In this document: one piece after another, positions 1-64,000 of the stretch
Layout: every line of letters starts with the position of its first letter
Numbering within the stretch: the stretch's first letter is position 1
From: Echinarachnius parma
Taxonomy: Eukaryota > Echinodermata > Echinoidea > Clypeasteroida > Echinarachniidae
DNA: 64,000 nucleotides
Reading direction: 5' to 3'
Assembly: GCA_037951105.1 (NCBI GenBank)
Contig: JBAMJV010003128.1
Location: 27,331-91,330 of the forward strand
Program-made: the position numbers and the translations under genes
Notes under the pieces: generated by a model
What the model saw: only the letters and a program-made list of their open reading frames with translations
Told to the model about the DNA's origin: nothing
The model's database searches: none

Positions 1-1180
1 GCCCAACTGGGTGTCATATGGTAATGGAATGGGCAAAAGCATCTGGGTAAGATATGTTTGCCCATGTGGATTTCATATGGGAATTAAATAGGCAAACCCA
101 TCTCGGTTCGATAAATAAATGCCCATGTGGGTTCCATATGGGAATGAAACTGGCAAACCTTTCTGGGTAAGATAAGTAAATAGCCATGTAGGTATCATAT
201 GACAATGGAATGGGCAAACCCATCTGGGTAAGATATGTAATTGCCCATATGCATATCATAATTATGTAAATGCCCATGGGGGTTTCATATGGGAATTAAC
301 TGGGCGAACCTATAGGTGGAAGATAAGTAAATGCCCACGTGGGTTCCATATGGGAATGAACTGGGCAAACCTATCTGGGCAAGATTAGTAATTGCCAATG
401 TGGGTTTAAAATGGAAACGGAATGAGAAAACCCATCTCGGTAAGATATGTAAATGCCCATCTGGGTGTCATAAGGGAATGAAATGAGCAAACGCATCTGT
501 GTAAGATATGTAAATGCCCATGTGGACTTCATACAGGAATTAAATGGGCAAACCCATCTGGATTCGATAAGTAAATGCCCATGTTGGTTCCACATGGGAA
601 TGAAGTTGGCAAACCCATCTGGTTAAGATATGTAATTGCCCATAATTATCCATATCATATGGAAATAAACTTGGCAAACCTACCTGGGTAAGACAAGAAA
701 ATGCCCATGTGGGTCTCATATGGAAATGGAATGGGAAAACCCATCTGGGTAAGATATGTAAATGCCTATGTGTGTTTCATATGGGAATTAAACGGGCAAA
801 CCCATCTTGGTAAGATAAGTAAATGCCCATATGCAAAACCATATGGGAATGAAAAGGGCAAACCCATCTGGGTACAATAAGTAAATGCCCATGTGGGTTT
901 TATATGGGAATAAACTGGACAAACCTTTCTGGGTAAGATAAGTAAATGGCCATGTGGGTATCATATGAAAATGGAATGGGCAAACACATCTGGTTACGAC
1001 TAGCCCATATGCATATCATATGGGAATACACTGGGCAAACCTTTCTGGGTAAGATAAGTAAATGCCCATCCGGGTTTCAAATGGGAATAAACTGGGAAAC
1101 CCGATCTAGGTACGATAAGTAAATGCCCATCCGGGTGTCATATGGGAATGAAAGGGGTAATATATGGTAATATATGTGCG
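1..1180. repeat. ~61-bp satellite array
   Basis: About 19 degenerate tandem copies of a ~59-64 bp unit with the cores ATGCCCATGTGGGTTTCATA and AACCCATCTGGGTAAGATAA. Successive GCCCAT cores lie near 62, 121, 183, 243, then a half step to 272, then 334. The array runs off the left edge of the window. Open frames on the minus strand are by-products of the repeat. A related, diverged stretch occurs near 8390-8580. Confidence 0.9.
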
Positions 1181-1235
1181 CCCGACACAGACATTTCCAA
1201 AATTGCACCAAGATGGATACTGATAGATGGTACTG

Positions 1236-3430
1236 AAGTGGTTTTTATTCTATTTTATTTTATTATTTTTTAACGTTTTATTTCAACAGGACCCTTTCAG
1301 TTAAACAACTGATCTACCAAGGAGCCCTGCATACAATTAAAAATAATACAATGTACAATTTTGAACACAAACAAAACAATGAAAATCAATATAAATGAAT
1401 TACAAATATATAAATAAAACAATTCAGAAATCAGAAATTATTAACAACTACTTTCATCTTTAATCCATAGTGTGTGATATACAAGAAAGTAAATAATGTT
1501 AATTAGATGCGATCAATAAATTATAATAATTTACATTGCCTTTTAAAAGAGGCAATGTAGTATTTATAATACAAGTGGGAGATTATTCCAAATTATCGAA
1601 CTTAAATGCTGAAACGAACTTTTCATATATTCTTTGTTTGGCTTAATTAAATAAAAAAGGACTCATCAATAGCATATCTAGTAAATATATGCGGAGTTAT
1701 AAAGATTATCATAACCTTTAAATAATCTGGTGAAAGTCCACGTATAACTTTAAATACATACAAACAAAATGTATAATTAATATAAGACAGATTGCCAATT
1801 TAACTGTATCAACATTAACAAATGAGGTGTAAGAAAAGTTGCATTAAGAATCAAACAAGAGTATCTATTTTTGAAGACACTGTATTTTCAAAATCAAAAA
1901 CTTATCTGCGTTTCCCCATATTATCAAACCATTATCAATGTGTGGAAGAATTAAACCATTATACACCGTGTCCCAGAAAAAACGAAACCGGGTTTCATGG
2001 CAGAAATTTTCTGTCATAATGAATAATTTAATTGATGATATATATATGCCTGGAAAGCTCTGTGTCTCTTCTTTCATTTGATGTGCAACTTATGGCACAT
2101 ACTTCAAGCATGACTGAATTAGAACAATGGAAAGTGGTGTTACCAATATTCAGTTTGCACGCATAAATTTGAAGTTTGGGTGAGTTTTAAGAGTTGTAAA
2201 CGTACTTATTTTTAAAAAGGACAAACACCACATAAAAGTTCATATTTTTATCTTTTACATGACACCTCATGCTAAAAAAATAAATGATTTATGCCAGAGA
2301 ACGAGTACAATGAAAACATGCCTGATTTCTGCCCGAATGAGTGAAAGTTGAGTAAGAAGTCGCTCAGCTTTCCTGACTAGCAGCTGACAATGGACTTTGA
2401 TGCATGAGTGAATTTACACAAACATGGGGATCAGGAAACAGGCTAGATCACGAAAATTACTCATTTGGGCTGGAATCCAACATGTTTTCATTGTATTCGT
2501 TCTCTGGCATATATAATTTATTTTTTAATCATGAGGTGTCATATAAAAGATAAAATTATGAATTTTCATGCGGTGTCTGTCCTTTTTCAAAATAAGTACG
2601 TTTACTACTCTTAAAACTCTCCCCAAAACCTCACCCAAACTTGCAATTTCTGCGCGCAAATTGAATTTTGGTAACACCACTTTCTATCGTTCTAATTCAG
2701 TCATGCGTGAATTATGTGCCATAAGTTGTATATCAAATAAAAGAAGAGACACATAGCTTTTCAGACATATATATATCATCAAGGAAATTATTCATTATAA
2801 CATAAAATTTCTGCCATGAAACCCGGTTTCGTTTTATCTGGGACACGGTGTATAGCAGAATCAAATATTTTCTCGGTAAATATTTCTAAAGTTGTCTAGT
2901 ATACCCAATAGTTCAAGCTTGTTTTGCACATATCAAATCAATGTGTTTATCAAACTGAGGGTATTATCAGGTATGACCCCTAAATACTTCAATTGCTTAA
3001 TTTACCTGTTCAATGATAACATCTTCGTGCTCAAGAAAATTTTTTTATTGTGTATTTTTTTATGTGTGCCAAACAGCATAACTTTATATTTGTTTGTGTT
3101 TAACTGTAAATCATTTTTTTCTACCCATTGTATAACTCTATAAAATTCAGTTTACAAGTTCGTCTGGACGGAGATATAATGTCGACCTTTAAAAAATAGG
3201 GCCGCGTCATCAGCACAGAAACTTAATTTAGTTTGGTCAGAGACAACAAGCAACAATGGACCCAAAATTGACCCCTGTGGGATACCCATTTTACGTTTCG
3301 AAAGCTTGATAGTTTTCCATTATAACAAACACACTGATTTATATCCGATAAGTAATTGGTGAACCATGCTAATTCAGAACCACATATTTGGTTGCCAACT
3401 CTCACGCATTGAGCGTGTGTCACACGCATT
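1236..3430 (-). pseudogene. Decayed LINE (CR1/L2-like) reverse transcriptase and 3' tail, antisense
   Basis: Read on the minus strand, 3160-3430 holds reverse transcriptase motifs broken by frameshifts. A strand-displacement-side motif (LAWFTNYLSDINQ) is followed by a GIPQGSILGPL-type block and then by an active-site relic, FCADDAALF. After an interruption by the palindromic element at 1964-2850, weak C-terminal similarity resumes and the copy ends near 1236-1290 in an AATAAA-bearing 3' end with an A-rich tail (seen as TTTTATTTTATT on +). The ..CADD.. core suggests a jockey/CR1-superfamily LINE. The fragment lacks endonuclease and ORF1, so it is 5'-truncated and non-functional. Confidence 0.75.
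1964..2850. mobile_element. 887-bp palindromic element with TA target duplication
   Basis: Two arms of roughly 420 bp are inverted copies of each other, centred near 2400. The ends are CACCGTGTCCCAGA and TCTGGGACACGGTG. Both outer edges are followed by TA (1962-1963 and 2851-2852), the target duplication of Tc1/mariner-type elements. No coding capacity is visible. It interrupts the antisense LINE relic, so it is younger than that LINE. Arms differ by scattered substitutions and small indels. Confidence 0.85.
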
Positions 3431-3760
3431 TCACCCCTCTCTCACGCTCTCACCCTGATCTCTTAATATCTCACGCCTTAGAAGCATATACAAAAATTAA
3501 AAAAAAAGCGTTCCGTATGTCGTGCAAATGATAATACGCGCGTTTTTCCGGAAAAATCCGCCTAACCGGCCGAGTACATACACGACCCGGTACACCGGCC
3601 GGATTTGCGTAAGTTGCACCCTAGCTAGATGAACACGTCGCCCGGCGGGATCGAGGCGCGCCAGCCTCTCGTCTTCGTAGCGTGTTGAAACCATTTATGG
3701 CTTGCATGCTTGCGATATATCCGGAAGTAATTCACGGAACGCTCTGGACTGGGACTGGGA

Positions 3761-4080
3761 CTTCCCACAGCAAAGTTTGTCATCTCATCCTGCAACAAGA
3801 AACATTCATGATCAAGACATGTTACCTGTATGTTGGTAAGCAGAACATAGTGATTGAGTGTTCTCATTGGGCAGCCAGCAGAAGTACTTCCCACAGCAAA
3901 GTTTGTCATCTCATCCTGCAACAAGAAACATTCATGATCAAGACATGTTACTTGTATGTTGGTAAGCAGAACATAGTGATTGAGTGTTTTCATTGAGCAG
4001 CCAGCAGAAGTACTTCCCACAGCAAAGTTTGTCATCTCACCCTGCAACAAGAAACATTCATGATCAAGACATGTTAGTAC
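3761..4080. repeat. 126-bp tandem repeat, about 2.6 copies
   Basis: Copies start at about 3761, 3887 and 4013, each beginning CTTCCCACAGCAAAGTTTGT. The third is truncated. The period is a multiple of three, so a minus-strand frame (3625-4050) repeats a 42-residue block. Without splice context or a recognisable domain, I treat this as repeat DNA rather than a gene. Confidence 0.85.
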
Positions 4081-4139
4081 ATAGTGACTTAGGGTGTTTA
4101 ATGACTGTATATATGAAATTCTATTTTACCTCATTAAGT

Positions 4140-4330
4140 ATGCATCAGATTGCACGATTTCAAGTTCAAAATTGCAAAAACTCCCTACCGTGGGAGGGGG
4201 ACACCCCCTCCCACATCCTCCCCCCGCGCTTCGCTCCCTCGCTAGCGTCCCGCGCGTGCTCGGTCGCGCCGCTCCCTCGTAAATGTCTCACTCTCCCCAT
4301 CTTCACCTCTGCTTCAAAGTTGGCAACCCT
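4140..4330 (-). repeat. Dispersed G/C-rich repeat (CGAAGCG family)
   Basis: It contains a hairpin-like GTGGGAGGGGGACACCCCCTCC block, a GCGCTTCGCTCCCTCG block and the edge TTGCACGATTTCAAG. The same modules recur in the opposite orientation at about 27903-28095, 28505-28680 and 29130-29320. It is a non-coding interspersed repeat. Confidence 0.7.
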
Positions 4331-4770
4331 GCATACATAACTCATTTATTCAATAAGATGATGTGATTCACAGAATAAATCGCTCTTTTAAAATCCAGAA
4401 ATGAAGAGCTTAATTCCAAAAGGCGCTAAATCCACTTTTTACCAAAATGGAGTTATCAGTATGAGTGCATACCCATTGCACATGTGCATTTAAATCACCA
4501 TTCATTTTATTAAAATAATTTTCAGAAATATGAAAAAAAAATATTTGAAAAATTTGTTTAGTTCCAAAAGGTGCTAAATCCAAATCTGTTTAGTTCCAAA
4601 AGGCGCTATATCCAGCATTTGGGGGCCTGGCCTGTTTTGACCAATCACAGCGCAGTATTGTTCCAGTGACCGGATATTGACGACATCTTTTACCCTTGTT
4701 ACTAGTCGTCACCGTCGATCATATTTCACAGTTTTACAGTATTTTGAGAGTCCTCAGCTAATATAACACC

Positions 4771-4881
4771 ATGGATGAGAGAGGAGATCCTGTGGACATA
4801 ATCTATAATCCTAGAATAAGGAAGCACAATGGCAGTGAGTGTGCAAAACACAAGATAAAGACAGTGAAATCGAGAAATCCG
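4771..4881 (+). CDS. Exon-like ORF, unknown product
   Basis: An ATG in strong context (AACACCATGG) opens 37 codons rich in Lys and Arg and ends exactly at a consensus donor (CCG|GTAAGT at 4882). It begins MDERGDPVDIIYNPRIRKHN. It lies inside the 3.86-kb TIR element, so it may be the first exon of an element-encoded or captured gene. The next exon-like block (5839-6027) does not match its phase, so at least one exon is missing or the model is wrong. No family recognised. Confidence 0.35.
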
Positions 4882-5838
4882 GTAAGTTCAGTCCCACCTA
4901 CTCATTTTTGTGTGTGTTGAGTTCAACGCATATGAATGTATTGTAACTTACAATTTTGCATGTAGTATCATGAGACATAACTAAAATAAATTGCCAGAAA
5001 CAAAGTGTGTTATTAAAGTGATATAAGACGTGCTTAACTCATCGGTACAGTTGGAATTTTAATCTAGCGCCGGCCGCGACTCGTACTCGTAGACGTCGTA
5101 GGTAGTCGTAGTCGATGTCGGTAGTCGGTGGATGTAGACTTGGCAGCGCTAGTTTACAAGTGAATCCATACAGTATGGCCCATGGATTGGCGCTTAAGCA
5201 GTTACATACTCCACGTTTTAAATCACTTTTAACACACTGAAATTGGTTCGTATTAATCAATTAACTGTTTTCTTATATTTTCTGGAATATGAACAATATT
5301 ATGACAACTTTGTGTGCGGCAGCTCCATAAAGATGTCACTTGCATTTTGTAAAATGATGTACACCTTATACTAGCGAGCAGCTATATTGCTAGCTACCAT
5401 TGAATTGTGAGTGGCGAGTACAATAACCGCTGTGGGGCAAGCTTCGAACGTAAACGGATACATCGGGAGTCTCGCTCCATAAGTATGGTACTTTCCATTC
5501 ACAATTCAATAGGAAGCTAGTAGCTTAGCTGCTCGTGTCAGACTATTGGTACATTTTCAGTCTAGCGCCGACATGGCGCATGGATGGTTGTGTGGAGATG
5601 TGCGTTGTATCAACATGACCTCTATTTGCCCTGGTTCAGTAGAGTATGGATAAGTTATAAGCCTACATTACATCATGACATAAAATTATTTTGGTGTCTA
5701 TTAACAAAATATCTGCATTAACCAACATTTTGTAAACTGCAGAGTGCAAACTACTTTTTTTTAAAGTATGTAGGAAACATTGTCCCTTGTTTTCGTAGAA
5801 TACCCTATGTTTACAATGCACTTTTGTTTTATCAATAG

Positions 5839-6027
5839 GGAAACCTGTCAGCCATTGGATGTCAACACATGCCTCACAGCTAGGAGACATCACAGAAACT
5901 TTCCGGGACTAAGCTACAGAGACTCAAACAAGCTTCGTTCATCATGTGCCAATCCTGTCATGCGCCATCGAGTTAGGACATGGTCTGCAACCAAAGAGAA
6001 GGGCGGAACTTTGACCCAACATTTCAC
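5839..6027 (+). CDS. Exon-like ORF, unknown product
   Basis: The stretch is bounded by a plausible acceptor (TTTTATCAATAG) and a consensus donor (CAC|GTAAGT). One frame is open throughout (about 62 codons: ETCQPLDVNTCLTARR...) and is basic with several Cys. That frame needs two bases from an upstream exon, whereas the 4771-4881 exon ends in phase 0. It could be an exon of a gene carried by the surrounding TIR element or a chance frame. No domain recognised. Confidence 0.3.
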
Positions 6028-6063
6028 GTAAGTTTTCATTTGAGTCGTCTGTTTTAATTGCAG

Positions 6064-7505
6064 ACCCGTAGCCAGGATTTTTCATGGGGATTTGCCTAAT
6101 TTACAAAAAATGGGACCGAGACCACTTACCCAAAAATGTTGAGGTCGAGACCACAGGCTGAGAGTCGTGTCAGCCGGTAACTGTGAAAAGTGGACTCGAG
6201 ACCGGCAAAAAGTGGCCCTTTCTGATTTTTGTATTTTTTATTTTATTTATTTTTTTATTTATTTTTTTTTGGGGGGGGGGGGGGGTGCATGTTATACGCA
6301 CCCAACGCAACTCCCCTGGCTACAGGCCTGAATTGTAATTTGTGGGCAAAGAAGATTGTTGATATAAAATATCTCATTGCAATGATGTCAATGATGTTGT
6401 ATTAAATTGAGTTTGTAGTTGTTTAGGGTATTCTTGCTATGGTGGTAGAGGGGGGGGGGGGGGTTAGTCATTCTTATAATTCAAAACTTGTTAATTCAAT
6501 ACAAATTTTGAAAATAAAATAAATTCTACTATAATAAATGTCATGTATGCTTTGTGTGATGAGTTTTTTTTTGTTTTGATTATCTTTTATGAATAATACA
6601 GGTAGCTGAAAATGTCTTCTCAGCCATGTTAAAAAACAACCTTATTACATTCAGTTAATAACCAACTTTCCATTTACAATGTTTCACTTTCAATTTACAG
6701 ATTATGACACGTGTGAAGGTGTGCTCGGTGAGCTCCCAGGCCATCCTTGCTTTCGGCATGAAACGTCTCGGCAACCTGATGAAATGACGCCTGGAAGTAA
6801 CAGTAACCCATAACTAGAGACGAGGAGGGCGCCATGAAAGGTGAAAACTTCAATGAACAGAAGGAGAAGATCAGGGACCACATCTAAGCATTCTGCTGCT
6901 GTTCGTCTAACTACGGCAGGAACAATACCCCAAACAAGCGATACCTGCCAGGCTCCTTACATTTCCAGAAAATGTGCAGGCCAGTAGCCAGGAATTTTCT
7001 TGGGGAGGTGCATAATTTACCAACACGGCACCGAGACTACTCGCCAACAATTACGAGGCCGAGATCATAGGCTGAGAGTCGTGTTTAACAAGCCAGTCGA
7101 CTCAGACCTGTATAAAGTGGACTCGAGACCGGTAAAAAGTGGACCCGAGACCGGAAAAAAGTGGATCTTTCTGAATTTGGGGGGTAGGGTACGCCCCCCC
7201 CCCACCCCCACCCCCTGGCACCTACTGTTAAAGGCCTGTAGCCAGGAATGTTCATGGGGAGTTGCGTAATTTACCAACACCAGGACCAAGACCACTCGGC
7301 AACAGTTTCCGAGGCTGAGAGTTTATAGGCTGAGAGTCATGTAAGCCAGTTAAGATGGTCCAGACTAATACAAAGTGGACTCGAGACTGGTAAAAAGTGG
7401 ACCCGAGACCAGCAAAAAGTGGATCTTTCTGAATTTGGGGGTGGGGTACGTACGCGCCAGCCCCCCCCCCCCCCCCCCCCCCCCCCACCCATCCACTGGC
7501 ACGTA
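6064..7505. repeat. Three copies of a GTAGCCAGG poly-G/C repeat
   Basis: Copies at about 6064-6328, 6980-7212 and 7232-7505 share GTAGCCAGGAATTTT, then a GAGACCACTCGCC-like core, an AAAGTGGACTCGAGACCGG module repeated twice or three times, and a long poly-G or poly-C tract. The first copy ends CCTGGCTACAGGCC, the inverse of its start, so the family probably has short terminal inverted repeats. Related modules occur at 22000-22140, 30700-30860 and 41580-42060. Confidence 0.75.
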
Positions 7506-8389
7506 GGCCTACTGTTAAAAAAACTGTTAATTTACAAGATTGTATGGAAACTTAATTACATACAAGTGTTTGTATGTCTTGATTAATTCACCTTTATAAG
7601 ATGAGATGATGAGTAAAGCAAATTTGCAAGATTTCAAATTTCACACGATAATAGTCTTAACTGCTTGTTTATTTTGTCAATATTAGAAATGTGCGGAGTG
7701 GTTGTTTTCATTCATAGTGCTCTTCAGTTAAATAGTGAGAACATTATCATGATTGAAGTTCCATGCACTTACCTTTTGTAAAATGTGTTACATTTTGATT
7801 GAAAAAAGCGTGGAGCAAAAATGTCTTGAATGATAAGATGTGAGAAGTATGTTCAACATAATGCTGGCTGTCAATGTGTTTAAGAATAGATATGTGTGTG
7901 TTATAACTAGAATTATGATTTAAAGAGTATTGTTTCATATCAGACCATTACCAAATTGAAAAAAAAAGTTAAGATTTGAAATGTGGAATGACGCGTCAAA
8001 ATTTTAATTCCAAAAGGCGCTAAATCCTTGTTTAATTCCAAAAGGCGCTAAATCCAAAAAAAATAATAAAACAAAAAAATATTTAAAAAAAACTACTAAA
8101 GCAGGATTTCTTTAAACATCATTTAAATTATGTTTGGGGGTATATCTTTGAACTGTGTAAAAATCTTGCAGTTTTGTTGAAGCAAAAGTGGTCTATCAGA
8201 AAACCTTGATTTACTCGAAAACACCAAAAGTGGATTTAGCGCCTTTTGGAATTAAACTCTTCAAATAGAGCTCCATATATAGCCATTATTAATATTATTC
8301 AATAAATGGTCATAAACATCAATCAATGCTGTTGTAGTTGAGTGAAAGTTGAATGTAAACGTGGTAAATGCACGAAGTAAAATTTATGT

Positions 8390-8580
8390 AGGCCCAACAT
8401 GGGTATTTTTTTTAAATGGGCCCCCGATGGGCAAATACCTGAGACCCATCTAAGTAAGCAAAATATCAGGGGCACATATGGGAATTATGTGGGCTTATCT
8501 GGGCTTCAAAATAGGACTCATGGGCTATATATGGTATATGGGCCCAATTTAGCCCACATGGGCCCAATGATAGCCCATTC
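8390..8580. repeat. Diverged satellite-like fragment
   Basis: It carries GCCCAACATGGGTA, GATGGGCAAATACC and CACATATGGGAATT cores resembling the ~61-bp satellite at the left edge of the window. No tandem array is present here. Confidence 0.45.
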
Positions 8581-8847
8581 AGTAGAATCGGTATTCTCCT
8601 ATTCCTTTAAAGCCTTATACTTTTACTAGACCAGTTTTACTTTTAGTTTTACCGTTCCAAGATAGTAAATTATATGTTAAATATAAGTTATAGAAACATA
8701 AATATCACCTGTTTATAGCGATATGAATATGAATTAAAGGCTAACTATATCATAATCAACTCTCTGCAAATACTAAACATTAACAAACACACATAGTAAG
8801 AAGATGTGTATATCTATCGAATCGATTATGAATGTTAGTAGCTAGTA

Positions 8848-11206
8848 TAATAGGAGGATAGGAGGATAGGATGATAGGATGATAGGATGATAGGAGGATA
8901 GGAGGATAGGATGATAGGAGGATATGATCGAGGATAGGAGGCTAGGATGATAGGAGGATAGGAGGATAGGAGGATAGGAGGATATGAGGATAGGAGGATA
9001 GGAGGATAGGATAATAGGAGGATAGGAGGATAGGAAGATAGGAGGATAGGAGGATAGGATTATAGGATGGTAGGAGGATAGGAGGGTAGGAGGATAGGAG
9101 GATAGGATGATAGGAGGATAGGATGATAGGAGTGTAGGAGGGTAGGAGGATAGGAGGATAGGAGGGTAGGAGTTTAGGAGGATAGGAGGATAGGATGATA
9201 GGAGGATAGGAGGATAGGATGATAGGATGATAGGAGGATAGGAGGATAGGATGACAGGAGGATAGGAGGATAGGAGGATAGGAGTATAGGAGGATAGGAT
9301 GATAGGAGGATAGGAGGATAGAAGGATAGGAGGATAGGAGGATAGGCGGATAGAAGGATAGGAGTATAGGAGGATAGGATGATAGAAGGATAGGAGGATA
9401 GGAGGATATGAGGATAGGAGGGTAGGAGGATAGGAGGATAGGAGGATAGGAGGATAGGATGATAGGAGGATAGGAGGATAGGAGGATAGGAGGATAGGAG
9501 GGTAGGAGGATAGGATGATAGGAGGATAGGATAGGAGGATAGGAGGATAGGATGATAGGAGGATAGGAGGATAGGAGGATAGGAGGATAGGAAGATAGGA
9601 GGATAGGAGGATAGGATGGTAGGAGGATAGGAGGGTAGGAGGATAGGAGGATAGGAGGATAGGAGGATAGAAGGATAGGAGTATAGGAGGATAGAAGGAT
9701 AGGAGTATAGGAGGATAGGATGATAGAAGGATAGGAGGATAGGAGGATAGGAGGATAGGAGGATAGGAGGATAGGAGGATAGGAGGATAGGAGGATAGGA
9801 GGATAGGAGGATAGAAGGATAGGAGGATAGGATGATAGGAGGATAGAAGGATAGGAGTATAGGAGGATAGGAGGATAGAAGGATAGGAGGATAGAAGGAT
9901 AGGAGGATAGGAGGATAGAAGGATAGGAGTATAGGAGGATAGGATGATAGAAGGATAGGAGGATAGGAGGATAGGAGGATAGAAGGATAGGAGGATAGGA
10001 TGATAGGAGGATAGAAGGATAGGAGTATAGGAGGATAGAAGGATAGGAGGATAGAAGGATAGGAGGATAGGAGGATAGGATGATAGAAGGATAGGAGGAT
10101 AGGAGGATAGGAGGATAGGAGGGTAGGAGGGTAGGAGGATAGGAGGATAGGAGGATAGGAGGGTAGGAGTATAGGAGGATAGGATGATAGAAGGATAGGA
10201 GGATAGGAGGATAGAAGGATAGGAGGATAGGAGGATAGGAGGATAGAAGGATAGGAGTATAGGAGGATAGGATGATAGAAGGATAGGAGGATAGGAGGAT
10301 AGGAGGATAGAAGGATAGGAGTATAGGAGGATAGGAGGATAGAAGGATAGGAGGATAGAAGGATAGGAGGATAGGAGGATAGAAGGATAGGAGGATAGGA
10401 GGATAGGAGGATAGGAGGATAGAAGGATAGGAGTATAGGAGGATAGGAGGATAGAAGGATAGGAGGATAGAAGGATAGGAGGATAGAAGGATAGGAGTAT
10501 AGGAGGATAGGAGGATAGAAGGATAGGAGGATAGAAGGATAGGAGGATAGGAGGATAGAAGGATAGGAGTATAGGAGGATAGGATGATAGAAGGATAGGA
10601 GGATAGGAGGATAGGAGGATAGAAGGATAGGAGGATAGGAGGATAGGAGGATAGAAGGATAGGAGGATAGAAGGATAGGAGGATAGGAGGATAGAAGGAT
10701 AGGAGTATAGGAGGATAGGATGATAGAAGGATAGGAGGATAGGAGGATAGGAGGATAGAAGGATAGGAGGATAGGATGATAGGAGGATAGAAGGATAGGA
10801 GTATAGGAGGATAGAAGGATAGGAGGATAGAAGGATAGGAGGATAGGAGGATAGGATGATAGAAGGATAGGAGGATAGGAGGATAGGAGGATAGGAGGGT
10901 AGGAGGGTAGGAGGATAGGAGGATAGGAGGATAGGAGGGTAGGAGTATAGGAGGATAGGATGATAGAAGGATAGGAGGATAGGAGGATAGAAGGATAGGA
11001 GGATAGGAGGATAGGAGGATAGAAGGATAGGAGTATAGGAGGATAGGATGATAGAAGGATAGGAGGATAGGAGGATAGGAGGATAGGAGGATAGGAGGAT
11101 AGGAGGATAGGAGGGTAGGAGGATAGGAGGATAGGAGGATAGGATGGTAGGATGGTAGGAGGATAGGAGGATAGGAGGATAGGAGGATAGGATGACAGGA
11201 GGATAG
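8848..11206. repeat. Giant 8-bp minisatellite block 1 (GGAGGATA)n
   Basis: Nearly 2.4 kb of uninterrupted GGAGGATA units with a limited set of single-base variants (GGATGATA, GAAGGATA, GGAGTATA, GGAGGGTA). Variants recur in ordered blocks, which points to higher-order repeats formed by multi-unit duplication. The unit is not a multiple of three and has no stop when read from the minus strand, so it creates a 700-codon artefactual frame with an eight-residue period. The G-rich strand has dense GGAGG runs. Confidence 0.97.
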
Positions 11207-11325
11207 TTATTGATCTTTCAGCCATTTCTGAACCGATTTTGACCAAATAAAGTTTATCCTGCCATTGAAATTGCACGTTCTTTCAAATTCGACATTCAGT
11301 TTTTCATTACCTCACAAAAGAATTG
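11207..11325. repeat. Copy of a TTAA-MITE tail inside the minisatellite
   Basis: The sequence TTATTGATCTTTCAGCCATT through to CTCACAAAAGAATTG is nearly identical to 12657-12775, including the TGACAGGAGGATAG array edge in front of it. It is the 3' part of the TTAA family seen complete at 12953-13494. Here it stops abruptly and the array restarts, so the array/tail junction was duplicated as a block. Confidence 0.85.
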
Positions 11326-12050
11326 ATAGGAGGATAGGAGGATATGAGGATAGGAGGATAGGAGGATAGGAGGGTAGGAGGGTAGGAGGATAGGAGGATA
11401 GGAGGATAGGAGGGTAGGAGGATAGGATGATAGGAGGATAGGAGGATAGGAGGATAGGAGGATAGGAGGATAGGAGGGTAGGAGGATAGGAGGATAGGAG
11501 GATAGGAGGATAGGAGGATAGGAGGATAGAAGGATAGGAGGATAGGAGGATAGGAGGATAGAAGGATAGGAGTATAGGAGGATAGGAGGATAGAAGGATA
11601 GGAGGATAGGAGGATAGGAGGATAGGAGGATAGGAGGATAGGAGGATAGGAGGGTAGGAGGATAGGAGGATAGGAGGATAGGATGGTAGGAGGATAGGAG
11701 GATAGGAGGATAGGAGGATAGGAGGATAGGAGGGTAGGAGGATAGGAGGATAGGATGATAGGAGGATAGGAGGATATGAGGATAGGAGGATAGGAGGATA
11801 GGAGGGTAGGAGGGTAGGAGGATAGGAGGATAGGAGGATAGGAGGGTAGGAGGATAGGATGATAGGAGGATAGGAGGATAGGAGGATAGGAGGATAGGAG
11901 GATAGGAGGGTAGGAGGATAGGAGGATAGGAGGATAGGAGGGTAGGAGGATAGGATGATAGGAGGATAGGGGGATAGGAGGATAGGAGGATAGGAGGATA
12001 GGAGGATAGGAGGATAGGAGGATAGGAGGATAGGAGGATAGGAGGATAGG
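11326..12050. repeat. Minisatellite block 2 (GGAGGATA)n
   Basis: The same unit and variants as block 1. The block ends exactly at the left end of the 340-bp palindrome. Confidence 0.97.
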
Positions 12051-12390
12051 ACCCAGCTAGCCACCTGACGTTGGGCCGATGTCGGAATTTGGTTGCCGAA
12101 TGTCGGCATATCGCCGTTGGCTCGAGGTTAAAATGTCCGCCAGCCCAACATCGTCACGACATCATTTTTGTGATATATTGGCATAAGGTCATTTTCCGAC
12201 AATGGCCCAACATCATGTCATGAGATGATGTTGGGCCATTGTCGGAAAATGACGTTATGCCAATATATCACAAAAATGACGTCGTGACGATGTTGGGCTG
12301 GCGGACATTTTAACCTCGAGCCAACGGCGATATGCCGACATCCGGCAACCAAATTCCGACATCGGCCCAACGTCAGGTGGCTAGCTGGGT
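12051..12390. mobile_element. 340-bp near-perfect palindromic element
   Basis: ACCCAGCTAGCCACCTGACG at the left is mirrored by CGTCAGGTGGCTAGCTGGGT at the right. The two ~170-bp arms pair almost without mismatch and meet at CATCATGTCATGAGATGATG near 12220. It is non-coding. It sits inside the minisatellite, whose repetitiveness hides any target duplication. As RNA or extruded DNA it would form one long hairpin. Confidence 0.9.
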
Positions 12391-12656
12391 AGGAGGATAG
12401 GAGGATAGGAGGGTAGGAGGATGGGAGGATAGGATGATAGGAGGATAGGAGGATAGGATGATAGGATGATAGGAGGGTAGGAGGGTAGGAGGATAGGAGG
12501 ATAGGAGGATAGGAGGATAGGAGGATAGGAGGATAGGAGGATAGGAGGATAGGATGATAGAAGGGTAGGAGTATAGGAGGATATGAGGATAGGAGGATAG
12601 GAGGATAGGAGGATAGGAGGATAGGAGGGTAGGAGGATAGGATGACAGGAGGATAG
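12391..12656. repeat. Minisatellite block 3 (GGAGGATA)n
   Basis: A continuation of the array to the right of the palindrome. It ends in TGACAGGAGGATAG, the same edge as block 1. Confidence 0.97.
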
Positions 12657-12815
12657 TTATTGATCTTTCAGCCATTTCTGAACCGATTTTGACCAAATAA
12701 AGTTTATCCTGCCATTGAAATTGCACGTTCTTTCAAATTCGACATTCAGTTTTTCATTACCTCACAAAAGAATTGTGTTGTGCGGCGCCCTCTCTACCAA
12801 AACTGAACCACCCCT
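12657..12815. mobile_element. Right end of a TTAA family-1 MITE
   Basis: This is the family-1 tail with its genuine terminus (GCGCCCTCTCTACCAAAACTGAACCACCCCT), followed by TTAA at 12816-12819. The left half of the element is absent; the minisatellite occupies its place. Confidence 0.75.
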
Positions 12816-12952
12816 TTAACGTAGATGGTTTCATGACACCTGAAATATTATAATACATAACTTGTTAACCCGCTCGGCTCTTTAGTCGAGTTAGTTACGC
12901 GTGTAATGACTGCAATATCATCATTCTGATTAGTACAGAATTGAGGTTTTAA

Positions 12953-13494
12953 AGGGGTAGTACAGTTTTGGTAAGTCTCAGCTTTATTAACCAACACCTC
13001 CACAATAACATTACAAATTAATAGTTATAAGTCCATCATGCTTTAAAGGTATACCCAATTACAAACGACTAAGTAAATAGCCTGTTATTGTTAACAAAAA
13101 GTGCCATTAAAACACATAAGGGCGTTTTGTAAAAAAAAAATTGGTTTCAACAATTTTTCATACATAATTATGCATGTGATGTTTAGTAGTAATAACGATT
13201 GAATAGAGAGATTATCAACTTTTTAAAAACCTCTTTTGAACATTTTTGAAAAAGGTTAAGCATTATTTAATTTCTTAAAAACATTCATCGAATAAATCTG
13301 GGGCCCAGATTTATTCAGATCGGATATATTTATTGATATTTCAGCCATTTCTGAACCGATTTTTATTAAATAAAGTGTTTTCTGCCATTAAAAATGTTTA
13401 ATATTTGAGATTTTACACACAGTTTTTCAATTATCACACACTCAAACAATTATTTCGTGCAGCTGCACCCTCTATACCAAAATTGAACTACCCC
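12953..13494. mobile_element. Complete TTAA family-1 MITE (~542 bp)
   Basis: The left end AGGGGTAGTACAGTTTTGGT follows TTAA (12949-12952). The right end ACCAAAATTGAACTACCCC is its inverse. The right flank reads GTTA, probably a decayed TTAA. It is non-coding. TTAA targeting and CC-rich ends fit piggyBac-type (or Kolobok-type) non-autonomous elements. Other copies or fragments: 12657-12815, 15820-15915, 46053-46549, 47165-47460, 48627-49258, 52185-52370 and 53147-54263. Confidence 0.8.
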
Positions 13495-14423
13495 GTTATT
13501 CTTATATTATCAGTATGACGATAATAATATTTACCTGTAGGTACTTATATTATCTTGTTATTTAAAGAAAATAGCGTGTCAAATTTTTCACAAATTATCT
13601 CCGACTTTTGACCTTGTTTTTGCCGCTCTAGGTTGTAAATAAATTAGTTAGAGATATAAGTGAATAACTCGTGTAATGATTATATAGAGTGGGATAAGGG
13701 AATAGATAGTGCTGACCCCCAAAACGACGGTGGCATATTGGCCCCCCCTAAACCCGTTATCTACGAGAGTCCTGTGGACCCTGTATTAACTATGTGGGGA
13801 CGCGCGGCAAAGTCTAGCAGGGAACAGGTAAACATGCCTGATAAATGTTGGCGATTGCTCACGATTGCTCAAATGACCGTGTTACATATCCTGAACCCCA
13901 TGGTGTTTGGTATCAGCTTATAGTAAACTGTATTGTCTTTAATATGACGGCACAAATCATGCTGATTTCAGGTTACGTTTTGTAAATTTTGCCAATTATC
14001 TATAGCAAGTCAAAACGGCTGCCTTTTTGGACGCCGTCTTGGATTTAGAGGTGTTCACAACAAATTGTTTAATGTAGGCCTTCCGAATTATTTGTTCTCA
14101 TTACAAATACATGTACTTGCAAATAAAATTGGCTTACACTTGTTGCGGAGATCTGGCAACCTAAACTATTTTTTGTTCGACTTTGGCCCTACGCCTATCG
14201 TATTTCGTCGTGTAAACTGCTTGTGAATATAGGTTATCGGTTACAAAACGCAATTAATGATAATACGATGACAAGCTTCGTGAGTAGTCATAATAACCCT
14301 GGAAATCAATACAAACAAATCATATTCAGATTGATGGACAGGGGGTGATAATAATGCGCTTATAAACATTGTATTATGCGCTATATAAATATTATACAGT
14401 TGTGAACTGGTGGTGGAGGGATC
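13495..14423. other. No recognisable feature
   Basis: A/T-rich unique-looking sequence. A 87-codon frame at 13660-13923 has no start context, splice sites or domain that I can support. Confidence 0.5.
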
Positions 14424-14553
14424 ATCACGGAATGTTCCATGCGAGGGATTTCAAATGCTATTGAGGGAAGATTAAATAAGTCCCGAGACGTAGTCGAGGG
14501 ACTTATTTTCTTCACGAAATAGCATTTGAAATCCCGATGGAACATTCCGTGAT
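14424..14553. repeat. Hairpin with CGAGACGTAGTCGAG apex
   Basis: ATCACGGAATGTTCCATGCG pairs with the inverse at 14530-14553, and a second stem (GATTTCAAATGCTATT) lies inside. The apex is a mini-palindrome, CCCGAGACGTAGTCGAGGG. The same architecture, with a different stem sequence, is seen in the element at 14732-15225. Confidence 0.75.
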
Positions 14554-14731
14554 TTTCCCGACGACAAAGTTAACAACTGTTATATCATCTGGCTAAATCC
14601 GCGGGCTAATACAAATTCATGCATTTAAAATGAAATGCCAAAAACAACATACGGTACGCGTATATTATACGTGTACCTTAGGCTCTCATTGTGACGTCAT
14701 AATGCAATCTTTTTTGCAGTGCGCTCCAGTA

Positions 14732-15225
14732 TACAAATGATGCGCAGGTATGAGTGGGTCGGTAGGAATTGTTTGCACAAGGTAACTATGGAACTGTTAA
14801 ACCCACGAGGCGAAGCCGAGTGGGTTTAGACTAGTTTCCATAGTTACCGCGTGCAAACAATTCCACCGACCCACGAAATAAACTTGCGCATCATCTGTTT
14901 TATAGAATGTGCATTGTTACGCCCCCCAAAAAGTCAAAAAATAAAAAAATTTAAAAATTACCGGATGCATCAAATAATTTTACCGGACGCATGAAATTTT
15001 TTACCGGACGCATGAAATTTTTTACCAGACGCATGATTTTTTTACCGGACGCATGAAATTTGTTACCGGACGCATGAAATTTTTACCGGACGCATGAAAT
15101 TTTTACCGGACGCATGATTTTTTTACCGGACGCATGACTTTTCATGCATCCAGTACAATTAATTGTCTGCACAAATTTTGCTCTCAACCAATCAGATTGC
15201 AGGGATTTATCAACCCATTCTATAA
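14732..15225 (-). mobile_element. 494-bp TA element with hairpin and 20-bp repeats
   Basis: Begins TACAAATGATGCGCAGG and ends CCCATTCTATAA. The first ~170 bp fold into a long stem whose apex is CCCACGAGGCGAAGCCGAGTGGG. It then carries about nine direct copies of ACCGGACGCATGAAATTTTT (14956-15140). A copy in the opposite orientation at 35383-35877 has a clean empty-site comparison, which defines both ends. It is non-coding; the superfamily is unknown. Confidence 0.8.
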
Positions 15226-18200
15226 AGAGTTATGACACCCGGTTGTCATAACCTCTGGCCATGTGTCATAACAAAGTTGACTCCCCTGTCATGAACCGTG
15301 ATTAGCCAATCAGCGACGCGTATTTTACTAAGTCAGATGATATAATATATTATTTTTGTTAATGGGTCGTCTAAATGCCACATGATTCCGTTTGAACACT
15401 TTGACAAAATGCAATACTTCCCCCCAATTATAAATAAATAAAAAAAAACGATTGATAACATTACGTTAATTGCTATGGGTTTGAATTAAGTAACAAATTA
15501 GTAAAAATCAAAATGTCGAAATAGTCTTTACCTCCCCTCTTCCACAACCTCTCCCCATATCTCGTTATTTTGATCCCTCTAAATGTCGCGCACGAATCCC
15601 AGACAATTGAAGTTTTTATTTCAGAAAAGTTGAATTTCACCTCAGAGTCATGCTGATAATTATCTGTTTATACAAGCTCATAAAACTGGTACGCAGTCAA
15701 TGGCTCCAATGTTATGATTCTTGCGGAAGGTTTGATCGTATCAAATACATATATTGTTTACCTGATTCTGATATTAATAGTTCGACAATATACACACAAA
15801 TATTGGTGAACAAATCAACACAGTTATTACGATCATATATATTTATTGATTTTTTAGCCATTTCTGCGTGGATTTTGACTAAATAAATGTTATCCTGCCA
15901 TTACAATTTTACCCACACACACATCTTTTTAGGCAAATGGGAATATACATATTATATGCATATCGCATTAATCAATTTTGATTACTCTCGTATTTGGTTG
16001 CTCTGTGTTTGGGTTAGGCTATTTCTTTTCGTTCCTTAACATTTGGAAAATCACTTTAATCTACAGTATTTTGTTATTTTGAGTCGCTACATTGTTGAAC
16101 ATCATCGTGGTTAATGTAATGGTCGTCCCGAAGAGATTATGTGATCAGTATTATGTGATCAGTCTGTGACTTGGGGTTGCGTGATTCCACTTCACGGTTA
16201 GGCTCACCTTTGCTGAATTACATTATGTTTACACAGTCATTATAGGACGTCAGACGTTGAAACATTGGACATTTTGAATGGACACGCGATTTGGAATTCC
16301 GAACAGGTTAGAGAGCTAGGTCATTGATCCAGATGCCTTGGTTTCGAGTCCTGAGGACAACAGAATTTGTAAATATATCAAAGTTAAAGTTAGTTTATGT
16401 TCAAGGATCTATTTTTTTTTTGGTCATAGTCACGTTTTATAAGTCACACTATATGTAATATGCAAGTTTGCAGATACAAACACGTCTGTGCAATTGTATT
16501 TGTTATCTAGCATGTATGATAATGACATACGCTAACCATACAAAAGTACTGTAAGTATTAGGTATGTTAAAAGTTATATTTAGATACAACTCACATCTCT
16601 TTTGATTAGAGGTAATGTTATAATCATATATGAAAAGGGGGATTTGTTTTCCACTGTTATTGTTGTAACCACTCAACTTGCGAGATGCTGGTTACATTAA
16701 ATTATCTAGCATTGCTCAGGTCAAGTCACTAGGAGCCCAGCTACTGACTGCGGCTTTGCTAGGAGAGGGGTAGCTCCATTCCAGTTGTCCAGAGGCTTTG
16801 TATTATATGTGGTGTGTGTATATTTATGTCATGGATCCCTCCATGTGGTTTATTGCTCCAGCGAGGTATATCGAGTTCTCTTTCATCAAATCTGTGATTA
16901 TCTGGATTCTAAACTTTCAGAAACTGCACATTTTGTGGGGTAGGGACTAGGGAGGAACTTTTTATCTGACAGTTTAAGACTTAAGTAATTAACATAATAC
17001 ATCTTCATGATCGGGATTGCTAATTTTAAAACGGAAATTTTAGATGTGTATTCATCTTTGTCAGTGTTTGTCCTCAAAAATATAACTAAATCATACACAA
17101 TCGATATTTGTAACGTCTATTATTTGCTACCTTTATGTCAATGAATGAAAAAGCAACCTTTTTTAAATATAAATATGTAAACATGTTAGACTGCATGAGT
17201 ATAGCATATCCTAAAAGTGCATTGAACTTACTACTGATCTTTATGCAGCCATCGTTCTGTTTGTATCAATTTCTTATTCATAGAATAATCATCATTAGTG
17301 TCTATTATCTTCAAAGCTTACTTGCCGAAATTCTAATTTGCCGGAGTAAAATTGAGAAAACTTTAAAAGTATGTTCTCAAATTAAATGAAAATTGTTCGT
17401 TTTGGGGGAGAAAATCAGATCAATTATGAGTTTCATATGTCTTACTTTAACAAAATGTCCTTTTCACTTTGAAGCTATCATAAGAATGTTGGTATATCAT
17501 TTTGATAGGCGTGTCATACATGGGGTCTCCATTTATCGACCTATCTGAGGGAGATATTTGATATAATGAATATTATTTCTAATTAAAAATAGATGTAGAA
17601 AATAAAAAAGAACATTCATAATTTTATTTATTTGTATACAGAATAAACTTAATTAAATGCATACAAACATTAGGGGCTGCTTTCTCGGAAGTGTATGACT
17701 TATAATTATTTCTCCATTGTAGGATATTTTGAATGTTATAACATGTAAGTTAATAGTACTTAAACTAAATAGATGCATGGTAACATTCATAAATTAATGA
17801 CATTCATATTCATGACAGCAAGGTCATGTGATGTCCATCAAATAAATATATTACAAGTTGCACAATTCAAAGGAAGGACAGGGAAGAAGAACAGTATAGT
17901 GATACGATCCTCATTCAATATCGCACATAATGATCGCTGCTCCATGTATGAAACACTTAACATTTAAGTAGGTTCATTTGTAATTAATTTTGAGTCATGA
18001 CACGTTAACAATTATTTAGAATTACACATGTTCGGTGTCGCGTGGTATAGATTAACCCTACCACTACTGCTATTCAAATAATAATTGAAAAAAAACATCG
18101 GCGGTAACCGACGTGCGTATTCTACAGAATGAAGATTGGAATGTGTTACATCATACAGTTCGAACTTGTGTAGATAGATAGTTGTATATCATGTTAACGT

Positions 18201-18390
18201 GCTTAAACCGAACCCTCGTTGACTTTCAAATTGGCAAAATTTGGTATGTTTGTGAAGGAAATGTTACTTTTTCTAAGGATATTAACTTAATCCGCGATAT
18301 AAATGTTGAAATTTGACTTAAAAAGTCTTCGAAAATGGAGCAAAAGAGAGCGGTCTCGTTGACTGAAATTCGCTCAACGATCGGCCTAAA
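15226..18390. other. Mostly featureless A/T-rich interval
   Basis: Only a ~95-bp fragment of the TTAA family-1 tail is recognisable (15820-15915, TTTTTAGCCATTTCTGCGTG). Nothing else in this interval supports a gene or a named repeat. Confidence 0.5.
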
Positions 18391-18664
18391 AATCGTGACG
18401 TCACCGGTTGAATGGGCCCGGCCGATCAGCTGATCAAGCAAAGCGACGCGCGTGCATTGTATGTACTGCATGTGTTGTGTATATTGCTTTTTGATAACGT
18501 ACGATCGAGCTCGACAGTTTTATTTCGAGGAAAATGGAGTAAAATACTCTCGAACTGAGTTTCGCAATGGATTTTACCGAAGAAGATAAAGAAGAGGACA
18601 GGAATGATTCATCAGACAGCGACAATGATAACGGGGATTTGGGAGACTGTTGGCGCTAGTTCAC

Positions 18665-18986
18665 TATTGTACCCGCACTCCGGTGTCGGCACGCTACGCT
18701 GCCCGTGACGCGCTCGTGAAGAGTACCATACAAAACAAATTAATGTACCGTACCCAAAAACAACTAAATCTTCGACCATTGCTCAAATAATGGTCATGAT
18801 TTTAAAGTAGTTACTCAAAACAGGTAAAACAGATAACTACTTTGAAATCATGACCATTATTTGAGCAATTTTTGAAGATTTAGTTGATTTTGGGTACGTT
18901 ACATTTGTGTTTTGTAGGGTACTCTTCACGAGCGCGGCACGGCCAGCTAGCTAGCGGGGTAGCGTGCCGACACCGGAGTGCGGGTT
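18665..18986. repeat. ~320-bp foldback
   Basis: Arms of ~150 bp begin with CCCGCACTCCGGTGTCGGCA and end with its inverse. The inner stem AATCTTCGACCATTGCTCAA pairs across a short loop near 18825. It is non-coding. Confidence 0.85.
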
Positions 18987-19072
18987 TCAATGCGCCCTTT
19001 CCCCCAGCATTTTCCCGGCAAACTAGTGCATGGACATCGGATGGACATGGTGCAATTCGCTATACAATTGCC

Positions 19073-19229
19073 GCAGCCATACGCCAGATCGACAAATCTA
19101 TCACTTTCATGGCCTCTTCGACATTATTATTGTTATTTTTCACTGTCGGCTTAGAATGCCGACAGAGAAAACTACAATATAATGTCAAAGTCAAAGAGGC
19201 CATGAAAGTGATAGTTTTGTCGATCTACC
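19073..19229. repeat. ~157-bp foldback
   Basis: CATACGCCAGATCGACAAAT and TCACTTTCATGGCCTCTT on the left are mirrored on the right. The loop region contains a small perfect palindrome, GTCGGCTTAGAATGCCGAC. Confidence 0.85.
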
Positions 19230-20639
19230 ATACGCCATGCACCTTTTCCCGACTTTGCGACTCGAATTCAACTTTGTCGATACTGGCGAACTCGCGAATT
19301 CCACCTCAAAACCATGCCTGAAATCTTCACTTCCTTCAGACATTTCCACCATTCTCCGATTTTGCAGATATCAGGTCGAATCTAACAAGAAAAATGACAT
19401 TGACAAGGACGGCGTTCTATCGATTGAGAAGGGCAGCATAACTCGCGCGAGCTGGACTGGGGGATCGTTGGGGGAGGTACTATGGTACTACCGCTCTACC
19501 GTCCGCGGCCGCCGTACGCGGGGTGGTTTGGGCCTAGTCAACCTGTGACGTCATCAAATTTCTCTGCACCAAATCGCCGTCAAACGGCGAAAATCGGGGT
19601 TCAGAATAAGAGTTTAAATTTGCTTTCAATTGTTTTCTGGGCGGTGTTAGGGCTTCAAAATTAACCTTTTCATGCTCAGTATGTTCTCAGCTTTCAGAAG
19701 AGGTACAATATGCATATTATAGGATTTTCATTGAGTTTTCGGTTTAACGATTGTCGTCTATTGTTGTTCTGTTAACTGCAGTTATATTAACATTATAATA
19801 AAGGTTTGGTTTAGAAAAAGTGTTAGATGAAAACCCGTTCAGAAAAATGTAGAAATCCACTAATAAACCATTCAAAAAGTTACTGTCGTTAAATCGCCAA
19901 GGATCACATGGTGTTTGAATAGAGAATTTGCAAAGCTCTGTCTTTTTTGCACGAAAATATTGTTTTTTTTCTATCATTGGATCTTGGCTAGCATTACAAT
20001 AGTTTACACCAAGTTAACAAGATGATGAAGTAATGTACGCCTTACAAGCAGTCAGTAATATCTTTTTTTGTACTCCAAACAAAAAGACATGATAATTGCC
20101 TCTTAGCTCCCCATGCAATTTTATTTCAATTTTGGTGCGGAAAAGCAAACAATAGGCTGTGTGAATGAAACACACAAAGCTGTTTTACAGGGGCGGCGGA
20201 ACCGGGGAGGGGGGGGGGGGGGGTGGGGCTGCAGCCCCCACTTTTTTTGATTAAAACAAAGAAATACATAAGCATAAAATAAAGAAATATATAACAGTTA
20301 AAATGTGGTCAGCCCTCCACTGTCAAAACCATTCCGCGGACCCTGTTTTATACACCGCTTGGCACGGTGATTACTAATCCAGGGATGTAACACGGGAGAT
20401 AATGGTTATTACTGCTCAATATAAGTTTCATTTACATCTTTAAGTGTTATGTTTGGTTGATGAAAGATAGCCAATTAACTGTTTTTAATTTTATTTGTAA
20501 CCCCTTACATGTGTTTTACCTTTATCAAATCAAACATACACAATAACATACACATTATAATTAATGGAAAGTTGTTTTAGTTAGAATGATTTTATTCATG
20601 ATTATTGATTTCTTTTCATTTGCATATGGCACAGAATAA

Positions 20640-20835
20640 AACATGGCACGTAAACCACTCGATAATCCAGACCAAGGTCATGTATTGTACTTGAACACAA
20701 TACTTAGTTTGTATTTCATTGTATGTGGCGCTTTTTATACAAGCTTGTAGCTTTCTTAAGTGATCCCCAGAACACATTTTACACTGTATCATATCTTGTA
20801 TTTTTAAATTGTGAATAAACTGAATAAAACAAAAA
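20640..20835 (+). repeat. LINE-type 3' end with poly(A)
   Basis: The sequence ends GTGAATAAACTGAATAAAAC followed by A9, a typical LINE or processed 3' terminus. No coding part is recognisable upstream. It abuts the left remnant of a TTAA MITE. Confidence 0.5.
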
Positions 20836-20864
20836 AAAATGAGGTATGCAAAAATAACAAATGG
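20836..20864. mobile_element. Left remnant of split TTAA family-2 MITE
   Basis: GAGGTATGCAAAAATAACAAATGG matches the start of the complete family-2 copy at 48771-49129 (GAGATGTGCAAAAACTGATG...). The rest of this MITE resumes at 23128 after the 2.26-kb insertion. Confidence 0.6.
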
Positions 20865-21261
20865 TGGCTTGGTACGAACATCTATCTAATGTGAAAGCAT
20901 GCAATCCTAGCTTTCAGGCGTACCCCATGGCTTGGTACGAACAGTCACGTTCACGTCACGTTCACGTCACGTTCACGGTTCTGTACCTTTTGTGAAACAG
21001 GTCACCCAAATCTACGAACAGTCACGGTAAAGTGACCCAACAATTTGTCGTTTTCCATGCCGGTAAAACTCGAATCGTCACGTCTACCAAAACGTGACGT
21101 GAGTGTTTAATCATTATTTGTAAAAGTTAAAGCGCTTGTTACTAAGACTAGTAATGACGTCATCCAGAATATTCCCGACGACACAACTTTTTTTTTCGAT
21201 GGAATTCCTATGGGGATTGCGTGTTTAAGGATTTGTCGCAGCGCACACAAAATTGTATGTA

Positions 21262-21863
21262 AGTGATCTGATGCGTCGCGACGATATCGACGAGATTCGA
21301 GAGCGAGGCCGAGGCACAGTTTGACGACGCGGCGATCGAGAAAATTGCAGGCTAGGCGCCATATATTTTAGATGACGATGATACAAAGTGAGAATGTGAG
21401 TATAGTTTGGTATATCATTATTCTTTTCTAGCTGTTACGAGGACTTGCCATATGCCCAAGCCCAAGGCTCGACACGGCTATGGCTGCATGAGCCATGTGC
21501 AAAGATTGCTACTGCATAGCCGGCCTACCTAGGGCCTAGACCGGCCATAATAGCATGCAAGCTAGCACTGCCACTGCACTCTGGAATTCACTGGCTGCCG
21601 TCAATAATGATAAGGCAGATATCTAGTGCATATAATAGCCTTGATTACCATAGCCGTGTCGAGCCTTGGGCTTGGGCATATGGCATGTCCTCGTAACAGC
21701 TGGAAAAGTATAATGATATACCAAACTAAACTCACATTCTCACTTTATATCATCGAAAATATCCGGCGCCTAGCCTGCAATTTACTCGATCGCCGCGTCG
21801 TCAAACTGTGCCTCGGCCTCGCTCTCGAATCTCGTCGATATCGTCGCGACGCATCAGATCACT
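21262..21863. repeat. Foldback with two ~220-bp arms
   Basis: The arm at 21262-21483 (AGTGATCTGATGCGTCGCGA...) is the inverse of 21648-21863. A ~165-bp loop separates them. The arms contain CGAGGCCGAGGCACAGTTTG and GAGGACTTGCCATATGCCCA. Identity is high with a few substitutions and indels. It forms the core of the 2.26-kb element. Confidence 0.85.
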
Positions 21864-21919
21864 ATTATGCGATATGCACGCACGCAATGAAACGTACCTG
21901 TGCATGGCGCGGCGATTAC

Positions 21920-22140
21920 GACTACCCCCCCCCCCCCCCCCCCACCCCCCCCCCCCCCCCCCCCCCGCTGACAGGATTTTATGAACCACTAGGTCCTGGT
22001 CCTGTTGGAACCGGTCCTGGTCTAGGCTTCGAAAAAATATTACGACTAAGCCTACCCCCACCCCCCCCCCCCCCCTCCGCCGCTGACAGGATTTTTTCAA
22101 CTACTTGGTCCTGGTCTAGGTTCAACATTTTGGGACCCCC
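21920..22140. repeat. Poly-C/GGTCCTGGTCTAGG repeat
   Basis: Two long poly-C tracts, each followed by GCTGACAGGATTTT and GGTCCTGGTC modules. This is the same family as 41580-42060. The proline-rich frames here are artefacts. Confidence 0.7.
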
Positions 22141-23127
22141 TTGAAAAAATCGTAGGTTCGCTAGTGATTTTGTTGCCCCCCAATCAGTCCGACCACGCTA
22201 CACAACTGAATTTTATTATCACACACAAGTAATCAATACGTGTAGAAAGTTATTTTGCTCAAACCTATTCGTTAAAATTATTTCGCTATTTTTAGAAAGG
22301 GAGACTTTCATTTGTTGTTGTTTTTTGTCTTTTTTTGTCTTTTGTGTACGTATAATTTGCGTGTATGGGAGGGTATAACTAGCTACCATTGTGTCTGGGT
22401 GTGCATGCATTTGTCTAGCTGTGTCATTATCATCCTTTGATAAGTGTATGCGCTTTTCCTTACACCATACACGATACTTTAGTATATAATTTTACATTTT
22501 ATTGTACATTATATATTGGTACATTCCATTGTATTAGTTTCACTAGCATTAGCTGCATCATTAGTATACTGAGTAATGGTAACATGCAGTGGCCGCACAC
22601 ATGTTTTTTTTTTTTTCAAAGGGAAAGGAGAGGGGGTTATTTCGTCAGCCAAATTTCTTTGAGCGGGGGAGGGGGGGGGGGGGTTAGCTGTAGATATTTG
22701 GAGTGAATTAAAAACAGCCAAAACAGTATTTTTGGGGTACACCCCCCCCCCCCCCCCTACCCGCCCCCATGGGTACGCCTATGAATTGTACATTTTGTTT
22801 CATTCATTTCACATAATCTATACGACATCTTCGCCCTGAACCAGCTATTTTGCCATTAGTCTCTTCTCAATGACAATTTACGTTATTTTTTAAAACGCCA
22901 GTGGCAATTTACGTGAGCTTTCGTAGATTGCATATAGCAGGTCAACAAATTGTTGGGTCAAGTTACCCTACACTTCGTAGATTTGGGTGACCTGTTTCAC
23001 AAAAGGTACAGAACCTGAACGTGACGTGAACGTGCCTGTTCGTAGATTTGGGTGACCTGTTTCACAAAAGGTACAGAACCTGAACGTGACGTGAACGTGA
23101 CGTGAACGTGACTGTTCGTACCAAGCC

Positions 23128-23469
23128 CAAATGGTTGATATAATGTACATTGTCATTATCTTATCTGTGCACTGGGTGTTGTAAGAACATTTCAAGTTAA
23201 ATCGGCATTATATGGCCGAGTAATGACCAGAAATGCAAAGTGATATTTACTAACTCATTCCATTCACTTTGTACACGGCTTCGATAATCCATTGGATAAT
23301 TTAACATCTGAACACTTCAATCGCAAATGTCTTTTTTTAAGAAAGTGAAGTTTTGAAAACTGAAACCTGTCCTACGATTTTGCTGTTAATACTAATACAA
23401 CAATGTATGTGGGAACCGCTATAATTACAACTGGATTTTTGAGGGTTTGGATAATGTTACCTTGTTCCT
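23128..23469. mobile_element. Right part of split TTAA family-2 MITE
   Basis: The sequence from AATGGTTGATATAATG to AATGTTACCTTGTTCCTTTAA aligns with the complete family-2 element at 48771-49129. It ends beside TTAA at 23470-23473, next to which an L2-like LINE tail begins. Confidence 0.65.
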
Positions 23470-23470
23470 T

Positions 23471-23900
23471 TAATAATAATAATAATATTAGACATTTATA
23501 TAGCGCAAATTGCAAAAGAGCCTCTAAGCGCTAAACAGTATAATTACAAAACAATTATCAAATGAAATTTCAAGTAATATTATAAACATACATGTACAAA
23601 CAAACATTACCTATTACAAAAATGCTAACTTAAACAAATGAGTTTTTAACTTAGGAAGTACGGATATTAGGGGGAAAAGAAGCAGCAAAGGAAAAGGATC
23701 GTATTTTGAGTTAATTCGTTGTGTGAATTCGTGGAGAGACTGTGTATATGATCGGAGTGTTGGAGTGGGAGTGTAGTGGTGAATTACATCTATTAAATAG
23801 GTAGGAGCAAGACCATGATAGATAGGCTTTGAAAGTAGTGAGAAGAATTCTGTAGGTAATACTAAAATTTAAGGATCGTACAGTGAAATTGGTGTATATT
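23471..23900 (-). repeat. 3' fragment of an L2-like LINE, antisense
   Basis: It starts with a (TAA)n tail followed by TTATATAGCGCAAATTGC and AGCGCTAAACAG. The layout resembles the L2-like fragment at 53198-53766, whose tail is also (TAA)n followed by an AGCGCC module. No intact coding frame is left. Confidence 0.55.
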
Positions 23901-23935
23901 GGTCAAACAAATATCAATTAAATGTATCGCTTTAA

Positions 23936-24567
23936 AGGGACAGATCCACTTTTACAAAACGTCTGAACAGCTTTCAGTTGACGGATGGGGATCAATGTAA
24001 CACACCAAAAAAAAATCAGAGCGAACAGCCCTCTAATTTGGATTCTACGAATGAAAAACGAATGCGTCCCTCCATTTAAACTATATATCGGTCAATAAAG
24101 GAGTTCAACTGATTTAGCATAATATTACAACAATATAGTACTAATTCTCGTAAAGGTATTGTGAAGCCGACATTTGTTAACGTATGTCACGGAAAAAGAT
24201 CTCAAAAAGAAAGAATATATAATTACATGTAGTCAGTTTAAGCGAAGTTTGGGTATTTTGCTTGGTAAACGCTCACACATTAGTACTTATGCGCGGCTCA
24301 CGTAGCTAGCGGGGGTCACGTAGGGGTCATGCATACCGATCTGGCGCTCCGTGAAATCTATGTACGAACTTACTCACCGGCCAAAAATACGTATGTACAT
24401 AATTAACCGACGTCCCTCAGTTTATTCAGTTTTAGGTCTATAACTCCACGAAAAAGAGATTTCAAGCCCTAATTTTTTCAGGCATGCTATTAAATGACAT
24501 TTCCTTTCATATAAGACAATAACCTCGCAACTTTTGAATTTTGGCTTGCAAAAGTGGATCTCTCCCT
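23936..24567. mobile_element. 632-bp TTAA family-3 MITE
   Basis: TTAA (23932-23935) precedes AGGGACAGATCCACTTTTAC. The right end TGCAAAAGTGGATCTCTCCC is its inverse with few mismatches, then T and TTAA (24568-24571). It is non-coding and its sequence is unrelated to families 1 and 2 apart from the AGGG terminus and target. Confidence 0.85.
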
Positions 24568-24571
24568 TTAA

Positions 24572-25090
24572 ACGTGTGTGTACAAGTAACAAGATAAACA
24601 GCTTTTTAAAACAAAAATCGCACATCATTACAAAGAATCCATCGATGATATTTAAATCTCTTATATTTCTTTTGGGAAATCCGATTGAGTTAGGGTTTTC
24701 ATAAAACAATTTTGGACCAGATCACATCAGCATTTACATCAATTTCGACTACGAACAAAAACACGTTTTGTTAAAGTCATTTAAGTTAAATCTCTGTATC
24801 TACTTTTGGGGCATGTCAGTATTTCCCTCTTTTCCCTCAACAAAAGTACAGAGTTTGATATATGTGACGGAAAGCACTGAACTTTTTTGTATGATATGAC
24901 AAATGGTTTGGCATGTGGCCTAAAAATAATTCCAGGGGCGTCAGGGATCAGCTGATTGAAAACGAAATATTGGTATAACAATGAAAGCTGGCTCGGTTTA
25001 AATGAATAAAACAAACTTCAACCTCAATGAAAATGTACAGTAACAAAAAACACACAAATGGCACCATAAACGAGGGACCAACTAAGCAGC
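24572..25090. other. No recognisable feature
   Basis: Mixed A/T-rich sequence between the family-3 MITE and the LINE. I see no gene, RNA or repeat here. Confidence 0.45.
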
Positions 25091-25094
25091 GATA

Positions 25095-27138
25095 ATGATG
25101 AATATATATCAATAAATCTCACCGCAGCCAGCGGCTCATTGTAAATGATCGAACTTTTCGAGATAAAGTTATAGATGCAATAATATTGGCTAAGGACTCA
25201 TTTTATAATAGAAGAATTCATACACTTAAAATAAATAATCCTGCTGATTGGTATCGACATATAAAACTCATTACCCAAGGACCTCAAGATCAACCATCGA
25301 TCGACATACCAGGTCTTGCAGCTGATCAACCTGAACATTTTAAGGAAGCAGCTAATTGTATTAATAATAAGTTTTTATTTGTGGCAGCAGATCTCCCGAA
25401 ACTTGATAAAACAAAGTTACCAGCATATTTACCTTCACCTGTTGATTGCCCAATAATAGAACCGAAAGACGTGTATGATTTGTTACGTAAACTCAATTTG
25501 CAGAAATCAACTATTTTAGGCGACTTGCCTGTTCGAATTTTACGTGAATTTGCTTATGAGTTATCTTCTCCATTATGTTGTATTCTTAATTTTGCATTTA
25601 AACAAGGGGTTTTTCCGCAAGTTTGGAAGTATGCCGAGATAATACCAGTACCCAAATCATATCCACCAACTCTTCTTGAATTACGACCCATAGCCCTAAC
25701 TTCTTATTTTGCTAAAATAGCAGAAACTTTCATTGCTAAGTGGTTGTGGGAGGATATTGGTGATGTGATTGATAACAATCAGTATGGGAATCGTCGAGGC
25801 CTTTCAACTTGCCATTATTTAATTGGGATGTTACATAATCTATATAAAAATGCAGATAAACAAAAAACAATTTCAACTATCGTTTTAACTGATTTTTCTA
25901 AAGCGTTTGACCGGAACGATCATAATATTTTAATTTGTAAACTTGTTAAATTGGGTGTACGACCATGTGTCATTTCATTAATAGTTGATTTTTTAGAATG
26001 CCGCCAACAAGTAGTAAGATATAAAGGTCATATTTCTGATGTAAAAATTAATAATGTGAGTTCCTCAAGGTACAAAGTTGGGGCCTATTTTATTTTTAAT
26101 AATGGTTAATGATGCATGTCATGATTGTTTACTCCCTTTTTATAAGTATGTTGATGATTTAACTATTGTAGAAAGTCGGACTTGTACACAAATATCAAAA
26201 TTGCAATCAGAAGTATTGTCATTAGAGAATTGGTCTTTACTCAATAACATGAAATTAAACCCAATTAAATGCATTGTCATGACGGTCTCTTTTATGAAAA
26301 CTCAAACTCGCCAATTGTTGTATATTAATGGGACACTTTTAAATGAAGAAAATGTAATTAAAGTTCTTGGAATTTATATTCAATGTGATTTAAAATGGGA
26401 TACTCAAGTAAAGGAAATGATAAAGAAGTGCAATAGAAAGTTATATATGTTACGTACCTTGAAACGTTTTAATTTACCCATTAGTGATCTTGTTATTGTT
26501 TATATTGGATACATCAGACCAATATTAGAGTACTGTGCACCACTTTTTCATTCCAATTTAACAATCAAACAAACAGATGATATTGAACGAATACCAAAAC
26601 GGGCATGTAGAATTATTTTTGGACTTTATTATGAATCATATAATCATGCTTTGGAATTGTGCAATTTATTGACATTGGAGGAACGTAGGAATAAACTTTG
26701 TTTTGATTTTGCCATTAACTTAGAAAAACATGAATTTTGTTCCTCGTGGCTGCCAAGTCAAAGAATTGTCAATTTTAATTTACGAAATGTTCAGAAATAT
26801 ACTCAATTTAATTGTAAAACCAACCGATTTAAGAATAGCTCTATTCCCTATTTTGTTCGCATTTTAAATGATTATTATTCACAACAGTAACTCGCATGCA
26901 TGTCGTATATTTGTTTTGATGTTTAATTATGTTGCTTTTTAATTATACGTATGACTTTATCTAGTAGGCTATATTTCTATTTACTCTTTGATATGTAATC
27001 TATATTTGATGTTTACCTGTGCATTGCTGTATTTTAACCATAATGATGCTTTTTACCTTGTAAATGACCATGCAATTCAGCTTCGGCTGCAAGAACGTCA
27101 TCTGAATAAACCCTTATTGAATTGAAAAAAAAAAAAAA
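25095..27138 (+). mobile_element. 5'-truncated LINE, + strand
   Basis: The copy keeps the region linking endonuclease and RT, the reverse transcriptase, the C-terminal domain and the 3' UTR. It ends with a TGAATAAACCC-type signal and an A15 tail at about 27124-27138. Endonuclease and ORF1 are missing, as expected from incomplete target-primed reverse transcription. It differs in sequence from the antisense LINE at 52446-59163. Confidence 0.85.
25110..26890 (+). pseudogene. Reverse transcriptase of truncated LINE, frameshifted
   Basis: The first frame runs to about 26060. It holds the fingers (LRPIALTSYFAKIAE) and motif A (VLTDFSKAFDRNDHNIL). A one-base frameshift then falls just before the PQGTKLGPILF block. 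The second frame continues with the catalytic YVDD box (KYVDDLTIVES near 26145), then LLNNMKLNPIKC, VLGIYIQCDLKWD and YIRPILEYCAPLF, and stops at 26890. Domain order and motifs fit the jockey/CR1 superfamily. The catalytic Asp residues are preserved; the frameshift and missing 5' end make this copy inactive. No intact start codon is expected. Confidence 0.85.
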
Positions 27139-27295
27139 AGTGTATGTCGAGTAAACAAGCTGTGTAGTGTATGATATGATGAAGGTATGCAAGCTAATCC
27201 ATTCTCGACATACATGGATGGTTTTCGTTGGTGAACGCCATGGGAAATCGCGTGATACCTGTAAAGTGTCAGATATTGCACAAAATGACATTTCA

Positions 27296-27620
27296 GACTT
27301 CAATCCTATATCAATATCATTGTAAAATACAATTGAAAGATTTGTGTTGGTTAGAAAGAAAACGAACACTGTTTACCTAGTGAAAAAAAAAAAGAATATT
27401 GAGTTCATATTTTATTACCGAATACTGATGGTCTGCCATACATTTGTCGCAGTAATGAATGATCCGTTTGAGATATTCGCACCCGTGTATGTTTACACAC
27501 GTAGTACAGAATTCATGGAATTTGCACTCGCTCGGCTCAAATTTCAATCTCCGGAATGTTCCCACGCGTAATGCAATGCGGACGCGTTTAGCTACAGCAC
27601 TTGTACTTTTTTCAATTGCG
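27296..27620 (-). repeat. Duplicated ~320-bp segment with Cys-rich minus-strand frame (copy 1)
   Basis: GACTTCAATCCTATATCAAT onwards is nearly identical to 63675-64000. On the minus strand both copies keep an open frame with a cysteine pattern C-x5-C-x2-C-x5-C...C-x2-C (CKFHEFCTTC, then YCDKC), which could bind zinc. I recognise no family. It may be a dispersed repeat carrying a captured exon, or a decayed coding module. Confidence 0.6.
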
Positions 27621-27902
27621 TTGATTAACGCTTTAGAAATAATGATTTTCAATGATAATTATCTTCATACTAAAGGGACATTTGAAAAAATCAAACCCTA
27701 TTTTATTCTTCTCTTACCATAAGCTATACAACACGGTAGAAGAGAAACGAGAAAGCTCCAAGCAATTTTCGTGGATTTGGACACTTTACAGGTATGACTT
27801 TAAAGTTTAAAAGTTTAAAAGTTTAAAAGATTACTGGAGTAGAGCTGTTCAATGTATTGGATATGTGGCAGTTCCTCTGCCCACATTTATTTAAGGTTGT
27901 AA

Positions 27903-29440
27903 CCAGTGGCGTAGCGAGGGTCAACGGATTGGGGGGGGAGGGGGGGGGGGCACAACTGCGAGGGAGCGGAGCGACCAAGACCGAGGCCGCGTAGCGCCCG
28001 AGGGGGAGGGTGTGGGGGGGGGGGGGGTGTCCCCCCTCCGACGTTATGGAGCTTTTGCAAATTTTCACTTTAAAAAATTAAATCTGGTGCATACCTTGGA
28101 AGGAAATTTGATAATACTGAATTAAAGAAATCAGGACTTAAATCATCTCCCTCATGATAAAGTATACACACACAATCGAACCTACGTATACATGCACACA
28201 CACTAGACTCAAATGCGCCCACGTCGTACATATCCGTGCTTGTCTATACTTACTTGGGGGGGAGGTTGTGGGAGGGGGTTTACCCCCTCCCACGTGGAGA
28301 AATTTTGAAATTGATATCACTGTAGAAGTATGGTCATTATTGTCTTTTTATTTTTCATTGTATTATAATAGTGAACCTACTCGTAACGTATTTTTAAAAC
28401 GGGAATAGGAAAGATTGAGCCTTCCATGAGATGGATCCGGCGTGATCCTGTATACTATAGATCCATCGATATAGTCTAGGGCATTGAGCTCCAATGAAAC
28501 TAAGCCAAGGGCGTCAATAACTTCTCAAAAGTGGAGGGGAGACATTGCGAGGAAGCGAAGCGACCGAGTGGGGGGAGGGTGTGGGAGTGGGGTGTCCCCC
28601 TCCCACAGTAGGGAGCTTTTGTATTTTGGGCGTGAAATTGTGCGATTTGGTGCACACCTAAGACAGAAATTTCACGTAAACATGTAATATGAAGTATATA
28701 AGTATGGAACCAAACATACATAATGACAAAGGGAGGGGGGACAATCTCCTCCACTTTCAAATGTGGGGGGACATGATATTCCAATATGATTTGCGTTCAG
28801 CGCATATGGACCGAATTTACTGAAAGATATATTATTGCAGATTTTTTTAATTTTTTGTGATGGTGTGCTATAGATGAGGGTATAATAAACTTCGTTCGAT
28901 GTGTGCGTTTGAGAAATTACACTGCCCAACACAGTTCGAAAGGTGAGTTCAAGCAAACCGAAATGAAACTTGCAATATTAAAAAAGTTATGCGCGCGAAG
29001 CGCACGTAAAAAAACGAGATTGACAGTCCTTTCAAACTAACAAAAAAGAGCTATTTTGAAGATTAATTATTGATAAATGTGTCTTTCCCTCTTTGGCATT
29101 ATAATTATCATTCGATTTATTTCTTCCTCATTTTCGCAAATATTGGAGGGGGTGAAATGATATGCTCGCCCCCAATATTTTGATTTGGGGGGGGGGGGGG
29201 GGCGACCGCACCCCTGCCCCCAGGATCGACGCCATGGGAGGGGGGTGTTCCCCTCCCACTGTAGGGAGTTTTGCAAATTTAGGGCTTTAAATTGTGCGAT
29301 TTGGCGCAACCCCGAGACCAAAATATATGATATATATATAATGTATACGTATTAAAAAGTGGGAGGAACAATTACCTCCATTTAAATGTATGGAGAGGGG
29401 CATGTCCCCCCCCCCCCCCCCCCCCCCTCCCCGTCCCCCT
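27903..29440. repeat. Cluster of dispersed G-rich repeats
   Basis: Several related pieces: 27903-28095 (starts CCAGTGGCGTAGCGAGGGTC), 28250-28310, 28505-28680 and 29130-29320. They share GGGAGCGAAGCGACCGAG-type text, a GTGGGAGGGGG/CCCCCTCCCAC hairpin and the edge AAATTGTGCGATTTGG. The interval ends in long poly-G/poly-C tracts. No coding sequence. Confidence 0.75.
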
Positions 29441-29833
29441 GCCTGTTTATCGCCCACTTTTCAAGTACCGCGTGACTAGACCCATGACACGGGTCCCTTG
29501 AGTTAGTTTCAGTAGGGCTATACGCTCAACTTATGCAGATGCCAACTCTGGAGAAGATGACTGGTGCTCCTTCAATCATGGTCATCAACAATATGGTATG
29601 ATGGACGATTTACCATGCGCTAGGAAGTTTGTTAGGCCTATACGCGCTCTATTGTCTTCTGAAGCGGCGAGCGTCGATCCTCGCGCACGGGACTGAAAAT
29701 TTGTATAAGGGCGCTTTATTGGAAGGATTCTTCAAACTGATATAGCCTACATGTAGGTACGCTATTGCTAGGACTAGGAAACGACCATTATCATCACACA
29801 TTTAATAAAACATGATAATAATGAATGATATAG

Positions 29834-30030
29834 GCCCCGTTGCAGAAAGAGTTACGATCGACCGTAAGTCCCAAAATTGATCGTAAATGGCCTTAGTGCT
29901 CATAACTTACGACCCAATCCGAATATTTACGATCAATCCTGTTGCAGAAAGAAGTTACGATTTATATTAATCGTAAACTATTGGTCGTAAGTGTTAAAAT
30001 TGATCGTAACTTTAACAGCTGATTTTTCTT
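29834..30030. repeat. Harbinger-like terminal module (left)
   Basis: GGCCCCGTTGCAGAAAGAGT is followed by several copies of a TTACGATCGA/TCGTAA motif. A second GTTGCAGAAAGA lies at ~29940. The inverse module is at 40945-41073. TIRs of this style are common in PIF/Harbinger-type elements of marine invertebrates. No matching 3-bp target duplication was found. Confidence 0.5.
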
Positions 30031-30465
30031 TGGCGTAACATACGATCAATTATTCACAAGGCACAAACATGGGCAAACATACCAACATACACACTCATTC
30101 AAACACATAAATACATATAAAACTCATCCTCATAAAACAGATAATCATACAGTGTTACACATTGATTCATAATTTCATACATACATGCATACAGTACAGA
30201 CTATACACATACATAAACACACACACACACAAACACACACAAATATCCAGTCAAACTTTTCTCAGCAGCCACTTTTCTATACCAGCAAACTAAATACAGT
30301 GCTAACTTTTCTTGTTACTCTGCAATGGTCATTATACAGTACTAAGGTTTTACTATATTAAACCGTAAAGGCCTGTATTAAAACAAAGGGTAATGCTTTA
30401 CTTGACTGAGAATAAAAAAAGGCCAACAAAGTGCATGTATTTTTATTCTTCAAATTTTTAATCCA
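30031..30465. other. A/T-rich spacer
   Basis: Contains an imperfect CACACACA/ACATACA microsatellite (30060-30245). Nothing else is recognised. Confidence 0.5.
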
Positions 30466-31035
30466 AAAAGAGTACACAACACATGACTTTCGATTCATCA
30501 AATAGAATGTTATTATTTTGTAGTGAAATGAATACATTCTCTAGTGACTATGCAAGTCCTTTACTCCTTTTCCCCAATTAATATTAATTGTGGCTACTTA
30601 AATGTAGCGCACGCATAGGCATACCCAGGGGGAGGGGTGGGGTTTAGGGGGTTTAACCCCCCCCCCCCCCCCCCCATTTGACCGAAAATGACTGTTTTTT
30701 TTTCTTTCAAATTTAAATGGTCTCGAGACAAAATTTAAGCGGTCGAGTGGTCTTGGACTCGAAAACTGCAAAAAAGCGTGTTCTCGGCTTCGAAAATGGT
30801 TGGTCTCCGCTTTGAAAAGTTTCTACGACTTCCCGACTACCCCCCCCCCCCCCCCCCCCCCCACAGACAGAAATTTGTTTGGAAGCAAAAACCTGTTTCG
30901 TCTTTCGGCGCTCCCGTTGCATCACTTTACTTCAGTCAGCACACAAAGTGCACATTGTCCACTCCCTGGGTAGGATTCCAGCTAGGCAACCTCCAAGGAG
31001 CAGACATTGCTACGTAACTCCTTTCCATCCTTTCG

Positions 31036-31108
31036 GGTGGCATACCTTGGGCTCGAATTTGGGATCTCACATTGGAAGGCACACCCTCTACCAATCTTGC
31101 CACACCGT
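31036..31108 (-). ncRNA. tRNA-derived SINE head (Gly-like)
   Basis: Read on the minus strand: GGTGTGGCAAGATTGGTAGA gives an A-box-like region, then GTGCCTTCCAATGTGA mimics an anticodon arm with a TCC-containing loop, then AATTCGAGCCC resembles a B box. The 3' TGCCACC partly pairs with the 5' GGTGTGG. The acceptor stem has mismatches, so a functional tRNA is unlikely; a tRNA-derived SINE fits better. In units B and C the foldback element is inserted exactly in this anticodon-loop sequence. Confidence 0.55.
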
Positions 31109-31658
31109 CTTGCTCTGTCATCCTTCTCCAGCTTGGCGGATCCCGTCTGTCGTGGTCTTCTATCTCCTAGCTAGCCTCTGCAAACCAGGCGTCTACTGCA
31201 TACACGAGAGGCTGCTTGATGAGCTGAAATATAATACATAACATGAAAATAAAAAATATAGTATACTTAGTCTTGTTACCTAAACTATATTCAATGACAC
31301 AGTTTCATCATTCAGATTTATAATTTTGTTCCCACAGTCAATGTCTTGGACATACCTATCACCTTGAAATGTCACGGTACAAGCTGTCACAGCTCTAGAT
31401 AAAATACTAATTAAAACCATTTGTTTTCATCACATCATATCCAATCCATGCTCACCTGCAAACTGGAATGTTCAAGGGATAAGTAATCAATTACATTTTA
31501 TAAACCAGCATTCTATTTTAAAACGAGCCCAAAGAGACGAATTAAGTCAAGTACATGTTACCCCGTCGACTTTGTAAAGAATGCCATAATAATAAAACAT
31601 TTTAATTTTGAGCAACAAAATCATTTTTTAATTATCTTTTAGCAAGTGACCTACTTAA

Positions 31659-31739
31659 CCCGTTGAGGACGAATTTATTTTGGTATAACATGCATTCTCC
31701 ACAGACTCAAGCCCGAATATGTTCGAGGTCCTCAACGGG
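31659..31739. mobile_element. 81-bp TTAA family-4 MITE (unit A)
   Basis: TTAA-CCCGTTGAGGAC ... GTCCTCAACGGG-TTAA: perfect 12-bp inverted ends and intact TTAA on both sides (31655-31658, 31740-31743). The same insertion is in units B and C, so it predates the tandem duplication. Confidence 0.85.
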
Positions 31740-32483
31740 TTAATATAGGCTACTGTATACTCATGTCCATTATTATAGCCATAAAATAAATAATAATTAT
31801 TTCATGCTTACTGAACTACAAACTAACGTCGTGACTATCAAAGAAAAATATAAGCCCAAAAATAGTACACAACACATGACTTTCGATTCATTCCATCAAA
31901 TAGAATGTTATTATTTTGTAGTGAAATTAATACATTCTCTAGTGACTATGCAAGTCCTTTTTCTCCTTTTCCCCAATTAATAATAATTGTGGCTACTTAA
32001 ATGTAGCGCACGCATAGGCATACCCGGGGGGGGGGGGGGGGGGGGGGGGTTAGGGGTTTAACCCCCCCCCCCCCCCCCTCCCATTTGACCGAAAATAACC
32101 GTGTTTTTTTTTCTTCAAATTTTAAATGGTCTCGAGACAAAATTTAAGCGGTCGAGTGGTCTTGGACTCGAAAACTGCAAAAAAGCGTGTTCTCGGCTTC
32201 AAAATGGTTGGTCTCCGCTTTGAAAAGTTTCCACGACTTCCCGACGACCCCCCCCCCCCCCCCTCCGCAGACAGAAATTTGTTTGGAAGCAAAAACCTGT
32301 TCCGTCTTTCGGCGCCCCCGTTGCATCACTTTACCCCAGTCAGCACAAAAAGTGCACATTGTCCACTCCCTGGGGAGGATTCCAGCTAGGCAACCTCCAA
32401 GGAGCAGACATTGCTACGTAACTCCTTTCCATCCTTCCGGGTGGCATACCTTGGGCTCGAATTTGGGACCTCACATTGGAAGG

Positions 32484-34702
32484 CGGTGACACGACATATG
32501 CTCCGCCGACATATGCTCCGCCGACAATTGCTTCGAAAAATGCGACAAATGCTCCGCGACAAATGCTCCGCCGACATTTGCTCCGCCGACATTTGCTCCG
32601 CCGACAATTGCTCCGCCGACAAATGCTCGCGACAATTACTCCGCCGACATTTGCTCCGCCGACAATTGCTCCGCGACAATTGCTCGGGGGCGTTTAGAAG
32701 TCTCACAAATTGGGCCCTCGTTATTCAGTGAACGATGAACAAATCTAAACAAAATTGGAACTCCGAAAATTTAATACAACGTTATGGTACTAGTTAACTT
32801 AATTTTTTGGTAATGAAAAAGGGTCATCGTAATAAAACCTTTATTATTATTATTGTTGCTTATTCTGGAAATTGCGCCGCTATTTTAATGAAATAATATT
32901 TCTTATTCTCTTAATTTGTATGAAATTTTTGTTTTTATTTTATTTTATACATTTTCTTTTAGTCTTGCAGGTCCATACCCTCTCATTCCATACCTTCTCA
33001 ATCCATTCATATTTTCTATATTTTCATTATCTTTTGTACAGCATCTGCTTGTTCATGTATGCTTCCACACTGCGTCTTATTTGTTCATACATTCATGTTC
33101 TCTTCAGTAGTCTCCGTAGGCACAACACTATTTTGAATTCTTATCAAACAGTTTTGTAACAATTACATTTTGTTTGTAATACTACACTGTATAATATTTG
33201 CTATCTTGTTTTTTTTTTCTTTTTTTTTTTCTATTATTCACAATATTTCCGTATTTGATTTTTCGTATTTTTTCCGTATTTGATACTTTCATTACTTTGT
33301 AAAACATTAATTTTTGAGGGATTCCACATTCTACAAGCTATGCTTTTTAGTGGATCCCTCCATTTTCACTTGAAATTTAAACATACAGCAACATTCGTTT
33401 ACTTTCTGTTTCCGCTTTTATAATATGATTATTTCTAAATGTCAAAATTGAATTGTACCTTATTTCAAAATCTAAAAATTTCGTGGTATCTTATTTCATT
33501 ATATTTTAATCAATTATTATATCAACATACATTTTGATTGCCAATGTTTATAATTTATTGTTTATACTTCCCAAATGTTGTTGTGAATTATTCATTTTAA
33601 ATATATGTACCTTCTTGTTGAAAATGAAATAAAATTGAACATTGAACATTGAACAGTGGGTGAAAATAACGTTCTTTGAATTTTGATAAAACGTGGATAA
33701 ATGTTGAACTTATGCAGAACAATTTCTTGATTCATAAAGAGTCTGAGTAATACAAATGCAGTGATTATGAAGACTTTTCTTTTGTCTATTCATGATCGAT
33801 CTTAACACCAGTATCATGCCCTTCGCTTGATTATTGCTTGGAACAGTATACTATTCATCACAGCATTTTCGGATACTGAGGGTCCGTGGTTCGACTCCAG
33901 TCGAACCCCAATGTAACATCAAAAACTAAAGCCAGTGTTGTGTGTTATTGCGCCTCCCCTTCTGCTACTAGAATGCAGGCTGCAGGGTCACGCATCCTTA
34001 CAACACTGGGCTTGACTGCCCCCACCCCCCCCCCCCCCCCCCCCACCCTGTATACAGAAACGTGAAACAAACAAACCAGCCAATAACATATTTGAATGAA
34101 TCGATGGTTACTGAATCGATTGTACTCCAATTTCACAAGAGATTCGCATAACATATAACAGCGCACTTCATACCAAAGGTACTTGAGAATTCATTCAAGA
34201 GTTTAATCTTCAGCGGAGTAAATGTCGGTTGAACAATTATGGTTGAGGAACATGTGTTGTTTTTGGACCATTTGAAGTACTGTCATCTTCAGAGCATATA
34301 TTTATGCGGAGCAATTGTCACCGGAGCAAATGTCGTATCTCCGGAGCATATTTCGGCGGAACAATTGTATAAGCAATTGTCGCATATATTCGAAGCATTT
34401 TCGGCGGAGCAATTGTCGCATCTTCGGAGCATTTGTCGGCGGAGCAATTGTCGGCGGAGCAAATGTCGGCGGAGCATTTGTCGGCGGAGCAAATGTCGGC
34501 GGAGCATTTGTCGGCGGAGCAAATGTCGGTGGAGCATTTGTCGGCGGAGCAAATGTCGGCGGAGCATTTGTCGGGGGAGCAATTGTCGGCGGAGCAAATG
34601 TCGGCGGAGCAAATATCGCGAGCATTTGTCGCGGAGCATTTGTCGCATTTTTCGGAGCAAATGTCGGCGGAGCATATATCGGCGGAGCATATGTCATGGA
34701 AC
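32484..34702. mobile_element. TU-like foldback transposon, copy in unit B
   Basis: The outer ends are built from 15-bp units (GGCGGAGCAAATGTC and variants). The left array is 32493-32690, read as the inverse; the right array is 34214-34695. TTGGAAGG at 32476-32483 is repeated as CTGGAAGG at 34703-34710, and unit A has the empty site with one copy, so this is a real 8-bp target duplication. The middle holds an A/T-rich segment ending in a LINE-like 3' terminus (ATTGAAC repeats near 33633-33655) and a poly-C tract. The sea-urchin TU family was described with 15-bp outer repeats and 8-bp duplications, from memory. No transposase is encoded. Confidence 0.85.
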
Positions 34703-35288
34703 CTGGAAGGCACACGCTCTACCAATCTTGCCACACCGTCTTGCTCTGTCATCCTTCTCCAGCTTGGGCGGATCCCGTCTGTCGTGGTCTTCTATCTCCT
34801 AGCTAGCTCTGCAAACCAGGCGTCTACTGCATACATGAGAGGCTGCTTGATGAGCTGAAATATAATATATAACATGAAAATAAAAATATAGTATACTAAG
34901 TCTTGTAACCTAAACTATATTCAATGACACAGTTTCATCATTCAGATTTATAATTTTGTTCCCACAGTCAATGTCTTGGACATACATATCACCTTGAAAT
35001 GTCACGGTACAAGCTGTCACAGCTCTAGATAAAATACTAATTAAAACCATTTGTTTTCGTCACATCATATCCAATCCATGCTCACCTGCAAACTGGAATG
35101 TTCAAGGGATAAGTAATCAATTACATTTTATAAACCAGCATTCTATTTTAAAACGAGCCCAAAGAGACGAATTAAGTCAAGTACATGTTACCCCGTCGAC
35201 TTTGTAAAGAATGCCATAATAATAAAACATTTTAATTTTGAGCAACAAAATCATTTTTTAATTATCTTTTAGCAAGTGACCTACTTAA

Positions 35289-35369
35289 CCCGTTGAGGAC
35301 GAATTTATTTTGGTATAACATGCATTCTCCACAGACTCAAGCCCGAATATGTTCGAGGTCCTCAACGGG
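35289..35369. mobile_element. 81-bp TTAA family-4 MITE (unit B)
   Basis: Identical in layout to 31659-31739, flanked by TTAA at 35285-35288 and 35370-35373. Confidence 0.85.
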
Positions 35370-35382
35370 TTAATATAGGCTA

Positions 35383-35877
35383 TTATAGAATGGGTTGATA
35401 AATCCCTGCAATCTGATTGGTTGAGAGCAAAATTTCTGCAGACAATTAATTGTACTGGATGCATGAAAAGTCATGCGTCCGGTAAAAAATTTCATGCGTC
35501 CGGTAAAAATGTCATGCGTCCGGTAAAAAATTTCATGCGTCCGGTAAAAAATTTCATGCGTCCGGTAAAAAAATCATGCGTCCGGTAAAATATTTCATGC
35601 GTCCGGTAAAAAAAATTCATGCGTCCGGTAAAATTATTTCATGCATCCGGTAATTTTTCAAATTTTTAATTTTTGGACTTTTTGGGGGCGTAACAATGCC
35701 CATTCTATAAAACAGATGATGCGCAAGTTTATTTCGTGGGTCGGTGGAATTGTTTGCACGCGGTAACTATGGAAACTAGTCTAAACCCACTCGGCTTCGC
35801 CTCGTGGGTTTAACAGTTCCATAGTTACCTTGTCAAACAATTCCTACCGACCCACTCATACCTGCGCATCATTTGTA
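35383..35877 (+). mobile_element. 495-bp TA element, copy 2, with empty-site proof
   Basis: Units A and C read GGCTACTGTATACTC at this place. Unit B reads GGCTA, then this element, then TACTGTATACTC, so the target duplication is most simply TA. The element carries ~9 GCGTCCGGTAAAAAATTTCAT repeats and the hairpin with the CGGCTTCGCCTCG apex, inverse in orientation to 14732-15225. It inserted after the tandem duplication. Confidence 0.9.
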
Positions 35878-36364
35878 TACTGTATACTCATGTCCATTAT
35901 TATAGCCATAAAACAAATAATAATTATTTCATGCTTACTGAACTACAAACTAACGTCGTGACTATCAAAGAAAAATATAAGCCCAAAAAGAGTACACAAC
36001 ACATGACTTTCGATTCATTCCATCAAATAGAATGTTATTATTTTGTAGTGAAATGAATACATTCTCTAGTGACTATGCAAGTCCTTTTTCTCCTTTTCCC
36101 CAATTAATAATAATTGTGGCTACTTAAATGTAGCGCACGCATAGGCATACCCGGGGGGGGGGGGGGGGGGGGTTTAGGGGGTTTAACCCCCCCCCTCCCA
36201 TTTGACCGAAAATAACCGTGTTTTTTTTCTTCAAATTTTAAATGGTCTCGAGACCAAATTTAAGCGGTCGAGTGGTCTTGGACTCGAAAACTGCAAAAAA
36301 GCGTGTTCTCGGCTTCAAAAATGGTTGGTCTCCGCTTTGAAAAGTTTCCACGACTTCCCGACGA

Positions 36365-36397
<33 letters not shown>

Positions 36398-36613
36398 CAG
36401 ACATAAATTTGTTTGGAAGCAAAAACCTGTTCCGTCTTTCGGCGCCCCCGTTGCATCACTTTACCCCAGTCAGCACAAAAAGTGCACATTGTCCACTCCC
36501 TGGGGAGGATTCCAGCTAGGCAACCTCCAAGGAGCAGACATTGCTACGTAACTCCTTTCCATCCTTCCGGGTGGCATACCTTGGGCTCGAATTTGGGACC
36601 TCACATTGGAAGG

Positions 36614-38837
36614 CGGTGACACGACATATGCTCCGCCGACATATGCTCCGCCGACAATTGCTTCGAAAAATGCGACAAATGCTCCGCGACAAATGCTCCG
36701 CCGACATTTGCTCCGCCGACATTTCCTCCGCCGACAATTGCTCCGCCGACAAATGCTCCGAACATGCGACAATTACTCCGCCGACATTTGCTCCGCCGAC
36801 AATTGCTCCGCGACAATTGCTCGGGGGCGTTTAGAAGTCTCACAAATTGGGCCCTCGTTATTCAGTGAACGATGAACAAATCTAAACAAAATTGGAACTC
36901 CGAAAATTTAATACAACGTTATGGTACTAGTTAACTTATTTTTTTGGTAATGAAAAAGGGTCATCGTAATAAAACCTTTATTATTATTATTGTTGCTTAT
37001 TCTGGAAATTGCGCCGCTATTTTAATGAAATAATATTTCTTATTCTCTTAATTTGTATGAAATTTTTGTTTTTATTTTATTTTATACATTTTCTTTTAGT
37101 CTTGCAGGTCCATACCCTCTCATTCCATACCTTCTCAATCCATTCATATTTTCTATATTTTCATTATCTTTTGTACAGCATCTGCTTGTTCATGTATGCT
37201 TCGACACTGCGTCTTATTTGTTCATACATTCATGTTCTCTTCAGTAGTCTCCGTAGGCACAACACTATTTTGAATTCTTATCAAACAGTTTTGTAACAAT
37301 TACATTTTGTTTGTAATACTACACTGTATAATATTTGCTATCTTGTTTTTTTTTTTTTTTTTTTTTCTATTATTCACAATATTTCCGTATTTGATTTTTC
37401 GTATTTTTTCCGTATTTGATACTTTCATTACTTTGTAAAACATTAATTTTTGAGGGATTCCACATTCTACAAGCTATGCTTTTTAGTGGATCCCTCCATT
37501 TTCACTTGAAATTTAAACATACAGCAACATTCGTTTACTTTCTGTTTCCGCTTTTATAATATGATTATTTCTAAATGTCAAAATTGAATTGTACCTTATT
37601 TCAAAATCTAAAAATTTCGTGGTATCTTATTTCATTATATTTTAATCAATTATTATATCAACATACATTTTGATTGCCAATGTTTATAATTTATTGTTTA
37701 TACTTTCCCAAATGTTGTTGTGAATTATTCATTTTAAATATATGTACCTTCTTGTTGAAAATGAAATAAAATTGAACATTGAACATTGAACAGTGGGTGA
37801 AAATAACGTTCTTTGAATTTTGATAAAACGTGGATAAATGTTGAACTGATGCAGAACAATTTCTTGATTCATAAAGAGTCTGAGTAATACAAATGCAGTG
37901 ATTATGAAGACTTTTCTTTTGTCTATTCATGATCGATCTTAACACCAGTATCATGCCCTTCGCTTGATTATTGCTTGGAACAGTATACTATTCATCACAG
38001 CATTTTCGGATACTATGAGGGTCCGTGGTTCGACTCCAGTCGAACCCCAATGTAACATCAAAAACTAAAGCCAGTGTTGTGTGTTATTGCGCCTCCCCTT
38101 CTGCTACTAGAATGCAGGCTGCAGGGTCACGCATCCTTACAACACTGGGCTTGACTGCCCCCACCCCCCCCCCCCCCCCACCCTGTATACAGAAACGTGA
38201 AACAAACAAACCAGCCAATAAAATATTTGAATGAATCGATGGTTACTGAATCGATTGTACTCCAATTTCACAAGAGATTCGCATAACATATAACAGCGCA
38301 CTTCATACCAAAGGTACTTGAGAATTCATTCAAGAGTTTAATCTTCAGCGGAGTAAATGTCGGTGGAACAATTATGGTTGAGGAACATGTGTTGTTTTTG
38401 GACCATTTGAAGTACTGTCATCTTCAGAGCATATATTTATGCGGAGCAATTGTCACCGGAGCAAATGTCGTATCTCCGGAGCATATTTCGGCGGAACAAT
38501 TGTATAAGCAATTGTCGCATATATTCGAAGCATTTTCGGCGGAGCAATTGTCGCATCTTCGGAGCATTTGTCGGCGGAGCAATTGTCGGCGGAGCAAATG
38601 TCGGCGGAGCATTTGTCGGCGGAGCAAATGTCGGCGGAGCATTTTTCGGCGGAGCAAATGTCGGTGGAGCATTTGTCGGCGGAGCAAATGTCGGCGGAGC
38701 ATTTGTCGGGGGAGCAATTGTCGGCGAAGCAAATGTCGGCGGAGCAAATATCGCGAGCATTTGTCGCGGAGCATTTGTCGCATTTTTCGGAGCAAATGTA
38801 GGCGGAGCATATGTCGGCGGAGCATATGTCATGGAAC
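36614..38837. mobile_element. TU-like foldback transposon, copy in unit C
   Basis: Nearly identical to the copy in unit B. Target duplications TTGGAAGG at 36606-36613 and CTGGAAGG at 38838-38845 show the same one-base difference as in B. The two copies therefore derive from one insertion followed by duplication, not from two insertions. Confidence 0.85.
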
Positions 38838-39310
38838 CTGGAAGGCACACGCTCTACCAATCTTGCCACACCGTCTTGCTCTGTCATCCTTCTCCAGCTT
38901 GGGCGGATCCCGTCTGTCGTGGTCTTCTATCTCCTAGCTAGCTCTGCAAACCAGGCGTCTACTGCATACACGAGAGGCTGCTTGATGAACTGAAATATAA
39001 TATATAACATGAAAATAAAAATATAGTATACTAAGTCTTGTAACCTAAACTATATTCAATGACACAGTTTCATCATTCAGATTTATAATTTTGTTCCCAC
39101 AGTCAATGTCTTGGACATACCTATCACCTTGAAAAGTCACGGTACAAGCTGTTACAGCTCTAGATAAAACACTAATTAAAACCATTTGTTTTCGTCACAT
39201 CATATCCAATCCATGCTCACCTGCAAACTGGAATGTTCAAGGGATAAGTAATCAATTACATTTTATAAACCAGCATTATATTTTAAAACGAGCCCAAAGA
39301 GACGAATTAA

Positions 39311-39468
39311 AGGGCATCAAGCGTGGAGATGCTACATAGCGGGTCGCCATTTTGAACTGGGTTAGTTTGCGCGCACCGCATGACACTGAGCTAACGTGCA
39401 TTACGCACGGTGCGCAACGCGTATGCAAGATGGCGCCGCGCATCTCATTTGACGAATCTGAACTACCT
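39311..39468. mobile_element. 158-bp TTAA family-5 MITE, with empty-site proof
   Basis: TTAA at 39307-39310 and 39469-39472. The ends are AGGGCATCAAGC and CTGAACTACCT, only loosely inverted. Unit B has GACGAATTAAGTCAAG, the uninterrupted target, at the same place. The interior is CpG-rich (GCGCACCGCATGAC, AAGATGGCGCCGCGC). Confidence 0.85.
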
Positions 39469-39585
39469 TTAAGTCAAGTACATGTTACCCCGTCGACTTT
39501 GTAAAGAATGCCATAATAATAAAATATTTTAATTTTGAGCAACAACATCGTTTTTTAATTATCTTTTAGCAAGTGACCTACTTAA

Positions 39586-39666
39586 CCCGTTGAGGACGAA
39601 TTTATTTTGGTATAACATGCATTCTCCACAGACTCAAGCCCGAATATTTTCGAGGTCCTCAACGGG
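39586..39666. mobile_element. 81-bp TTAA family-4 MITE (unit C)
   Basis: The third copy of the element at 31659-31739, flanked by TTAA at 39582-39585 and 39667-39670. Confidence 0.85.
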
Positions 39667-39781
39667 TTAATATAGGCTACTGTATACTCATGTCCATTAT
39701 TATAGCCATAAAACAAATAATAATTATTTCATGCTTACTGAACTACAAACTAACGTCATAACTATCAAAGAAAAATATAAG

Positions 39782-40944
39782 CTTCGATATTGGTTTAAAA
39801 AAGCATTTTGTGTAAGATCTTCAAGTTCTCACCTATCCCATTGCTGTAGCTTGGCCTGGGGGCAACACCAGTGGCTCGACAGCTTACTCCAAGGCAAATG
39901 GCTCCAGCATATCCTCCTCTCTCTTTCGCTTTCCTCCTTTCATCAGCCTGTCCATTCTGGTAATTTCTTCTCTGATTATTCTGCCTCTATCCCACTTGTT
40001 GTTATGACTATATGGCTGTATACCACTGTGGAATTGTACAGTAAAGAGTGCAAATTACCACATAAATTTGAACACATGACTGAGACTGCATCAGTGCATG
40101 GACTCACAGGAGCTAGGAGGCTAATTTTGTAATTTGGTCCTTCATAATATTTAATGTTATAAAATATTACCTGCCAGTAAATTCTCATGCATTGAGAAAA
40201 AAAAAGACGTACGAAACCACATTAGCGCCCAAATTTCATCTTTGCATTGCCCTTGATGGCCATGGCATGCATACCTTTTTTGAAATTTTGTATTTCAGTT
40301 TTGCTTTAACTTATTGTTTACACATATTCATAAGATAATTTGTCATATTTGGCAAATATTTGAAAGATAGACCATATATCAAATACTAACTCTAGCGTTC
40401 CCTAGAGTTAATCAAATACAAACTCTACAACGAATTAATTAAAACAGGTTTCATGGTTGTCTCTGATGTTCAGGTACAATTGTTCCCATTCCCATATAAA
40501 ATGAGTTCACAAATCACAGTTTCGAGTTTGGAAATGGTAAATGGTTACTATGTACTAACATGGATTTCAGCACATGGGGTAACATTGTAATAGTATACGC
40601 CGCAGAATCTGTGTTCGAGATACCATTATGCTAGGATAATGACGATTCTATACAAAATGAACAACAGTTAAGATCATTACATAGCAACATAATAAGGTAA
40701 GTTTACACTACATATCAATGCCGATGAATTTATCTTTGTAAAAGGGGTAAAATGTGTACTTACCGCTCACTACTCGAAGCAAGACTGGATGAGAAATTAG
40801 ATTGGTCCAACGCGTCTCATACTTGAAAACAAACCCGATTCCGCGGGAAATCGGGGAAAATACGCCTAATTAGCAACAATCTCGCGCAAAGGAGTCGTTG
40901 TCTTTATCCAGCCGTGTTTGATTATGTTTTGAAAGCCAAATCTC
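39782..40944. other. Unassigned interval
   Basis: A minus-strand frame across ~39830-39985 is open and Arg-rich but lacks a start, clear splice sites or a known domain. A 133-codon plus frame (39731-40132) lies partly in the tandem-unit edge and is not supported. No named repeat is recognised. Confidence 0.4.
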
Positions 40945-41073
40945 TATGGATATCGATCGTAAATAAATCAATCGTAAGTCGGCGTTCCTGCAATGCAAAT
41001 TTGCAATTGACCGTAACTTACAATCGATAAATCGACCGTAAAGTTACGACCGATATTCTTTCTGCAACGGGGC
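40945..41073. repeat. Harbinger-like terminal module (right)
   Basis: The inverse of 29834-30030: TCGTAA motifs followed by TTTCTGCAACGGGGCCC. If paired with the left module it would bound an 11.2-kb composite, but the flanks (ATA versus CAG) do not match as target duplications. Confidence 0.5.
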
Positions 41074-41084
41074 CCAGGACACAT

Positions 41085-41245
41085 ATGGCTAATGTCGCGT
41101 TGTCATGGTTTTTTTTTTTTTTTTTGGGGGGGGGGCCAAACGATTGGGGGGGGGGGGGGGGGGGGGGTGGGGCACGTGCCCCCCCCCCCGGGCGCCGACA
41201 CCACCCCCCCCCCCCCCCCCCCCCCCGTAGCTACGCCACTGGTTG
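41085..41245. repeat. Poly-G/poly-C repeat ending GTAGCTACGCCACTGG
   Basis: The right end of the widespread CAGTGGCGTAGC family, with long poly-T, poly-G and poly-C tracts. A complete short copy is at 47918-48111. Confidence 0.7.
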
Positions 41246-41579
41246 TAACGAAAGGGGAATTCGAAAAAACCTGTCCCATAGTTTTATTGTTACATTGTAG
41301 CCTACCAAGTAGTAGGCTACCTTACTTAACCCTCGACATCTCAAATGCAAGTCCAAGTACACCAATTCGACCGATGGTCTGATTAGTTGTAGGTATTATG
41401 CACAACATATTAAACCAATTTATTAACTGATAATTGTGACTAGCGTTTGACTGTCAAAGGGTTAAGAATGTTATCTTATCCGTTCAAGTGAACAATATGA
41501 ATAATGAGACGCCTACGCAGAATTCTGAATCGCGCAAATTCACGCAGACAATCAGTCACGTCTCCACCAGGCAAACAAA

Positions 41580-42060
41580 TTGTTGTTTTGTGTGGAGAGC
41601 ATAGGCGTACCCCGAGGGACAGGGGGTTTGGGGGGTTCACCCCTTGACACAAAATGCTGTTTTGGGGGGTTTGAACCCCCCTTTTAAAATGTTGGCCGGT
41701 CTCGAGACCACTTTTTAGCGGTCTCGACCACCATAAACCTGGTCTCGGAATCGGTAAATTTGAACGGTCCTGGTCTTCAACGAAAATTGGGACCGGTCCT
41801 GGTCTAGGCTTCGAAAAATTGGACCGGTCCTGGTCTCGGCTTCGAACATTTTCATCGACTACCCCCCGCCCTGCTGACAGGATTTTATCAACCATTGGGT
41901 CCTGGTCTAGGCTTCTCAAATTTGGACCGGTCCTTGTATCGGTCTCAACAATTTGGGACTGGTCTTGGTCTCGGTCTCAACACAATTTTGGACCGGTCCT
42001 GGTCTCGGCTTCAAAATTGTTCTACGATTACCCCTCCCCCCCCCCCCCCCCCCCCCCTTG
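41580..42060 (-). repeat. GGTCTCGAGACC / GGTCCTGGTCTCGG repeat
   Basis: Multiple imperfect copies of GGACCGGTCCTGGTCTCGGC and related modules, ending in a poly-C tract. Related to the repeats at 6064-7505, 21920-22140 and the start of each tandem unit. Confidence 0.75.
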
Positions 42061-42061
42061 A

Positions 42062-42611
42062 ACAAAATGGGTACCCCACTGGTGGAGAGATAAGGTTTAA
42101 CATGCATTGAATCTGTCTGGCATCGGTGGTAATCTTTAGTAAGGCGATTGTAAATATTTATACAGTTATTGTATATATTATTTTCGTGTTACCTTTGCAG
42201 TCGCCTACAGTAATTTTGATAACTGAATACAGTATAAGCACAACCAACCAACACTAAATAACGAACGAAAAACATGAAACTTATATATAAGCAAATTCAT
42301 TTTTAGATTATGTTGCAACGTGAATATCAAACAATTAATATAGCAAGTGAAGAAGACGTATTTATACAACAAAATCGATAAGTATCTCAAATATATGATG
42401 CCTCACTCCTATGGAATGTGAAAATATGCTTAATGTAATACTCTCATGCAAAATATCAATAACTTATCCACATCCCTCAAACATAGAACAAAACAACAAG
42501 GAGGAATAATAATGTAAATAAACATTAATCACAGATTTGTTATTATTGATATAATTATACAATGTATTATCGTATGATACATTTTCGGAACCATTTTCCT
42601 TCTGCATACAG
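42062..42611. other. Upstream flank of the NLR-type gene
   Basis: A/T-rich sequence immediately 5' of the first recognised exon. A splice acceptor at 42610-42611 implies an upstream non-coding exon, but I cannot place a promoter or that exon. Confidence 0.4.
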
Positions 42612-43266
42612 GAACAGTAAAGGAGAGCGCATTCACATCTAGGTTCTTTGATGTAACTTCTCTGCCATCATGCCTGTCTCTCTGTGTGAGTGGCGGATCA
42701 GGATTGGGAGGTTCTTTCCGCGAACTCAGAGCGATGACGATAAAGGATGTACACGCACTCATCAGTCAAGGACAAAGGGGAAGAGACATCAGCAATCCAG
42801 CTCCAATGTTTCTCAGGAGAATGACCAGAAAAATGAAAGCCATGAACCAAGGAGCCTAGGCTATGTGGTTGTACTTATTCTGGTAACATTGCTGACATCG
42901 GTTTGTTTGCTAAGAATGAGTGAGGGGCTGGTGCCTAACCTAAATGACCCTGGAGATTCATTCGATACACGTTCAGTCAGAACATCAATGCTGAACTCTC
43001 CTGTCTGGTCAATCCAGTCAATATCTGCATCATACGACAACTCATCACTCGAGCATTCTGAAGTTGAAAATTCTTCAAGACTGAACTCTTGCTGCTTCAT
43101 AATCCAGTCAGTACCCCCATGTTACGACACCTCTCCAATGACACCACCTTCCAACCAAACCAGCTCTGACGTGTCTTCAAGACTGAACTCTCACGGAGCC
43201 GCATCTTGTAGCAACTCGTCGGGGTTTGGAGTCAACGAACCATCGACATTTGGACTTGCCATGCAG
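42612..43266 (+). CDS. NLR gene exon 1: 5' UTR and transmembrane N-terminus
   Basis: The acceptor TTCTGCATACAG precedes 58 nt of 5' UTR with an in-frame stop (TAG at 42640). The ATG at 42670 has A at -3. The exon ends at ATGCAG|GTGAAT in phase 0. It codes 199 residues: a basic, hydrophilic head, one hydrophobic segment at ~63-81 (LGYVVVLILVTLLTSVCLL), then a Ser/Asn-rich tail with two and a half imperfect repeats of an SSRLNS...IQS...CYDTS type and four N-x-S/T sequons. Positive charges before the hydrophobic segment suggest a type II signal anchor. Assignment to this gene rests on phase, order and distance, so it is less certain than the later exons. A minus-strand 79-codon frame here is a shadow. 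Confidence 0.65.
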
Positions 43267-46200
43267 GTGAATATTCATGTTTTCCACATTTTGTTTAACT
43301 ACTTTCGAATAGTTTAGCGTATAATGTTTGTTTTATTGCCATAAATACATCCCATATAGCCATTTTGTATTGTTTCTACAACTGTAGTAAATTCATATAA
43401 TTATGGTCAGATGCCTTGTGTTTTTAATAATGTCTACAAAAAGCTGCATCACTTCAGTGATGGCTCGCCCATATCTCTAAGTTAATTTGTACCCTTTTGT
43501 GAAAATATCTTATAACCATCGCGGACAAATTTGGTAATAACTTTCAGTTATTCCAATCTAAAGGGAATTCAGACAGGTATATTAGATGCGTGGATCCATA
43601 TTTCGCACTTGTACGCACGGTACCGAACCCGAATACCCGAGTCAAAAATGCATCAAAAATAGTCGCGTTTGGAATATTTGTACTAGTCGAATGGAGATCC
43701 ATCAGAGATGTTTACGAGCGAAAATATTACGTTACACGTTTAACCGCACCGAATTCAAAGTGCCACTGTTTGTTGCCTTAGGTGATAGCTCGAAAAACTC
43801 GCTCGGTATAGAGATACCAGCTTTGCTGCATGCAATATTATAAGAAGGCCAGTGTTCAGATATTTCGAAGCACCGCTCTTCGATCGATCCAACACATATC
43901 GTGAGTTTACTTCAGGAGATTACGGTGGAGTGCGAGTTGGAATTTGCTAACTACCCATTATATCCCACGCATATATGCCTTTACGTGATTATTCAATCGA
44001 TGTACTGTGTCAAATACAACTTTCACAAGAGTCATATGTTTATGTTATACTTACTGTAATACTTAAAGCAGAAACCCAACAAACTATGTATAATATACAT
44101 AGCTTGTTGTGTTCTTGCTTATTACATAATTTAGTATAACATGCGACTATAAATCGTGTGAGAGTTGTAAAAAGACATAATATTAAGTCTACGCGCAATA
44201 TTTTTAAATGATGTTTTGAAGTATAATCAATTAAACTCATTTACTATAGTTTAAAGTTTAACCAAACTCTATTAGCTGTCGCAAATGTATGACTATATCA
44301 TTCTTGCTTAACCGACACACTTTTGTTTTGATATTTTTACTTCAACCAGAAAACATACCATCCAGTTTACTAAAGGTTGTGAATGTAGTGATAGATATTT
44401 ATAATTTGAGGAGATTAATTTAATGAAATTAATTGCAAACCTGTTTCACGAATCGTGTGAGGTGTCTTAAGGTATAGTGTATTATTCATTAACCTGCATC
44501 TCTGATGTATGTTTCCTCTCTATCTGCAGCAGGAAGCCTTCTCTCAGAACTCATCCTTGTCACCCTGTGTGAGCCTGATGAATTGCCAAGGACAATGCCT
44601 GTGGAATCTGTTCGTCTCTAAACTACACCTCGCGAGGGCAGGAGACATAGAAACCAACCCTGGTCCTCAGACCAATCCTCAGACAGGTCCTCGGTCCCAA
44701 GGAGCAAGGAGCAAGGATGTCGATAACAGGTAGATGAACATCTCCTATACATTAGTTTGACTCGTATGGTTACGGAGAAGGGACCGCCGAGGTTCAATGT
44801 CTTATTTCGATCTAGATTTCGTCTCTCTCCTGCTTAACTAATGCTCACGAGCCTTCTACAACCTCACATTGTAAATTATTCCAATAGTCTTCATCAACTG
44901 CATGCATAATCCCGCATCTGAAGCAAAGTTAACACATTTTCTATGTGATCCTGTATAATATTGGTCCTGAGCTAACTCTACACACTATGGGAACACACAA
45001 TTTATTAAGGAACAGGCTTATCAACACAACATTTTCTGCATGCTTTAGGTAGAGGACGATTGGTTTGATAGTCACATTAATTTATGGACAGTGGGAGGAG
45101 AACACGAGACCTCCGGGTTGCTGGACCGCTGCTTCATTAGCTGTATTAGTCCCTGCATGTTTTGAACCAAATTTGCAATGTTTTTCAAAGTGAGTGTGAA
45201 TAATTAATCATCAACACACCTATTTAAAATCAACACCCTTATAATCCTTGCCAAAAGTGCAGCCAATTATATTCAGCAACCAGTACATCCCCATATTTGA
45301 TATTCTGCAGCATTTCAATATTTGTCTCTTTCTTCCCTGATTTTGCATATATTCTATCATCACAGACCCACTACACCTACAGACATCCTATCCGATGAGT
45401 CCATCATGGACCTAGCCAGACAAGTCCTTCCTGATCAGCTTCATAGACTAGGCGTCGGACTTGGGATATCCTGGAACGAGGTCCAAAGCATATGGGTGAA
45501 GCACCTGAAGGACACAGCAATGGCCGCGACGGAGATTATCATGGCGTGGAATACGAAGCATGGCGCTGGACCTGAGCAGGCGGAGAAACTCAAGGTCATC
45601 TTGGACTCGGTTGGACTGTGTACACCAACAGCAGCTGCTGCTACATCGACGCCGTTGCTACGAGGTACGTTGAATAAGGTTATTGAATTTCACTTTGAAG
45701 GAAAACAAAAATCTGCCTACAGCAGAGATTGTTAAATCGGGAGTGGAAGGCGAGTCAGTTGGTCGGCCCGTGGCTCAAGAAATAGTCCCTGCACTAACAA
45801 CATCGACGAATAAAAACAACATTATGTTTGTATTAGTGTCTGTATAAACTTCTCTAATTAAACATGACTGTAATATAATAATCTAGTAACCGCTATGTTT
45901 AGCTTAGTAAACTTAGTATAATCCTGTGTTTCATTCAAATGGCACAGTTTTCATGAAAAAAACAAAACATATTCATTGTTTCCCTAGTTACGGCGTCGAT
46001 GTAGCAGCAGCTGTTGTTGGTGCAAGCTCTATTTCTTGAGCCACGGACCGAACAAAACCTCCACCATCGCATTACAAACTAACAGTTATTATTCCACGTA
46101 CTCGAAAGGAATACAACATTACAAATACCCAAGTGAAAAGCCTGTTAGAAATGTATTATTAACAAAAGAACACTTAACACTCATAAGGGCGCTTTCTACA

Positions 46201-49200
46201 ACTCATTGGTTTAAAACATTTAAAATAAAATTGTGCGCATATGTTTTGTGAAAGTAGCGATTGGATAATCAATAACTTTTTGAAAAAAAAGTTTTTGAAA
46301 AGAGGAAGCATTTAAACAACTTGTTCAACGGGTGGTTCAAAATTATTGAATATTTTTTAGGCCCCATATTTATTACAGAAGGTTATGTGTATAAATATAT
46401 GTCAGCTAATTCTGAAACGATTTGTATCGAATATAGTTTATTCTGACATTAAAATGTATGCTCTCTCTCTCAAATTGTTCACTCAGTTTCTAATCATCTC
46501 ACAAAACATCATTTTTATAGCGCCCTCTATACCAAAACTGAACTATCGCTTAAAAGTTGTATGCTAACAAGATATAAAATGTATAAGATTATCTTTCTCA
46601 AACAATTCCGAGATTATTTGTTTAATAAATCATGAACCTACATTTCAATATTTCAGTTTACCTGATTAATATAATTATCTCCTGTCTTATTAATGGAGAA
46701 ACATGAACCATACATGAAACTCCACACATGAGGCTACCCTGCGCTAATTTCTAGATTAACCGAAAGTTGTCAATCTTTGAGCGTATTTTCCTTATTTAAT
46801 GTACCGAATTTGATGTTTGAATATCACAGTATCTTTTCTAATCAAAAATATTTTGTTTTACTACCCTAAAGTATATTTTGTAGTGAATCAAGTCCTCCAG
46901 ACAAACTGTAACACGGCAGGTTATTGACGTATACCTCTGCATCCTTTTATTTATTCCCAAATAGTTTGTGAAACATTTCAAAACGTATAAATGGCAAATT
47001 GGAACATTTTGACCAGGATTACCGTTTACATTGTAATTTTCCATGTCCTTTTTTTGTAACGCGAAGTTACCGAGCTGGACTCGTCCTCAAAGATGCCTAA
47101 ATGTAGCTCTGTCTTTTGTGTTGTATACTTACTGGTCATCCACATAATCATTAGGTGATAAAATCAGGAACAACTTTTTGAAAGAGCATGCTATTTTAAT
47201 AGCAGAACAAACTTGATTTGGTTAAAATCTGATTAGAAATTGCTAAAATATCAATATATCAGTATATCCGATCGTATGAATTTGGGCCCCAAATAAATAC
47301 GATGATTTTAAATGCGTAAATTTTGTCAAAAATTCAAAAAAGTGGTTTTAAATAGTTGTTGATGTCATTCTATCTAGTAATTATTAAAACAAAACATTAA
47401 ATGCACAGTTTTGTATGAAAAAGGCTAAAACCAATTATTATTTTAGAGAGCGCCCCTTGATATGTATCGGCTATTTTTGAATGATGACATGAGTTTTACT
47501 AATAGTCGTTTGGAATTGTGCATACCTTTTGGGCATCGTGAAGTTATCACTATTATTTGGTACCGTAATGGTGCAGGTTTGGGTTAATAAAGTTAAGTTT
47601 GAGCAATACACAAATATCCCTTTAACGTCAAACTCAATAAACTCTCTAAAGCATGACTTACATGCACCGTTCATTCCATTATATGTCATGGGAGTCGCAT
47701 AGCCCAGACCCGTACCAACCTACATTTGTTATGTTACAGCAGCTAATGAGTACAATTTGTAAAGTTATATTTATATATTTAACTTTATCATTATAAGCAA
47801 CATTTCCCTTGCGCTGGCTTCACCTCAACCCCCCTACCACCACCTCTCTCTCCACTTCTTTCTTATCATACATGTATATCATTCGTGCATCAAACTATTT
47901 ACTGCATTAGTTCCTCGACAGTGGCGTAGCGTGGTCGGACTGATTGGGGGGCACGCACAATTATTGGGGGGGGGCACACCTTATGTATTTCTTTGTTTTT
48001 TTTTCAAAAAATGGCCCCTTATGTTTTCTATTGTTTTTTTCAAAATTATTGGGGGGAGAGGCACAGGCCCCCCCCCCCCGTGCCCCCCCCCCCCGTAGCT
48101 ACGCCACTGATATGCCCGCATACGATTGACTGAGCAAAGGAAATGTTTAAGTTTTAGATGAGAAATGCTTTTGTTCCCTAGAGCATAATCAAATCTTCAA
48201 CTTTTGTATGATGATGCTATTTGTTTGTAACTCTTCAATGTTATGCGCCTAGCTGTTCACCCTCTATAATACAACAGCTACTTTACAAATGTATATATCT
48301 TCTAGCTTGGGATCCCATCCAACAATTTCCGTGAGGTTTTTTGAACTTCTAAAGTAAAATTTTAAAACATCTACAAATTGTCTTTTCCCCCTAAGTTTAG
48401 CGAATGCATCGCACCATAAAGGAATTATGTTATCGCAATGTGTGCCATTTATAAGCGTTAATAGTTTTTTTCAGTTCGACTTGAGTGTCATACACCACGT
48501 ACAATAAAATTGTATTTTACCACACAAGCCCTTTTGTATACTTTTTCAACACAATTAATCAATACGTTTGGCCAATATACTCCACCCTCCCCTCCCCCCC
48601 CCCCCAAAAAAAGGACACGTGTTTAAAGGAAAGACCGACAGTTTTGGTAAGACAAAAACCTGCACAGTAACATTTCAAACTAATATTCATAACTCCACAA
48701 TCCTTGAAAGGTATACAAAATTACAAACGACGAAGTAAAAAGCATGTTAACATTAAAAAAGAACCATTAAAGGGATCTAGTAACTTTGTTGAGATGTGCA
48801 AAAACTGATGAATGGTTGATGCAATGTATACTGTTGTTATCTCATATGTCCTCAGGGTAATGTATGGCCAAGTAATGAGCGAAAATGCAAAGTGATATTG
48901 GGTGATATTCACCAACTCACTGCATTCACTTTGTACAGGGATGAAAATCTCGCCCGGAGATTTTCTTATCTAAATACTTCAATCATACATATCTTTGTAA
49001 TGAAAGGGAAATTTGAAAAACCGAAAGCTGTCCCATGATTTTATTGTTAATACGAATACAACAAGGTATAAAGGAACCGCTAGAATTACAATTTTATTTT
49101 GAGGATTTGGACAATGTTACTAAGTCCCTTTAAAAAGCAATAGGGCGCTCTTTAAAAAATAATTGGTTTCAACCATTTTTCATACAAACTCATACAATGT

Positions 49201-52200
49201 GATGTTTTGTTGAAATAATTATTAAATAGTGAGATCATTAACAACTAATTAAAAACCGCGAACATTAATTTTGGTCGTGTAGTTTTTGTTTTAGAGCGCT
49301 GTGAGTGACACCATGTCAGGGTTCATTTTTCTTCAATTTTGACTGACCTATTGGCTAAAGAATGACCCGAACGGCTCGTCATAGAATTACGATGCACAAT
49401 GATGCGGACGCCTTTGTTAGTGTGCATTCGACTGAATAGCCACAGCGCCGTAATTCTATGCCGAGCCGTTCGGGTCATTATTTAGCCAATAGGTCAGTCA
49501 AAATTGAAGAAAAATGAACCCTGACATAGTGTCACTCACAGCGCTCTAAAACAAAAACTACACGACCAAAATCAATGTTATTGGTATCAATTTTCATTTT
49601 AAAAGACACACTATCCGATGGACCCAGTCATTTCGTTGCTTTATTTTGGGAAGTGCCCCGTTCCGTTATTTCTGGGCCACCCTGTATAGCGAACACCGCG
49701 TGTACATGCACAGTCCTCGCGGTCGTTATACACGTAGCGTATGGGCGATTCCGCTTTGGCGATATCTATGCCGACGGCATAAATATATAATTTCAAAAAT
49801 ATACAAATTAGTAGGCGGTTTCTTGGCCAAATTTGGATAATCCTATTTTAGTACAATTATATTGTTTCACATTATTGGTAATAAGAGCTTCCATTTCATT
49901 TTTTTAAAGAGGGGGGCGTTTCTCAAACTGGTCTTTACCTTCAATAGCATCAGTCATGGGATACCTACATTGGGAAGCTTATTGGGGGTCCAGGGGGTGG
50001 AGCCCCCGGAAGCTTTGGGATTTGCAATATCTAGATATAAATATGTTGTCTATATGTATATATAGAGTTAATTGGCTTCCGTATTAGCTGTTGAGAGATT
50101 GGAAGATTATTAAGTGCACATTACAAGCATTTTGTTATGATGAGGGCACTATCCAAGTATTTTAGCCTGATAGATAAATACTATCGATTGCAATCATCCT
50201 GATGGAACCCTGAATAGAATAAGTCAAAGGGATACCAACATTGGAAAGCTTATTGGGGGTCCAGGGGGCGAAGCCCCCGGAAGCTTTGGGATTTTTAATA
50301 TCTAGGAATACAATTAACTATTGAATAGTTAGCTCAATTTAGTGAGCGAAGCGCAAACGCACAGTGGGCCAGGATCGCCTGAAAGTTTGCCAAGAGAGAA
50401 GTCCTGAATAAAACTATTTAATGAGTACAGGGCTGGTACTGGGTCAAATAACCTTAATGGGGGTTCCAGGGGCGCAGCCCCGGAAGATTTTGGATTTGCG
50501 CAGTTTACCATTATCAAAAAGTGGTTTAAAGAAGACTATAGTAACAACTTCCATTCATGAGAGGGGGCAATGCTCCTTAATTTTAATGTTATATATTTTT
50601 GAAACCCAAATATTGGGGGGGGGGGGGGGGGATGATAATACAGGCCATCCCCCCACCTGAAATATTGGGGGGGGGGGGGGTTTTCCCCACCCCCCCCCCC
50701 CCCCCCCCCGTGATCGACGCCCCTGCGTGTGCTCCATAAACGGGGGGTCTATGAGTGAACGTGCGGAGTTACCAATTTTATCGTAATTTGCTAAAGATTG
50801 TATCAAAGTATACCACCACATTTTGGGTGATTTTAATGTTGGTATTGCGGAAATTATTTATAACGTTCTTGCCTATTTGTGTAGCTAATAATTAGGAAGA
50901 AAATAATAAATGACTATGTTTATTTTTCATGTATGGTTTACTTAGAAGATTGGCCTACGGTGATTTTTACGGGAAACTAGTGCATCCGTGACATAATGGA
51001 TTTTGAGGATCGTTACATTGCTCTTTGATTATGTATGTTATTTTTCTTAACTCCTTCATCAATTGGGACAAGTGAACGGTTTGAAATTTCTTAATAGTAT
51101 GAAATTGTTATCTATAATCATTATTTTAGTTATCAAAGTAATGAATTTCGCAAATACGCCCTTCTTTTAAAGCAACACGAGTCCGTAGAAAAACAAATGG
51201 CGATGACGTTCAGATACCAAAAGTAGTGATTTACAAAACAAAAAAAAAGAAGCCTGTAATTGCTCATCGGGAAAAAAATGGTTTCAGCAAAAACAAAAAC
51301 AAATTCGTACGCGGGTTATATTCATGTGAGTAGTGGGTACTGGCGATGAAATTAATGTATTATTATTATATATCACGCATTGTATTTGAAGACAAATTAA
51401 TATTCAAATCAGGCAGTGGCGATTGTACATTCCCCTTCCACAAATAACTCTATCAGTATTACACTATATTAAAACAAATACAAATAACCCTAACAATATA
51501 TTTACAACTATAAGGCGCACGTTTGACAGTTGGAATATGAAGTGAAACTGAGTAACCCATATTCAAGAACCCGTGGCATATTGCATGTATGCATTGATAT
51601 GCATGGCCACATGAGCAGGTTGAGGGGCGGGGAGGGGGGGGGGGGGGGGGGGGAGATTTTGGCATACCATGGGCCTTAGGTTACATGGTGACATATTAAG
51701 CGTTAACATTATTATCATTGCTACATAAACATATGGTACACTGAACAATGGGATCTTACAGCGGAGATGACTATAATGTATGAATGTGGTAGCTGATGAG
51801 GGGTGGTACACATGCAGTTGGTTGGAGGACACTGAGGGGAAGGACACAGTGGTGACACAGTGGTTTATAGACATTTAAAGGATTATTTTCTACATCACAC
51901 TCACATGTTGGTTGACACTTGATGTCTGGAGGGTGCCCTTTTGTGTTATTGGCTCTTTACATGAAAACAGCCCTCTTACTTAATGTGATCCATTAACGTT
52001 ATATTTTCCAAAAAGTGACGTTAACAATTTACCAAATATAACTACATACTATTCGAAAGAACACGAGATTCTTAAAATAAACATTGTTTGATCCAAATCG
52101 GTTCATAAACAGCTTAAATATCAATAAATAAATGCGGTTGGAATAACTGTTGATCCCCAACATTTATTTTACAATTATGAAAATAGCTAAAGTGATCGTT

Positions 52201-55200
52201 CAGTTTTGGTTTAGAGGACGCTTTGCAAAATGTCTTTTACGAGATAATGAAAGACTTATTGAAGTAAGACTTGGAATACAGAATCTGTCGTTTTGTTCGG
52301 TCAAATCGGCTCAGAAAATGCTGAAATATATTCAAGTTTATCCCGATTGCAATATATGATGGGGACCAACTTCTATGGAATAATTTTAGATTTTTTTTTT
52401 TAATTCCTACATGACAACAAAACCGTATATATTTCCTTTTGCAGTATTCAATTCAATTCAATTCAACATTTATTTCAGATAAAAATCAGATACAAATTTG
52501 TACAGTTACAATGTAACAGGTAGCACCTATAAGAAGCACGAAGCTTGTCGAGTAAGGGCACCCAGCATGTTATAGTAATTAAGAGATACACTATCACAAT
52601 TAAACACAATATAATATTCACATACGTATAATATAATATGAATATAAAGAAAATAAAAATGGCAAGGAATAGAAATAATTTAATACAGAATAAAATGCAT
52701 ACAAAATGCAGAACGTTAATTTACAACAAAAAAATAAAAAGAATTAAAACATTACAAAAAAAATAATAATTCGCAAAGGAAACAATATAAATATAACAAA
52801 GAGCAATACTAATCTAACAGATTAAAGCAACAACTAAAACAACACGATGTTTACATATTTACCAAACAACACGAAACATGACAAACGGGTATACGTGATT
52901 TCAATAAAATAATAATAATGTGATTAAAATGTAATCAAAAGAAAGATTGGCAAGTAATAACAAATGGAATCATATTGAAAGAGTAATGATAGACAAGATG
53001 GGTACATATAAATAAGATGCAACACGCACAATACAACATTTTCAAAGCAAGTTATTTGGGGTTGTTCAAATTTGCCTTTAATATTTTCCTAAAGTTGTTA
53101 TAACTGAAGTGTTTAATTCCTTCTTCTATGTTATTCCAAATATTAAAGGGATAGTTGAGTTCTGGTAAGGAGAGTACAGTTTTAGTGAAACTGAATTTTA
53201 ATAATAATAATAATAATAATAAATTAGACTTTTAGAGCGCCAAATCCACTCTGAAGAGTGCTCAAGGCGCTTTTTAAAGAAAATTAAGAATCAAACAGAA
53301 AGGTTTTAAGGTGAGACTTAAAAGATTCAGAAGTGAGGCATAACTTTATATGTTCAGGAAGCCTGTTCCATAAATTCGGAGATGAATAAACAAACGATCT
53401 TTCCCCCCAGGTTTTTGAGACTTTGAGAGGAACTAGAGAACTGGAGGTGGATGAACGTAATGATCTTGCAGGGGTGTACCTCTGAATTAATGAAATTAAA
53501 TATTGGGGAGAGGAGCCATGGACACAATGAAAAGTCAATAATAAGATCTTAAAAATAATACGTTGCTTTACAGGTAACCAGTGTAATGATCTCAAAATGG
53601 GAGTAATGTGAGTGCGCTTGGGGGATAAAGAAACTATGCGAGCTGCAGCATTTTGAAGCTTTTGAAGTTTGAGCAGCTGGTTCTGTGGAAGGTTGAATAA
53701 TAAAGCGTTACCAAAGTCGAGACGGGAAGAAATTAAAGCGTGAACTAATTTTTCTGTAGCATTAGTAACCAAAACCTGCATCATTACATTACAAACTAAT
53801 AGTTATAACTAGAAAGGAACACAAAATTACAAATGACGTAGTAAAGATCATGTTATCATTCAAAAAGAGCCGTTAAAACGTAAGAGGGCGCTCTCTAAAC
53901 ACTCATCGGTTTCAACAATTTTGAATAAAATATTGTGCATGTGATGCTTTGTTGAAATAGTGATTAGACAGAGAAATAACCAACAACTATTTAAATACCT
54001 ATTTTGTAACTTTTTGAAAAGAGGAAGCATTTTTTTGAATTTTTAACGGCTGGTTCAAAATTCTCTAATAAACCCGGGGCCCCGGGTTTATTACAAATTG
54101 TTATATTTATGGATATTTCAGCCGTTTCTGAACCGATTTTGATCAAACAAAGATGATTTTATTGTTTAAATATTATGCTCTTTCAAATTTTACACTCAGT
54201 TTTTCATTACCTCACAAACCAATTAAGTAGTCTAGCGCCCTCTCTACCAAAGCTCAACTTTCCCTTTAACACCATGATACCTTATAGACTGTTTCTGTGA
54301 AAAAGCTGTTCTAAATAAATGGGGCCGATAATTTTCCCTTTTTCTAGTATTGATCGTATGTACATTAAACAGTTTAACAAAGAGATCTAAAAATATGCTA
54401 GGAATCAAATCATGATTCATTTTAAACATAAAAATTGCTGTTTTAAAGAATATCAATTTTTCTAATGACAATGTTTTTAATTCAATAAATAATGGGTCAC
54501 AGTGAGCTAGATAATGGGCACCAGAACAAATTCTAATGACTCTTTTCTGCAATATTTGTATTTTATTTAAACGAAATTTGCTTGCTCTTCCCCAAATAAG
54601 CGTGCAATAGTTGAGGTGAGGCAAAACCAAGGTATTATAAAGTAAAAACAAAATATGAGAAGGTAAAAGGGACTTTAATTTATTTAGTACGCCAATATTC
54701 CTGCTCATTTTTGATGAGGTGCATACAATGTGTCTATCCCAATTAAGTTTATTATCAATTATTAATCCAAGGAAGTTAGTGTAATCCACTTGTGGTATTT
54801 GTTCATTATCAATTTTCAAAATAACATTATCAATGCTTCTTGTTTTATTAAAAATTAAATATCATACATTTTGTTTTTGAGGTGTTAACCCTATTAAGGC
54901 CGGGGGGGGGCCATAATGGCCCCCCCCCTCCGGAATTTTTTTTATTGCTCCAAAACGCTGCAAGATGACGCGCCGCTGCTTGGTGACTTTTTTCTTTCGG
55001 GTCTTGCGCACGTTTTAAAACAAAAATTTCGAAAATCGGACCCTCCGTTACAAAGTCACGTGACCTTTTGTCTATGCATGTCAGCCCGAAAATCGCTAAA
55101 TTTCGTGATTTGTGTACAAAACATATGGAAATATCAATTTTCATAAAATGAGGTGTATTATTAGATATTTGGTGTTGTTTACATTTTATATGTTGGTTTT

Positions 55201-58200
55201 GGGGTTCAAAACAGTTAAATTATAGTTAGAAATAAAATAACAACAAAAACAATAAAATACATAAGTTAAAAAAACAAAGAAATACATAAGAAATTAATAA
55301 AACAATAGAAAACAAAAGGAAGAACCGGGCTCTTCCAATTTTTTTTGTTGTAGTATCATTCCAAATGCTCTAAAGAATATATGTAGTGAAAACCAGAGTT
55401 TAATTATGAAGAATATATGATTTATGGGTAAAAATATGAATTTCATGACTTATTTGCATAAATTACCATAAATATGCAAATTAATGAATTTTTCAAAATT
55501 TTTAAAAATTACCATTGTATTCTATACACTTCACTTATCACGCGTGCAAATTTTTACGGCGATCGGCCGCTCCGCGGCCGAGATCTTAGGGGGGGGGCCA
55601 TAATGGCCCCCCCCCCGGCCTGCTGAAGACCTCAAATAGCCCGGCCTTAATAGGGTTAATCAATAATTTATTCGCTTTAAACCAATTCGATATATTTACA
55701 AATTCATTATTTGTTTTAATTATCAAAGAATTTACGTCATCATCCGAAAGAAAGAGTGTTGTATCATCAGCATATAGAACGTACTTAAAAAGACTAGACG
55801 ATTGAACAAGATCATTTAAGTACAAAAGAAAAAGTAGTGGTCCTAGTATGCTCCCTTGTGGTATACCTGTTGTAATATTAGTGATAGTGGAGTTTGATCC
55901 CCTAAAATGAACATATTGTCTACGATCTTGTAAGTAAGATGCAAACCATTGGTAAGCAACGCCCCTAATATCAAATGCTGATAACTTTTGTAATAAAATG
56001 GCGTGATTCAGAGAATCAAAAGCTTTGCTTAAGTCAATATAAGCTACCTCACCACGATCAATGAATGATGAGATTAATTCAGTGGCATACAATAAAGCTA
56101 ATTCAGTTGAGTGATTCGGGCGAAAACCAAACTGTTGGGGTGTGAGTAGATTATGGGATACAAGATACTTATAAAGTCTGTTATATACAATGCGTTCCAG
56201 GACCTTTGAGAGAGTAGGGAGGAGTGAGATTGGGCAATAATTATTTAAAGTATTCACGTCACCAGATTTATAAACAGGAATTACTTTACTAAATTTCATT
56301 GCTTCTGGAAATTGGCCACTTACTAAAGATAAATTACAAATGTGCGTAAATGCTGCGCATATATATTGAGTAATATCTTTTATAAAACACGAATTCATAC
56401 CATCTGCACCAGTAGCATAACTTCGTTTTAAGTTCCCAATTATCTTGGAAACCTCATTTTCATTTGTTGGAAACATATACAACGAATCCATAGGATGATC
56501 TTGTGATAAAAAGTCTCTAAAATTACATTGAGTTGGTTGCATTTTAGCAGCAATACTTTTACCAATATTACCGAAGAAATTTTTAAATACATTTGCAATT
56601 GACTCATTATCCACTATTTTCCGTTCATTAATCATAATAAAAGATGGTAAAGTATGGCTTTTTTTTAGTACCAAGTAGTTCTTTGATTATTGACCAGGTT
56701 CGCTTTAAGTCTGATGCGCTATCTTGTATTTTCTTTGCAATGTATAATTTCTTCGATAATTGTATGATAGCATTCAATTTATTTCTATATTTAGTATATT
56801 TTAATCGATCAGTTACTGACTTCGAGGACATATATTTCTTATATAAACGTTGCTTTCGATTGATCGAATGAATGATCCCTTTTGTTATCCAGGGTTTTTT
56901 AGGACAATATTTCCTTTTTTTCACAGACTCTATGATCGTATGTTTTTCACACACATTATGTAGTACTTCAACAAGCTGTTCATATGCTACATTAACATCA
57001 CTACTGTTCAAAATCAAGCTAAAATCTAAATTACTTAATTCCTCTTTCATAGAATTCATATCAATTCGTTGTCTATTACTATAATCAAATAATTTGCTCG
57101 GGAGTGGATCAGTGACCTGTGTAATTTGAAATACCGGAAAATGGTCCGACACATCTGTATACAATAAACCAGCATTAATGGGATTTTCATATACATTTGT
57201 AAACACATTATCAATACAAGTTGATAAGTGGGTAGTAACACGGGTCGGCTTCGTAATCAAAGGTCTGAGGCTGCATGATAATAATGTATTGAGAAATCGT
57301 TCAGTATCTTCATGAGAGGAGTGTTTAAGCAAGTCAAAATTGAAGTCTCCGGTCAAGTAGCACTGTTTATTTTCATTAGATATCTTTTCAACACAAATTG
57401 ATAGTGAATCAATAAATTCATCTGAGTTTGAGTTTGGAGCTTTGTATATAACCCCTACAATAATATTCTTTTTTGTTTCTCGCTCAAGTTCAATAAAAAG
57501 AGTATCGACTGTGTCGGTAGAAAATTGAAGATCAGGCCGTTCTTTTACCTTAAACTTGGGATTTATATACAAGCATGCACCTCCACCCTTTCTGTTTACA
57601 CTGTGTTTATGAAAAAAATTATAATCAAAGAGTTTATACATCGAGGGTACGTTTTTCTCAAACCACGTTTCCGTGAAAGCATACACATCAAACTTATGCT
57701 CAAGCGATGCAAGCAAACTTTGAATGTGAAAATATTTTTGAAGGAAAACTCTGTGCGTTTAAGTGAAATAAGGATATATTTTCCTTTGTATTATTCACAG
57801 TAAAAGCTTCATTAAATTCATCACTAAAATAATATTGACATTGGGTATCATAATGTTCTAAATCAATCCCACCATCCTCTGAGTTCAATGAGAAAATATC
57901 AAATGCTAGGTCATTCAATCGTAACAAATCAATATTTTCATTGCATCGAAAGAAAACGCGCAGAGTGTCTTTGTATTCTTTATCATCTATAACATAATTG
58001 AATGGAAATTCATTTGCAAAACAATATGGACACACCCAATCGTTATCAATTGAAATTTGTTCGTTAGCACAATTTGTATGTGCTTGTCTAGAGCATTTAC
58101 ATTGACATCGTAACTGATTCCTTTTCATAGTTTTATCACAAACAAAACACTTCATGTTAACTCAACACAAAGTGACAACACGACATGAACGATATACAAA

Positions 58201-61200
58201 AACAATAACAATGAAAGTAGGTGAATGTAAACACACCAAAACTGATAATACAGAAATGAAAATTGGTGAATAAGCGTCTGAACTGAAAAAACACCACTGA
58301 TTACGTTTATGCATTCACATTATATAATTTGTCAAACGGGCAAATAGAATTGGTCATACCTGTAAAGTCCATGTTCATGTTTTATCGGCTATGTCTTTAT
58401 CAGAGGAGAGAGTCATGATTTTGTTGTCTCTTGTCCGCACTTTGACTCTCCCATCTTGAGTCCAGACTTTGTTGTGCGGGGCTGGGTATTTTTGCCGTGC
58501 TTTGCGTAGCCATGATTGACGTTTTGGTGTCAGGTTCTCGTGGATAAAGGTGTTTGTTCCTTTGAGGTTCTTTCTTGCATCGTAGATGCGAGCTCGAGGT
58601 CCGTACCTCGAGAATTTGACGATGACAGGACGCGTCAAAGGGCGGCCATGTTGATTCTTCCTTCCCGGTCTGCCGATGCGATGACTCCTGTCGATGTCGA
58701 AAGCTTCGATGTCGAGCTTGAGCTTCTCCTTTGCCAAATCACGGATGAGGGCATCTGTATCTTCACCTTGCTGCTCTGGAATTCCATGCAGGATTATACA
58801 ATATCGGCGTGAATATTGCTCAAGCTCTTCTATGCGGCTTTCGTAGTTGTTTGCCTCGGTTTTCAATTTTTGGATTTCACCATCTCGCTTTTCGATCTCC
58901 AACATGAGCCCTTTGTAGACAGCTTGACTAATGGCCGGTATAAGCTTGTCTAAAAGCTTTTGATCACTGAAAGCTTCGATGATTTGGTCCACAATGTTGG
59001 CGTTCAATAGCGATTGAACGTTACCCCCATTTTGCTGGGACTCCGTCGGCTCGCTCAGTTGACCCCCGTTACCATGGTTACCGCTTGGCTGTGCATTGTC
59101 ACCCGGCGGATTCGGCGGGAGATTTGACGAGGTTCCGTGCGTTGATCTTGTCTCCATAGGCATAGTGTTATAGCATTTGGTCCAAATTTGTTGCTCTTAA
59201 AATGCCAATTTGTCTGGAAATCTCACAAAAAATATACAATCGAGATAGTATACTTGTGATAGAAATGTCTTTTGCCCAAGTTGTGACCGTAATCAGGGTG
59301 CAGAAAAGCGATTTTTTAGGTTAAAACATATATAGTCACGGAGCGCATAAAATGTACGTCAGAACGCCGTCACGCAATAGCCTCTTGAAATGTCTCTTGA
59401 AAAGCCTCTTGAAATGTCCCCAGCTAAATTTTGCAGAACCCATACAGGTTCTACCAGGTTACGCAGTCAATTGAGTTGAAACTTGTTTTTTACGCGGAAA
59501 TCTAATTTCAGTTGCACAGTGGAGCTAGGATTTCTTTTGAATTGAATAAAGGCAATATATAATACAATGGGTGATTTCAAGTATGGTGTTGGGGTTAGTG
59601 TTAGTGTTGAGGGTGAAAAACTGCCTCTAATCTGAGCTAAACACCAGCTTCCAGATTAAGCATCTAAGGTCACGAACTTTTTAATCGTGATGACCTTGAG
59701 TAGTAATCGATCAGTATCGCTAGTGTTTGTCAACACCAGAGACAAAATCACGCGAACACCCTTAAAATGGTAACGAAAACGCTTACATGGTTACGAATTA
59801 GAGAGCAAGCCGTAATGAAGATTTACCACATACATGTATTGAATACTATAATTAAAAAAAAACATTCAAACCATTCACTTGGTCGATACGATTTTAGTGA
59901 ATATTCCCTATTTTTAGTGAAATTTGTAACTAAACTCGCAAGAAATGTGCGTGACTCTCTTCTAAAAATTGAATGCCCGTCGCGCGCTGAGACATATGGC
60001 TAGCGTTAACGGTTTGCATAGCCGAAGATGTAGGCATAAATCCCGGTGACAGCACGGTAGCAAGTTCCGAGTTAATACCAATAGTATGTAACATGATATA
60101 CTTTATTAAAATCGGTCACGTGATCACTAGGTGCTTGGTGGCCGAGTGGGTTAAGACCTGTCGCACGTGTATCACTTAACCAGATAAATCATAGAAGTGG
60201 GTTCGAGTCCCCGGTGTGGTTATTTTTTTTATTATTATTTTTTTTTTAGCCATTATTCACAACAAATTTACTACAGTTTTTAACTCAATTATAAGTTCAC
60301 TGTAATAAAATGTCAAAGATGTACAGACAATTCCCAGTGCTTAGTGACTTTTTTCGGGGGAGGGGGGGGGGGGTGGCGGGTGTATAATTAGACAAGAAAT
60401 ACATAAAATAATTAATGTTAACAACAATATAAACATAAGGAAGAACCTGGCTATTCAAATTTTGCTTTGTTGTATTATTATTCCAAATGGTCTAAAGAAT
60501 TTATGTAGTGAAAACTAATGTTTGATTATAAAATAATGAAAATATGAATTGTATGACCTTATTTCTTTAAATTACTATAGATATTCAAATCAATACATTA
60601 TTAAAAAAATAAGATTTGCATTGCGTTTCATAATCTTCACTTAAGTAAAACTTCAAAAATTATCTAGGTTGACACCCTTTTTACATGCTCAGACAAACAA
60701 AAACACCACCATTTCAGTTCAGAATTGTGATTTTAATGCCCACCTAGCAACAGTAACACTAACACCAGCTCGATCTGTACTTGAAATGACTTTCATTTCG
60801 ATCCCTATGGAAGTTGTTATCTCTATGGAGTTTTGCGTATACATGCTCAACACTAACACTATCGGGCAGATTAGCAGACGACGCTAAACACCAGCAACCA
60901 CGTGCCACTGCCGGAAATACGAGGTCAAACCTCTAACACCAACTCATTTCAAGTACGGTGTTAAGGCTGCAGTTAGTGTTTAATAAACACTAACACTAGC
61001 TCAACACCATCTCTGATAGTATATTGCCATATCAATAAACACCGCCAGTCGGAAACGAAAGTTTGTACAACGGTGAAATCAGAGGTCATCACGTTAACAC
61101 CATCCTAACACTAAGTCATTTCAAGTATGGTGTTTAAGCCCGATTTAGTGTTTAATAAACACTAACACCAGATTTAAACACCATACTTGAAATCACCCAT

Positions 61201-63337
61201 TGAAAATTGTTGTTGGTATCAGTGATGTCAATTACATGTTATGTTTAGCTGGAGAATAACAACATAACTTAACGTGACAGAGAAGATGATGCTATGATAG
61301 CTCGTTGTCATGTGTGAAAACAGTAGATTTAATGAGGCCTGGTCTATGCATGACATATGAATAAGATTTAGCTAATTTAGGAGAAAAATGTATGAAGAAC
61401 AAGTCTTTTTTGGAATAGCAATACTTGAACGGTTTATAAAATAGTTTGCATACATTTTTTAACAAAATGCAATTATATATATACCTTTATACACGTATGA
61501 ATACTTACATGTTCAATTTAGACATTATCAGTTTTTGTATTGTGCTCTCCCGTAATAGTGTTCCCATGTACAGTCATAAAATGCCTACGCATACTTATAT
61601 AACATAGACCGAGGAACTCTTCCGATATCAACACATTTCACCGTCGCCGATTGTCGCCGTAGAGTCATGTAATGCCTGTGCAGTCTTATATTACAACATG
61701 CATTATTTCTCTGTTCTTTCTATCTTTTCATTTTAGACCGCGGAGCTCTTCTGATATCCCCAGATTTCACCGTCGTCGACTGTCGCCGTCTTCTAGCAGA
61801 TCGCTACAGAGATGGAATTTGCCTGGTGAACAGAATGCCAGGGTTCAATAACCGTTTAGTTAACGTAAAAGATGTGTACACTGTAGTCACTATGTACAAG
61901 CAAGATGCCTGCGGTAATACTCGTGGAGAACAGGAGAGGGTGGTTCTTGAAGGGTCAGTTAACGGCATTTTAACAACCGAAATAAACGGGAGGCTACCAA
62001 ATCGTATAGTGATTTATGCTGCAGCGGGAAAGGGCAAAACCACAGCCGTTGGTAAAATAGCTATTGATTGGGCCGATCGGGTTCAGGAATCCCCGTTGAA
62101 TGATCTGCCCATTCTGTTCATACTCAGACTTCGATACATTACACGTGATCAATCCTTAGGAGAGGCAATAGTAAAAGAACTTCTTAGAGGTGTTGAAGAT
62201 CTTACTCCTGAATCACTGGAAAAGTTCATTCGGAGAAACCCGGGCTTATGCTACATCATCTTTGATGGACTTGATGAGTACAGTGGCAGCATTTTAGTCA
62301 AAGAAAATGAGAGTCAAAGTAATATCATAGATATTTTGCAGAACAACGACATGATACAATCAAGAGTTCTTGTCACGACTCGCCCTCATCTTGAGAAGGA
62401 TTTCAACCAGGGGAAACTCGCAAACGTCTTTGCTAAATTTGAGATCGAAGGGTTTTCTTCTGAAAATGTACAACACTTTCTGGGTGACTTCTTTGCCGAC
62501 AAACCATCCTCCGGATGTAAATTGAAAGCGTACTTGGACAATAACGACCTACTGAACGAGCTGGTAACAACACCCCTTTTTTGTCTGATGGCCTGTACTC
62601 TGTGGGATCACCCCGACAACCTATTATTGGGCATACAGACGCAATCCGAGCTCTTCGATGCAATCCTCACCTACCTTTGGTATCAGATAAGAGAAAAGGA
62701 CGAAAGCAAATATACCCAAGCATGGCTGACAAAGACGAAAAATCAACTAGGGGAGATAGCTCTACGAGGACTTCTTGATGACAGTAACAAGCTCCTGTTT
62801 ACAGATGAGGATTTCAAACTCCACCCTGAAACCTTAGATAATGGACTCGCATTAGGAATCATCTCGGAATCTAGCACCGATGCAAAGCAAAATCCCTTAA
62901 AACCAAATCAAACAGTCGCAAGGAAAATTGAGTATTTCCACAAGGCTGCTCAAGAGTGTATGGCGGGCAAATACCTCTCACGATGCTACACGAAAACAAA
63001 TATGTTGTCCAAGAAATTGGCGATCTCTAAATTTGATAAAATAATAGAGCAAAAGGCACAATGTATCGGAGACTATGAAAACCTTCTCCGATTTGCAGCG
63101 GGGTCAGATCAAGTGACCTGCCTCAAGGCCATAAGTGCAATCCTATCATCTCGGTATCTGGAAGAGAGCGAACAATTACGTATTATTATGGACTTGTCCA
63201 CAGAAGCACAGGATTTTGGAAGCAACGTGTCTGGCATCCTAAATCGTTTCATCCAAGCAGAGTCTGTGATATTGACCTCGCCAACCATCTACACTGCCGT
63301 GGGAATGAAAGCTCTGCCAGACGTGCTCAAGAAAAAG
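42612..63337 (+). CDS. NLR-type immune receptor with 2A, Death and NACHT (3'-partial)
   Basis: Four exons (42612-43266, 44530-44729, 45366-45664, 61737-63337) join through GT-AG introns in matching phases 0, 2 and 1. From the ATG at 42670 the total is exactly 899 codons, still open at the last donor. Order: transmembrane Ser/Asn-rich region (residues 1-199), 2A-like motif ending at Gly244/Pro245, Death domain (~270-350), NACHT NTPase (~400-900). NLRs sense pathogen or danger cues and oligomerise through NACHT; Death domains recruit adaptors. The 2A element predicts two separate proteins from one mRNA. Leucine-rich repeats, expected next, lie outside the window. The 16-kb third intron is filled with transposons. 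It could be a pseudogene only if later exons are broken; nothing seen here is disrupted. Confidence 0.85.
43267..44529 (+). other. NLR intron 1
   Basis: Donor GTGAAT at 43267; acceptor TCTCTATCTGCAG at 44517-44529 after a pyrimidine-rich tract. The acceptor is followed directly by another CAG, so a NAGNAG choice could add or drop one Gln. No other feature is recognised. Confidence 0.6.
44530..44729 (+). CDS. NLR gene exon 2: 2A-like recoding exon
   Basis: The exon opens QEAFSQNSSLSP and carries FVSKLHLARAGDIETNPGP, then a Pro/Gln/Thr linker. It ends AACAG|GTAGAT, leaving two bases of a codon. The D-[IV]-E-x-N-P-G-P signature is complete and the upstream residues (L-x-x-A-G) match known 2A sequences. 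The exon is short and seems dedicated to the recoding motif, so a splice variant that skipped it (200 nt) would shift the frame. Confidence 0.85.
44614..44667 (+). promoter_or_regulatory. 2A-like ribosome-skipping motif
   Basis: GDIETNPG|P at 44641-44667, with the final Pro codon CCT at 44665. In 2A sequences the ribosome releases the nascent chain at Gly and resumes at Pro without forming the Gly-Pro bond. All residues of the core are present. Such motifs occur in RNA viruses, in some non-LTR retrotransposons and, in sea urchins, near the N-termini of NLR proteins (established knowledge). Predicted products are a 244-residue membrane protein and a receptor that begins with Pro. Confidence 0.85.
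44730..45365 (+). other. NLR intron 2
   Basis: Donor GTAGAT, acceptor TCTATCATCACAG. Nothing else is recognised in its 636 bp. Confidence 0.7.
45366..45664 (+). CDS. NLR gene exon 3: Death domain
   Basis: The exon starts PTTPTDILSDESIMDLARQV, continues with LGVGLGISWNEVQSIWV and AATEIIMAWNTKHG, and ends with an Ala/Thr-rich linker. The pattern (hydrophobic helix 1, LG-x-x-LGIS, MAW-x-xK-x-G, terminal L..L..VGL) is that of a Death domain of ~80 residues. The donor is a strong CGAG|GTACGT, phase 1. Reading on past the donor gives only a short tail and a stop at 45733, so intron retention would yield a Death-only protein. Confidence 0.85.
45740..46050. repeat. Inverted copies of an exon-3-tail-like sequence
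   Basis: CCGTGGCTCAAGAAATAG at ~45765 and its inverse at ~46026 bound a small inverted repeat. The right arm also contains the inverse of GCAGCTGCTGCTACATCGAC, which is the 3' end of exon 3 (about 45630-45655). The same ~45-bp Ala-codon-rich text therefore occurs in the exon and, inverted, in the intron. Confidence 0.65.
46053..46549. mobile_element. TTAA family-1 MITE, left-truncated
   Basis: From AACCTCCACCATCGCATTAC to ACCAAAACTGAACTATCGC, followed by TTAA (46550-46553). Aligns along its length with 12953-13494. About 30 bp of the left end are missing. Confidence 0.75.
47165..47460. repeat. TTAA family-1 fragment, inverted
   Basis: The interior of family 1 in reverse orientation (CAAATCAAGT, GGGCCCCAAATAAATAC, AGAGAGCGCCCCTTG). 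Ends not preserved. Confidence 0.55.
47918..48111. mobile_element. ~194-bp CAGTGGCGTAGC element
   Basis: Starts CAGTGGCGTAGCGTGG and ends GTAGCTACGCCACTG, its inverse. In between lie poly-G stretches, a T-rich core and poly-C. No clear target duplication. A very widespread type of short element in marine invertebrates. Confidence 0.7.
48627..49258. mobile_element. TTAA family-1 MITE carrying a nested TTAA MITE
   Basis: TTAA (48623-48626) then AGGAAAGACCGACAGTTTTG; the body matches family 1. It is interrupted at an internal TTAA by the element at 48771-49129 and resumes with AAAGCAATAGGGCGCTC exactly as family 1 would. The right end is lost at the palindrome starting near 49262. Confidence 0.75.
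48771..49129. mobile_element. Complete TTAA family-2 MITE (359 bp), nested
   Basis: TTAA (48767-48770), AGGGATCTAGTAACTTTGTT ... CAATGTTACTAAGTCCCT, TTAA (49130-49133). Imperfect inverted ends. This is the best copy of the family that is split at 20836/23128. Confidence 0.85.
49262..49580. mobile_element. ~318-bp palindromic element
   Basis: Two arms of ~130 bp (ACATTAATTTTGGTCGTGTA on the left, its inverse on the right) pair almost perfectly, around a ~50-bp loop with CGATGCACAATGATGCGG. The stem includes GAGCGCTGTGAGTGACACCA. No target duplication determined. It truncates the family-1 MITE to its left. Confidence 0.85.
49957..50515. repeat. Three GGGGGTCCAGGGGGCG hairpin repeats
   Basis: Copies near 49957-50050, 50229-50320 and 50440-50515 share ATACCAACATTGGAAAGCTT, TTGGGGGTCCAGGGGGCGAA and CCCCCGGAAGCTTTGGGATT. 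Each contains a GGGGGC/GCCCCC hairpin. Spacing is ~270 and ~210 bp. Confidence 0.75.
50600..50730. repeat. Poly-G/poly-C dispersed repeat
   Basis: AATATTGGGGGGG blocks, a long poly-C tract and GATCGACGCCCCTGCG, like the piece at 29130-29320. Confidence 0.65.
50731..52184. other. No recognisable feature in intron 3
   Basis: A/T-rich sequence with one poly-G tract near 51636-51654. A 70-bp reverse fragment of TTAA family 1 may lie at 52060-52140. No exon is supported. Confidence 0.45.
52185..52370. repeat. TTAA family-1 end fragment, inverted
   Basis: GTTCAGTTTTGGTTTAGAGG is the inverse of the family-1 right terminus. It is followed by ATCGGCTCAGAAAATGCTGA, the inverse of the tail. Confidence 0.6.
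52446..53069 (-). other. LINE 3' UTR and tail
   Basis: A-rich non-coding 3' region with AATAAA near the end and a tail of TTGAA repeats (seen as CAATTCAATTCAATTC on +). Confidence 0.75.
53147..54263. mobile_element. TTAA family-1 element in LINE ORF2, carrying a LINE fragment
   Basis: TTAA (53143-53146), AGGGATAGTTGAGTTCTGGT ... ACCAAAGCTCAACTTTCCCT, TTAA (54264-54267). The interior matches family 1 on both sides of an L2-like fragment (53198-53766). Removing the element and one TTAA leaves LINE ORF2 in frame, so both edges are well defined. Confidence 0.9.
53198..53766 (-). pseudogene. 5'-truncated L2-like LINE, RT C-terminus
   Basis: The minus frame reads LVHALISSRLDFGNALLFNL, LQNAAARIVSLSPKRTHITP, LHWLPVKQRI and WNRLPEHIKL..FKSHLKTFLF, the conserved tail of CR1/L2 polymerase ORFs. 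It is followed by an AAAGCGCCTTGAGCA 3' module and a (TTA)n tail. It lies inside the family-1 element. It is a different LINE family from its outer host. Confidence 0.85.
54889..55655. mobile_element. 767-bp TTAA family-6 element in LINE ORF2
   Basis: TTAA (54885-54888), CCCTATTAAGGCCGGG ... CCCGGCCTTAATAGGG, TTAA (55656-55659): perfect 16-bp inverted ends that begin CCCT, as in piggyBac elements. Each end continues into GGGGGGCCATAATGGCCCCC. The interior is A/T-rich and non-coding. A diverged copy of its interior lies at ~60390-60660. Confidence 0.9.
55660..56668 (-). pseudogene. LINE ORF2: reverse transcriptase core
   Basis: Contains YCPISLLPTLSKVLE, FGFRPNHSTELAL, motif A AYIDLSKAFDSLNHAIL, TTGIPQGSILGPLLFLLYLN and the catalytic YADD box (KYVLYADDTTLF), then SNWFKANKLLIN. 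All RT catalytic Asp residues are present. The frame is cut at a TTAA by the element at 54889-55655; downstream of that element the frame resumes at TSKTKCMIFNF without a lost or gained base once one TTAA is counted. Confidence 0.9.
56670..57716 (-). pseudogene. LINE ORF2: APE-type endonuclease
   Basis: Motifs in order: FDVYAFTETWF (catalytic Glu), GGGACLYINPKF, VGVIYKAPN, YLTGDFNFDLL (Asp and Asn), THLSTCIDNVFTN and SDHFPVFQI (Asp-His). The layout matches the apurinic-type endonuclease that nicks target DNA in CR1/L2/jockey LINEs. It is followed by the linker YCPKKPWITKGI, typical of the region before the RT. At 56661-56669 a run of eight A residues (minus strand) shifts the frame by one relative to the RT. 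Confidence 0.85.
57700..58155 (-). pseudogene. LINE ORF2 N-terminus: PHD-like zinc finger
   Basis: The ATG at 58155 opens a Cys-rich head: CFVCDKTMKR, CQCKCSRQAHTNC, then WVCPYC. The spacing C-x2-C...C-x-C...H-x2-C...C-x2-C resembles a PHD finger in about 45 residues. An acidic linker follows, and then the first endonuclease motif (LFHLNAQS). The frame breaks near 57735 by one base; the continuation is in the next frame. A PHD finger at the front of the endonuclease/RT protein, rather than in ORF1, is noteworthy. Confidence 0.7.
58375..59163 (-). CDS. LINE ORF1, RNA-binding protein
   Basis: 262 codons, intact. Residues ~1-60 are a low-complexity Pro/Asn/Gly/Gln head. A coiled coil follows (~85-115, EIEKRDGEIQKLKTEANNYE), then an RRM-like region with IILHGIPEQQGEDTDALIRD, DRSHRIGRPG, RPVIVKFSRYGPRARIYDAR and TFIHENLTPKR. 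This is the coiled-coil plus RRM plus C-terminal-domain layout of L1-type (transposase_22) ORF1 proteins, also found in CR1/L2 elements. It should coat LINE RNA and act as a nucleic-acid chaperone. It lies antisense to the host gene. Confidence 0.85.
   Translation of the reverse strand: MPMETRSTHGTSSNLPPNPPGDNAQPSGNHGNGGQLSEPTESQQNGGNVQSLLNANIVDQIIEAFSDQKLLDKLIPAISQAVYKGLMLEIEKRDGEIQKLKTEANNYESRIEELEQYSRRYCIILHGIPEQQGEDTDALIRDLAKEKLKLDIEAFDIDRSHRIGRPGRKNQHGRPLTRPVIVKFSRYGPRARIYDARKNLKGTNTFIHENLTPKRQSWLRKARQKYPAPHNKVWTQDGRVKVRTRDNKIMTLSSDKDIADKT
59164..59564. other. Probable LINE 5' UTR and junction
   Basis: Sequence upstream of LINE ORF1. The start of the LINE and a target duplication could not be fixed. 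Confidence 0.4.
59565..61202. mobile_element. 1.64-kb TIR element
   Basis: The left end CAATGGGTGATTTCAAGTAT, continuing GGTGTT, is mirrored at the right end. Subterminal regions contain many AACACTAACACCA-type motifs in both orientations. Inside are a tRNA-like segment (60130-60222), a poly-G tract and a fragment related to the family-6 element. No matching target duplication was found. Confidence 0.65.
60130..60222 (+). ncRNA. tRNA-like (Leu/Ser-type) sequence with Pol III boxes
   Basis: TGGCCGAGTGG is a textbook A box of class II tRNAs and GGTTCGAGTCC a perfect B box, ~62 nt apart. An oligo-T run at 60223 could terminate Pol III. The acceptor stem (5' GGTGCTT against 3' GTGTGGT) and the T-stem pair poorly, so it is more likely a tRNA-derived SINE head or tRNA pseudogene than a working tRNA. 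Confidence 0.5.
61563..61736 (+). repeat. Tandem duplication of the exon 4 boundary
   Basis: 61608-61662 (ACCGAGGAACTCTTCCGATA ... GATTGTCGCCGTAG) is a diverged copy of the first ~55 bp of exon 4, including a preceding AG. It ends in an in-frame TAG. The ~100-bp segment around the acceptor is thus present twice; only the downstream copy leads into NACHT. Confidence 0.75.
61737..63337 (+). CDS. NLR gene exon 4: NACHT NTPase
   Basis: Starts in phase 1 after a strong acceptor, reading RGALLISPDFTVVDCRRLLA and then DGICLVNRMPGFNNRLVNV. Walker A is YAAAGKGKTTA (62027-62058 region), with Ala in place of the usual first Gly. Walker B is CYIIFDGLDEYSG, the DGLDE form typical of NACHT. SRVLVTTRP is the sensor-like strand. 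FEIEGFSSENVQHFL and LNELVTTPLFCLMACTLW belong to the helical region after the NTPase fold, and EYFHKAAQECMAGKYLS is a winged-helix-type motif. It ends KKK|GTATTG in phase 0, so coding continues beyond. NACHT drives nucleotide-dependent oligomerisation in the cytosol. Confidence 0.93.
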
Positions 63338-63674
63338 GTATTGTTATAACTGTTAGAAAGCGTATTCCAATTATTATGACTTTGATGAGTGATTGATCCC
63401 AATTCTATCACGTGTCTAGCCCTGCTAGGGCCGAATTCTGTGTAATGTTTGTGGTAATAGCTTTAAAATAAACTGCTAGCTAGGTAAAGGTGGTGCAGGT
63501 CTTGTGAGGGTGCGTCAACAAAGTTAACATATCCCTTTAATGTCTTTGCCTGCACCTGCCCATGCAAGTAAACTTCTCAGTTATAGGTAGATCTTCTCCG
63601 TTTACTTGTATTGATGAGGGGTGCGGGATATTCAGGGTCATTACCCATGTTTTGTTTCGGCTGATCTACATTTG
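63338..63674 (+). other. Start of NLR intron 4
   Basis: Intronic sequence after the donor GTATTG. No next exon is seen before the window ends. Confidence 0.6.
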
Positions 63675-64000
63675 AGACTTCAATCCTATATCAATATCAT
63701 TGTAAAATACAATTGAAAGATTTGTGAAAGTTTGAAAGAAAACGAACACTGTTTACCTAGTGAAAAAAACGAATATTGAGTTCATATTTTATCACCGAAT
63801 ACTGATGATCTGCCATACATTTGTCGCAGTAATGAATGATCCGTTTGAGATATTCGCACCCGTGTATGTTTACACACGTAGTACAGAATTCATGGAATTT
63901 GCACTCGCTCGGCTCAAAGTTCAATCTCCGGAATGTTCTCACGCGTGCTGCATGCGGACGTTCTCAGCTAGGACAATTGTACTTTTTATCAAAAGCGTTA
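63675..64000 (-). repeat. Duplicated ~320-bp segment with Cys-rich minus-strand frame (copy 2)
   Basis: Nearly identical to 27296-27620, 36 kb away. The minus frame keeps all cysteines of the CKFHEFCTTC...YCDKC pattern. It continues past the window edge. Confidence 0.6.

What the first reader, a model, noticed from the sequence alone, without database searches (positions are those of the whole stretch)
42612..63337. NLR gene predicted to make two proteins through a 2A-like motif: a membrane protein plus a Death-NACHT receptor
Exons 1-4 join in phase and total 899 codons. The 2A core GDIETNPGP separates a 244-residue N-terminal product with a type II-like signal anchor from a receptor starting at Pro245. 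2A-like sequences near NLR N-termini are known in sea urchins, where they can act as switchable targeting devices. What looks unusual here is that the upstream product is a substantial membrane protein with Ser/Asn-rich repeats and N-glycosylation sequons, not just a short signal peptide. One locus would always express a membrane partner together with a cytosolic receptor.
Basis: partly seen in the sequence, partly recalled or inferred. Interest (0 to 1): 0.9.

Follow-up and report, generated by a model that had tools for sequence, protein, structure and literature searches.

The report
2A-split membrane protein plus NLR receptor
An echinoderm immune-receptor gene appears to make two proteins from one reading frame, a fast-changing membrane protein and a Death-NACHT receptor, separated by a virus-like 2A 'skip' signal, and it belongs to a large family of similarly built genes in the same genome.

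Summary
Four exons (42670-43266, 44530-44729, 45366-45664, 61737-63337) join in phase into 899 open codons, with GDIETNPGP at 44641-44667. Exons 3 and 4 are a Death-like and a NACHT exon of the S. purpuratus/Lytechinus type. Exon 1 gives 157 matches in the 1.2-Gb host genome. All 25 exon-1 copies that could be checked have a 2A motif within 15 kb downstream on the same strand, none upstream or opposite. Five of five fetched chains run exon 1, 2A, Death-like, NACHT. In 14 of 14 exon-2 copies found without using the core, the core is intact (omega 0.17), while the exon-1 ectodomain evolves at omega 1.0. So 2A here separates a membrane-anchored, fast-evolving N-terminal product from an NLR, across a gene family. 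2A-bearing NLRs are known from sea urchin (PMC4981915); my paper searches showed no report of this long membrane partner. 'Always' a cytosolic receptor is not supported: some translocated upstream proteins block 2A in cells (PMC2978324). No RNA or protein evidence. New variant of a known kind.

The parts
42612..42669 (+). non-coding start of exon 1 after an AG acceptor; in-frame stop at 42649
   Evidence: acceptor pyrimidine fraction 0.76; stop before ATG
42670..43266 (+). exon 1: 199 codons, N-terminal product (tail, membrane helix, Ser/Asn-rich ectodomain)
   Evidence: donor GT at the same place in 29 of 30 exon-1 loci
42670..42714 (+). conserved first 15 residues, family signature
   Evidence: omega 0.13 over 17 copies
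42856..42912 (+). membrane helix, residues 63-81
   Evidence: hydropathy; helix 63-85; hydrophobic in 30 of 37 signature ORFs
42982..43220 (+). degenerate in-frame repeats of the ectodomain
44530..44729 (+). exon 2 carrying the 2A element (alternative acceptor 44533)
44641..44667 (+). 2A core GDIETNPGP; predicted break between Gly244 and Pro245
45366..45664 (+). exon 3: Death-like domain
   Evidence: Pfam Death E 0.0025, 18.4 bits, below cut-off 22.6; matches S. purpuratus Death-like N-termini
61737..63337 (+). exon 4: NACHT exon
   Evidence: Pfam NACHT 8.6e-18; 115 of 120 relatives align to its last three residues
62006..62500 (+). NACHT domain proper
   Evidence: converted to window coordinates
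53284..59196 (-). non-LTR retroelement remnants inside intron 3 (no part of the gene product), no 2A core
   Evidence: RVT_1 and endonuclease; motif scan

Best explanation
This is one member of a large echinoderm NLR gene family whose mRNA encodes, in one frame, an N-terminal membrane-anchored protein, a 2A/StopGo element and a Death-NACHT receptor. Shown: the open chain, the same gene order in paralogs, and selection keeping the 2A core. Inferred: ribosomes release the 244-residue product at Gly244 and resume at Pro245. The first product inserts by its signal anchor, most likely tail in the cytosol and fast-evolving Ser/Asn-rich part outside or in the ER lumen. The second product is a cytosolic Death-NACHT receptor. 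A fraction, set by 2A efficiency and by contact with the translocon, stays fused. Proposed role, speculative: the two are made in fixed ratio as a bait (variable ectodomain) and a guard (NLR), with the conserved N-terminal 15 residues as the cytosolic contact.
For: Chain and motif; coding exon 1; 157 exon-1 matches genome-wide; 438 2A motifs, retroelements included, against 0 for the reversed pattern; 25 of 25 checked exon-1 copies with 2A downstream on the same strand, 0 upstream, 0 opposite; 5 of 5 fetched chains exon 1-2A-Death-like-NACHT (chosen as contigs holding both an exon-1 and a NACHT match, 5 of 10 such contigs noted); 14 of 32 exon-2-type 2A exons (12 of 30 without the doubtful L057 and L059) have no Met 15 or more residues upstream in the open frame, so they need an upstream coding exon; GT directly after exon 1 in 29 of 30 exon-1 loci, tested without asking for it (the exception is the broken copy L038); 14 of 14 exon-2 copies (10 distinct) with intact core, core omega 0.17 against 0.80-0.85 just upstream; membrane helix in 30 of 37 signature ORFs; Leu at p7, Gly at p11 and Asp at p12 as in active 2As (sequence; PMC12846837 sections 6 and 10).
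Against: No transcript, no translation assay. The window's own exon 2 has a Met 22 residues before the core, so a short-leader start is possible for this copy. The context upstream of the core varies between copies (p7 is Leu, Gln, Asp or Val), so efficiency may vary. Ectodomain omega near 1 also fits relaxed constraint. Three of 37 signature ORFs are broken (L038, L039, L073), and four rows (three contigs) carry internal stops. Flank charges do not fix topology in the window. The only database match to exon 1, P0121, is 96% identical to paralog L018 of this genome, so conservation beyond this species or a near relative is not shown (that search needs shared 5-residue words). The five chains fall into two groups of close paralogs (L070-L072, L073-L074).
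Confidence: 0.7

Rival explanations
1. Dual targeting: 2A is deliberately leaky, and the working form is the fusion, an NLR anchored to the membrane through exon 1. The split form is the alternative state.
For: Known logic for short S. purpuratus NLR 2A leaders (PMC4981915); 2A inhibited in cells behind some translocated proteins, including type II signals (PMC2978324, passages); variable context upstream of the core.
Against: Type II orientation would put the receptor in the ER lumen; a core under purifying selection points to kept cleavage, though it does not give its efficiency.
Confidence: 0.15
2. The receptor is translated from its own start in exon 2 (or exon 3); exon 1 is an alternative or separate transcript.
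For: Window exon 2 has an in-frame Met 22 residues before the core; a short-leader class with its own Met exists in the genome (L040, L045, L061, L062).
Against: 14 of 32 exon-2-type exons have no such Met; 25 of 25 colinearity with exon 1; open phase-0 donor at the same place in 29 of 30 exon-1 loci. The window Met context (CTG before ATG, read by eye) is weak.
Confidence: 0.1
3. Exon 1 or the 2A is a mobile-element fragment that landed beside an NLR.
For: Retroelement-like frames with 2A exist in this genome (9 of the first 30 motif loci, two of them one place, classed by eye) and retroelement remnants lie in intron 3.
Against: Ordered, strand-specific chains in paralogs; the 2A exon is flanked by splice sites; no RT or endonuclease domain in the 899-codon chain (Pfam).
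Confidence: 0.03
4. The locus is a decayed copy, the frame being open by recent duplication only.
For: Three of 37 signature ORFs are broken; ectodomain omega about 1.
Against: All four exons open; N-terminus and 2A core under purifying selection in the family; Walker A and B segments present in exon 4 (read by eye).
Confidence: 0.05

Closest known systems
S. purpuratus NLR 2A signal sequences (SpNLR2A; Roulston et al. 2016, PMC4981915)
   Same: Echinoderm Death-NACHT NLRs with a 2A-like core in the N-terminal region; 85 of 241 NLRs reported there
   Different: The ones characterised there are 26-residue N-terminal leaders (14 listed, one tested in depth) whose 2A is itself the signal sequence; here 237 residues with their own membrane helix precede the core and the 2A stretch is weakly hydrophobic (KD max 0.71). 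The paper also mentions 2As 'within the N-terminal region' without detail in the parts I read, so longer upstream parts may exist there
[quoted passage not shown]
   Same: Core DIETNPGP, Gly at p11, Leu at p7
   Different: Cellular immune gene, spliced exon, no viral or RT domains in the chain
S. purpuratus and Lytechinus NLRs such as P0024, P0033, P0043
   Same: Exon 4 and, in P0024/P0033, exon 3 are homologous; 38-47% identity; same end of the NACHT exon
   Different: 0 of 120 fetched relatives carry NPGP; only 50 of the 120 have 80 or more residues before the NACHT exon, so absence is tested in those 50 gene models only
Paired or bait-guard NLRs (recalled: plant NLR pairs with integrated decoys)
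   Same: Idea of a fixed sensor-receptor pair
   Different: Pairing here would be by one ORF and ribosome skipping; functional analogy only, untested

Membership tests
2A/StopGo element | core (D/G/C/N)(V/I)ExNPGP | tested here: met
   DIETNPGP
2A/StopGo element | suitable upstream context in the exit tunnel | tested here: inconclusive
   p7 Leu, p11 Gly match PMC12846837; p6 His and p9 Arg differ from F2A; varies in paralogs
2A/StopGo element | skipping activity in translation | not testable with these tools
   no assay; indirect: core omega 0.17
NLR | NACHT domain | tested here: met
   PF05729 8.6e-18
NLR | N-terminal Death-fold effector domain | tested here: inconclusive
   Pfam Death E 0.0025 but 18.4 bits under the 22.6 cut-off, no Death hit in the 655-residue scan; profile with seven relatives hits Fas and PIDD death domains, its first row being another protein; single-sequence fold uninformative
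NLR | C-terminal LRR | not testable with these tools
   contig ends at the window end
SpNLR2A dual-targeting leader | 2A at the very N-terminus, about 26 residues | tested here: not met
   237 residues precede the core
SpNLR2A dual-targeting leader | 2A stretch is itself a signal sequence | tested here: inconclusive
   hydropathy only, max 0.71 over 19 residues, which speaks against it; SignalP not available
Non-LTR retrotransposon with 2A | RT or endonuclease in the same ORF | tested here: not met
   no such domain in the 899-codon chain
Type II membrane protein | single hydrophobic signal anchor | tested here: met
Type II membrane protein | N-terminus in the cytosol | tested here: inconclusive
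   tail net positive in 30 of 30 copies; near flanks 19 for, 3 against, 8 ties, window a tie

The most novel reading that the evidence does not exclude
A genome-wide multigene immune system built of natural two-protein cassettes: 2A hard-wires a 1:1 pair of a hypervariable membrane bait (conserved cytosolic N-terminus, diversifying ectodomain) and a Death-NACHT guard, so diversity of recognition lies in the 2A-released partner rather than in the receptor alone.
Probability: 0.25. Interest if true: 0.93.

Novelty: new variant of a known kind. Interest (0 to 1): 0.78.

Why it matters
Cellular use of 2A is rare and known mainly from viruses and retroelements (PMC12846837). A family that keeps a 2A core under selection between a membrane protein and an NLR would show that animals use ribosome skipping for fixed-ratio co-expression of immune partners, and gives a concrete set of genes in which 2A function, dual targeting and bait-guard pairing can be tested.

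Tried and rejected
Protein search with residues 1-380 against long proteins: none of 5438 candidates. Repeating with the 266-residue N-terminal part gave one hit among 281 candidates, P0121, which turned out to be 96% identical to paralog L018, so it shows no wide conservation. Neutral-simulation test on P0121 was weak: zero stops in 6-11% of runs, substitution scores not different from neutral. Fold of exon 3 alone: pLDDT 62, no meaningful structural match. Viral-contig scan with P0121: nothing. tRNA and Rfam scans of the window: nothing. Sequon enrichment: rejected. Pfam on the Death-like exons of L073 and L074 gave no Death hit; they are called Death-like by tblastn similarity to exon 3 (54 and 62%) only. 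The C31 pair (2A 19.6 kb upstream of NACHT) is probably a retroelement motif (L041), so 9 rather than 10 of 29 NACHT places may be true. Two second-piece rows (C1321:44010, C1980:14790) were merged with their first pieces before the count of 25. One search lists 100 of 438 motif places (to contig C2882), so only exon-1 copies on those contigs could be checked, and one search does not list its weakest matches. The 17 copies used for omega were picked by a pattern that needs a GT codon after exon 1, so they cannot test the donor; one search tests it without that. The donor weights are a recalled consensus. A genome-wide search with exon 2 and a count of the N-terminal signature did not complete. 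An earlier count gave 15 exon-2 and 4 exon-3 loci of 30; the correct count is 14 and 3.

Full report
What is there. All borders are GT/AG. By a recalled consensus, donor scores of exons 1-3 lie in the best 2% of all GTs of the region and the exon 4 donor in the best 8.2%; the exon 2 and 4 acceptors are strong, the exon 3 acceptor ordinary. A tandem CAGCAG acceptor makes 899 or 898 codons. The 2A core DIETNPGP starts at 44644; it is the only D[VI]ExNPGP in the window and did not occur in 60 shuffles. Upstream of the ATG at 42670 there is an in-frame stop at 42649.

Exon 1 is coding. In its frame the codon score (trained on exon 4) is 0.085 per codon, the best of six frames, while 210 overlapping intron windows reach at most -0.098; 0 of 2000 shuffles of the exon stay open. 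It has one strong hydrophobic segment, residues 63-81 (KD 2.67; 0 of 5000 shuffles), a helix at 63-85 in a model that is otherwise disordered (single sequence). The part after it is Ser/Asn-rich with degenerate repeats spaced 90 and 102 bases. Sequons are not more frequent than chance (5 against 3.2, P 0.20).

The receptor. Exon 4 holds a NACHT domain (E 8.6e-18) with PDB relatives NAIP and NLRP3. The 655-residue product had 127 relatives among the 7993 scored candidates, including S. purpuratus and Lytechinus NLRs at 38-47% identity. 115 of 120 align to the last three residues of exon 4, which supports the 63337 donor. Exon 3 matches the N-termini of S. purpuratus P0024 and P0033 (E about 9e-6 among 121 proteins) and Pfam Death at 18.4 bits (cut-off 22.6; 6 of 8 rows of the alignment match Death); a profile with seven relatives finds Fas and PIDD death domains, after a first row of another kind. 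In a midpoint-rooted FastTree of 118 NACHT sequences the window falls in a clade with 31 of 42 unnamed proteins (support 1.0), apart from 33 S. purpuratus and 42 Lytechinus sequences. The host is therefore most likely an echinoderm, probably not of those genera; its name is not known. None of the 120 fetched relatives has NPGP (the one NPG found is internal), but only 50 have 80 or more residues before the NACHT exon.

The family. The genome is held: 1.2 Gb, 14,790 contigs, window at the end of contig C3127. Exon 1 gives 157 matches there; some copies give two or three rows, and the tool calls its counts lower bounds. 34 rows, the window included, span residues 1-199 at 66-100% identity; many others match only in part, down to the first 40-85 residues, in open frames of up to 899 residues. 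The degenerate 2A pattern occurs 438 times, its reversed control 0 times. For the 25 listed exon-1 copies on contigs covered by the motif listing, 25 have a motif 0.55-12.6 kb downstream on the same strand, and within 15 kb 0 have one upstream and 0 on the other strand. Of 29 top NACHT places on those contigs, 10 have a motif within 20 kb upstream, 0 downstream, 0 opposite (one of the ten is probably a retroelement). I noted ten contigs holding both an exon-1 and a NACHT match; the five that I could fetch (L070-L074) all show exon 1, 2A exon, Death-like exon, NACHT in order, with the exon-1 frame of L073 broken. They form two groups of close paralogs. The Death-like exons of L070-L072 reach Pfam Death at E 0.005-0.012, below cut-off; those of L073 and L074 are recognised by similarity to exon 3 only. 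Of the first 30 motif loci in contig order (L040-L069), classed by eye: 17 are small spliced-exon type, most with the exon-2 context (L057 and L059 not); 4 are short leaders of 33 residues with their own Met; 9 are retroelement-like frames, two of them one place.

Selection. Over 17 full-length exon-1 copies omega is 0.13 for residues 1-15 (bootstrap 0.03-0.37), 0.59 for 16-60, 0.54 for the helix region, and 1.00 for 91-199 (0.68-1.44); 91-199 exceeds 1-90 in 99% of resamplings. Copies are related, so these are descriptive. Of 30 exon-1 loci, 14 have exon 2 within the 1.5-kb flank and 3 also part of exon 3. Found without using the core, 14 of 14 (10 distinct) keep it intact, with omega 0.17 for the core and 0.80-0.85 just upstream. 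The core therefore looks kept for what it does. GT follows exon 1 at the same place in 29 of 30 loci. 14 of 32 distinct exon-2-type exons have no Met at least 15 residues before the core in their open frame, so these 2As can only be reached from an upstream coding exon if translation starts at AUG.

How it most likely works. Known from others: 2A stalls the ribosome and skips the Gly-Pro bond; D12, N16 and the residue at p7 matter (PMC12846837, sections 6 and 10 and passages). The window has Leu at p7, Gly at p11 and Asp at p12. S. purpuratus NLRs carry 2As, 85 of 241, at the N-terminus or in the N-terminal region; the tested 26-residue leader also works as a signal sequence, so that uncleaved product enters the exocytic pathway and cleaved product is cytosolic (PMC4981915, section 2, first part of section 3, section 9; its Table 1 was not shown). 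Here the membrane signal lies far upstream of 2A and the 2A stretch itself is only weakly hydrophobic (max KD 0.71), so the design differs: the first product is a real protein. When the first protein is being translocated, some sequences just upstream of 2A block skipping in cells but not in lysate, and the downstream protein is then carried into the ER as a fusion (PMC2978324, abstract and passages). Skipping here may therefore be partial and controlled. Topology: the N-terminal tail is positive in 30 of 30 helix-bearing copies (mean +5.4), favouring tail-in; the near flanks agree in 19, oppose in 3 and tie in 8, the window among the ties.

Novelty. 2A-bearing NLRs are known; the 2A is not new. 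A long, membrane-anchored, fast-evolving product upstream of it, in a family of this size, did not appear in the paper searches (listings and abstract starts; four papers were opened, in parts: PMC4981915, PMC12846837, PMC2978324 and passages of PMC11512398). The 2013 paper on 2A in retroelements is not held. The bait-guard role is my inference from the evolutionary pattern and has no direct test.

Noticed in passing
window 8850-12051 and 12390-12656: About 400 and 33 copies of an 8-base repeat (ATAGGAGG) that give long false open frames.
   Followed up: no
window about 32150-34860 and 36190-38940: What looks like a direct duplication about 4.1 kb apart, with the same 15/30-base tandem arrays and near-identical open frames.
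   Followed up: no
window 25102-26890: Reverse transcriptase of a non-LTR element in two overlapping frames.
   Followed up: no
window 49280-49570: Long inverted repeat with arms of roughly 130 bases, MITE-like, seen by eye.
   Followed up: no
window about 60130-60222: tRNA-like or SINE-like stretch with a B-box-like sequence, seen by eye; not called by ARAGORN.
   Followed up: no
L046, L047: One retroelement-like open frame with two 2A cores 95 codons apart.
   Followed up: no
L040, L045, L061, L062: A second NLR-type 2A class: 33-residue leaders MAAA[KR]SPCSS... with their own Met, resembling exon 2 near the core.
   Followed up: partly
L065, L070, L071, L072: Exon-1 subclass with nearly the same first 15 residues but a Lys/Arg-rich tail and no membrane helix.
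   Followed up: partly
G000:C9645:64156-64716: NACHT match inside a reported open frame of 21,670 codons, perhaps a run of N read as open.
   Followed up: no
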